A stretch of 37,175 bases of DNA from Ralstonia sp. ASV6 (GTDB lineage: Bacteria; Pseudomonadota; Gammaproteobacteria; Burkholderiales; Burkholderiaceae): positions 1 to 37,175 of the forward strand of contig NZ_JAELUI010000049.1 of the NCBI RefSeq assembly GCF_016429285.1, read 5' to 3'. The notes under the pieces are model-generated. The model made no database searches, was not told the DNA's origin, and was given only the letters and a program-made list of their open reading frames with translations. Positions 1-37,175 of this stretch are shown in pieces. Within the stretch, counting starts at the first letter, position 1, and every line of letters starts with the position of its first letter. The translations under genes and the position numbers were made by a program.

Positions 1-213
1 GAACATGTAGAGACCGAACATGTTGAGCACAAGATGGGCGCCATTTGCGTGGAGGAAAGCGTAGGTCAGCGGCTGCCAAGGCATGAACACGCCATTGCCA
101 TCACCCGCCGACGCCACCAGCGGCCACAACGCGAAGGTGCGGATCAGCGCATCTCCAGCAAAGATCTCTGCGAGAAACACGACCACGTTGGCAACGATGA
201 GCAACTGGACCAT
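1..213 (-). CDS. Rhomboid-family intramembrane serine protease, N-terminal part (cut by window edge)
   Basis: Only the first 71 codons are in the window; the reading frame stays open to base 1. The translation starts MVQLLIVANVVVFLAEI, a first hydrophobic segment, and then contains the stretch WQPLTYAFLHANGAHLVLNM followed by FGLYMF. The W-x2-LTYAFLH-x3-HL-x2-NM pattern is the conserved L1 loop / TM2 entry of rhomboid proteases, where the His and Asn belong to the oxyanion region. The catalytic Ser and His would lie outside the window. The ATG at 213 is preceded by a strong ribosome binding site (AAGGGGG). An FNR-type promoter lies directly upstream (237-277), giving a predicted leader of only about 17 nt. 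What is seen: the N-terminal motif. Inferred: protease activity and oxygen control. Family assignment is fairly sure; the substrate is unknown. Confidence 0.8.
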   Translation of the reverse strand, partial: MVQLLIVANVVVFLAEIFAGDALIRTFALWPLVASAGDGNGVFMPWQPLTYAFLHANGAHLVLNMFGLYMF

Positions 214-236
214 GGAACCCCCTTTGATCTGTGATC

Positions 237-277
237 ACGATACGGGGGCCTGCATCTGCAGGGTTGATCTCGCGCAA
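237..277 (-). promoter_or_regulatory. FNR-type box and -10 element for the rhomboid gene
   Basis: Read in the direction of transcription, 277 to 264 is TTGCGCGAGATCAA, a TTGAT-N4-ATCAA palindrome with two mismatches in the distal half and a perfect proximal half. Exactly 21 bp downstream is TATCGT (242-237), a 4/6 match to TATAAT. The same hexamer at the same distance serves the export operon (18121-18161). The predicted start of transcription is near 230. Toward PolX, on the + side, the hexamer at the same distance is AACGAT and much less convincing. Confidence 0.55.
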
Positions 278-352
278 CCCGGATTCACGAATCAATGAAA
301 CGATGAGACATCCGTGCGCTGCCTATCAGTTCCGCAAAGTTGAGGCTCTCCC

Positions 353-2101
353 ATGCTGCAGACGGTTCCAGCTCAACATCAGGTGAACCAAACGATCGCG
401 ACGGTCTTCAACGAGATCGCTGACCTTCTTGAGGTTGAAGACGCCAACCCGTTCAGGGTGCGCGCCTACCGCAACGCCGCACGCGTCATCGATGGAATGG
501 CCGAAGGTGTGGATGTCATGCTGGCGCGCGGCGCGGACTTGACCGAGCTGCCGGGTATCGGCACCGACCTCGCGGCAAAGATGCGGGAAATTGTTGAAAC
601 AGGAACCTGCTCCATGCTCGTCCGGGTACGTGGAGAGGTCCCGCAGTCCATGGTCCAACTCCTTCAGTTGCCGGGGCTCGGCCCGAAGCGGGCCCGCATG
701 CTGCAGCACGAACTGGGGATTACCACGCTGGATGACTTGGCCAAGGCGGCGACCACCCATCAAATTCGAGCACTGCACGGCTTTGGCACTCAGAGCGAAC
801 AGCGCTTGTTGCAGGCCGTCAGCGCACGCCTGGAGCGTCATCGCCGTTACGGTCTTGTCGTCGCCAAGCCGTGCGCCGAAGCCTTGACACGCTACCTGCA
901 GGCAAGCGGCACGGTGGAGCAGCTTGTCGTCGCGGGAAGTTACCGCCGAGGTCTCGATACCGTCGGCGACCTGGACTTGCTGGTAACGGCCCGGAACGCC
1001 GCGTTGGTTATCGAGTACTTTGTCCAGTACCGAGAGGTGGCCAGCCGGATTTCCGCTGGTACAACCCGCGCCAGCGTCGTGCTCAAGAACGGCATGCAGA
1101 TCGATCTGCGGGTTGTGAAACCGGCCGCTTTTGGGGCGGCGCTGGTGTATTTCACGGGCTCGAAGCCCCACAACATCGCGCTGCGCAAGATCGCGCAGGC
1201 GCAGGGCCTGAAGATCAACGAGTACGGCGTGTTTCGAGACAGCGAACGTATCGCCGGGCACACCGAAGCGTCGGTCTATCGCGCCGTCGGTCTGCCGTGG
1301 ATCTGCCCCGAACTCCGTGAGGACCAGGGCGAACTCGAGGCCGCACGCAAAGGCATGCTGCCGACCCTCGTGGAAGAGCGCGACGTCAAGGGAGACCTTC
1401 ATGTCCACACGACCGCCAGCGATGGAACCGCCAGCCTGGAAGCGATGGCAGAACAGGCACGCCGACGAGGCCTTCAGTACCTGGCGATTACCGACCACTC
1501 GCCACGCATAGCCGTCACCCATGGGTTGACAGCAGAACGCCTGGCCGCGCAGGCCGATGCAATCGATCGTTTCAACGCCGAACACGAAGGGTGGCCGGTG
1601 TTGCTCAAGGGCGTCGAGGTCGACATTCTCGAAGATGGATCGCTGGATCTGCCCGACGCGGTGCTGGGGCGTCTGGATCTCGTCATTGGCGCCGTTCACA
1701 GCCATTTCATCTTGCCGATGGAGAAGCAGACCACCCGCATCCTCCGCGCGATCGACCACCCGCATTTCAGCATCCTGGCGCATCCCCTGGGCCGCCTGAT
1801 CGGCGAACGCAACGCCTGCAACGTGGATCTCAAACGGGTGTTGAAAGCGATTGCGGAACGTGGCTGCTACGTTGAGGCCAACGCGCAACCCGCTCGCCTT
1901 GACTTATCCGACTATGGATGCCGCCTGGCAAAAGCCACGGGCGTATTGGTGAGCATTGTCTCGGACGCCCACAGCCCAGCCGACCTCGCCAACCTGTCGT
2001 TTGGCGTCACACAGGCGCGTCGAGGATGGCTCGAACAGGCTGACGTGCTCAACACCCGCCCGCTGAACGCGCTGCTCGCACTGCTGAAAGGGACCATGTA
2101 G
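353..2101 (+). CDS. polX: DNA polymerase/3'-5' exonuclease PolX
   Basis: A 582-residue family X DNA polymerase with a C-terminal PHP domain, the usual bacterial PolX size and layout. It is expected to fill short gaps in base excision repair and trim 3' ends. Visible in order: an N-terminal helical 8-kDa-like domain; two helix-hairpin-helix motifs (LPGIGTDLAAKM near residue 65 and LPGLGPKRARML near 105); the polymerase palm signature GSYRRGLDTVGDLDLLV from residue 195, with its metal-binding D-x-D; a third Asp in MQIDLRVV; and the PHP motif GDLHVHT from residue 347 followed by ITDHS. The ATG at 353 lacks a strong Shine-Dalgarno, but the N-terminus matches the family. It is divergent from the rhomboid gene. 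The shared FNR-type box (264-277) points mainly the other way, so oxygen control of polX is uncertain. Family identification is firm. Confidence 0.93.
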   Translation: MLQTVPAQHQVNQTIATVFNEIADLLEVEDANPFRVRAYRNAARVIDGMAEGVDVMLARGADLTELPGIGTDLAAKMREIVETGTCSMLVRVRGEVPQSMVQLLQLPGLGPKRARMLQHELGITTLDDLAKAATTHQIRALHGFGTQSEQRLLQAVSARLERHRRYGLVVAKPCAEALTRYLQASGTVEQLVVAGSYRRGLDTVGDLDLLVTARNAALVIEYFVQYREVASRISAGTTRASVVLKNGMQIDLRVVKPAAFGAALVYFTGSKPHNIALRKIAQAQGLKINEYGVFRDSERIAGHTEASVYRAVGLPWICPELREDQGELEAARKGMLPTLVEERDVKGDLHVHTTASDGTASLEAMAEQARRRGLQYLAITDHSPRIAVTHGLTAERLAAQADAIDRFNAEHEGWPVLLKGVEVDILEDGSLDLPDAVLGRLDLVIGAVHSHFILPMEKQTTRILRAIDHPHFSILAHPLGRLIGERNACNVDLKRVLKAIAERGCYVEANAQPARLDLSDYGCRLAKATGVLVSIVSDAHSPADLANLSFGVTQARRGWLEQADVLNTRPLNALLALLKGTM

Positions 2102-2140
2102 CCGCCACACTCTTCGCATTTTCAGCCAATGGATCACGCC

Positions 2141-2181
2141 TTGCTCTCGGTCAAATGCACGCTTCACGCATCCCTTAGATT
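2141..2181 (+). promoter_or_regulatory. FNR-type box and -10 element for the BON gene
   Basis: TTGCTCTCGGTCAA (2141-2154) is a two-mismatch FNR box. TAGATT (2176-2181) follows exactly 21 bp later. The predicted transcription start near 2188 lies downstream of the first possible ATG of the reading frame (2129), so translation must begin at 2216. Confidence 0.5.
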
Positions 2182-2215
2182 CAAGGAAGGCTCCACTCGT
2201 GACGATGCGCCGCTC

Positions 2216-2599
2216 ATGAACACCGCTCCCTCCGCCGATCCTGAGCCCGATGCCGCAGCCTCGGTTCAACGCGCCAGCGAAAGCGTGTCGGCGTATCCCA
2301 TCACGCCGACGGTGCATGCCGCCCGCGGTCCCCTATTGGCCGATAGCGCCATCGCCGTACTTGCGAAAACCGCCGCGAGCTGGTTTGTTCCCGCCCTGGC
2401 GGAATACCTGACCGTGAGCGTGGTACGCGGGCGTGTTCGCTTGGCAGGACACAGTCAGGATGCCCGTCCGCTCGCGGGCCTGAAAGCCGCCCTGTTGGCG
2501 CTACCCGGCATCTGCGGGCTCGACCAGATGATTACGGTGGAGTCGGCGGGCAGCCCGCCACCGCAACCCGCATACGCGCAACGGTTTCACGCTGGATAG
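2216..2599 (+). CDS. BON-domain protein
   Basis: A 127-residue protein with one BON-like domain in its C-terminal half (residues about 45-110). The pattern is an alpha helix (SAIAVLAKTAASWFVP), a beta strand with a glycine turn (LTVSVVRGRVRLAGHS), a second helix and a final strand ending CGLDQMITVE. BON domains occur in stress-induced envelope or osmotic-shock proteins and are thought to bind phospholipid or ligands. The first 40 residues are polar and Pro/Ala-rich, without a clear signal peptide. The frame is open from an ATG at 2129, but the FNR-type promoter at 2141-2181 predicts a transcript starting near 2188, so I chose 2216. No good Shine-Dalgarno stands before 2216. The unknown gene at 2617 follows 17 bp downstream and is probably co-transcribed. 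The BON call is moderate because the domain is divergent. Confidence 0.7.
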   Translation: MNTAPSADPEPDAAASVQRASESVSAYPITPTVHAARGPLLADSAIAVLAKTAASWFVPALAEYLTVSVVRGRVRLAGHSQDARPLAGLKAALLALPGICGLDQMITVESAGSPPPQPAYAQRFHAG

Positions 2600-2616
2600 C
2601 CTGGAGGAATGCCGCC

Positions 2617-3000
2617 ATGAATCAGGCACGTTTCTGCACGACGCCTTGTCCATTCCCGCGCGTGGCCTTCGACCCCACATGCTGCGAATCAACGGATGAG
2701 ATTCTTCGGGCATACGCAGTGCTCTTCTGGTTCAACCTGTATCTCAGGTGCCCGGAATTTCCGACAGCCGACGGCATGTTCCCGCGGCACCCCGTGGTTC
2801 GCCAGGCCTACCTGCAGGTGCATGCAAGAGTCTTTTCACACTGGGCAGCAGCAGCCAACCGGATTGGGGTGACCACCGCGCAGTTCCGGGAAGTCTGCGT
2901 AAACGTGCGTGCCTCGTGGCTCGGGCCCGACGACCCATTACGCGCCTGTCGATCGCGGGCCAGCGTGCTGTCCGACTACCCGCAGCTGGATCTGGACTGA
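2617..3000 (+). CDS. Hypothetical protein, second gene of the BON operon
   Basis: A 127-residue protein that I do not recognise. The ATG at 2617 has a good ribosome binding site (GGAGG at 2603-2607), and the gene begins 17 bp after the BON gene, so it is a real gene in an FNR-type transcription unit. The protein has seven cysteines: two near the N-terminus (FCTTPC), a vicinal CC in PTCCES, and single ones in YLRCPEF, REVCVNV and RACRSRA. The middle is rich in aromatic residues (AVLFWFNLYLRC). No signal peptide or clear transmembrane segment is visible, although residues about 30-44 are hydrophobic. The cysteine content could mean metal or cofactor binding, but that is only a guess from composition. 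Confidence 0.7.
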   Translation: MNQARFCTTPCPFPRVAFDPTCCESTDEILRAYAVLFWFNLYLRCPEFPTADGMFPRHPVVRQAYLQVHARVFSHWAAAANRIGVTTAQFREVCVNVRASWLGPDDPLRACRSRASVLSDYPQLDLD

Positions 3001-3046
3001 CGGCGTGTGCACCCGCAGCAACGGATCGGATCGAACCGTTGGCGAG

Positions 3047-3087
3047 TTGATCCCGGTCAACAGTTCAAGGCGCAAGCCATTGAGAAT
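3047..3087 (+). promoter_or_regulatory. FNR-type box and -10 element for the hibernation factor gene
   Basis: TTGATCCCGGTCAA (3047-3060) has one mismatch to TTGAT-N4-ATCAA. GAGAAT (3082-3087), a 4/6 match to TATAAT, follows after exactly 21 bp. The predicted start is near 3094, giving a leader of about 95 nt before the GTG at 3189. Confidence 0.6.
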
Positions 3088-3188
3088 GGTCTGACTGGTG
3101 GCCGCGTTTGCGGTGCTTCAAGCAACACGTCGGGCACCCCAGTGTGCTTCGCATCCTCGCCTTTTTCCTTGCTTCATGGAGTCCAACT

Positions 3189-3536
3189 GTGTCCCTGCCG
3201 ATCGATATCTCGTTTCAAGGTGTGCCCCACTCCAAATCGGTGGAAGACGCCGTGGTCAAGCGGGCCCATCGCCTAGCCCACATTCGTCATGACATCACCC
3301 GCTGCCGCGTCAGCCTGACCCTGGGCGCGAAGCATCAGCACCAGGGCAAACCCATCGATGTCCATGTCATTGTCACCACGCCGCACCAGACGCACATTTC
3401 CAGCAAGACCTCGAACGAGGACGCCTACCTTGCGCTTGACGAGGCTTTCACGCACATAGAACGCATGCTGGTAGACACCGAGCAGAAACACCGGCCGCAC
3501 GCAGGTCAGCCGAGCTGCCGGACAGAGGAGGCGTAA
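3189..3536 (+). CDS. HPF/RaiA-family ribosome hibernation factor (short form)
   Basis: A 115-residue protein of the sigma-54 modulation / ribosome-associated family, which binds the decoding centre of the 30S subunit and silences ribosomes in non-growing cells. Visible: the N-terminal strand LPIDISFQGVPHS, a helix with basic residues (VVKRAHRLAHI), a strand CRVSLTLGAKHQ, a strand IDVHVIVTTPH, and the final helix containing AYLALDEAFTHIERML, all typical of the fold. It has no long C-terminal dimerisation domain, so it is the short HPF/YfiA type. The start is GTG 3189, with GGAG 7 bp upstream; the upstream extension of the frame to 3108 has no homology-like sequence. It stands alone behind an FNR-type promoter (3047-3087), which fits shutting down translation when oxygen runs out. 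The gene converges with phaB. Confidence 0.82.
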   Translation: MSLPIDISFQGVPHSKSVEDAVVKRAHRLAHIRHDITRCRVSLTLGAKHQHQGKPIDVHVIVTTPHQTHISSKTSNEDAYLALDEAFTHIERMLVDTEQKHRPHAGQPSCRTEEA

Positions 3537-3546
3537 TCCATGCTGG

Positions 3547-3585
3547 AGCGCTGTCGCTCAAGCCTATCGGGCGCCCGGCAGCGCT
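3547..3585. repeat. Inverted repeat between convergent genes
   Basis: AGCGCTG (3547-3553) and CAGCGCT (3579-3585) form 7-bp perfect arms around a shorter internal hairpin (GAGCG-CTGT-CGCTC). It lies between the ends of the hibernation factor gene and phaB and could stop transcription from both sides. No T-tract follows, so it is not a classical intrinsic terminator. Confidence 0.3.
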
Positions 3586-4330
3586 ACTGCATGTGCAGGC
3601 CACCGTTGACTGCGAGGTTGGCTCCGGTCAAGTAGGCGGCGTCTTCGGTACACAGAAATGCCACCAGGGCGGCCACCTCTTCCGGCCGCCCGAGACGGCC
3701 CAGCGGGATCTGAGGAAGAATGCGCTGCTGCATGACGTCTTCCGGAATATCCCGCGTCATGCGCGTGGCAAGGTAGCCTGGCGATACCGTGTTGACGGTC
3801 ACACCCTTGGCCGCGCACTCCAGCGCCAGCGCCTTGGTAAAACCGTGTATCCCGGCCTTGGCCGCGGAATAGTTCGTCTGACCAAACGCGCCTTTTGATC
3901 CATTGACCGACGAGATATTGATGACGCGGCCCCATCCGCGCGCAATCATGCCGTCATACAGCGGCTTGGTCATGTTGAAGACCGAATCCAGATCGGTTGC
4001 CAGGACATTCCGCCAGGCCTCAAGCGTCATGCGCTTGAAAGTCACATCCTGCGTAATGCCGGCGTTGTTCACCAGGATGTCGACCGGGCCGACCTTTGTC
4101 ACCACTTCTGCCGCGCATCGTTGGCAGGCCTCGTAGTCGGCCACATCCACGGCGAATGCCTGGAACGCACGGCCATGAGCCTGCTGCTCCGCAAGCCACG
4201 CAGCCACATGCGCATTCCCCAACGAATGGGTGACCACCACCCGGTGCCCGTGTGCGTGCAGGCGGACGGCGATAGCCTCGCCCAAGCCGCCCATGCCTCC
4301 GGTGATGAGCGCGATACGGTCTGTTGTCAT
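3584..4330 (-). CDS. phaB: Acetoacetyl-CoA reductase (PhaB-type, NADPH-dependent)
   Basis: A 248-residue short-chain dehydrogenase of the PhaB group. It reduces acetoacetyl-CoA to (R)-3-hydroxybutyryl-CoA, the monomer for polyhydroxybutyrate. Visible: the Rossmann motif GGMGGLG near the N-terminus, NNAGIT, the catalytic serine in NISSVNG, and QTNYSAAKAG with the YxxxK pair. PhaB-specific stretches are GVTVNTVSPGY and the C-terminal NGGLHMQ (NGGLHM is the usual PhaB ending). The start at 4330 is chosen because GAGG stands 5 bp upstream and the protein then begins MTTDRIALITGG, as in the family; the upstream open frame is not homologous. It is the last gene of a three-gene FNR-type operon with the nitroreductase and a secreted protein. 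No PHB synthase or thiolase is in the window, so this is a satellite copy, perhaps a redox outlet when oxygen is limiting. Confidence 0.93.
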   Translation of the reverse strand: MTTDRIALITGGMGGLGEAIAVRLHAHGHRVVVTHSLGNAHVAAWLAEQQAHGRAFQAFAVDVADYEACQRCAAEVVTKVGPVDILVNNAGITQDVTFKRMTLEAWRNVLATDLDSVFNMTKPLYDGMIARGWGRVINISSVNGSKGAFGQTNYSAAKAGIHGFTKALALECAAKGVTVNTVSPGYLATRMTRDIPEDVMQQRILPQIPLGRLGRPEEVAALVAFLCTEDAAYLTGANLAVNGGLHMQ

Positions 4331-4399
4331 GCCAACCTCGTCTGTGTGTATGGGTTGTTTGCGCAGCGCCAGCCGGTTGCGCCCCGGGGGGGCCAACAC

Positions 4400-4906
4400 C
4401 TATCGCCCGGAAGGCGCGCGGGCTCCGCGCTGAGCACATCCCCTCTTGCACAGGAGCCACTCTTCCTGCTCAGTCTCCGCAGGCAATGAAACAACCATGT
4501 CAACCGGTTGCGCTCCCGCGCGCAGCAGAACAGTACGCACGGCCCGCCCATACGCTGCCGTCAATTGGTAGCGCCCGTGCGGAAGCTTCATGTACAGCAG
4601 CGGGCCAGGCATGAGCAGGTGAAGCCGTGGCTTCCCGTGCTCGTCAACCACGGAGACGTCGATGTCGGACAACGCCTCACCATTCCTTGCCGACACCACG
4701 TTCAACCGGACGTTGAACCGGCCGGCCATCGCGTGCATGGCGTCACGCTCGTCGCGCCCGATACCGCCCGAGATATAGGCGATCTCGTTCTGAAATCGAA
4801 CCTCCGGTGTCGCACCGATGCCGGGTTCAGCCGCGATGACAGCCTGACTCGCAAGTAGCAGCGCAGTCAGGCAGCACCGTGGGAGAAAGAGTGTGGCCCA
4901 GTTCAT
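4400..4906 (-). CDS. Secreted protein of unknown function, carboxypeptidase regulatory-like
   Basis: A 168-residue protein with a clear Sec signal peptide: MNWATLFLPRCCLTALLLAS followed by QAVIAAEPG, cleavage probably after AxA near residue 26. The mature part has alternating strands (RFNVRLNVVSARNGEALSDI, then VSVVDEHGKPRLHLLM, then GPLLYMKLPHGRYQLTA) that resemble the small beta-sandwich of carboxypeptidase-regulatory-like or transthyretin-type domains. The C-terminus holds a CKRGC pair. It is therefore periplasmic or surface-located. It begins 9 bp after the nitroreductase stop and ends 69 bp before the phaB start, so it is the middle gene of that operon. The beta-sandwich reading is an inference from pattern only; the true function is unknown. 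Confidence 0.75.
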   Translation of the reverse strand: MNWATLFLPRCCLTALLLASQAVIAAEPGIGATPEVRFQNEIAYISGGIGRDERDAMHAMAGRFNVRLNVVSARNGEALSDIDVSVVDEHGKPRLHLLMPGPLLYMKLPHGRYQLTAAYGRAVRTVLLRAGAQPVDMVVSLPAETEQEEWLLCKRGCAQRGARAPSGR

Positions 4907-4915
4907 TTGCCAACC

Positions 4916-5566
4916 TTATGCAGAAACCGGGTGCCCCACCGTCTGCGCCAGCACCGGCATCTCATCTTCATTGAGTGACAGGGCCTCGGCCAACAGTCGG
5001 TGGTTGAGCCACCCGCGCACCACGCACGCCAGCCCGGCCGAAGCGCAGTACAGCGATACGTTCTGCGAGATGGCACCTGCGGCAACGCCAGAGAAGGTCT
5101 CGCGCTGCGATGGCGGCATCTGGTCGGCGCGTGCGTGGTTGACCACGTAAACCAGATCCAGGGGCGCCGCACCCACAAAGTCCTGATAGCCCGTCAGGTT
5201 GCGTGCATCCACGGCGTGCTTGAGTCGCAGCCGATGCGGCTCCGCTTCATAGCGATAGACGCCCTCGGGCAATGCAACGTAGATGTCGATCTCGTTCAGG
5301 CCGTGTGCGGACGGCGCGGTGTGTCCCCCTGTCTCGGGGCGGTTGATGCCGTCCGCCGCCCATAGCAGCTCACTGAGCTGCTGGAGCGAAAGCGGGGTCT
5401 GCGCAAACGCGCGCACGCTTTTGCGCTGGGCCAGCGCGGCCATCAGCACCGCGCCGCCACCCAGGTGCGGCGGTGGCAGTGCAATGGCAGCAGGTGCGGT
5501 GTTTGCAGTCGGCTTGGGCGGTTCAGCGCGCACCGGTTCGTAGGAAAGAAGCATCGCTTCGCTCAT
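4916..5566 (-). CDS. Nitroreductase-family (SagB-like) flavoprotein
   Basis: A 216-residue FMN-dependent nitroreductase-fold protein. Visible: the FMN-phosphate motif RKSVRAFAQTPLSLQQLSEL, the WAADGINRPETGGHTAPSAHG segment typical of SagB-like dehydrogenases, a middle region with GVYRYEAEPHRL, and the C-terminal GVAAGAISQNVSLYCASAGL, where a helix and a strand complete the dimer interface. Start 5566 is chosen because GAGG stands upstream at the right spacing. The first 40 residues are a Pro/Ala-rich extension. It is the first gene of a three-gene operon (nitroreductase, secreted protein, phaB) behind the only mismatch-free FNR box in the window. The family reduces nitro compounds or quinones, but SagB-like members can also be dehydrogenases of other substrates; the substrate here is unknown. 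Mycobacterial relatives in the nitroreductase fold (Acg) belong to the dormancy regulon. Confidence 0.85.
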   Translation of the reverse strand: MSEAMLLSYEPVRAEPPKPTANTAPAAIALPPPHLGGGAVLMAALAQRKSVRAFAQTPLSLQQLSELLWAADGINRPETGGHTAPSAHGLNEIDIYVALPEGVYRYEAEPHRLRLKHAVDARNLTGYQDFVGAAPLDLVYVVNHARADQMPPSQRETFSGVAAGAISQNVSLYCASAGLACVVRGWLNHRLLAEALSLNEDEMPVLAQTVGHPVSA

Positions 5567-5619
5567 GGCATTGACCTCAAGAACGCGGAAGGGTCGGGAG
5601 ACATCGCCCAACTGATTCG

Positions 5620-5660
5620 AGCGTAGCCAGCCAGCGCCGTTGAATGTTGATGGGCATCAA
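5620..5660 (-). promoter_or_regulatory. Perfect FNR box and -10 element for the nitroreductase operon
   Basis: TTGATGGGCATCAA (5647-5660) matches TTGAT-N4-ATCAA without a mismatch. On the minus strand TACGCT (5625-5620) follows after exactly 21 bp. The same hexamer at the same distance serves the phasin operon and the third universal stress protein. The predicted start is near 5613, giving a 46-nt leader. This is the strongest single site in the window. Confidence 0.75.
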
Positions 5661-5710
5661 CCGGAACGCTGGTGACCCTGCATCTCATGGAAAAAATGGG
5701 CTCGATGTGC

Positions 5711-7522
5711 TCAGCAGAAACATGCGGGCCGGCCTTCGGCTACCGGCAGCATAGACAGCACTTCATCCAATGCTGGATCCGGCCGGAAGATCGTGATGCC
5801 CTTGAGACGCAACTGCCACGCCTGAAATAGCAACGCCCCCACCTCGGCGGGCGACACCCCACCCGCAACAAGCACCGTCTTAGAGATCGAAGCGTCAATG
5901 AACGGCTGCAGCGCAGCGACCATGCGTAGGTGGTCCATACCGTCGACCTGTCTTGCGGTGACGAAGTAGTCGGGCAACGCAGCATGGCCGCCATGCACGG
6001 CCCGGAAGTATCGATAAGCGTGGTTCTCGATACGGTAACGCAGCGGCGGGCCATGCTGAACGCGCACGCGCCGCTCATACGTCCAATCAAAGGCCGGTTC
6101 GATCCCGCTGGAACAGTTACCGCCAAAAGCCAGGCTCACGCTACCGGTGGGCGCCAGCGACAGCAGATGACTATTGCGCAATCCGTGCCGGGCAATCGCG
6201 TCGCGCACGGCGTTGGGCAAGGCGGCGACGAAATGCCCCGGCGCAAGGCTGCGCTCGGCCCGGAACAGCGGATACGGCCCGCGTTCCTGCGCCAGTGCTG
6301 CAGACGCTGCGTAAGCGTTGTCGCGCAAGCACTGTCCAATCTGGGTTGTAAGGTGGCGCGCGTGCGGCGCGTCGTACGGTAGGCGCATCATCGTCAGCGC
6401 GTCGGCCAGACCCGTCACGCCCACACCGACCCTGCGCTTGGCGTGTGCCTCATGCATGTGCTCGGGCAGCGGCCAGCGCGTGATGTCGATCGCGTTGTCG
6501 AGCATCCTCACCTGTACCTGCACCGACCGGCTCAGCCCGACAAAGTCGAACATCGGTTGCCCGCCCACTCCAAACGGGCACTCGACCCAACGGGACAGAT
6601 CGATCGGGCCCAGCACACAACTGCCCCACGGCGGCAGGGGCTGTTCACCACAAGGATTGGTCGCGACGATGGTTTCGACCTCGGCAAGGTCGTTGGCTGC
6701 GTTGATGGTGTCGATGAACAGAAGCCCAGGCTCCGCACTGTGATGTGCGGCCTCGACAATCTCGCGCCAAAGCTGCCGTGCGGGCAGTGTCGCGTAGCAC
6801 CAGTTTCCGTTGCCAAGCGGGTGTGCGCCAGCCGCCCGCGCTATCGCATCGGGCTCGGCACGATGTTGCAGCGGCCATAACGCATCGTCGGCAACGGCCT
6901 GCATGAAGGCGTCTGTCACGGCAACCGATATGTTGAAGGTCGTCCAGCGCTTGCGCTCACGTTTGGCACGGACGAACAAGGCAAGGTCGGGATGGTCGCA
7001 ACGCAGCACGGCCATCTGTGCACCGCCGCGCGTGTTGGACAGTGCAAGCGACTTGCAAGCATGATCGAAGCGCTCGATGACCTCGCTCACGCTGCCGGTG
7101 CCAGCCTGCGCTTGCAGCGCAGCGCGTGGGGCCACGGGTGAGAAGTCGTAGCCTACGCCGCCGCCCATGCGCAGCGTGACCTGTGCCTGCGACAATGCCC
7201 GCTCAATGTCGCTGGCCGCCGCGATCTGCACACCGGGGCCCACAATCGGGTGCACAAAGCAGTTCACCATCGTAGCCTGCCTGGCCACGCCGGCATTCGC
7301 CATGATGCGCCCCGCCCCGATAGCACCATGCAACATGTTGGCGTAGAACAGGCGCGCAAAGTGCGCACGTCGATCGGGCGCTTCTGCCGCCGCCAATGCA
7401 TGGGCAACCCGTCTGAAAACGTGCTCGCGCGTCGTCTCGCCAGGTGCGAGATAGCGGTCCGCCAGCACGGCGGCGCAGACGGGAGGCAAGACCTCTGGCG
7501 CAATCCGTATCTCGCCCACCAT
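5711..7522 (-). CDS. nrdJ: Adenosylcobalamin-dependent (class II) ribonucleoside-diphosphate reductase
   Basis: A 603-residue class II ribonucleotide reductase. It makes deoxyribonucleotides with a B12-derived radical and so needs no oxygen. Visible: the N-terminal redox cysteine in VNCFV (C88), the MGGGVGYDFS motif near 120, the active-site triad N289-x-C291-x-E293 in NPCGEQPLPPWGSCVLG with its partner cysteine C302, LAPTGSVSLAFGGNCSSGIEP, and a C-terminal CFC that would be re-reduced by thioredoxin or glutaredoxin. The spacing C291-C302 matches the family pattern. Start 7522 is preferred because GGGAGG lies 7 bp upstream. It is shorter than typical NrdJ (often above 700 residues) because it lacks an extended N-terminal ATP-cone. 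It follows the alcohol dehydrogenase gene after 186 bp with no promoter that I can see, and is probably co-transcribed from the FNR-type site at 8775-8815. Confidence 0.92.
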   Translation of the reverse strand: MVGEIRIAPEVLPPVCAAVLADRYLAPGETTREHVFRRVAHALAAAEAPDRRAHFARLFYANMLHGAIGAGRIMANAGVARQATMVNCFVHPIVGPGVQIAAASDIERALSQAQVTLRMGGGVGYDFSPVAPRAALQAQAGTGSVSEVIERFDHACKSLALSNTRGGAQMAVLRCDHPDLALFVRAKRERKRWTTFNISVAVTDAFMQAVADDALWPLQHRAEPDAIARAAGAHPLGNGNWCYATLPARQLWREIVEAAHHSAEPGLLFIDTINAANDLAEVETIVATNPCGEQPLPPWGSCVLGPIDLSRWVECPFGVGGQPMFDFVGLSRSVQVQVRMLDNAIDITRWPLPEHMHEAHAKRRVGVGVTGLADALTMMRLPYDAPHARHLTTQIGQCLRDNAYAASAALAQERGPYPLFRAERSLAPGHFVAALPNAVRDAIARHGLRNSHLLSLAPTGSVSLAFGGNCSSGIEPAFDWTYERRVRVQHGPPLRYRIENHAYRYFRAVHGGHAALPDYFVTARQVDGMDHLRMVAALQPFIDASISKTVLVAGGVSPAEVGALLFQAWQLRLKGITIFRPDPALDEVLSMLPVAEGRPACFC

Positions 7523-7708
7523 GGCAATGGCCTCCCTGAGCACGGCGCGTACGGGTCAGTCCGCGTTCAGGAGTGCCCGCACGCGCTTGCAGGCACTGCC
7601 CAGCGATGCCACGGCCACTACGGCCAAGCGTCGGACTCGACCCACGCGCGGCGCCCCAACCGGATCGATGGTGTGCGCCCCTCACTCGCCGTGCCCTGCA
7701 TGGGTGGT

Positions 7709-8746
7709 CTAGGTAGCGATGATGACCTTGAGTGCATGCGATTCCCCTGCGTTGCGGAAGGTATCGTAGGCGGAAAGGATGTCGTTGAGCTTGAACCGGT
7801 GTGTAATGAGTTGCCCCGGTTGAAGCTTGCCCGCGCGCACCGTTTTCAGCAGCATCGGCGTGCTTACCGTATCGACCAGCCGCGTGGTGATGGCGATGTT
7901 CTGGCTCCACAGTGTCTCCAGATGCAGATCCGCCTTCACGCCGTGCACGCCGATATTGGCAATCACGCCGCCCGGCGCAACCAGGTCCTGGCACAGCTCG
8001 AACGTGGCAGGCACTCCCACCGCCTCGATCGCGCAATCCACACCCACGCCATCCGTCAGCTTCCTGACGGCGGTAACTGCATCCTCGCTGGTGACGTTGA
8101 CGCACGCACTGGCGCCCAGCCGGCTCGCCACCTCCAAGCGGGCGGCGTTGGTATCGATCAGGATGATCTGGGCAGGCGAGTAAAACTGGGCAGTCAGCAG
8201 CGAGGCCAACCCAATGGGTCCGGCGCCGACAATCGCCACGGTGCTTCCCGGCTGTACGCGGCCGTTCAGGACGCCACACTCGAAGCCTGTCGGGAAGATG
8301 TCTGACAGCATGACCAGCGCCTCTTCGTCGATGCCCGGCGGCAGCTTGTAGAGGCTGGTTTCTGCATGCGGTATCCGGACGTACTCTGCCTGCACGCCAT
8401 CGATGCGATTCCCCAGGATCCAGCCGCCCGTCTCGCAATGTGAGTACATGCCGCGTCGGCAGTTCGCACATTTGCCGCATGAGGAAATACACGAGATCAA
8501 CACATGGTCGCCCGGCTTGAGCGACGTCACAGCGGCGCCGACGGACTCGACCACCCCAACACCTTCATGCCCTAACGTGCGCCCGGGTTGGCAGGTGGGA
8601 ACATCACCCTTGATGATGTGCAGATCGGTCCCGCAGATCGTCGTCAACGTCACGCGGACCACGGCGTCGCTAGGCGCCTGCAACTCGGGCTTCGGCTTGT
8701 CCGCCAGTGAGATCTTGCCGGGGCCGTCATAGACCAGTGCTTTCAT
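7709..8746 (-). CDS. Zinc-dependent alcohol dehydrogenase (medium-chain family)
   Basis: A 345-residue medium-chain zinc dehydrogenase. Visible: the catalytic zinc ligands in TICGTDLHI and GHEGVGVVE, the four structural-zinc cysteines in CISSCGKCANCRRGMYSHC, the NAD-binding GAGPIGLASLLTA, and the Asp after the second strand (LIDTNAARLEVA) that favours NAD. The N-terminus MKALVYDGPGKISLADKP is typical of the fermentative alcohol or sorbitol/threonine dehydrogenase branches. Start 8746 has AAGGA 9 bp upstream. It is divergent from the phosphotransferase-kinase fusion, sharing an FNR-type box (8802-8815), and is followed by the class II ribonucleotide reductase. Together with the second alcohol dehydrogenase (26079-27089) it suggests NADH disposal when respiration is limited. 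The exact substrate cannot be read from the sequence. Confidence 0.9.
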   Translation of the reverse strand: MKALVYDGPGKISLADKPKPELQAPSDAVVRVTLTTICGTDLHIIKGDVPTCQPGRTLGHEGVGVVESVGAAVTSLKPGDHVLISCISSCGKCANCRRGMYSHCETGGWILGNRIDGVQAEYVRIPHAETSLYKLPPGIDEEALVMLSDIFPTGFECGVLNGRVQPGSTVAIVGAGPIGLASLLTAQFYSPAQIILIDTNAARLEVASRLGASACVNVTSEDAVTAVRKLTDGVGVDCAIEAVGVPATFELCQDLVAPGGVIANIGVHGVKADLHLETLWSQNIAITTRLVDTVSTPMLLKTVRAGKLQPGQLITHRFKLNDILSAYDTFRNAGESHALKVIIAT

Positions 8747-8774
8747 GGAGATCATTCCTTGGAGTAGAGATTCC

Positions 8775-8815
8775 ATGCTAGGCAACCGCTCCGCCCGACC
8801 ATTGATCTGCATCAG
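8775..8815 (-). promoter_or_regulatory. FNR-type box between divergent genes, with -10 elements on both sides
   Basis: TTGATCTGCATCAG (8802-8815) has one mismatch to the FNR palindrome. On the minus side TAGCAT (8780-8775) lies exactly 21 bp away, with a predicted leader of about 22 nt to the alcohol dehydrogenase. On the plus side GATATT (8838-8843) lies 22 bp away and could serve the gene at 8863. The site may drive both directions; the minus direction fits better. Confidence 0.65.
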
Positions 8816-8862
8816 GCACACAAAACCTGGGTTGACCGATATTGGCTTGCAGGAGGCGACAC

Positions 8863-10461
8863 ATGCGCATGGCCGAACAACCCAGCCCGACCCCGGCCGG
8901 TCACCTTGCCGAAGCACTGCCCGCGTGCATGCTCGATGCGCGCGCGTATGCGCACCCGGCAACCGATCTGCGGATGATCGAAACCCATCTGTCATGGGTA
9001 TTCCTGGCGGGGGAGTTTGCGTACAAGGTGCGCAAGCCCGTCACGCTCGACTTCGTCAACTTCGCGTCCCTCGCCGCCCGCCGCACCGACTGCGACGAGG
9101 AATGGCGGCTCAACCGCCAGCTCGCGCCAGACCTCTACCTTGGCGTGGTGCCGATCGTGCGCGACGCGGTGAGCGGTACCGTACACGTGAACGGACACGG
9201 CGAGCCCTTCGAATACGCAGTGCGCATGCGCCGCTTCCACCAGCGCGATGTGCTGAGCGAGATGGCGCACACCCATCGGCTTGGGCACGAAACCATCGAC
9301 TCACTGGCCGACCTCATCGCAGATTTTCACAGCGTAGCACCTGTTGCAGACGCGAGCACCGATTTCGGAACCCCGGCACGCATTCGGCGCACCCTTGAGG
9401 ACTGCGCGACCGGAGTCGCCGCGTTGAGCACGGATGCACAACGAACATCGGCGACCCTATCGTTGCTGCGCCAGCATGCAGAACGGCTCGACAAGACCTT
9501 TGCGTCACGCCGGCGCACGGGACATATTCGCGAATGCCATGGTGATCTCCATCTTGGCAACATCGTCTTGGTCGAGGGCAAACCCACACCGTTCGACTGC
9601 CTGGAGTTTTCCGCGCCGCTGCGCTGGATTGACACCATGCACGATGCTGCATTCCTGTTCATGGATCTTGTCGCGTCAGGCCTTGCCAGCCTGGCTTACC
9701 GCCTGATCAACCGCTACCTCGAACGTTGCGGAGACTACGGCGGGCTCGCGGTCTTGCCGTTCTATGCAGCCATGCGGGCATTGGTACGCGCCCGCGTGCT
9801 GCTGGAACGGGCCCATCAACTGGAGAGCGCGCCAGCACTGGCAGCACCACACCGGGACGAAGGACACCGGTTGCTTGCGCTGTCGCACGACCTGCTCTGC
9901 CGTAACGACGGTTGCTTCATCCTCATGCACGGCCTGTCAGGCAGCGGAAAATCGACCCAGGCTGCGCAGTTGATGGAAGCGGAGTGCATGATCCGCGTGC
10001 GTTCCGATGCGGAACGTCGCCGCGGTATCTGCACCAACGCAGTCGATCGGTACGCGCCACACGCCATCGATCACACCTATCGTCGGCTGGGGGCCATCTG
10101 CAAGATTGGTGTGCAGGCCGGCTTTCCCATGATTGCCGATGCCACGTTCCTGGCAGAGAGCCAGCGCACCCGGTTCTTTACGTTGGCAAGGCGTCTTGGT
10201 GTGCCCTTCGCCATCGTGGATTGTACTGCCGAACCGGAGGTCCTGCGTGCGCGCATCCGCGCAAGAATGCAAGCAGGCCAGGACGCCTCTGAAGCCGATC
10301 TTTCTGTACTGGATGCCCAGATGACCACGCAACAGCCGTTGACTATGGAAGAGCGATCCTACGTGATTCCAAGCAACACACGCCCGCGGCTTCCCTACGT
10401 CGCACGCATGCGGGTCATTGCGTCTCCAAGCGGCGTCATCGCCCGGGGCCACCAGGTTTGA
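8863..10461 (+). CDS. Fusion of an aminoglycoside-phosphotransferase-like domain and a P-loop kinase domain
   Basis: A 532-residue two-domain protein. Residues 1 to about 330 resemble the aminoglycoside phosphotransferase / choline kinase fold. The N-lobe lysine is in FAYKVRKPVTLDFV, the catalytic loop is CHGDLHLGNIVL (HGD-x4-N), and a metal-binding acidic motif follows (FDCLEF). Residues about 355-520 are a zeta-toxin/gluconate-kinase-like P-loop domain with the Walker A motif GLSGSGKST and a conserved Arg/Asp segment (RVRSDAERRRG). Such fusions are widespread in proteobacteria with no settled substrate, and resistance to aminoglycosides should not be assumed. Start 8863 has an ideal AGGAGG 6 bp upstream. 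It is transcribed away from the alcohol dehydrogenase from a shared FNR-type site, which puts it in the low-oxygen set. Domain calls are firm, function open. Confidence 0.85.
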   Translation: MRMAEQPSPTPAGHLAEALPACMLDARAYAHPATDLRMIETHLSWVFLAGEFAYKVRKPVTLDFVNFASLAARRTDCDEEWRLNRQLAPDLYLGVVPIVRDAVSGTVHVNGHGEPFEYAVRMRRFHQRDVLSEMAHTHRLGHETIDSLADLIADFHSVAPVADASTDFGTPARIRRTLEDCATGVAALSTDAQRTSATLSLLRQHAERLDKTFASRRRTGHIRECHGDLHLGNIVLVEGKPTPFDCLEFSAPLRWIDTMHDAAFLFMDLVASGLASLAYRLINRYLERCGDYGGLAVLPFYAAMRALVRARVLLERAHQLESAPALAAPHRDEGHRLLALSHDLLCRNDGCFILMHGLSGSGKSTQAAQLMEAECMIRVRSDAERRRGICTNAVDRYAPHAIDHTYRRLGAICKIGVQAGFPMIADATFLAESQRTRFFTLARRLGVPFAIVDCTAEPEVLRARIRARMQAGQDASEADLSVLDAQMTTQQPLTMEERSYVIPSNTRPRLPYVARMRVIASPSGVIARGHQV

Positions 10462-10499
10462 CGGATGCAGCCACGGTGACCTCGGCGGTCGCGGCGCTG

Positions 10500-10814
10500 C
10501 TATCGGTTCGAATTTGCTCCGCCGGTATCGGGATCTCGCGTTTCCGTGTGCCCGCGTTTGTCTTGCTTCGCCCCTTCCGTGTATGGATCGAACTTGCCGC
10601 GCCTGGCCCCTTCTGTGTACGGGTCGTACTTGCCCTGCCTCGCGCCCTGCGTGTAGGGGTCTCGCTTGGCTTGTTTGGCACCATTTGTGTAGGGGTCAAT
10701 CTTGTGGGCTTGCGCCCCATCGCTGGAGGGCGAATCCGGCTTCGTCTCCGCATGGGCCGAAGCCAACGCGGCGGCCGCAGCGACGAGCAGTGCCATCACG
10801 AATTTTCTGTTCAT
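10500..10814 (-). CDS. Small secreted protein with DPYTxGA tandem repeats
   Basis: A 104-residue protein. Residues 1-22 are a signal peptide (MNRKFVMALLVAAAAALASA, then HA before ET). The mature part contains four tandem 12-residue repeats, starting at Asp 40, 52, 64 and 76, with consensus D-P-Y-T-x-G-A-x-x-x-K-aromatic/basic, and a worn fifth copy (DPDTGGA) near residue 94. The first repeat units vary at only a few positions (TNGAKQAKR, TQGARQGKY, TEGARRGKF). The repeats are rich in Lys, Arg, Gly and Tyr, hence basic and probably disordered. Start 10814 has GGAG in range. It has its own FNR-type promoter (10904-10944). I do not know a function; cell-envelope, DNA or polymer binding in the periplasm are possibilities. 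It ends 38 bp from the convergent phosphotransferase-kinase gene. Confidence 0.8.
   Translation of the reverse strand: MNRKFVMALLVAAAAALASAHAETKPDSPSSDGAQAHKIDPYTNGAKQAKRDPYTQGARQGKYDPYTEGARRGKFDPYTEGAKQDKRGHTETRDPDTGGANSNR
10554..10697 (-). repeat. Four tandem 36-bp coding repeats (DPYTxGA units)
   Basis: Residues 40-87 of the secreted protein are four 12-codon units in tandem. At the DNA level each unit contains a recurrent GATCCGTACAC/GACCCCTACAC-like core on the minus strand. The array may vary in copy number between strains through slippage, which is an inference. Confidence 0.8.
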
Positions 10815-10903
10815 CTCTTGCTCCCAAGAAGAACCCAAGACGCCTGATTGATTCGACATCCTCCCGAAGCCACAGCTTGAGGTGAGGACTGCAGGCAGTC
10901 TCA

Positions 10904-10944
10904 AGCATAGTGAGCCGGCAACGCTCCTCGTTGAGTGAGGTCAA
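10904..10944 (-). promoter_or_regulatory. FNR-type box and -10 element for the repeat-protein gene
   Basis: TTGAGTGAGGTCAA (10931-10944) is a symmetrical box with two mismatches to TTGAT-N4-ATCAA. On the minus strand TATGCT (10909-10904) follows after exactly 21 bp. The predicted leader is about 83 nt. Confidence 0.5.
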
Positions 10945-11111
10945 GGCATTGAGGCCACACCACGCGGAATCTTCGCTTGCTGATGGTGTGCATCAGCAGC
11001 AACAGCAACGTGTTCCCGTGTCCTCACATGTATCTGCATTTGCTCGCGTGGGCAGGTAACTGTCGCGAAACGACGGGCTGGTCTCGCCCTCTGATTCGCG
11101 CATCCACAGAC

Positions 11112-11152
11112 TTGCGCCATATCAATCCACATCTGCGCAAAGTGCCTACGCT
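11112..11152 (+). promoter_or_regulatory. FNR-type box and -10 element for the phasin operon
   Basis: TTGCGCCATATCAA (11112-11125) has a perfect proximal half ATCAA and a degenerate distal half TTGCG. TACGCT (11147-11152) follows after exactly 21 bp, the identical hexamer and distance found at the perfect site in front of the nitroreductase operon. Predicted start near 11159. Confidence 0.6.
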
Positions 11153-11213
11153 GCAAACAGAACCATCGTCCGGCGGGAATCCAACCTGCCGGCAAGCTCA
11201 AACGGAGAACACA

Positions 11214-11708
11214 ATGCAACAACCCTCAGATATGGCCTGCAACCTCGTCGGTGCTGCAATGCGCGACATGGGGCGCACCGCTGAATTTCTAATCGAAGCG
11301 CAGATTGAGATCTCCCGCTTGCGCCTGAAGATCGCCGAAGCCGCATTGGAAGACATGCACGAACTGGAGCATGAGTTGGGTAGCGCCCATGACTGGACCT
11401 CTTTGGCAGCGACGCAAAGCATTTTCATGAAAATGCAGTCAAGCCACAGTGCCAACGCCCTGAAATCGTGGGTCGACTTCGTGAACAACCTGCAGGCAGC
11501 GTATCTGCGCCAACTGACCGACTGGACCGACCAGGTGCAGCATGCGCAAGGACAAACGTCCTCGGCGCAGATGTTCCAAGCATCCGCAGATTCACTTCGG
11601 ACATTCTTCGATAGTTTCAACTTGGTGGGCGCGCCAGATTCCGAAGCCAAGAAGAAAGTGATGCCGCGAACGGTCGTAGAGAAGACAGCGAGCCCGCAAG
11701 CCGCCTGA
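11214..11708 (+). CDS. Phasin-like (granule-associated) protein
   Basis: A 164-residue, almost wholly helical protein without a signal peptide. The region of residues 15-110 is amphipathic (TAEFLIEAQIEISRLRLKIA, then a long helix through SANALKSWVDFVNNLQAAYL) and resembles phasins, which coat polyhydroxyalkanoate granules. A closing segment, MFQASADSLRTFFDSFNLV, is followed by a basic, Pro/Ala-rich tail. Start 11214 has CGGAG 6 bp upstream; the frame extends upstream to 10977 but that part carries the promoter. It is the first gene of a four-gene operon (phasin, CBS protein, hydrolase, phosphoribosyltransferase) behind an FNR-type promoter. Together with phaB in another FNR-type operon it suggests that PHB metabolism is adjusted when oxygen falls. 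Phasin families are weakly conserved, so the call is moderate. Confidence 0.65.
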   Translation: MQQPSDMACNLVGAAMRDMGRTAEFLIEAQIEISRLRLKIAEAALEDMHELEHELGSAHDWTSLAATQSIFMKMQSSHSANALKSWVDFVNNLQAAYLRQLTDWTDQVQHAQGQTSSAQMFQASADSLRTFFDSFNLVGAPDSEAKKKVMPRTVVEKTASPQAA

Positions 11709-11729
11709 CCACCACAAGCAGGAGCCGCC

Positions 11730-12194
11730 ATGCGAGTTCAAGACGTCTGCTCACACAACGCCGTACACATCCCGCTTTCCTGCACGCTGCAGGAAGCGGC
11801 ACGGCAGATGCGCCAGAAGCACGTCGGCGCACTGGTGGTGACGGAAAATACACCCGGCGGCCCGCGCGCCATCGGCGTCGTCACCGACCGAGACATCGTG
11901 CTTGACGCCGTTGCGGTGGGCCTGCATCCAACCCAGACCTGCGTGGCGGATGTGATGAGCGAAGGCGTGATCAGCGTCACGCCGGATACCAGCCTGAGCG
12001 ATGCATTGCAGGAGATGCTGTCCGCCGGAGTCCGGCGCGTGGGTGTGACCTCCGACGGCGCGTTGGTTGGCCTGCTGTCTCTGGACGACGTCCTGAGCGC
12101 GATGGCCTCCGAGTGGAGCCTGATTGCACGCCTGGTGCGCAATGAGCGCGAGCGCGAAATGACCGGCAGCGTTGAGCCGCCGCTCAGCGTCTAA
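11730..12194 (+). CDS. Tandem CBS-domain protein
   Basis: A 154-residue stand-alone CBS pair. The first CBS domain runs from about residue 7 to 65 (TLQEAARQMRQKHVGALVVT, then AIGVVTDRDIVLD); the second from about 75 to 130 (VADVMSEGVISVTPDTSLSD, then GVRRVGVTSDGALVGLLSLD). Such pairs bind adenosine nucleotides and act as energy sensors; related small CBS proteins are induced by hypoxia in mycobacteria. The C-terminus is a short charged tail. The ATG at 11730 has CAGGAG upstream. It starts 21 bp after the phasin gene and its end lies 34 bp before the hydrolase start. A close paralogue lies at 25338-25835 in another FNR-type operon; both begin MRVxxxC. The partner protein is unknown. Confidence 0.9.
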   Translation: MRVQDVCSHNAVHIPLSCTLQEAARQMRQKHVGALVVTENTPGGPRAIGVVTDRDIVLDAVAVGLHPTQTCVADVMSEGVISVTPDTSLSDALQEMLSAGVRRVGVTSDGALVGLLSLDDVLSAMASEWSLIARLVRNEREREMTGSVEPPLSV

Positions 12195-12228
12195 GACCGT
12201 TGGCCACCCGTGTCAGGCAACCCATCGC

Positions 12229-12912
12229 ATGAACGCTGAAACCCCCTCCCAGCGCATCAGCATCGTTGCGGACGGCGCGTTGCTGGAAGGGCATCTGACG
12301 TGCCCCGACAACGCAACCGGCCTGGTGATCTTTGCGCATGGAAGCGGCAGCTCGCAATGGAGCCCGCGCAACCGGTTTGTCGCCGATCAGCTCAACGCGG
12401 CGAAGCTGGGCACGCTGCTCTTCGATCTGCTGACCGCCGACGAGGCCGCACACGCCGCATGCCGCTTCGATATCGGCCTGCTTGCACAGCGCCTGCGTAC
12501 CGCCACACACGCGGTTGGCGACATTGCCCGCAAGCGCAAGCTGCGCCTTGGGTACTTTGGCGCCAGTACAGGTGCTGCTGCAGCCATTCAAGCGGCGGCG
12601 CTGCCTGACGACCTGTTCCGGATCAATGCCGTGGTCAGCCGCGGCGGGCGCCCGGATCTTGCGGGCCCGCTTGCGCTGGAGCAGCTTGCATCCCCCACCC
12701 TGCTGATTGTCGGCACCGCAGACCCGGACGTCCTGGATCTCAACAGGCAGGCACTGAGCCTGATGCGATGCGAGAAAGCCCTGGAGACCGTGCCACACGC
12801 CACGCACCTGTTTGAGGAGCCCGGTGCGCTTGAGCACGTGGCCGCGCTGGCGCGCGCCTGGTTTGTGCGCTATCTCAGCGGAGAGCAACCACACCATCAG
12901 TACGCGAGGTAA
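12229..12912 (+). CDS. Alpha/beta hydrolase of the dienelactone-hydrolase type
   Basis: A 227-residue alpha/beta hydrolase. Visible: the oxyanion-hole region VIFAHGSGSSQWSPRNRFVA, the nucleophile elbow GYFGASTGAAA (Ser 113), the acid loop VGTADPDVLDLN with a candidate Asp, and the histidine in VPHATHLFEEPG. The frame is open from 12172 but that part overlaps the CBS gene; I take the ATG at 12229, although its Shine-Dalgarno is weak. It ends four bases before the phosphoribosyltransferase start, so the two are tightly coupled. In mycobacteria, as I recall, a phosphoribosyltransferase and this kind of hydrolase occur as one fused protein within the dormancy regulon, which supports joint action. 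The substrate is unknown. Confidence 0.85.
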   Translation: MNAETPSQRISIVADGALLEGHLTCPDNATGLVIFAHGSGSSQWSPRNRFVADQLNAAKLGTLLFDLLTADEAAHAACRFDIGLLAQRLRTATHAVGDIARKRKLRLGYFGASTGAAAAIQAAALPDDLFRINAVVSRGGRPDLAGPLALEQLASPTLLIVGTADPDVLDLNRQALSLMRCEKALETVPHATHLFEEPGALEHVAALARAWFVRYLSGEQPHHQYAR

Positions 12913-12915
12913 GCC

Positions 12916-13569
12916 GTGCGGTTCAAGGACAGGTTGGACGCGGGGCGCCTCCTTGCGGTTGCGCTCGAAAAATACCGGGGCAGTCATCCGCTGGTGCTCG
13001 CGATACCGCGAGGTGCTGTACCCATGGGCCAGCTCATTGCAACGGCGCTGGACGGCGAGCTGGATGTCATTCTCGTCCGTAAGATCGCCGCGCCTTTCGA
13101 CCCCGAATTTGCCGTGGGTGCTGTTGCAGAAAATGGCTGGACGTATGTTGCACCGTATGCGGCACATGCCGGTGCAGACGCCACCTATCTGGAGCAGGAA
13201 AAGGCCGTGCAGATGGACGTCATCTCACGCAGGCGCGCGCTCTACACACCACGGCGCAGTCCGTACGACGCCAAGGGACGTGTCGTGATCGTGGTGGACG
13301 ATGGTCTGGCGACGGGCGCCTCCATGAAGGCCGCGCTGCATGCTGTGCGGCAGTTCCAACCCAAGTGGCTGGTCTGTGCCGTGCCGGTAGCGGCCCCGGA
13401 CAGCCTGGAAGATATTCGCCCGCTGGCCGACGAGATTGTCTGCCTCTACGCCCCACTTGGCTTTCGCGCGGTCGGTATGTACTACGGCGATTTTCCTCAA
13501 ATCGAGGATGCTCAAGTGTGCGCAGCCCTGCATGCTTCCCGGCACGATGAGAACACACCAGGCGGATGA
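12916..13569 (+). CDS. Phosphoribosyltransferase-domain protein
   Basis: A 217-residue protein of the type I phosphoribosyltransferase fold. The PRPP loop VVIVVDDGLATGAS spans residues 123-136, with the acidic pair DD and the TGA turn. Other recognisable parts are the N-terminal LVLAIPRGAVPMGQ and VILVRKIAAPFDPEFAVGAV, which are typical of the COG1926-like uncharacterised branch. Start is GTG 12916, with GAGG overlapping the stop region of the hydrolase, so the pair is translationally coupled. It is the last gene of the phasin operon. The natural base or substrate is not known. A stem-loop at 13561-13592 overlaps its stop codon. Confidence 0.88.
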   Translation: MRFKDRLDAGRLLAVALEKYRGSHPLVLAIPRGAVPMGQLIATALDGELDVILVRKIAAPFDPEFAVGAVAENGWTYVAPYAAHAGADATYLEQEKAVQMDVISRRRALYTPRRSPYDAKGRVVIVVDDGLATGASMKAALHAVRQFQPKWLVCAVPVAAPDSLEDIRPLADEIVCLYAPLGFRAVGMYYGDFPQIEDAQVCAALHASRHDENTPGG

Positions 13570-13592
13570 TCCCGGCAGGTGATTCATCCGCC
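13561..13592 (+). terminator. Stem-loop at the end of the phasin operon
   Basis: GGCGGATGA (13561-13569) pairs perfectly with TCATCCGCC (13584-13592) around a 14-nt loop. The sequence after it is CCTCTTGG, only weakly T-rich. It overlaps the stop codon of the phosphoribosyltransferase gene and lies between convergent operons, so termination in both directions is plausible. Confidence 0.5.
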
Positions 13593-13622
13593 CCTCTTGG
13601 TAGGCAAGGCATAACACGAGGC

Positions 13623-15092
13623 TCAGGCCGATGGCCCTGCGCCTCCGGCCGGTTTGCTATCGCGCCAGCCTCCGCCCAGGGCCAGGAACAGCGCCACGGT
13701 GTCCTGCAACCGCTGCGCGCGCACCTGCTCACTGCCAAGCACCGCCTGTTGATACTGCAGGTCGGCACTCAGCACTTGCAGATAGCTCGCCACACCTGCG
13801 CGGTAATCGGCATTGATCTCATCCAGTGCGGCGCTTGCGGCCGCCTGCTCGCGCAATTGCGCGTCAAGTTGAATTGCATCGTGTTCAAGCGCACGCAGTA
13901 CATCCGCCACCTGTTCGAAAGACGCGAGCACCACTTGGCGGTAGTCCGCATCCGCAGCCTGCAAGGCCTGCTGCGCCGCGCCGCGCCGGTAGTAGAGACT
14001 GCCGCCCTCGAACAACGGCGCGACAAGGCTGGCCCCGATGCTCCATGCTCCGGCCTGCGCACCAAACAGATCGGCGCCACGGTTGCTCATACGGGCGTAG
14101 TCCGCAGTGAGGGTCAAGCTCGGCAGCATGGCTGCCGTGGCAACACCCACCTCGGCGCTGGCCTGATGCAGTCTTGCTTGGGCGGCCAGAACATCCGGCC
14201 GCTGCCGCACCAGTTCGGAGGGCACAAGGCGAGGCAAATCAGCCGGTAACGCCAAACTGCCCAGCCCCACGTCTGCGGTATCCGCCTGTGCTGGAAACCG
14301 GCCAGTCAGTGCGGCTTCGAGATGCGCCGCTAGATCTCGCTTCTGCTCCAGTGGTGGCAGTGAGGCTTCCAACGCTGCCAGTTGAGCGACCAGGCTGAGC
14401 TCGCTGGAATGCGCCATCACCCCGGCATCAACCTGGGCGTGCGCAATATCCACCTGCTCACGCACCACGGCAATCAGGCGGCGCGTGGTGTCGATCTGTG
14501 CGGCATACGCTGCGCGCGCAATGACCGCATTGACCAGGTTGCCAGTCAGGGTGAGATAGGCAGCGGCAACGGCATAGCGCTGGCCTTCAGCCTGTGCCGC
14601 CAGCGCCTCCACGGCCCGACGGCTACCGCCGAACACATCGAGCGCGTAACTAATCGATGGACCAAGCGACCACAGCGTGAAGAGGCTTGGCGCCCCGGCC
14701 TCGCCAAGCCGAGCCGGCACGACAGCCTGGCGCGATAGGTCCGCCGATGCCGTCGCCTGCGGGTAGAACACGCCGGCGCCGGCGCGCAACAGGTCTTGCG
14801 CCGCGCGCAGGTTGGCTTCTGCCTGTTGCAGGGTCGGGTTGGCCTTCATGGCGGTCTCCATGACCGTGTCCAGCGCGGGGCTGCCAAATGCGCGCCACCA
14901 GTTGGCAGACACAGGTGCCAGGGCAAACCGTTGTGCAACGCCATCCGCCAGCATGGTGGCGGCAGGGTCGCCGGCATGAAGGTACCGGTCAACGTCTGGC
15001 GCCGAAGGTTCTCGGAAATCCGGCCCCACGGCGCAACCACTGGCGGCCATCGCAACGGCGGCCAGGCACGCCACCTTGCATGCGGCCTTCAT
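13623..15092 (-). CDS. Outer membrane efflux lipoprotein, NodT family (TolC-like)
   Basis: A 489-residue outer membrane factor. It carries a lipoprotein signal peptide with lipobox AASGC (Cys 20) and the family start CAVGPDFREP. Two outer-membrane-efflux repeats follow, with long coiled helices (residues about 75-270 and 285-475), including NPTLQQAEANLRAAQDLLRA and LVPSELVRQRPDVLAAQARL. It would form the trimeric outer membrane channel of a tripartite exporter. The ATG at 15092 overlaps the stop of the HlyD gene (TGATG) and has AAGGAG 7 bp upstream, so the genes are coupled; a GTG one codon earlier is the alternative. It is the last gene of an FtsX-ABC-HlyD-OMF operon behind an FNR-type site. 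The family is certain; the exported substrate is unknown. Confidence 0.92.
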   Translation of the reverse strand: MKAACKVACLAAVAMAASGCAVGPDFREPSAPDVDRYLHAGDPAATMLADGVAQRFALAPVSANWWRAFGSPALDTVMETAMKANPTLQQAEANLRAAQDLLRAGAGVFYPQATASADLSRQAVVPARLGEAGAPSLFTLWSLGPSISYALDVFGGSRRAVEALAAQAEGQRYAVAAAYLTLTGNLVNAVIARAAYAAQIDTTRRLIAVVREQVDIAHAQVDAGVMAHSSELSLVAQLAALEASLPPLEQKRDLAAHLEAALTGRFPAQADTADVGLGSLALPADLPRLVPSELVRQRPDVLAAQARLHQASAEVGVATAAMLPSLTLTADYARMSNRGADLFGAQAGAWSIGASLVAPLFEGGSLYYRRGAAQQALQAADADYRQVVLASFEQVADVLRALEHDAIQLDAQLREQAAASAALDEINADYRAGVASYLQVLSADLQYQQAVLGSEQVRAQRLQDTVALFLALGGGWRDSKPAGGAGPSA

Positions 15093-16177
15093 CACGATGC
15101 TCCTTGCAGGTAGACATCGACCAGCTGGCCTGGATAGACCACAAGCTTGTCCGGCTGCTTGAACCGGAAGAGCAAAGGCAGCACGCGCACATCAACCCGC
15201 TCGGAGCGCTGGTCGGACAGCTCCACCTTGGGCGAGACATAAGGTTGCACGCGCACAAACTCCAGCGGCACGCTCACGTCAGTGCCCCGGAAGAACATGC
15301 GTGCCTTCACCGTGTTGGATGGCAGCCGGTGCACCAGAATCTCGTCTACGTACACCCGCACGGCCAGTTGGCTCTGGCCTGAGCTCATCATCACCAGCGG
15401 AACATATCCTCGCGTATAGGCATCGTAGGTGCCCTGGGGCGATACATACGCGCCGGGCGAGGTATTGACCGACATCACAATGCCATCGGCGGGCGCTCGC
15501 ACGGTGTACTTGTCGAGCAGGGCCGCCGCCGCCGCCGCCCCCTTCTGCAAGGCGTCGCGCTGCTTCTGCATGGAGCGGATGTCATAGCTCCACGCGCCCG
15601 CGCGCGTCAGTTCATATTGGCGCTGTGCGACGATCAGGTTGCCATGAGCCACGCGCACGGCATTGGCAGCGTTGTCCATCGCATCTCGGCTGACGGCCTT
15701 CGGGTTGAGCCGAGCGGCGGCTTCCAGCTTGTCCAGTTGGTCCTGCACCGTGCGCAGGCTTGCATCTGCCGCCGTCACCTGCGCGCGCGTGACTTCCAGC
15801 GTCTCTTTGCGAGGCTGCGCCAGCAGCGCATTCAACTGGGCATCCAATGCGTCCGCCTGCGATTGCTGCTGCGCCGTCAGGGCGCGTTGGACAGAATCTT
15901 CAACCTGGATCAGCGCATCGCCCCGTTTTACCGCCTGTCCTTCTTGCACAAGAATGCGTGCCACGGTGCCCGACACCTCGGAGTACAGGTTCAGATTGGC
16001 ACCGCTTTGCTGATCGCTTTCGATGATCCCATTGGCGTAGATGCCCGTGGCATACGGATTGGCGGCCGCCTGAAAGACCGGTGGCAGCGGCGGGCTCTGC
16101 TGCGCGTAGTAGATGGCTGCCCCGATACCGATCAACAGGCCAATCACCGAGAGCACCAATAGCCAGCGGATCTTCAT
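15092..16177 (-). CDS. HlyD/MacA-type periplasmic adaptor protein
   Basis: A 361-residue membrane fusion protein. One N-terminal transmembrane helix (residues 5-26, [19 protein letters not shown]) precedes a short barrel/lipoyl half-motif [20 protein letters not shown], a long coiled-coil hairpin (residues about 95-215) and the second lipoyl half [21 protein letters not shown] beta-barrel follows and the protein ends with [11 protein letters not shown]. It bridges the inner membrane ABC transporter and the outer membrane factor. The ATG overlaps the stop of the ATPase gene (ATGA). The combination with an FtsX-type permease resembles MacA-MacB-TolC or the cyanobacterial DevBCA glycolipid exporter. 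Nothing in the sequence names the cargo. Confidence 0.9.
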
Positions 16178-16872
16178 CGCGCGTCTCCCCGTTCAATGCG
16201 GTTCAGGTGGCCGTCTTCCATATTGAGAATGCGGCTGGCCATGTCCAGAATGCGCGCATCGTGCGTCACGATGACGATGCAGCGGTGCTCGTTCATGATC
16301 TCCGTCTTGACGAACTGCATGATCGAGCGGCCCGTATCACCATCGAGCGAGGCCGTCGGCTCGTCGAGGATCAAGATGTCTGGCTGGGTGACGATGGCGC
16401 GCGCAATGGCCACCCGCTGCTGCTCGCCGCCGCTCAATTTGACGGGTGGTAACTGCGCCCGGTTCTTCAGGCCAACCACATCCAGGTAATGCATGGCCTG
16501 CTCAAGCGCTTCGTCCCACACCACACGCCGCAGAATGAGCGGAATGGCAACGTTCTCCACCGTGGTCAGGCGCGGGAACAGGTGATAGTCCTGAAAAACG
16601 AAGCCGATCCTGGCAAGGCGGAAATCGGCCAGCGCGTCGGCTCCCAGGCTCCAGATATCGACGCCGTCGACCACCGCGTGGCCGCCGTCCGGGCGCAGGA
16701 TGCCGGAGATCACACTCAGCAGCGTGGTCTTGCCGCTGCCCGATGGCCCAACGATGAACAACATCTCATTGAAGTAGGCCTCGAAGCTGACCTGCATGAG
16801 CGCGCGCGTGCGCGCCTCGCCTTCGCCAAACCACTTGTCGAGCGCCTGCGCTGCAATGGCGGTGTTGGCCAC
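16174..16872 (-). CDS. ABC transporter ATP-binding protein (MacB/LolD type)
   Basis: A 232-residue ATPase. Walker A is GPSGSGKTT (42-50), the Q-loop is in [13 protein letters not shown], the signature is LSGGEQQR (146-153), Walker B is [12 protein letters not shown] (167-178), and the H-loop is in IVTHDARI. This pattern is that of the LolD/MacB/FtsE group that works with FtsX-like permeases. The open frame extends far upstream inside the permease gene, so I chose the GTG at 16872, two bases after the permease stop and preceded by a GGGGG stretch. The stop overlaps the HlyD start. It powers the tripartite exporter in this operon. Confidence 0.92.
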
Positions 16873-16874
16873 AG

Positions 16875-18011
16875 TTACCCCCGGAAGATGTCGAAGGGCT
16901 CGATGCGCAGCACCTTGCGCACGCCGATGTAGCCCGAGATGGCAGCGATGACGATCACCATGGCCAGTGCCAGTACCAAGTTGGCGAACGTGATCATGGC
17001 GGCGTAGTCCGGAATGCGCAGCCGTGCCAGCGCAATGGATCCCGCACATAGGCCGATCCCGAGCCCGTAGCCCACCAGCGCCACGAAGGTGGCCTGGAAC
17101 ACGATCATCGACACCAGTTCATGCCCCTTGGCCCCGATCGCCTTGAGGGCGCCAAACCGCTCGAGGTTTTCCAGGATGAACGTGTAGAAGGTCTGCCCCG
17201 AGATCGACAACCCAACGATGAAGCTGATCACCGTCATCAACAGGATGTTGGTGCCCAACCCTGTCTGGTAGGTATAAAAGTGCGAGATCCGGCCGATGAA
17301 CTCTTCCTTGGTCAGGGCGCGATACCCGAGCTTGTCAACCGCTCGCTCGATAGCGGCGATATCCGCCTCGCTCTTGGGCTCGATCAGGATGTACGACATC
17401 GTGTAGCGCGTACTCGGCAGATACTGCAGGGCACGGCTATACGTGGTGTACAGCGTGGGCACGCCAAACAGCCCGCTGGTCACCACTTCCCCAACCCCCA
17501 CGATCACACCGCGATGATCATTGATCTCGAACTCGGAGCCGATGTGGGGGTTCTCAAGTTTGCCGAACTCGGCATCCTGAATGACGATGAAGCCGTTCTC
17601 GCCGTAGATGTCTTCGATACGGCCGCTAAGCATGCGCGGCCGCCCGAACAGGGTGGTATCGTCGATGCCGACTACGGTAACGGGCTGATACGTTCCGCTG
17701 GGCAGACGCACAAGCCCGCCGCCTGAATACAGTGGCACGGCAAACTTCACGCCATCAATGCTGCGCACCGCATCGAGCACGTAGTCCGGCATGCCGATGG
17801 TGTTGGCGACGGTATTGACGGCCGGGTCCATGACCCACATGCGGGCGCCGATGTTGTACACCGCAGATGACGACCGGTTCAGCACCCCCGCAAATAGGGA
17901 GGTCATCTCGATCATCAGAAACACGGCAAAGGTGATACCCACCAGCAAGCCGCTCAGCTTGGCCTTGTCATTGACCAAGAGCTTGTAGGCGAGTTTGAGA
18001 ATGGCTGGCAC
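16875..18011 (-). CDS. ABC transporter permease, FtsX/DevC type
   Basis: A 378-residue permease with four predicted transmembrane helices: one near the N-terminus (LSGLLVGITFAVFLMIEMTS), a periplasmic domain of about 200 residues, then three helices at the C-terminus (ILLMTVISFIVGLSISGQTF; IVFQATFVALVGYGLGIGLC; LVLALAMVIVIAAISGYIGV). The typical FtsX stretch ERFGALKAIGAKGHELVSMI lies between them. A GTG at 18011 gives the normal family start (VPAILKLAYKLLVNDKAKLS) and has a GGGGG stretch before it like its downstream neighbour; the longer frame to 18092 is less likely. It is the first gene of the export operon, behind an FNR-type promoter and about 180 bp below the response regulator gene. 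Confidence 0.85.
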   Translation of the reverse strand: MPAILKLAYKLLVNDKAKLSGLLVGITFAVFLMIEMTSLFAGVLNRSSSAVYNIGARMWVMDPAVNTVANTIGMPDYVLDAVRSIDGVKFAVPLYSGGGLVRLPSGTYQPVTVVGIDDTTLFGRPRMLSGRIEDIYGENGFIVIQDAEFGKLENPHIGSEFEINDHRGVIVGVGEVVTSGLFGVPTLYTTYSRALQYLPSTRYTMSYILIEPKSEADIAAIERAVDKLGYRALTKEEFIGRISHFYTYQTGLGTNILLMTVISFIVGLSISGQTFYTFILENLERFGALKAIGAKGHELVSMIVFQATFVALVGYGLGIGLCAGSIALARLRIPDYAAMITFANLVLALAMVIVIAAISGYIGVRKVLRIEPFDIFRG

Positions 18012-18120
18012 ATGACCCCCGTGGTCATGCACGGCGGTACTGGTCAGGCCTTGGGGCGACGTGTGAATGACCTGCAATGGGCCGCGTGCCAAGCCATCGG
18101 GTGCCGATGCATGTGCCTCA

Positions 18121-18161
18121 ACGATAGCGAGTCACGAGTGCTGGCCTTTGATGTGCCGCAA
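18121..18161 (-). promoter_or_regulatory. FNR-type box and -10 element for the export operon
   Basis: TTGATGTGCCGCAA (18148-18161) reads TTGCG-N4-ATCAA in the direction of transcription: proximal half perfect, distal half with two mismatches. TATCGT (18126-18121) follows after exactly 21 bp, identical in sequence and distance to the rhomboid promoter. The predicted leader is about 100 nt. Confidence 0.5.
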
Positions 18162-18190
18162 AGGCGGCGCACATCTTGCGCGCGGATGGG

Positions 18191-18838
18191 TTACAGGGTG
18201 TCGTCGTCCGAGAACAAACGATGGCGTATCGCATAGCGCACGAGTGCCGCCTCGCTGGACACCTGCAGCTTGTCCATCAGCCGCATCTTGTAGGTGCTGA
18301 TGGTCTTGGCGCTGACACACAGGCTGGCGGCAATCTCGGTCAGCGGTTCCCCGCGTACCAGCCGGCGGTAGACCTCCATCTCCCGGTCGGACAGGCGGGT
18401 GTGCGCAGCCTCATCACTGGCTTCGCCCAGGCTGTGCGCAAGCTTTTCGGCCATGGCCGGGCTGACATACGTGCCGCCACGTGCCACCTTTTGCAGCGCG
18501 GTCACCAGTTCGGTTGCGGCGCTTTCCTTGGTCAGATAGGCAGCTGCCCCAGCACGGAAAGCGCGCGCCACATACTGTTCTTCGGCATGCATGGTCAGCA
18601 CCAGCACACGCACCGTCGGATGATCGTCGTGCAGTTGACGCAGCAGATCCAGGCCGCTACGCCCCGGCATTGATAGATCGAGCACGATCACCTGCGGCTG
18701 GTGCTCACGCACAAGCTGCAGCACCTGGGTCCCGTCGGACGCTTCGCAGGCGACATCGAAATCACCGGCGCGCTCCAGGATATGGCGTACGCCGTCGCGC
18801 ATGACAGCGTGGTCATCGGCAATCATCACGCGGATCAT
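18191..18838 (-). CDS. NarL/FixJ-family response regulator
   Basis: A 215-residue two-component response regulator. The receiver domain (1-120) has the acidic pair D8-D9, the phosphoacceptor D54 in VIVLDLSMPG, the conserved Thr in VLTMHAEE and the Lys in AYLTKESA. The C-terminal LuxR-type helix-turn-helix is in LSDREMEVYRRLVRGEPLTE, with SAKTISTYKMRLMDKLQV as recognition region. The ATG overlaps the stop of the histidine kinase gene (ATGA), so the two form one operon and a cognate pair. Targets are unknown; the export operon immediately downstream is a candidate. The NarL-type receiver plus HisKA_3-type kinase is the same architecture as mycobacterial DosR-DosS. Confidence 0.93.
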   Translation of the reverse strand: MIRVMIADDHAVMRDGVRHILERAGDFDVACEASDGTQVLQLVREHQPQVIVLDLSMPGRSGLDLLRQLHDDHPTVRVLVLTMHAEEQYVARAFRAGAAAYLTKESAATELVTALQKVARGGTYVSPAMAEKLAHSLGEASDEAAHTRLSDREMEVYRRLVRGEPLTEIAASLCVSAKTISTYKMRLMDKLQVSSEAALVRYAIRHRLFSDDDTL

Positions 18839-20217
18839 GGTCCAATCTCCTCGGTCACCTCATGGAAGGCAGGAAAGCGCACGCTCAATCGAAAGCCGTT
18901 GTTGGGTGTATGCGTGATGGAAGCCTGACCGCCCAGTTGCCGAGCACGCTCGCGTATGCCCAGCAGCCCCAGCGGTTTGCGCTCACCCGATGCGGGTGGC
19001 CCCCCGCTCCAGCCACGGCCGTTGTCCTGGATTGAGAGTTCGAGCATGTCATCCTGCCGCGCAAATTCGATATCAACACGGGTAGCGTCAGCATGGCGCA
19101 CCACGTTATTGAGGGCCTCCTGCACAATCCGAAACACCGAGATTGCCGCATGCTCCTGCAGCCGCGTCTCCTGAGCGTGTACGTTGACGATCAGTCCAAA
19201 GCGCTGGCGAAAGTTCTTGGCAATCCATTCGATGGCGGGCACCAGCCCCAGTTCATCTAGCAACGGCGGGCGAAGATCGGCAGAAATCTGCCGGACCGCT
19301 GCGATGGTCTCGTCAATCACGCGCTGCATGGCCTCTGTCTGCGAGACCAACGCCCTGTCACTTGCCCCGGCCTGCAGATCCGCTGCCAGCAGCGAAATAT
19401 CCATCTTGAGCGCACTCAGGCGCTGCCCAAGGTCATCGTGCAGTTCACGTGCGATGCGACGCCGTTCTTCTTCTCGCGACGCCAGAATGCTGTCCGATAG
19501 ATGCTGGAGTTCTTCTTGCGAGCGCCGCAGCGCCGCTTCCGCTCGCACGCGCTCCGTGGTGTCGCGCAGCATCACGGTGAAAAGCTTGCCTCCATTCACC
19601 TCAATCTGCGAGATCGAGGCTTCGATGGGGAATTCACGGCCGTCGGCGTGCAGAGCGAACAACGGGCGCTGCTTGCCCATCTGGCGCTCTGATACGCCAG
19701 TCACGCCAAAGCGCCGCACATGCGCCTCGTGTGCACCACGAAACCGCTCGGGCATGAAGTCAGACAGCGGGCGGCCGACAGCATGTTTTGCCGGGCATCC
19801 GAACAGGGTTTCCGCCATGGGATTGAACAGAACGATGCGCTGGGTATCGTCCACCGAGATGATCGCCTCCATGGAGGAGCGGATGATGCCCGCCAACCGG
19901 GCCTCACTCTTCTCCAGATCGGTGAGATCCTTCGCGACCGCTGCGCGCAACGCGCGAAGTCGCAGCCAATAGAAGACAAGTGCCAGAACAGCGGCAATGC
20001 TTGCCAGGGCCAACAATACAAACGGTGCGTCCCGCGCCTGGAGTGCCATGGCAAGCCAGGTAACTGACGCAGCCAGCAGCAGAATGGCCAACCCGCCCGC
20101 CATCAGCTCGGCCGGTGTGGAACGCGATAGCAACAGGCGCCTGCGCGACGCCTTTGAGAAAGGGCTGTCTTGCTCCACCACACATGTCACCAGAAGGGCC
20201 GAGATGACATCAAACAT
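18835..20217 (-). CDS. PAS-domain sensor histidine kinase (NarX/DegS-like HisKA_3 type)
   Basis: A 460-residue membrane kinase. Two hydrophobic segments near residues 38-60 and 65-86 leave almost no periplasmic loop, so the signal is probably sensed in the membrane or cytoplasm. A PAS domain spans about residues 105-220 (AIISVDDTQRIVLFNPMAET, then DGREFPIEASISQIEVNGG). The dimerisation helix holds the phosphoacceptor His 260 in RRRIARELHDDLGQRLSALK. The HATPase has QEALNNVVRHA (N box) and DNGRGW (G box), and GLLGIRERARQLGG closes the ATP lid. No GAF/heme domain like that of DosS is visible. The start at 20217 has no strong Shine-Dalgarno, so the first residues are uncertain. Its stop overlaps the response regulator start. 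Confidence 0.9.
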   Translation of the reverse strand: MFDVISALLVTCVVEQDSPFSKASRRRLLLSRSTPAELMAGGLAILLLAASVTWLAMALQARDAPFVLLALASIAAVLALVFYWLRLRALRAAVAKDLTDLEKSEARLAGIIRSSMEAIISVDDTQRIVLFNPMAETLFGCPAKHAVGRPLSDFMPERFRGAHEAHVRRFGVTGVSERQMGKQRPLFALHADGREFPIEASISQIEVNGGKLFTVMLRDTTERVRAEAALRRSQEELQHLSDSILASREEERRRIARELHDDLGQRLSALKMDISLLAADLQAGASDRALVSQTEAMQRVIDETIAAVRQISADLRPPLLDELGLVPAIEWIAKNFRQRFGLIVNVHAQETRLQEHAAISVFRIVQEALNNVVRHADATRVDIEFARQDDMLELSIQDNGRGWSGGPPASGERKPLGLLGIRERARQLGGQASITHTPNNGFRLSVRFPAFHEVTEEIGP

Positions 20218-20282
20218 AGCCCATTCAGACGGCAGGAGATACTAGCCGTGTGATGGAGACGCCTCAGAAAAAACCCGTCGAT

Positions 20283-20304
20283 GCTGTCAGGGATGCCTGA
20301 CAGC
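20283..20304. promoter_or_regulatory. Perfect 9-bp inverted repeat between kinase and FNR genes
   Basis: GCTGTCAGG (20283-20291), GATG, CCTGACAGC (20296-20304): perfect arms with a 4-nt loop, in the divergent region between the kinase (start 20217) and FNR (start 20474). No T-tract follows. It could be an operator for an unknown regulator or an RNA hairpin in the kinase leader. Confidence 0.4.
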
Positions 20305-20473
20305 GCCGCAGCCTATGCCGACATGCATCTCAGCGCTGCCTGATTTCGCGCAAGCCGCTGGCCTTCGATACTGAGCATACGGACACCGAGCTTCGGCTTC
20401 ATGCGGTGACCGATCCCGCCGCCCCTAAACCAAATGCGGGAATCACATACAGCGCATGCCCTCCGGAGGCCCC

Positions 20474-21274
20474 ATGATTCCGAGCTCTCTCAAAAGCCAG
20501 ACATCTGTCGACGTCGTCCGCCCATTGGCCCCGCGTCAACTCAAGCTGGTGCGTGATGCAAGCCAGGGTGGCCAAACTGCCGGCCTGGCGTCGGCCAGCC
20601 CATGCGCAAACTGCGTGATGCACTGGGCGTGCATTACTGGGGCTGTGCCATCCGCGCAACAGGAAAGGCTGGACCGGATGGTTCATACCTGGCGAAAAGT
20701 CGGCAAAGGCGAATCGCTGTTCCGCGCCGGCGACACCTTTCATGCGCTGTATGCCATCCGCTCCGGCTCCTTCAAGACGGTCGTATCTCACCCCAATGGC
20801 ACGAGCCACGTTACGGGCTTCCAATTGTCAGGGGAAACCCTCGGTCTGGACGGCATTGCCGCTGATCGTCACACGTGTGACGCAGTTGCCTTGGAAGACA
20901 GCACCGTCTGCTCCATGCCATTCCACTGTGTTGAAGACCTGTGCCAGGACATTCGTCCGCTGCAGCGCCGGCTTCACCAACTGATGGCGGAAGAAATCGT
21001 GCGCGAATCCGGGTTGATGTTGCTGCTGGCGGGGCTGACCGCAGAGACGCGCGTCGCGACGTTCCTGCTCAATCTATCCACGCGCATGCAAGACCGGGGC
21101 TATTCCGGGTCCAGCTTTACGCTGCGGATGACGCGCGAGGAGATCGGCAGCTATCTGGGCATGCAACTGGAAACCGTCAGCCGCGCGTTGTCGCGGTTCC
21201 AACGCGAAGGCTGGATCGCGGTGAGTGGCAAGCAGATTGGGATCGTGAAGAAATCGGCGCTCAGTGAACTGTAG
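20474..21274 (+). CDS. fnr: FNR-type oxygen-sensing transcription regulator (Crp/Fnr family)
   Basis: A 266-residue Crp/Fnr regulator with the complete cysteine set of oxygen-sensing FNR: C44-x2-C47-x5-C53 near the N-terminus (PCANCVMHWAC) and C146 in STVCSMPF, which aligns with the fourth ligand of Escherichia coli FNR (C122). These would hold an oxygen-labile [4Fe-4S] cluster. The sensor barrel contains GESLFRAGDTFHALYAIRSG, the dimerisation helix follows, and the helix-turn-helix is MTREEIGSYLGMQLETVSR. Its E233-x2-S236-R237 equals the E-x2-SR that reads TTGAT in FNR. Start 20474 has GGAGG 5 bp upstream; an ATG at 20456 is less likely. It stands alone, divergent from the kinase gene. It is very probably the activator of the FNR-type promoters in this window, though other FNR copies may exist in the genome. 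Confidence 0.92.
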   Translation: MIPSSLKSQTSVDVVRPLAPRQLKLVRDASQGGQTAGLASASPCANCVMHWACITGAVPSAQQERLDRMVHTWRKVGKGESLFRAGDTFHALYAIRSGSFKTVVSHPNGTSHVTGFQLSGETLGLDGIAADRHTCDAVALEDSTVCSMPFHCVEDLCQDIRPLQRRLHQLMAEEIVRESGLMLLLAGLTAETRVATFLLNLSTRMQDRGYSGSSFTLRMTREEIGSYLGMQLETVSRALSRFQREGWIAVSGKQIGIVKKSALSEL

Positions 21275-21330
21275 CCGCGCGATAGAAGGCAAGCGCCACC
21301 GTTAATGCAGCGGGCGGCGCTGCCCTGTCA

Positions 21331-21978
21331 TCAAGGCGCGAGCTGCAGATGGTCGATGACTTCCGTCACGCCAGGCGCCGACCATGCAGCGCCCTTGGCC
21401 GCCTTGCGTTCTGACGCAGAATCGACACGGCCGCTGAGCGTTACCGTTCCACCCTGGACCGACACTTGGATATGGTTGGCCTCGCGCGCGGCATGGCGCT
21501 GGAGTGCCGCGCCGATCTGCTGCGTAATATTGGCAGGCACCACGCGCGACTTGACCGTCAGACGGTTGATCAACCCGGCCACGCCACGCAATGCGCCGAC
21601 TGCGTGCGCCGCCAGCTCACACTGGTAAGGCCAATCCAGTTCGCCCGAGAGCGTCACCCACCCGTTCTCCACCAGAACTTCGATGCGATTGGATGGCAGG
21701 CTGGAATGCCATTCAATCGCTGAGCGGGCCGCTTCGGCAACGTCCGCATCCGTATGTGTGCCGGGCAATCGCACTTCAATCTTCTGAACCACGCCACGTA
21801 CACCCGCAACGCGTTCAGCGGCATGCTCGGCCGCCACTTTCTCCAGATAGCTGCGTACGTGGCCGGTGAGTGTCACCACCCCGTGGTCGACCTCCACCCC
21901 CACGCCTGCCGCATCCACAGCAGGCTCCCAAAGCAGTTCGTCATTGACGTCTTGCTTGATACCCAGGTCGCTTTTCAT
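21331..21978 (-). CDS. Triple BON-domain protein (OsmY-like), last gene of the six-gene stress operon
   Basis: A 215-residue protein built of three BON domains at about residues 4-70, 78-143 and 149-214. Each has the helix / GVVTLTGHV-type strand-turn-strand pattern (VDHGVVTLTGHVRSYLEK; ENGWVTLSGELDWPYQCELA; QGGTVTLSGRVDSASERKAA). There is no signal peptide, so it should stay in the cytoplasm, unlike periplasmic OsmY. AGGAG and GAGGT precede the ATG at 21978. It is paralogous to the gene at 22996-23649, with the same length and the same start pattern (MKxD-x4-DV-x2-EL-W-PAVDA). BON proteins of this type are stress-induced in proteobacteria; the ligand is unknown. The gene converges with fnr. 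Confidence 0.9.
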   Translation of the reverse strand: MKSDLGIKQDVNDELLWEPAVDAAGVGVEVDHGVVTLTGHVRSYLEKVAAEHAAERVAGVRGVVQKIEVRLPGTHTDADVAEAARSAIEWHSSLPSNRIEVLVENGWVTLSGELDWPYQCELAAHAVGALRGVAGLINRLTVKSRVVPANITQQIGAALQRHAAREANHIQVSVQGGTVTLSGRVDSASERKAAKGAAWSAPGVTEVIDHLQLAP

Positions 21979-22009
21979 ACCTCACTCCTACCGTACTTAA
22001 GTTTGCGCG

Positions 22010-22372
22010 CTAGCCCCATCCTCGCTCTCGCTCGGCTTGACAGTTCAGGCAGCGCAGCGCGGTTGGCTGCGCTTGCAGGCGCAAGAATGGAATCGCCTCG
22101 CCGCAATCCATACAGATACCGTACTGCCCCTCCTGCATGCGTTGTCGTGCGGCATCGACCTGCGCAAGCTCGTTCCTGTAGTGAACAAGCATGATGTCGT
22201 TCGCCTGGTCTCCAGCTTCTTGATCCGCCAGGTCTGCATTCTCGACCGGTGCCTCGTGAGAGGCTGGTCTGGTCGCTGCGCGCAGTGTTGCCAGTTGACG
22301 CTGCGTGCGTGCCTCCTGTTCATCGAGCAATGTGTTGAGGCGCGTCCATTGATCCTCGGTAAAGCGATGCAT
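22010..22372 (-). CDS. DksA/TraR-type zinc finger protein
   Basis: A 120-residue protein with a long N-terminal coiled coil (residues about 5-75, including EDQWTRLNTLLDEQEARTQR) and a C-terminal C4 zinc finger: GICMDCGEAIP, then LRCLNCQ, with two C-x2-C pairs. It is like DksA in layout, which inserts its coiled coil into the secondary channel of RNA polymerase and works with ppGpp. The acidic tip residues here lie around ENADLADQEAGD. It is shorter than DksA itself (about 150). Start 22372 has AGGAG 7 bp upstream. It is the fifth gene of the stress operon, 46 bp after the flavodoxin gene. It suggests a second layer of transcription control during oxygen shortage. Confidence 0.88.
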   Translation of the reverse strand: MHRFTEDQWTRLNTLLDEQEARTQRQLATLRAATRPASHEAPVENADLADQEAGDQANDIMLVHYRNELAQVDAARQRMQEGQYGICMDCGEAIPFLRLQAQPTALRCLNCQAERERGWG

Positions 22373-22418
22373 GCACACTCTCCTGCGGTCGATCCGATGC
22401 GCCATCCCCGCTTAGGTT

Positions 22419-22949
22419 TCAGGCTTCTGTTGGTGAGAGCCAAGCCGGCCGGCGCCTGGATTGCTCCCACTTGCCGGCGGTCTGTACTTGTTCAATAAAT
22501 CCCGCGATCTCCTGCTGGGAAAGACCGCTGAGCACGTCACGCTGGCAAAGTGCCAGGACCGGTGCCGGAATGGCAGAGGTGATGCGCGCGACCTCTTCAA
22601 TGGCGCGGAACGCCCCGCGCGATGCCATGACGCAGATCACCGACAGGTTTGCCGAGAACGGTGATTGATCCGCCAGGAAATCCCGCATCGGCGAGGCCAG
22701 GTGGCCCATCCAAATGGGCGCCAGCACAACAACTTGGTCGACCTCATCCAGCGGTGGTCCTTCGTAGTGATACTTGGCGCGCTTGTGCAACAGCGCTTCA
22801 ATCACGCAGCGCAGATCGCCAAGAAAACCGGCACGCGGATACGCGTCCGCAACTTCGGCAAGCTGCCAACCGCTTTGCGCCGCCATCAGTTCAGCCACCT
22901 GGCGTGCCGTGCCGGTGCGCGAGTAGTAGACGATCAGGTTCTTTTCCAT
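22419..22949 (-). CDS. Flavodoxin-family protein
   Basis: A 176-residue flavodoxin-like protein. Visible: the N-terminal strand and FMN phosphate loop (LIVYYSRTGTARQVAELMA, with SRTGTA matching T/S-x-T-G-x-T/A), a middle VDQVVVLAPIWMGHLASPMR containing the P-x-W aromatic loop, and VICVMASRGAF for the third FMN contact. The C-terminal 45 residues are less conserved and end with basic residues. It could act as a one-electron or NAD(P)H-linked carrier, perhaps serving reductases of the low-oxygen set. It lies 46 bp after the triple-BON gene at 22996 and 46 bp before the DksA-like gene. Start 22949 has only a weak Shine-Dalgarno. Confidence 0.85.
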   Translation of the reverse strand: MEKNLIVYYSRTGTARQVAELMAAQSGWQLAEVADAYPRAGFLGDLRCVIEALLHKRAKYHYEGPPLDEVDQVVVLAPIWMGHLASPMRDFLADQSPFSANLSVICVMASRGAFRAIEEVARITSAIPAPVLALCQRDVLSGLSQQEIAGFIEQVQTAGKWEQSRRRPAWLSPTEA

Positions 22950-22995
22950 GGCAGATGTCTGGATTGGATCAAGGAGAAAGGTGCGCCCAACTCGG

Positions 22996-23649
22996 TCAGG
23001 TGCCCACCCAAAGATGGTCGATCACGGCGTGCACCCCAGGAGCATCCATGGCGGCCTCTCGCGCGGCGCGGCACTCATGCAGATTGCGCAGGGGGCCGTA
23101 CAGCGTGACCGTGCCATCCGCCACCACGACATTGATCCGTGCGGCATCGAGAACAGCCTGGCGCTGCAGCGCCTTGACGATGCGCTCGGACAGGTCTGCC
23201 GGGCCCGCAACCTCATGCAGCGTCAGCGCATTGGCAACCGATGTCACGCCGCGCACGCGTTGTACGGCATCCAGTGCCGCACGACGCTGGAAATCCTGAT
23301 CGACCTTGCCCCGCAAGGTCACGGCACCATCCTCGACCGTGACGTGGATGGCATCAGCAGGCACGGCAGTGTTCCAATGGAGTGCGTCGCCGATGGCCTG
23401 GGCAATCTCCTCATCCGGACGCCGCATATCGGGCGGCACGCGCACCTGCACGTGCACAACGAGCGCGGTAACACCCGACACGCGGCGAATCGCTTCCTCC
23501 GCGGCATGCTTGTCCGCAAAGCTATCGGCGCTGCCTGAGATCGTGACGACGCCGTTCTTGACGCGAATGGCAAACCGGTCGGCATCGACAGCCGGATCCC
23601 ATTGCAACTCCTCCTCCACATCGCTCTTGAGCTGGATGTCGTTCTTCAT
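22996..23649 (-). CDS. Triple BON-domain protein (OsmY-like), third gene of the stress operon
   Basis: A 217-residue protein with three BON domains (about residues 4-70, 77-142 and 150-215), for example VKNGVVTISGSADSFADKHA, VEDGAVTLRGKVDQDFQRRA and VADGTVTLYGPLRNLHECRA. No signal peptide is present. The ATG at 23649 is preceded by CAGGAG. It is paralogous to the last gene of the same operon (21331-21978), so a duplication within the operon is likely, later split by the flavodoxin and DksA-like genes or assembled from separate copies. It follows the two-domain universal stress protein after 27 bp. The role is unknown beyond association with stress. Confidence 0.9.
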   Translation of the reverse strand: MKNDIQLKSDVEEELQWDPAVDADRFAIRVKNGVVTISGSADSFADKHAAEEAIRRVSGVTALVVHVQVRVPPDMRRPDEEIAQAIGDALHWNTAVPADAIHVTVEDGAVTLRGKVDQDFQRRAALDAVQRVRGVTSVANALTLHEVAGPADLSERIVKALQRQAVLDAARINVVVADGTVTLYGPLRNLHECRAAREAAMDAPGVHAVIDHLWVGT

Positions 23650-23676
23650 GGCGATCTCCTGGAATAGTGTCAGGAC

Positions 23677-24516
23677 TCAGTGGGACATCAAGACCGGCAC
23701 GGTCATCGTCTTGAGCAGCGTGCGAGTCACCCCGCCGAGCACGAGTTCGCGCAGACGGCCGTGCCCATAGGCCCCCATCACGATCAGGTCAGCACCGAAA
23801 TCGGCAGCGCGCGATAGCAGCATCTCGCCAATCGCCACGTCGGAATCCACACAACGTGCCTCCTCAACCTTGGCCTCAATGCCATGTGCCAGCAGCGCGC
23901 GGGCGACCTGGCCCACTGTCGTGTCCTCCGCCCAATGCTGCGGCCGGTCACCCGTCATTTGCAGGACTTGTACGGCGTTTCCAGACATCAACGGCATCGC
24001 ATCATGCAGTGCACGTGCCGACTCCCGGCCACCGCTCCACCCCACCAGCACTCGCTGCGCCACACTCGTAAAGCGGCCGGCATACGGCACGACCAGTACC
24101 GGCCGGCCTGACTCAAGGATCAGCGTTTCAACAAAATCGGGGGCAACAAAACTCTCGGCGTCGCTGGTGTCTTCCTGGCCGACCACCAGCAGGTCCGCCT
24201 CACGAGCCTGGCGCAACACCTCAGCCAGCGGATCACCGTCGACTGACCGCCATTCCGTCTCCACAGGAACGGATTGCATCGCCTCACGAAAACGCGCATG
24301 CACAACGTCCCGAACACGGTCGCGCCGGTTGCGGTCTTCTTCCAGGTAATGCGCTGCGCCTTCCATCCGGTAGAACCAGTTCGGGCTTGGCGCAAAGCTT
24401 GCGTAGACAGCGATGAGCTTTGCGTGGTGCGCCTGTGCGTAGCACGCGGCAAGACTGAGGCGGCGCACCGCGCGCTCGCTGGCATCCAGATGCACCATCA
24501 CGCTGGCATAAGTCAT
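23677..24516 (-). CDS. Tandem-domain universal stress protein
   Basis: A 279-residue protein with two universal-stress (Usp) domains: 1 to about 145 and 150-279. The first starts TYASVMVHLDASERAVRRLS and ends DLLVVGQEDTSDAE, lacking the ATP motif. The second ends DLIVMGAYGHGRLRELVLGG with a partial G-x2-G-x9-G motif where the usual final Ser is not present. It may therefore bind nucleotide weakly or not at all. Start 24516 has GAGG 7 bp upstream; the upstream frame to 24552 is not typical. It is the second gene of the six-gene stress operon, 35 bp after the single-domain Usp gene. Such tandem Usps are common in anaerobic or dormancy regulons (ANR in Pseudomonas, DosR in Mycobacterium). Confidence 0.92.
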   Translation of the reverse strand: MTYASVMVHLDASERAVRRLSLAACYAQAHHAKLIAVYASFAPSPNWFYRMEGAAHYLEEDRNRRDRVRDVVHARFREAMQSVPVETEWRSVDGDPLAEVLRQAREADLLVVGQEDTSDAESFVAPDFVETLILESGRPVLVVPYAGRFTSVAQRVLVGWSGGRESARALHDAMPLMSGNAVQVLQMTGDRPQHWAEDTTVGQVARALLAHGIEAKVEEARCVDSDVAIGEMLLSRAADFGADLIVMGAYGHGRLRELVLGGVTRTLLKTMTVPVLMSH

Positions 24517-24551
24517 GATCGATCCTCGCTCTGAGTCAAAAGAAGAACGCA

Positions 24552-25052
24552 CTAGGCAATGGCAAGGTTCGTCAGCGGTTCGGTGCCCGCGCGCTCGGTT
24601 TCAGGCGGAACGGCCCGCACCAGCAGCACCGGCAGCGTGCTTTGTCGCGTGACGCTTTCCGCCACGCTACCGAGCAAGATCCGGCGGAAGCCGCGTCGGC
24701 CATGCGTTCCGAGCACCAGCAGCTTGGCGTCGGCGTCGCGCGCGGCCTGTTCGATCGCATAGCCCACATCAAAGGCGCCAAGCGGGTCGTTCACGAGCTG
24801 CGTCTTGACGCGTGCACCGGCTTTCTCAGCCGTGGCTTTTGCACTCGCTACGATCTGCTTGCCGGACTCGATCAGCATCTCGGTGAACCCGGCCACGTCG
24901 ATATAACCGACGTCGTACCTCAGGTAGTTGTTGTCGATCACGTGAGCAATGATCAGCTCCGCGTCGAGCTTCAGGGCAAGCTGAATGGCTTCGTCCAAAG
25001 CCCGATCCGCCGTTGGACTGCCGTCTACCGCTACCAGGATCCTGTCGTACAT
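24552..25052 (-). CDS. Universal stress protein, ATP-binding type, first gene of the stress operon
   Basis: A 166-residue single-domain Usp. It starts MYDRILVAVDGSPTADRALD (conserved first strand and Asp) and ends with GTHGRRGFRRILLGSVAESV, a complete G-x2-G-x9-G-S motif for ATP binding. Residues 45-70 contain YLRYDVGYIDVAGFTEMLIE. The C-terminal 20 residues are a hydrophilic tail. Start 25052 has GGAGG 6 bp upstream. It opens the operon Usp / tandem Usp / triple BON / flavodoxin / DksA-like / triple BON, with gaps of 27 to 46 bp throughout, and has an FNR-type box upstream (25135-25148). A similar protein at 27171-27626 shares the fold and ATP motif. Confidence 0.93.
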   Translation of the reverse strand: MYDRILVAVDGSPTADRALDEAIQLALKLDAELIIAHVIDNNYLRYDVGYIDVAGFTEMLIESGKQIVASAKATAEKAGARVKTQLVNDPLGAFDVGYAIEQAARDADAKLLVLGTHGRRGFRRILLGSVAESVTRQSTLPVLLVRAVPPETERAGTEPLTNLAIA

Positions 25053-25107
25053 GATGCGCCTCCATATTGAATCGGCCGAGCGCCCGAGCACGGGCTAACG
25101 TGACTCC

Positions 25108-25148
25108 ATGTTGGACCACCGGATGGATTGCCCCTTGATTTACATCAG
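25108..25148 (-). promoter_or_regulatory. FNR-type box and -10 element for the six-gene stress operon
   Basis: TTGATTTACATCAG (25135-25148) has one mismatch. Read toward the universal stress gene it is CTGAT-N4-ATCAA, with the proximal half perfect. The hexamer exactly 21 bp away, CAACAT (25113-25108), matches TATAAT at only three positions, so this -10 is the weakest of the set. Confidence 0.6.
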
Positions 25149-25180
25149 CGTTTTCCCATGCGTGAAGAGGGTGCGGCCGC

Positions 25181-25221
25181 TTGATCTACCTCAAAAACCT
25201 CTGCGCACCTTTCACTAGACT
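25181..25221 (+). promoter_or_regulatory. FNR-type box and -10 element for the CBS / DUF2892 / alcohol dehydrogenase operon
   Basis: TTGATCTACCTCAA (25181-25194) has one mismatch; TAGACT (25216-25221) follows after exactly 21 bp. The neighbouring box at 25135-25148 serves the opposite direction: swapping the assignments gives no -10 at the right distance. The predicted start is near 25228, giving a 110-nt leader to the ATG at 25338. Confidence 0.65.
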
Positions 25222-25337
25222 TTTCTGTTGCCCACAGATCCCCCTCCTGCAACGGAGGACGACAACATCTTGTGCGGGATCAACTTCTGGAACTTGTCCG
25301 TTCTTATAGTGAACACGTACGCGCATCGGAGTCCAGC

Positions 25338-25835
25338 ATGAGGGTCAATGAGATTTGCTCGCGCCGCATCGTCCACGTTCCGGTCTCCGCAACGCTGCAG
25401 ACGGTCGCACGCCTGATGCGAGACCAATGCCTGCGAGCGTTGTTCGTAACAGAACACGTCGTCACAGGCATGCGGGTTGTCGGGATCGTGACGGACCGCG
25501 ACATGGTGGTACACGGCATTGCCAGCCAGGCCGATTGCGCGCAAACCACCGTGTCCGAAGTCATGACGCGCGGCGTGCTGACCATTCAGGGACATGCGGT
25601 CATCAGCGAGGCACTGCGCACCATGCTCGGTCACGGCCTGCACCGCCTTGCGGTGATTGACGATCAGCAGCAGCTCATCGGCATGCTGACCCTGGATGAC
25701 ACTATCCGCGCGATAGGCGGCGAATGGACGCTGCTGGCCGGCATTCTCGGCCGCGACCGATGCACCGACCATGGTTCCGAAACCCTGTCTCCGCTAACTG
25801 TTTCGGACGTCCGCCCTATTTCGTTTCATCAGTAG
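25338..25835 (+). CDS. Tandem CBS-domain protein, first gene of its operon
   Basis: A 165-residue stand-alone CBS pair. CBS1 is at about residues 7-65 (TLQTVARLMRDQCLRALFVT, then VVGIVTDRDMVVHGI) and CBS2 at about 75-130 (VSEVMTRGVLTIQGHAVISE, then HRLAVIDDQQQLIGMLTLDD). The start MRVNEICSRR at 25338 has GGAG 6 bp upstream and matches the paralogue at 11730 (MRVQDVCSHN); a GTG at 25272 is less likely. The 30-residue C-terminal tail is not conserved. It begins an operon with a DUF2892 membrane protein (10 bp) and an alcohol dehydrogenase. CBS pairs sense adenylate levels; the partner is unknown. Confidence 0.9.
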   Translation: MRVNEICSRRIVHVPVSATLQTVARLMRDQCLRALFVTEHVVTGMRVVGIVTDRDMVVHGIASQADCAQTTVSEVMTRGVLTIQGHAVISEALRTMLGHGLHRLAVIDDQQQLIGMLTLDDTIRAIGGEWTLLAGILGRDRCTDHGSETLSPLTVSDVRPISFHQ

Positions 25836-25845
25836 GAGTGCAGCC

Positions 25846-26028
25846 ATGTTTCCCAATGTTGGAACAGCCGACCGTATCGTTCGCATCCTCATCGGCGTCG
25901 TGATGATTCTGCTGGCGCTGTTCAGCAAGGTACCGGCCTGGGTTGGATGGCTTGGCCTGGTGCCTCTGATCACCGGCCTCATCCGCATGTGTCCGGTCTA
26001 TTGGATGATGGGCATCGGCCGAGACTGA
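25846..26028 (+). CDS. DUF2892 small inner membrane protein
   Basis: A 60-residue membrane protein of the DUF2892 type (YgaP membrane part-like). It begins MFPNVGTADRIVRILIGVVM, has two hydrophobic helices (residues about 13-29 and 33-48, the second around VGWLGLVPLITGLI) and a conserved Cys-Pro in RMCPVYWMMGI. The family is often found next to sulfurtransferases or in anaerobic/stress regulons; the cysteine could take part in sulfur or redox chemistry, but that is inference. TAGGAG stands upstream of the ATG. It lies 10 bp after the CBS gene and 50 bp before the alcohol dehydrogenase. Confidence 0.88.
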   Translation: MFPNVGTADRIVRILIGVVMILLALFSKVPAWVGWLGLVPLITGLIRMCPVYWMMGIGRD

Positions 26029-26078
26029 GCGTTCCGCACCCTCCGGACTGACCGGGTGCGGTGCGTCTGGAGACGCCA

Positions 26079-27089
26079 ATGCGAGAATCCATGCGAGCCA
26101 TGGTCCACGAAAGCACGGCGGCGCCACTGCAGTGGCGAGAGGTGCCTGTGCCGGCTCCCGGGCCGGGAGAAGTCCGGATCACCGTGTCCGTGTGTGGAGT
26201 CTGCCGTACCGACCTGCACATCGTGGATGGTGAACTTCCGCATCCCAAGGCATCGCTCATTCCCGGCCACGAAATCGTGGGTGTCGTCGAGTCCTGTGGC
26301 CCAGGCGTTTCTTCGCCAGCGCCGGGTGAGCGAGTTGGCGTGCCCTGGCTTGGCTGGACATGCGGCGCCTGCCCGTTCTGCTTGAGCGGGCACGAGAACC
26401 TGTGCGACCACCCCGCCTTCACGGGCTACACGCGTGATGGCGGCTATGCCGAGTACGTGGTCTGCGATGCCCGGTACTGCCTGCCGATTCCACAGCGGTA
26501 TGACGACGCGCATGCGGCCCCGCTGCTGTGCGCCGGTCTGATCGGCTATCGGACGCTACGCATGGCTGGAGATGCACGTCGAATCGGCATCTATGGCTTT
26601 GGCGCGGCAGCCCACCTGGTCACCCAGATTGCCGTGGCGGAGCAGCGCAAAGTCTTCGCCTTCACACGCCCCGCAGACACAGCTGCACAGCAGCTTGCCC
26701 TGGAGACAGGCGCCAGTTGGGCTGGATCGAGCGACCAATCCGCGCCGGAGTTGCTGGATGCGGCCTTGATCTTTGCTCCGGTTGGGGCGCTCATACCACA
26801 AGCCCTGCTAGCTGTCGCCAAGGGTGGTGCCGTGGTCTGTGGCGGCATTCACATGAGCGATATTCCGTCGTTCCCGTACCGGCTGCTGTGGGAGGAACGC
26901 AAACTCATGTCGGTGGCCAATCTGACCCGCGCGGATGGCCTTGCGCTGATGCAGGCGGCATCGGCAATCCCGTTAAAGGTGCATGTCACAACGTACCGGC
27001 TGCAAGATGCCAACGCCGCGCTGGATGACCTGCGCACGGGGCGCGTTGCCGGCGCCGCAGTGTTGAGGGTCGCGCCTGATAAGCGTTGA
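26079..27089 (+). CDS. Zinc-dependent alcohol dehydrogenase (AdhA-like)
   Basis: A 336-residue medium-chain zinc dehydrogenase. Visible: catalytic zinc ligands in GVCRTDLHIVDGELPHP and PGHEIVGVVESCG, structural zinc cysteines in CGACPFCLSGHENLCD, the substrate-side CAGLIGYRTLRMAGD, and a cofactor motif GFGAAAH in place of the common GxGxxG. The sequence HPKASLIPGHE and LWEERKLMSVANLTR are typical of the AdhA group. The start at 26079 has GGAG 7 bp upstream; the frame opens at a GTG at 26061. It is the third gene of the CBS / DUF2892 operon. The next FNR-type promoter (27086-27126) overlaps its stop codon. It probably reduces acetaldehyde or similar carbonyls to dispose of NADH; the substrate is not shown by sequence. 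Confidence 0.9.
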   Translation: MRESMRAMVHESTAAPLQWREVPVPAPGPGEVRITVSVCGVCRTDLHIVDGELPHPKASLIPGHEIVGVVESCGPGVSSPAPGERVGVPWLGWTCGACPFCLSGHENLCDHPAFTGYTRDGGYAEYVVCDARYCLPIPQRYDDAHAAPLLCAGLIGYRTLRMAGDARRIGIYGFGAAAHLVTQIAVAEQRKVFAFTRPADTAAQQLALETGASWAGSSDQSAPELLDAALIFAPVGALIPQALLAVAKGGAVVCGGIHMSDIPSFPYRLLWEERKLMSVANLTRADGLALMQAASAIPLKVHVTTYRLQDANAALDDLRTGRVAGAAVLRVAPDKR

Positions 27090-27126
27090 TGTGCGTCAAT
27101 GGGGATCCCACCATGCGGGCTACGCT
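27086..27126 (+). promoter_or_regulatory. FNR-type box and -10 element for the third universal stress protein
   Basis: TTGATGTGCGTCAA (27086-27099) has one mismatch, and TACGCT (27121-27126) follows after exactly 21 bp. The box overlaps the stop codon of the upstream alcohol dehydrogenase gene. Predicted leader about 38 nt. Confidence 0.65.
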
Positions 27127-27170
27127 GGTGACAAGCGGCACCGTCCCGCATGATCCCTTTGGAGGCCACC

Positions 27171-27626
27171 ATGTACCAACGCATCCTGCTCGCTATCGAT
27201 GGAAGTCATGCATCGCTCCTTGCGCTGCATCAGGCCATTGTCGTAGGCAAAGCCACCGGCGCAGAGGTCGAGGCCTTGTTTGTGGCTGACAGTTCAGACC
27301 TGACCTTCGACATGGTCGGCTGCGATGCAATTGCCTACGCAAAGCGCGTGCTTGAGGTAGGTCGGGAAACCCTGGCCAGCGCAGCAAGCAAGCTGGAAAC
27401 AGCTGGCGTCAAACACTCGACCAAACTGCTGGAAAAGGGCATCGCCCCCGGCCAGATCTCGACGACGATCGTGGCGGAAGCGAACGAAACCGGAGCGGAC
27501 CTGATCGTGCTCGGCACGCACGGCCGGCGTGGGCTCAACCATCTGGTCCTGGGCAGCGTGGCCGAAGGTGTCGTTCGCAAGACCAACAAGCCTGTGCTGA
27601 TGGTGCGCAGCGAGGTTGAAGAATAG
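27171..27626 (+). CDS. Universal stress protein, ATP-binding type
   Basis: A 151-residue single-domain Usp starting MYQRILLAIDGSHASLLALH and ending with GTHGRRGLNHLVLGSVAEGV, the complete G-x2-G-x9-G-S ATP motif. Start 27171 has GGAGG upstream; the frame opens earlier at 27150 (MIPLEAT), which overlaps the Shine-Dalgarno. It resembles the Usp at 24552-25052, but the region after the first strand differs, so they are separate members rather than a recent copy. It has its own FNR-type promoter and is the last gene of the low-oxygen block. The next gene, a LysR regulator, converges with it. Confidence 0.93.
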   Translation: MYQRILLAIDGSHASLLALHQAIVVGKATGAEVEALFVADSSDLTFDMVGCDAIAYAKRVLEVGRETLASAASKLETAGVKHSTKLLEKGIAPGQISTTIVAEANETGADLIVLGTHGRRGLNHLVLGSVAEGVVRKTNKPVLMVRSEVEE

Positions 27627-27748
27627 GACGCCGCGCGCGCTGACGCGCAACCGCCTAGTGGATGTGTGCTGCCTTAGCCCGTTGCGTTGCAGGCCGGCAC
27701 GAACGCTGTAGAGCGAGCAAGCCTGTGGGGCTCCAACCCGCGTTGGTT

Positions 27749-27772
27749 GATGGTCAGCGCCTGCCGACCATC
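27749..27772. repeat. Inverted repeat downstream of the LysR gene
   Basis: GATGGTC (27749-27755) and GACCATC (27766-27772) form 7-bp arms with a 10-nt loop, next to the stop codon of the LysR gene and between convergent genes. It may aid termination, but there is no T-tract. It also marks the right border of the FNR-linked block. Confidence 0.3.
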
Positions 27773-27778
27773 GATGCA

Positions 27779-28690
27779 TCACAGGCTCAACGCGCCAGCA
27801 ACCCCAGGAGCAACAGAAAAATCCACCTGCGCCTGCGCCAACGGCTGCATGGCCGCGATCAGCGCACGCGCATCTCCGCGCCGCCACTGGAAGGCATAGT
27901 GCAACGGCGCCAGCGGGGTACGTGCCCCCACCGCGCGCAAGTTCAGCGCACGCACCCAGTACGCGGGCAAAAACCCCACGCCCACGCCCTGCCGCAGCAT
28001 GCCCGCCACGGCGCCCCAGCTGTTGCACACAATGCGCTCTTGCACCGTGGCACGGTTGGCCAGCAACCAGTCGTCCAGCAGCCGCGTGGTGCCAGCGCCG
28101 GCCGGCAGCGTGACCAGCGGGTGGCGTTGTAGCAGCGCGACCGCGCCCTGGCGGCCTGCGCCCGGCAGGCTGGGGGCAGCGGCCCAGGCAAAGTGGGCGG
28201 CACCCACAGGCTGCGACAGCAGCTCGCTGCGCGAAGACCGGCCCGCAATCACGGCAAAGTCCAGTTCGCCATCCGCCAGGCGGCGTTCCAGCACGCCCCC
28301 CACATCCACGTATGGCTCCAACCCCAACTGCGGATGCGCTTGCCGCGCCGCCGCCACAAAGGCCGGTAACCAGGTCAGCGCGGAAAGGTCACCCACCCCA
28401 AAGCGGCAGTGACCCGTGAGCTCGGCCCGCGCATCCAGTGTCTGGCCCAGCGCCGCCATGGCATTGAGCACACCAAGCGCGGCGGGCAGCAGGCGCTCGC
28501 CTGCCTCGGTGAGGGCCGCGCGATGGCCGCTGCGGTCAAACAGCGACTGGCCCAGTGTGGCTTCAAGCTCAGCAATGCGCTTAGACAGCGACGACACCGA
28601 CAGGTGCACACGCTCGGCCGCAGTGGCGAAATTGGCGCAGGTTGCAGCCCACCAGAAGGCTTCAAGCTGCTTGATCGACGGTTGAGGCAT
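27779..28690 (-). CDS. LysR-family transcriptional regulator
   Basis: A 303-residue LysR-type regulator. The N-terminal winged helix (residues 1-60) contains LEAFWWAATCANFATAAERV and HLSVSSLSKRIAELEATLGQ. The effector domain follows (about 90-295), including GVGDLSALTWLPAFVAAA and MLRQGVGVGFLPAYWV. It is divergent from an FMN-dependent hydroxy-acid dehydrogenase gene whose frame opens at 28692, and an inverted repeat (28708-28741) in between could be its operator. It probably controls that gene and the MFS transporter after it. The inducer is likely a hydroxy acid, by context only. Confidence 0.92.
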   Translation of the reverse strand: MPQPSIKQLEAFWWAATCANFATAAERVHLSVSSLSKRIAELEATLGQSLFDRSGHRAALTEAGERLLPAALGVLNAMAALGQTLDARAELTGHCRFGVGDLSALTWLPAFVAAARQAHPQLGLEPYVDVGGVLERRLADGELDFAVIAGRSSRSELLSQPVGAAHFAWAAAPSLPGAGRQGAVALLQRHPLVTLPAGAGTTRLLDDWLLANRATVQERIVCNSWGAVAGMLRQGVGVGFLPAYWVRALNLRAVGARTPLAPLHYAFQWRRGDARALIAAMQPLAQAQVDFSVAPGVAGALSL

Positions 28691-28707
28691 CGTGATTTTT
28701 TTTCTTA

Positions 28708-28741
28708 AAAGCGAACATAGTCATTCTAAATATTTCGCTTT
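28708..28741. promoter_or_regulatory. Candidate LysR operator in the divergent region
   Basis: AAAGCGAA (28708-28715) and TTCGCTTT (28734-28741) are perfect 8-bp arms 18 bp apart, in a 109-bp AT-rich region between the LysR gene and the hydroxy-acid dehydrogenase. A further TTCGC lies at 28744. The AT-rich spacer and dyad fit a LysR site plus promoter, and no other candidate is visible. Confidence 0.45.
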
Positions 28742-28799
28742 AATTCGCAAAACCGTCGCCCTACAGTGTCGCAGCTTTTTGGAGCAATCCGCATTCCCC

Positions 28800-29996
28800 A
28801 TGGCTTCCTACGCTGAACCCTCATCCGTGACCCTGCCCGCCGCGCTGCGCAACATGCTGTCGCTGCACGACTTCGAGGCCGCAGCGCGTCGGCGCCTGCC
28901 TCGCCCCATCTTCGGCTACATCGCGGGCGCGGCCGAGGACAACGGCTCGCTGCGCGACAACCGGGAGGTATTTGACGACTACGCGTTCTCCACCCGCGTG
29001 CTGCGCGATGTCTCGAAACGCTCGCAGGCAGTGGAACTGTTCGGCCAGTGCTACAGCAGCCCGTTCGGCATTGCGCCGATGGGTATCAACGCACTGACCA
29101 CCTACCGGGGCGATCTGGTGCTGGCACGTGCGGCACAACAGGCAGGCATCGTGTCCGTCATGAGCGGGACGTCGCTGATCCCCATGGAAGAGGTGGCGCG
29201 CGAAAGCCCGGCCACTTGGTTCCAGGCGTACATACCGGGCGACCAGGCACGTATCGATGCACTGATCGACCGCGTGGAGCGCGCTGGCTTCGGCACGCTG
29301 ATGGTGACGGTGGACATCCCCATTTCTGCCAACCGCGAGAACAACATCCGCACCGGCTTTTCTACGCCGCTGCGCCCCAGCCTGCGCCTGGCCTGGGATG
29401 GCATGGTGCGACCAGGCTGGGTGGCGGGCACCTTCCTGCGCACGCTGCTGCGCCACGGCATGCCGCATTTTGAGAATTCCTTCGCCACGCGCGGGGCGCC
29501 GATCATGTCGTCCACCGTGCTGCGCGACTTCTCGGCGCGTGACCACCTGACCTGGCGCCACATTGAAGCCATTCGCCGCCGCTGGAAGGGGCCGCTGGTG
29601 GTCAAGGGGCTGCTCAGCGTGGAAGACGCATTGGAGGCCCGACGGGTGGGCGCCGATGGCATCGTGTTGTCCAACCACGGCGGCCGCCAGCTCGATGGTG
29701 CGGCCTCCCCCATGCGCGTTCTTGAGGCCGTGGTGGCCGCCGTAGGACCCGATTACCCAGTACTCATCGACAGCGGCTTTCGTCGCGGCTCAGACGTGCT
29801 CAAAGCCTTGGCGCTGGGTGCGCGCATGGTGCTCGTGGGTCGCCCCTTCAACTACGCCGCAGCCGTGGCGGGCGAGGCCGGCGTCGCTCACGCCATCGGC
29901 CTGCTGCGTGATGAGGTCGACCGCAACCTGGCCATGCTCGGCGTGACGCGTTGCTCCGAACTCGGGCCACAGCACATCGTGCGCCGCCGCACCTGA
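28800..29996 (+). CDS. FMN-dependent alpha-hydroxy-acid dehydrogenase (LldD/mandelate type)
   Basis: A 398-residue member of the FMN hydroxy-acid oxidase family (lactate, glycolate, mandelate). Conserved parts: RPIFGYIAGAAEDNGSLRDN near residue 35, SPFGIAPMGINAL, MSGTSLIPMEEVARES and FQAYIPGD. The FMN lysine is in VVKGLLSVEDA (K269), the catalytic His293 and Arg296 are in SNHGGRQLDG, and the FMN phosphate loop follows with DSGFRRGSDVLKALALGA and GRPFNYA. The region 200-240 has GWVAGTFLRTLL, which fits the membrane-associated mandelate/lactate dehydrogenase branch. The start at 28800 lacks a near Shine-Dalgarno (GGAG is 16 bp away); the frame opens at a GTG at 28692 beside the LysR gene. The next gene is an MFS transporter, so uptake and oxidation of a hydroxy acid is the likely job. 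Confidence 0.88.
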   Translation: MASYAEPSSVTLPAALRNMLSLHDFEAAARRRLPRPIFGYIAGAAEDNGSLRDNREVFDDYAFSTRVLRDVSKRSQAVELFGQCYSSPFGIAPMGINALTTYRGDLVLARAAQQAGIVSVMSGTSLIPMEEVARESPATWFQAYIPGDQARIDALIDRVERAGFGTLMVTVDIPISANRENNIRTGFSTPLRPSLRLAWDGMVRPGWVAGTFLRTLLRHGMPHFENSFATRGAPIMSSTVLRDFSARDHLTWRHIEAIRRRWKGPLVVKGLLSVEDALEARRVGADGIVLSNHGGRQLDGAASPMRVLEAVVAAVGPDYPVLIDSGFRRGSDVLKALALGARMVLVGRPFNYAAAVAGEAGVAHAIGLLRDEVDRNLAMLGVTRCSELGPQHIVRRRT

Positions 29997-30089
29997 GCAG
30001 TGCCCCGGAGGTTGTCGGCAGATAGGAAAGACAACGAGAGATCCATTCCACCCGGAATGATAAAAACACACATTAAAAACAGAGACACA

Positions 30090-31397
30090 ATGCAAGCACT
30101 TCGCCTTGAATCCCCTGCTGACAGCAAGACACGACTGAGGAAAGTGGCCACCGCCACGATCGTTGGCTCAATGCTGGAGTGGTACGACTTCTATCTGTAC
30201 GCCACGATGGCGTCGATCGTCTTCAGCAAGATCTTCTTTGATACGTCCAACCCAACCAATGCCACGCTGCAGGCGTTCGCCACCTTCGCGATCGGCTTTG
30301 TTGCGCGGCCCATCGGCGGCATTTTTTTCGGCTACTTCGGTGACAGGTACGGCCGCAAGAAAATGTTGTTTGTCACGTTCTGCCTGATGGGATTGTGCAC
30401 AACGGCAATCGGCCTGATCCCGACTTATGCATCCATCGGCTTCTGGGCGCCGCTGCTGCTTGTGCTGATTCGAATCATCCAGGGCTTGGGAGCCGGTGCC
30501 GAGTTGGCCGGCGCCGCAGTGACTTCGTACGAACATGCCGCAGAGAACCGTAAAGGCCGCCAAGGATCATGGCCCGCGCTGGGCTTGAACCTGGGCCTGC
30601 TGCTTTCATCGCTGACCGTCTACCTGCTCACGATGGCGGGGGATCGATTCCTGCTTGCTGGCGGATGGCGCATTCCCTTCCTTCTGAGCTTTGTCTTGGT
30701 GCTGGTCGGGATGTGGGTACGCAGGAGCCTGCCCGAAACACCGGAATACGCGTCTTTTGAAGAGAGCCATCGCCAGGAAAAGCCGATTCGAACGTTGCTG
30801 ACCTCGCATTTCAAGGGTCTTGGCGTCGTCTTTTTCATCGCTGTTGGATACAACGCCATCAGCTATATCTTCAAGACGTTCTCTCTGGCCTATCTCACCC
30901 AGTTCAAGGGCGTACCGGCCAGCGTCACGTCGCTGTCGGTGACCTTGGCCAGCTTGGTTGCCATTGTGACGGTGCCGCTCTTCGGCTGGATGTGCGACAA
31001 GTTCAGCAGCAAGAAGGTGTTGATGGTGGGTGGCATGCTGTCTGCGCTGTTTGCCTACCCCTTCCTCTCGCTGCTGGGAACGGGTGCCAGCACAGCAATC
31101 TACTGGGCCATGGTCATTGGCACCGGCGTTCTGGCACCAATGATGTTTGCACCGCAGGGGTCGTTCCTGAGCCGCCAGTTTCCAGTGCAGAGCCGTTCGA
31201 CCGGTGTCGGATCGGGGCGCGAAATCGGTACGGCCTTGGCGGGAGGATTGGCACCACTGTGGGCGTTGTCCATGGTTGCGCAATCGACGACGCATGCCAC
31301 AGGTGGGGTCGTCGTTATCCTGATCTGTTCCGGGCTGATGGTTGCTGTCGCAACGCTATTCGACCAAGGGCGTCGATTCGGCAGCCACAAGAACTGA
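30090..31397 (+). CDS. MFS transporter, metabolite:H+ symporter (ShiA/KgtP-like)
   Basis: A 435-residue major facilitator of the metabolite-proton symporter group, with about 12 hydrophobic helices. Hallmarks: GSMLEWYDFYLYATMASIVF in the first helix, GFVARPIGGIFFGYFGDRYG with the loop 2-3 motif GRKK, RIIQGLGAGAELAGA in helix 5, and a second-half FSSKKVLMVGGML. The start at 30090 is chosen for its hydrophilic N-terminus of normal length; the alternative ATG at 30057 cannot be excluded. It follows the hydroxy-acid dehydrogenase after 93 bp and probably forms a unit with it. The substrate is most likely a monocarboxylate or hydroxy acid, by context. Confidence 0.88.
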   Translation: MQALRLESPADSKTRLRKVATATIVGSMLEWYDFYLYATMASIVFSKIFFDTSNPTNATLQAFATFAIGFVARPIGGIFFGYFGDRYGRKKMLFVTFCLMGLCTTAIGLIPTYASIGFWAPLLLVLIRIIQGLGAGAELAGAAVTSYEHAAENRKGRQGSWPALGLNLGLLLSSLTVYLLTMAGDRFLLAGGWRIPFLLSFVLVLVGMWVRRSLPETPEYASFEESHRQEKPIRTLLTSHFKGLGVVFFIAVGYNAISYIFKTFSLAYLTQFKGVPASVTSLSVTLASLVAIVTVPLFGWMCDKFSSKKVLMVGGMLSALFAYPFLSLLGTGASTAIYWAMVIGTGVLAPMMFAPQGSFLSRQFPVQSRSTGVGSGREIGTALAGGLAPLWALSMVAQSTTHATGGVVVILICSGLMVAVATLFDQGRRFGSHKN

Positions 31398-31407
31398 CCG
31401 CAGACGT

Positions 31408-31450
31408 GCTGGCAGAGGCATGTTCCGAGCATGAATCGACCTCTGCCAGC
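31408..31450. terminator. Stem-loop between convergent MFS and ankyrin-repeat genes
   Basis: GCTGGCAGAGG (31408-31418) and CCTCTGCCAGC (31440-31450) are perfect 11-bp arms, 21 bp apart, with an inner CATG/CATG pair. It lies 11 bp after the MFS stop and 24 bp from the stop of the ankyrin-repeat gene. It could terminate both. No T-tract is present, so the mechanism is uncertain. Confidence 0.5.
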
Positions 31451-31473
31451 GCTAGTGGGCCGTACGCCGGCCA

Positions 31474-33543
31474 TCAACCCTTCTTGCGTTGTGCGGCAAG
31501 CCCCTCGCGACAGGCAGCATAGCCCTGATCCGGCTGGCCCGCTCCATGCTGGCTTAGCCAGTCCGCTGCCTTGTTGGCGTCGTAGCAGCGCGCCAGCGCC
31601 AACAAGCTGAACCCATTGGGATCGGTCAGTTTCAGATTGAGCGCCTTGGGACCCTGCATCATGGCCTCGAGCATATCGACGCGGTCATCCATGATCGCGT
31701 AGGTGAAAGCAGGAAATCCCTTGGTGTCGGGCGTGTTGGGGTCGGCACCGTAGCGCAGCAGCACCTTGAGCACTGCAACGCTGTTGGGCCCTTGATTGCC
31801 GAGTGCAATGCCAAGGGGATCGTAGGCACAGTCGGTACATGGCTTGCCGGTTACCGCATTGTTGTGGCGCTTGAGCATCGCCTCGACCAGATCGGGTCTC
31901 GGCCCATCCGGCATCCAGGCGATGTTCAGACGCAGATAACGGGTCAGCAGCGCATTGCCTCCAACCGGATACGGCAAATCAACACGCAAGCCGTGATTGA
32001 GCAGGTCCAGGAATTTGTCTGGCGCACTGCGGGCAAAAAAGGCAAGCGACGCATTGTCACGCTCCACACCGGTGATAAAACTGCGAGACACGTCACCGCC
32101 ATGGCTGAGCAACGGCTCGACGGCGCTCCAGTTGATCGTCTTGCCATTGCGCAGTTCCGCCTGAACCAACGGATCAACCACGTCGGGCGACAGCTTGCCG
32201 CCGGCCGACTTGGCACGCTGGAATGCGGCGTCCAGCAAGGTTGTATAGAGGGCCGGCTGCGCACGCGCGCGCAACAGCACCTTCGCATCGCGCGGATCAA
32301 GACCATGCTTGAGCAGGCGATCCACACCAACCGCGTTCTTCGTGTCAATGACCGGAATGAACAGCGTGCTGGCATCGCGCGGCTGCACCTTGGCGGCCTT
32401 GTAGATCGTCTCGAATACCGCGTCGGCAACCTGCGGCTCGAGCGCCCACTGCAACACAGCATGGGCAACCGTGCCACCAGATACCAGAGCATCCAACGCG
32501 CCCAGCGCTTGCAACCCGGCGAGTGCGTGGGTCGCCTGCGCCTGCGGCATGGCAAGTGTGTACCGAACCACATCTTTCACGCTCTGAGTGTCGTCGGCCG
32601 GAGCCTTTGGCAGCCGCGGCAGGATGTCTTCGTTGAATGCGGCGAAATACTCGACCTGAAGCGGGACAGGCGGGTCGGTATCGAACAACGGGGTGTTGCG
32701 CATCAACCAGTGGCGTGCTGCCGGCCACCATGTGTCTTTGCCCGCTTCGTCACGGGGCGCTTCCCCCGCCTTGAGTAGGATCTGCGCCTCGGCGAGCGTC
32801 GCCGCGCGATCCGCGTGCAAGCCAACGCTGGTGAACGTGTCAAGGCTGAGCAGATCATTGAGGCGCTGACCGCAGATCACTTCCGCCTGCCGATCGGGCC
32901 TCAGCCCGTCGAAGCGTTTGCGATAGTCGGCAGGCGAGGCATCGAAGGCAGCCTGCGTGATGGCGGGCGGGCGCAGGCCAGGACAGGCAAAGCTCGACGC
33001 CTCTTTGCCGGGAACCGCCTTGGGCAATGGCGGCAGCGGCGCCGGCGATGCGCCTTCGGCCGCCACACGGTACAGATCGCGCCCGTCAACCTGAAAGCCC
33101 TGCATGACCAGCATCAGCGCATCCGTACCCATGTGGTACGTGCTGAAATTGCGCCCGGTGATCGACGTGGCCTGGTAGGCCGTGCCCTTCGGGGCTTCGA
33201 TCAACAGCGCTCCGGCGCCAGCCAGCACGCAACCATGAGCGAAGGAAATCTCCAGCTCTGGCTTGTGGGTTACGTCCACCAGCTCGACGGTCTCCGCACT
33301 CCAACTGCCATCGGCCTGCTTGGTGCGCGCAACAAAGCCTTGGTCGTTGTGCTCGATCCGGAAAAAAGCGGGGGCACCCTGCTTGGTGGCGAAGTCACCC
33401 ACCCAGGTCTCGCAGGAGGCGCCCGGGCCTGTCGAGGCAGCGGCCAGTCCCGCAACTTGCAAGAACCCCAGCGCAAGTGCCGTGGAAATCAATGCGTTGC
33501 GCAACGGGAATCGCTGGCGCCCGATGCCCCCGTTGCGCCTCAT
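31474..33543 (-). CDS. Large secreted ankyrin-repeat protein
   Basis: A 689-residue protein from the chosen start. N-terminal residues 1-35 carry a signal-like stretch (FPLRNALISTALALGFLQVA, then GLAAAS). The mature N-terminal 200 residues have no recognised domain. The C-terminal 250 residues hold degenerate ankyrin repeats, for example VLKVLLRYGADPNTPDTKGF followed by PAFTYAIMDDRVDMLEAMM, and NAVGVDRLLKHGLDPRDAKV. A pair C-x2-C occurs in GKPCTDCAYDP. Start choice is uncertain: ATGs at 33603, 33555 and 33543 all lack a Shine-Dalgarno; 33543 gives the most normal signal peptide. The frame continues to 33840 inside the GlxA-type gene, which is not real. Ankyrin domains mediate protein contacts; an envelope or effector role is open. 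It stands alone. Confidence 0.75.
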   Translation of the reverse strand: MRRNGGIGRQRFPLRNALISTALALGFLQVAGLAAASTGPGASCETWVGDFATKQGAPAFFRIEHNDQGFVARTKQADGSWSAETVELVDVTHKPELEISFAHGCVLAGAGALLIEAPKGTAYQATSITGRNFSTYHMGTDALMLVMQGFQVDGRDLYRVAAEGASPAPLPPLPKAVPGKEASSFACPGLRPPAITQAAFDASPADYRKRFDGLRPDRQAEVICGQRLNDLLSLDTFTSVGLHADRAATLAEAQILLKAGEAPRDEAGKDTWWPAARHWLMRNTPLFDTDPPVPLQVEYFAAFNEDILPRLPKAPADDTQSVKDVVRYTLAMPQAQATHALAGLQALGALDALVSGGTVAHAVLQWALEPQVADAVFETIYKAAKVQPRDASTLFIPVIDTKNAVGVDRLLKHGLDPRDAKVLLRARAQPALYTTLLDAAFQRAKSAGGKLSPDVVDPLVQAELRNGKTINWSAVEPLLSHGGDVSRSFITGVERDNASLAFFARSAPDKFLDLLNHGLRVDLPYPVGGNALLTRYLRLNIAWMPDGPRPDLVEAMLKRHNNAVTGKPCTDCAYDPLGIALGNQGPNSVAVLKVLLRYGADPNTPDTKGFPAFTYAIMDDRVDMLEAMMQGPKALNLKLTDPNGFSLLALARCYDANKAADWLSQHGAGQPDQGYAACREGLAAQRKKG

Positions 33544-33724
33544 GTCAGGCGGCATGCCTGCTGTGCTGCCGGATTGAGCTGATACGTTAAGGAGGACAGT
33601 CATCTGTTTGTATTGTTGGGTTGTTCTACGACAGAAGGCGCGCGTGAGTGTATGACAGGATGCGCGGCTTGGTTGCGATGACTGAGGACAACCGCCTCTG
33701 CGGCAACGTACCGATGGCAGGGTC

Positions 33725-34672
33725 TCAGTCGCCCATGCGCGCGTCCCGCCTAACCGCCTGAGGTGGGCGGCCAAAGCCACGCATGAACGCCTCACGCATA
33801 TGGCGGCGATCTCGGAAGCCGGTTTCCCTGGCAATGACATCCAGCGGATGCCGGCCTTGCTCGATCATCAGCCGGGCCGCCTCCAACCGCAGTCCCTCGA
33901 TCGCCTTGGCGGGCGACTGCCCCGTTTCCTGCGTAAACACGCGACTGAACTGGCGCGGGCTCAGATGGATGGTCTCGGCCAGTTCTTCCACGGTCAGTGA
34001 ACGGTGCAGATTTTGACGCGCATAGTTCAGCGCGTTCTGGATCCGATCCGACTTTGGCGCGAGATCGAGCATTTCGGAATGCTGCGACTGTCCGCCCGCC
34101 CGGCGCTGATGCATGACCAGCTTGTGCGCCACAGAGCGGGCCATGTCCGCGCCCAGATCCTTCTCCACCATCGCAAGCGCCAGATCCAGGCCTGCCGTCA
34201 TGCCGGCAGACGTCCAGATCGGGCCATCGACGATGTAGATGCGGTCTTCCTCGACGTGGATGTCCGGAAAACGCCTCTGCATTTCCCGCCCGTACGCCCA
34301 ATGCGTCGTGGCGCGACGCTGCGCCAGCAAACCCGCCTCCGCCAGCACGAAGGCGCCGGTACAAATGCCGGCAACACGCCTGGCCCGGCGGCCCCCCTTG
34401 CGCAGGAACGTGAGGATCTCGGCAGGGGCCGGTGAACTTACCGGGTCATTGACGCCTGCGACCATCCACGTGTCCACGTCGCCCCTGCCGCGCAGGGATC
34501 GCGTGCCGACCGAGACCCCAAGCGACGAGCGCACCTCTCCGCCGCCGACCGAGAAGTTGCTGATGACATAGAACGGCTCACCCGCCGTCATGTTGGCGTA
34601 CTCGAACACGGACTGGCTGGCCAGCGCCATGATCTGAAAACCATCGCTGATCAGAAAGCCGATTCGGTGCAT
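33725..34672 (-). CDS. GlxA-family transcriptional regulator (DJ-1/PfpI domain plus AraC-type HTH)
   Basis: A 315-residue regulator. The N-terminal DJ-1/PfpI-like domain (about 1-185) contains IGFLISDGFQIMALASQSVF, the nucleophile elbow AGICTGAFVLAEAG with its Cys, and the THWAY histidine segment. The C-terminal AraC/XylS HTH (about 215-315) contains SLTVEELAETIHLSPRQFSR and the second helix-turn-helix HPLDVIARETGFRDRRHM. Such regulators respond to metabolites such as glycine betaine or amino acids in characterised cases; the effector here is unknown. GGAGA stands upstream of the ATG. It is divergent from a short-chain dehydrogenase, across a 119-bp AT-rich region, and probably controls it. 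Confidence 0.93.
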   Translation of the reverse strand: MHRIGFLISDGFQIMALASQSVFEYANMTAGEPFYVISNFSVGGGEVRSSLGVSVGTRSLRGRGDVDTWMVAGVNDPVSSPAPAEILTFLRKGGRRARRVAGICTGAFVLAEAGLLAQRRATTHWAYGREMQRRFPDIHVEEDRIYIVDGPIWTSAGMTAGLDLALAMVEKDLGADMARSVAHKLVMHQRRAGGQSQHSEMLDLAPKSDRIQNALNYARQNLHRSLTVEELAETIHLSPRQFSRVFTQETGQSPAKAIEGLRLEAARLMIEQGRHPLDVIARETGFRDRRHMREAFMRGFGRPPQAVRRDARMGD

Positions 34673-34791
34673 GTCCGTTCTCCATCAAGCCGCGTCCTAA
34701 ATCACGACTATATACGTCATTTCAGTCACAGCCGATCGAAGCCAGAATGCATTCACGCATTCATCAACCCGCTTCACAACGGAGTGACGTC

Positions 34792-35592
34792 ATGACTCAA
34801 GCACACCAAGGTACGGCCCTGATCACCGGCGCGTCATCAGGCATTGGGGCAATCTACGCAGACCGCCTCGCCCGGCGGGGCTACGACCTGATTCTGGTCG
34901 CACGCAACCGCGACCGACTGGCCGCATTAGCCGACCGCGTCGCCAATGAAACAGGGCGCAGCGTCGAGATTGTCGATGCCGACCTCAACGATCGCACAGC
35001 GCTGACGGCCGTCGAGGCCAAGCTCAAGCAGGACGCAAGCATCACCCTGCTCGTCAACAACGCAGGCGTGGGGACGCACACGCCGCTGCTCGACAGCAAT
35101 GTCGACGCAATGACACGGATGATCGACCTGAACATTACCGCGCTCACGCGGCTGACGTACGCCGCTATGCCAGGCTTTGTCGCACGCGGCAAGGGCGCCG
35201 TCATCAACATCGCGTCCATCGTCGCGATCACGCCCGAACAGCTCAACGGCGTCTACGGCGGCAGCAAGGCGTTTGTGCTTGCCTTCAGCCAGTCACTGCA
35301 CCACGAACTCGCAGACAAGGGGGTGCAGGTGCAAGCTGTGCTACCCGGTGCCACCGCCACCGACTTCTGGCAGATCGGCGGCCTTCCGCTGGAACATCTG
35401 CCCAAGGAAATCGTCATGTCGGCACCCGACATGGTCGACGCCGCTTTGGTCGGATTTGATCAGCGCGAGCTGGTGACGATCCCGTCATTGCACGCCCGCG
35501 AAAAGTGGGACGCCTATGAAGCCGCACGGCAGGCAATGTTCTCGCACCTGTCCACCGCGATTCCTGCGGCCCGGTATGCCGTAACTCGATGA
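34792..35592 (+). CDS. Short-chain dehydrogenase/reductase (DltE-like)
   Basis: A 266-residue short-chain dehydrogenase. Visible: cofactor motif TGASSGIG at residues 14-21, Arg/Asn after the second strand (LVARNRDRLAALAD, NADP preference likely), NNAG, catalytic Ser in NIASIVAIT, YGGSKAF with the YxxxK pair, and LPGATATDFW in place of the usual SPG. The variant belongs to the DltE/YqjQ-like group of uncharacterised oxidoreductases. Start 34792 has GGAG 8 bp upstream; the frame opens at 34747. The stop overlaps an ATG at 35589 (ATGA), after which the remains of a SnoaL-like gene follow, suggesting that the two formed a unit. It is divergent from the GlxA-type regulator. Confidence 0.9.
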   Translation: MTQAHQGTALITGASSGIGAIYADRLARRGYDLILVARNRDRLAALADRVANETGRSVEIVDADLNDRTALTAVEAKLKQDASITLLVNNAGVGTHTPLLDSNVDAMTRMIDLNITALTRLTYAAMPGFVARGKGAVINIASIVAITPEQLNGVYGGSKAFVLAFSQSLHHELADKGVQVQAVLPGATATDFWQIGGLPLEHLPKEIVMSAPDMVDAALVGFDQRELVTIPSLHAREKWDAYEAARQAMFSHLSTAIPAARYAVTR

Positions 35593-35730
35593 GCATGCGT
35601 ACGTCGTTGGCCCGCTTGGCACGACACCGGAGAGCCGGCTATACGCCGCGCGTCGTCCGCATTGAAGACGGCAAGTTGGCCGAGCACTGGGCTGTCCCTC
35701 AGGATGAGGCAATCAACCGGGGGCGGGGTG
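35589..35730 (+). pseudogene. 3' remnant of a SnoaL-like (NTF2-fold) gene
   Basis: In the frame starting with the ATG that overlaps the dehydrogenase stop, residues 17-42 (from GYTPRVVRIEDGKLAEHW on, then AVPQDEA) match the conserved last strands of SnoaL-like proteins, whose typical pattern is hydrophobic-R-x-E-x-GK-x2-EHW-x2-Q. A complete SnoaL protein has about 130 residues; only the final 25 to 40 are present, the upstream domain is missing and the frame then runs antisense into the response regulator gene. The exact end is approximate. I read it as the tail of a deleted gene that once followed the dehydrogenase. Confidence 0.55.
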
Positions 35731-35750
35731 ACGGCAAGAACGCCGCCACC

Positions 35751-36440
35751 CTACCCTTCATGGCACTCAAGCCGATAGCCATGGGAATACACCACCCTGA
35801 GCGACACCCCACTCTGCTGCCCAAGATGCAGTTTCCGCCGCAGCCGATAGATATGGGTATCCAACGATCGGGAGTGCGTGAGATCGTGGACTTGGCCCCA
35901 GATCTGATTCAGCACGGCTTCACGCGGCATGAGACGCCCGACATTCCGCGCCAGCATCTCCAGAATTTCGTACTCCTTCGGGGTGAGCGAGACAGCCTGG
36001 CCGTGCATCAGGACACGTCGCTCCTGGTAGTTGACGGTGTAGGCGCCAAACGACTGTGCGTCGCTCCTGGCGGCCTGGCGCCTGGTACGGCGAACCAAGG
36101 CATTGATCCTCGCCACCAGTTCGGCGTGCTTGACCGGCTTCATGAGGTAATCATCGGCGCCGGCCTCCAGCGCCGCGACGATGTCACACTCGAGCGCCAC
36201 GCTTGTGAGCATCACCACCGGGGTATCGGCATAGTGGCGGCGAATCCAGGCGAGTACCTCAAGCCCATCAATATCGGGCAGCTTACGGTCGAGTACGACG
36301 AGGTCCGGCGCCGTACGTCGCATGGCGCGCAGCGCATCGGCCCCGTCGGCATAGCACGCCACCATGTAGCCCGCTCCGGAGAGCACGCCGCCCAGAGACG
36401 CCGACTGCGGGCGATCGCCTTCGATCAGATAGATCAGCAT
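35751..36440 (-). CDS. OmpR/PhoB-family response regulator (orphan)
   Basis: A 229-residue response regulator. The receiver (1-115) has the acidic pair replaced by E7-G8-D9 (LIEGD), the phosphoacceptor D51 in LVVLDRKLPDIDG, a Thr/Ser in MLTSVALE, and Lys in DYLMKPVKHAEL. The winged-helix output domain (about 130-225) contains VSLTPKEYEILEMLARNVGR and SLDTHIYRLRRKLHL, followed by VYSHGYRL. Start 36440 (MLIYLIEGDRPQ) has GGAGG 6 bp upstream; the longer frame to 36542 is not homologous. No histidine kinase is adjacent. The altered acidic pocket may change phosphorylation. Its 3' end abuts the SnoaL remnant. Confidence 0.9.
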   Translation of the reverse strand: MLIYLIEGDRPQSASLGGVLSGAGYMVACYADGADALRAMRRTAPDLVVLDRKLPDIDGLEVLAWIRRHYADTPVVMLTSVALECDIVAALEAGADDYLMKPVKHAELVARINALVRRTRRQAARSDAQSFGAYTVNYQERRVLMHGQAVSLTPKEYEILEMLARNVGRLMPREAVLNQIWGQVHDLTHSRSLDTHIYRLRRKLHLGQQSGVSLRVVYSHGYRLECHEG

Positions 36441-36549
36441 CCATGCCCTCCACGATTCCCTGTCCAGCGGAAATCGCTCCGAGTTTCCTCGCTCACGCCG
36501 TCGTCGCGCATTGCGTAATCCGAATGGAAGGGCCTCACGCACCGGTCGG

Positions 36550-37175
36550 CTAGATCTCCAGCTTGCGGCCCCTTGTGGACTTGCGCAGGATCAGCTTGGG
36601 TTCCGGAAGCGAAGCCTTCGACTCCCTGCCATTGAGAATGTCGATCAGGTGCTGTGTAGCCAGCGCCCCCATGCGTTCGCCGCCCATGTCGACGGAGGTC
36701 AGGGTGGGGGTGACGTAGTCGCAGAAAGGGATGTTGTCGAAGCCAACCACCGAGCAGTCGTCCGGCACCGAGAAACCCAGCTCGGACGCCTGCTTCAGGA
36801 AACCGATCGCGATCATGTCGTTGAAGCAGATGACGGCATCCACGCGCTCCGAACCCAGCATGATCTTGGAGCAAATTCTGGCGCCCTCTTGCGGAGACGA
36901 TGCGTCAGTCTCGTAGCGGGGCAGGTCGAGCCGGTGAGCCTCAAGGCAAGCCAGAGCACCGGCGTAGCGCTCCTGATCGGCGCGCGACTTGTCGAAGCCG
37001 ATATAGGCAATCCGCTGATGGCCGCTCTTGACCAGATAGTTGGCCACCATGTAAGCAGCATCGCGGTTGTGCGAATCGATCTCCTGCTTGCCGTTGTCCT
37101 CGCGCCGATCGAAAAAGACGAACGGCTTGGGCAGTTCGTGAATCCACTCCATCTCTTCCTGGCGCAGCTTGGAGT
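36550..37175 (-). CDS. LacI-family transcriptional regulator, C-terminal part (cut by window edge)
   Basis: The last 208 codons of a LacI/GalR-type regulator; the frame is open to the right edge, so the N-terminal helix-turn-helix is missing. Visible are the periplasmic-binding-protein-like motifs: LPKPFVFFDRREDNG, DAAYMVANYLVKSGHQRIAY, AVICFNDMIAIGFLKQASEL, SVVGFDNIPFCDYVTPTLTS and the dimer-interface start VDMGGERMGALATQHL. Residues such as D in SVDMG and the FND-x2-A motif are usual for sugar-binding members. The ligand cannot be named. The gene reads toward the orphan response regulator, 109 bp away. Confidence 0.92.
   Translation of the reverse strand, partial: SKLRQEEMEWIHELPKPFVFFDRREDNGKQEIDSHNRDAAYMVANYLVKSGHQRIAYIGFDKSRADQERYAGALACLEAHRLDLPRYETDASSPQEGARICSKIMLGSERVDAVICFNDMIAIGFLKQASELGFSVPDDCSVVGFDNIPFCDYVTPTLTSVDMGGERMGALATQHLIDILNGRESKASLPEPKLILRKSTRGRKLEI

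Follow-up and report, generated by a model that had tools for sequence, protein, structure and literature searches.

A probable FNR-controlled low-oxygen survival locus of the lxa type in Ralstonia sp. ASV6, with promoter sites of fixed 21-bp spacing

The stretch of DNA analysed here (the window) comprises 37,175 nt of Ralstonia sp. ASV6 (contig NZ_JAELUI010000049.1 of assembly GCF_016429285.1, our contig C461). Gene families were assigned by Pfam and NCBIfam searches. The window encodes PolX, an S30AE hibernation factor, a short-chain reductase, a nitroreductase, a B12-dependent ribonucleotide reductase-like protein, two alcohol dehydrogenases, an AAA/APH protein, two CBS proteins, a phosphoribosyltransferase, a set of MacB-like permease, ABC, HlyD and outer-membrane efflux genes, a response regulator, a PAS kinase, an FNR-family regulator, two BON proteins, a DksA/TraR-type protein, a flavodoxin and three universal stress (Usp) proteins. 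Scans of the window against Rfam and for tRNAs returned no match. Judged by reading, the short-chain reductase appears to be of the acetoacetyl-CoA-reductase type, and the ORF at ~11208-11708, for which Pfam and NCBIfam gave no match, looks like a PHB-related, phasin-like protein.

The host genome (5.9 Mb) is assembled in 718 contigs. The end of one of these, C524, shares an exact 127-base overlap with the start of the window, and the two contigs map side by side in three related genomes (G001, G002 and G004). C524 contributes genes for DUF1488, ribose-phosphate pyrophosphokinase, a beta-CASP metallo-hydrolase, Hsp20, FtsH, CorA, PfkB, DUF3300, DUF2950 and a rhomboid protein.

The FNR-family regulator inside the cluster aligned to a solved FNR over positions 42-272, with the four [4Fe-4S] cysteines and the recognition helix retained (Table 1). 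It scored 212 bits against the NCBIfam Fnr subfamily NF008365, which was the best of nine families although under the cut-off of 228. Only one other strong FNR relative was found in the genome (C527:25794); it is 39% identical to the cluster FNR, has retained the fourth cysteine as well as those of the N-terminal CxxCx5C motif, and adjoins a FixG/CcoG-type gene. Two further matches were weak (23% and 31% identity).

Promoter sites were described by a box of consensus TTGAT-N4-ATCAA (≤2 mismatches), a -10 hexamer of pattern TANNNT and the gap, i.e. the number of bases between box and hexamer. A first-pass annotation of the window had listed 11 such sites, and all 11 boxes and hexamers lie at the coordinates and on the strands it gave, each pair exactly 21 bp apart; a twelfth site at 25270 (+), TTGTGCGGGATCAA-N21-TATAGT, which is kept in relatives, had been overlooked. 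The same annotation counted four boxes with two mismatches, where there are five (264, 2141, 10931, 11112 and 18148). TANNNT fits nine of the 11 listed hexamers, the exceptions being GAGAAT (3047) and CAACAT (25135); with the twelfth site included, two of 12 hexamers depart from it.

Table 1. Promoter sites and selected genes. Positions refer to the window unless C524 is named. Start codons after hexamers were judged by eye and operon extents were inferred from strand and gene order.
Feature	Span (strand)	Box	-10 hexamer	Downstream gene(s) or description	Orthologous sites
Site 264	237..277 (-)	264-277	TATCGT 237-242	points left to rhomboid-family gene continuing on C524	4 (two from one genome)
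Site 2141	2141..2181 (+)	2141-2154	TAGATT 2176-2181	small ORF from ~2216 (start by eye)	1
Site 3047 (weakest)	3047..3087 (+)	3047-3060	GAGAAT 3082-3087 (-10-like)	hibernation-factor-like (S30AE) gene	none found
Site 5647	5620..5660 (-)	5647-5660 (perfect)	TACGCT 5620-5625	nitroreductase, ORF, short-chain-reductase genes	1
Site 8802	8775..8815 (-)	8802-8815	TAGCAT 8775-8780	zinc alcohol dehydrogenase and B12-dependent ribonucleotide reductase-like genes	6
Site 10931	10904..10944 (-)	10931-10944	TATGCT 10904-10909	small ORF, exported by appearance	1
Site 11112	11112..11152 (+)	11112-11125	TACGCT 11147-11152	phasin-like ORF	7
Site 18148	18121..18161 (-)	18148-18161	TATCGT 18121-18126	MacB-like permease, ABC ATPase, HlyD, outer-membrane efflux genes	8
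Site 25135	25108..25148 (-)	25135-25148	CAACAT 25108-25113 (weak but conserved)	Usp-Usp-BON-flavodoxin-DksA/TraR-BON gene run	7
Site 25181	25181..25221 (+)	25181-25194	TAGACT 25216-25221	first of tandem pair upstream of CBS-domain gene	9
Site 25270	25270..25310 (+)	TTGTGCGGGATCAA	TATAGT 25305-25310	second of tandem pair; CBS-domain gene start likely 25338 (by eye)	6
Site 27086	27086..27126 (+)	27086-27099	TACGCT 27121-27126	universal stress protein gene 27150-27626; last site of cluster	10
C524 site 1		22650		FtsH gene	
C524 site 2		26784		DUF3300 gene	
C524 site 3		30712		ORF without family above cut-off	
Adenosylcobalamin-dependent ribonucleotide reductase-like gene	5711..7543 (-)				
LuxR-type response regulator and PAS histidine kinase pair	18191..20217 (-)				
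FNR-family regulator inside cluster	20456..21274 (+)			C50, C53, C59, C152; recognition helix ETVSR	
BON, DksA/TraR, flavodoxin, BON, Usp, Usp genes	21331..25091 (-)				

An unguided scan of the window found 25 boxes with ≤2 mismatches, among them the 11 listed before, compared to a mean of 7.2 (sd 2.7, maximum 15) in 150 first-order Markov simulations of the window. The first-pass annotation had proposed a comparison with randomised sequence, and these simulations placed the combined pattern far above expectation: box-N21-TANNNT occurred 10 times (nine of the listed sites and 25270) relative to a simulated mean of 0.087 and maximum of 1. When all gaps from 0 to 60 were scanned at ≤2 mismatches, gap 21 accounted for 10 instances, and none of the remaining gaps for more than one. 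The assertion that so fixed a spacing is not due to chance was thus borne out by both the simulations and the single peak. The window scan found no box-N21-TANNNT before the cluster fnr gene or before the kinase-regulator pair.

As had been noted, the pattern ends at 27.6 kb: past 27626 there are five boxes with two mismatches, none of which has TANNNT at gap 21, and the right border, formed by site 27086, therefore holds. No full box and hexamer follows site 27086 within ~9 kb in the window, ~11 kb in G002 or ~20 kb in G004; all that follows in G001, 22 kb away, is a box with one mismatch and a hexamer matching at 2 of 3 positions. The left border is merely the contig end, as the cluster continues on C524 with three boxes that each point at a gene, a full TANNNT hexamer being present only at the third. 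The C524-C461 block spans ~36 kb and holds 15 sites, 12 in the window and three on C524.

Across the genome, all six matches to box plus hexamer with ≤1 mismatch fell inside this block. At ≤2 mismatches, 18 of 59 did (14 in the window and 4 on C524), corresponding to 15 distinct boxes of which three were matched on both strands. The reversed-pattern control gave 5 matches in the whole genome. The other 41 matches lay outside the block, more than in the control, which suggests that the regulon, though clustered, may extend beyond the block. The exact sequence TTGATN4ATCAA occurs in four places in 5.9 Mb, three of them inside the block. In five related genomes, 21 of 42 matches with ≤1 mismatch were in or near the homologous region (recognised in G003 and G005 only by contig number and coordinates), and the reversed control gave 0.

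Orthologous sites were sought by a blast-anchored search of 31 Ralstonia-type loci (L001-L011, L050-L063 and L070-L075), some of them from the same genomes, considering only matches that spanned the site and counting identical 41-mers once per site. A total of 60 distinct orthologous sites were found, covering 11 of the 12 promoters. Identity to the window was 95.8% over the ten fixed bases of the box and 98.9% over the hexamer, but 83.8% at the inner four box bases and 59.5% in the 21-bp spacer. The best-matching gap was 21 in all 60 (range tested 17-26, with ties resolved towards 21 and the box start free to shift by ≤3 bases to the best box), although these sites share descent and are not 60 independent events. 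The boxes were kept while the spacers over the -35 position had diverged (that of 25270 less so), as expected of a box standing in place of a -35 element, and no conserved -35 element was found in the Ralstonia spacers as a set. The poor hexamer CAACAT (25135) was unchanged in 7 of 7 distinct orthologous sites. A strict TANNNT rule for the -10 element was rejected, as it would drop both 3047 and 25135; the latter was retained on its conservation. Site 3047, the one promoter without an orthologous site in the 31 loci, is at most a candidate; G002 and G004 have similar boxes with one mismatch, followed by AAGAAT at a gap of 22 and 21, respectively.

A histidine kinase search recovered 45 homologous loci, of which 44 were used (L045, a Patescibacteria match, was left out, and L026, titled Ralstonia sp., was placed in the Cupriavidus-type group). 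The closest named relatives were Ralstonia sp. A12, R. soli and R. pickettii, in keeping with a Ralstonia-like species. Gap 21 was seen 43 times in 11 Ralstonia-type, 67 times in 18 Cupriavidus-type and 32 times in 15 Paraburkholderia/Burkholderia-type loci, relative to highest counts of 3, 5 and 9, respectively, at any other gap from 5 to 44; these counts are not independent because the loci share ancestry. Four of the 44 loci lacked a gap-21 site (L009, L038, L043 and L044), and two of these, L009 and L044, are short pieces.

The locus appears to be of a kind already known, resembling the lxa (low-oxygen-activated) locus of Burkholderia cenocepacia J2315/K56-2 (BCAM0275-BCAM0323; proteins tabled in PMC6127331). 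According to the parts of the sources available, low oxygen induces lxa genes (PMC9733578, PMC4505428), many genes upregulated under this condition were reported to have an FNR-box-like motif and FNR is encoded inside the lxa locus (PMC4505428), and the locus is missing from strain H111 (PMC3759415). Matched by family, rather than by orthology or gene order, the block and lxa have in common Usp, Hsp20, DUF1488 and BON proteins, a nitroreductase-type protein, a short-chain (acetoacetyl-CoA-type, PHB-type) reductase, a zinc alcohol dehydrogenase, a metallo-beta-lactamase-fold protein, a phosphofructokinase-type protein (PfkB) and an internal FNR, and in the block, too, the FNR-box motif stands at the genes. 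On the basis of the shared gene families and internal FNR, we counted the window locus as lxa-type. In contrast to lxa, the block has three Usp genes rather than six, and the lxa cytochrome c and phosphate acetyl/butyryltransferase were not seen in its annotated parts, whereas the B12-dependent ribonucleotide reductase and the efflux operon, both under boxes in the window, are absent from the lxa proteins tabled in PMC6127331.

The earlier proposal that the sites have the layout of class II FNR activation gained support from their geometry, the conservation footprints, the clustering, the two four-cysteine FNR proteins and identity with Escherichia coli nirB. The nirB promoter (MG1655) reads TTGATTTACATCAA-N21-TAAGGT, with box, spacing and hexamer position the same as in the window sites, and is a class II FNR promoter; the shared layout makes class II FNR activation the best reading. 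Compared to the block, nirB is a single promoter, serving nitrite reduction with further regulators. In Herbaspirillum seropedicae, the available part of one study (PMC5934665) describes an fnr1 promoter that has a determined start site and is assigned to class II, its Fnr site being centred at -42, uspA genes as Fnr1/Fnr3 targets, and three Fnr orthologs, with fnr1 near cbb3 oxidase genes. Together with nirB, the site at -42 and the uspA targets favour the class II reading. This betaproteobacterial Fnr regulon, with its uspA genes and several Fnr orthologs, resembles the putative regulon of the block, although the H. seropedicae targets are not described as one gene cluster in that part of the source (PMC5934665).

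We therefore read the window as most of an lxa-type low-oxygen survival locus in which about 14 transcription units are switched on by FNR at fifteen class II sites, and assign this reading a probability of about 0.9. As oxygen falls, an FNR dimer would bind the TTGAT-N4-ATCAA-like box that stands in for the -35 element; the acting FNR may be the [4Fe-4S]-type protein of the locus, the paralog elsewhere, or both. Bound at a box centred ~41 bp upstream of the start, FNR would contact RNA polymerase on the -10 hexamer 21 bp further on. The fifteen sites (12 in the window and three on C524) would then switch on the roughly fourteen units together, co-inducing universal stress, BON, CBS, ribosome-hibernation, DksA-like and FtsH proteins, alcohol dehydrogenase, B12-dependent ribonucleotide reductase, short-chain reductase, phasin-like protein and the efflux operon. 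The sequences of the sites, their spacing, conservation and clustering and the gene families are direct observations, whereas FNR as the binder, the class II mechanism, the operon extents, the response to oxygen and a function in anoxic survival are inferred.

Could the pattern be chance, sharpened by an earlier reader's selection among many boxes and hexamers? Eleven of 25 boxes with ≤2 mismatches had been chosen and two of the hexamers are poor, yet the simulations, the lone peak at gap 21, the conservation footprints and the clustering across the genome counter this for every site except 3047; we ruled out a chance origin of the set as a whole on the simulations and the 60-site conservation, leaving it a practically negligible probability. 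It is improbable, to a much lesser degree, that the boxes are read by a CRP/FNR-family protein that does not itself sense oxygen (FixK- or DNR-like) and has a two-component system or nitric oxide as its input. Boxes such as TTGC-N6-TCAA would suit the looser FixK-like code, the PAS kinase in the cluster has partial similarity to FixL (75.8 bits against a cut-off of 850), and a B. dolosa FixLJ pair is reported, in the part of the source available, to drive fixK, a homolog of anr2 (PMC9104464). However, both strong FNR relatives of the genome keep their Fe-S cysteines, and no denitrification gene is present among the annotated cluster genes.

Conservation of box and hexamer might also reflect repression or some other role, such as FNR blocking a sigma-70 promoter, since proteins of this family can repress as well. 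This we consider very improbable, as the spacing is exactly that of the activator promoter nirB, the spacers, taken together, retain no common -35 element, and low oxygen induces the homologous lxa genes according to the available text of two studies (PMC9733578, PMC4505428).

When the sites were oriented by transcription, the promoter-proximal TCAA was invariant in 12 of 12 window sites and the distal TTGA varied in seven. Among the 10 TANNNT sites of the window, mismatches numbered 11 upstream vs 4 downstream for whole half-sites (p = 0.12) and 6 vs 0 for the TTGA/TCAA cores (p = 0.03). Counted by hand, core mismatches were 7/0 in all 12 window sites and 7/1 (about p = 0.07) with the three C524 sites, one of which breaks the TCAA invariance. 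The Ralstonia set (43 unique box and hexamer combinations with ≤3 mismatches, related by descent and not independent) gave 27 upstream vs 5 downstream (p = 1e-4), compared to 25/35 and 10/12 in the Cupriavidus-type and Paraburkholderia-type sets, respectively, whose lack of upstream bias makes the asymmetry at best lineage-specific. Whole half-sites of the Paraburkholderia-type set (≤2 mismatches) leaned the opposite way (9 up, 24 down, p = 0.014). The asymmetry recalls the hybrid half-sites proposed for Fnr3-Fnr1 heterodimers at Herbaspirillum Group III promoters, for which half-sites and paralog interaction were tested by experiment, according to the part of PMC5934665 available. The Fnr3-like preference at positions 6-7 reported for Herbaspirillum was not one-sided here (23 upstream vs 23 downstream of 42). 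We consider it doubtful that the Ralstonia sites are oriented hybrid sites, recognised by a heterodimer in which the cluster FNR pairs with its paralog, rather than true palindromes.

No literature on this locus in Ralstonia was recognised among titles and the beginnings of abstracts, which does not prove its absence. The present analysis contributes the promoter geometry in exact terms and its conservation, adds a twelfth site, extends the cluster onto C524 and points to a possible half-site asymmetry. The rigid 21-bp rule picks up degenerate FNR sites beyond the reach of a motif search alone, and predicts fifteen transcription start sites. If the oriented half-sites are real, they would offer a natural test-bed for FNR heterodimers, and the locus would need both oxygen sensors at once. 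On the preferred reading, the lxa-type low-oxygen survival locus is extended to Ralstonia, together with a promoter-level map.

The 127 bases at the start of the window (positions 1-127) exactly matched the end of C524, another contig of the same genome (locus L046, 13899-14025), and the window contig therefore continues onto C524, which carries genes for Hsp20, FtsH, PfkB and a beta-CASP hydrolase as well as three more FNR-type boxes (TTGAT-N4-ATCAA-like palindromes). Among the cluster members within the window (see table), the ribonucleotide reductase-like gene had strong matches in 7 of 16 genomes of the genus, its own genome included, and a box followed by the 21-bp spacer (N21) and -10 hexamer lay within ~2 kb of this gene in all six of the relatives' loci examined (L070-L075). 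The related genome G001 had no such gene between the nitroreductase and alcohol dehydrogenase genes.

A conserved, predicted FNR-type promoter stood in front of the efflux genes; no promoter of the box-N21-hexamer layout was found for the kinase-regulator pair. At the second of the tandem sites, the spacer itself was fairly conserved in several relatives and may thus carry an additional signal. The C-terminus of the 788-aa protein gave weak ankyrin-repeat matches.

Positions of features in the window
Feature	Position	Location
B12-dependent ribonucleotide reductase-like gene (PRK06948)	5711-7543	cluster member
MacB-like/ABC/HlyD/outer-membrane efflux genes	13623-18092	
PAS histidine kinase and LuxR-type regulator	18191-20217	within cluster
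Two tandem box-hexamer sites	25181-25310	upstream of one CBS-domain gene
788-aa protein	31474-33840	beyond cluster

In the related genome G004, further one-mismatch box-N21-TANNNT sites were present outside the cluster on the same contig (C25: 38976, 47458 and 60341). Beyond the window contig and C524, the Ralstonia sp. ASV6 genome contained 41 additional box-N21-TANNNT matches at two mismatches over box and hexamer, exceeding the genome-wide control in which the pattern was read backwards; some of these 41 may be real FNR promoters.
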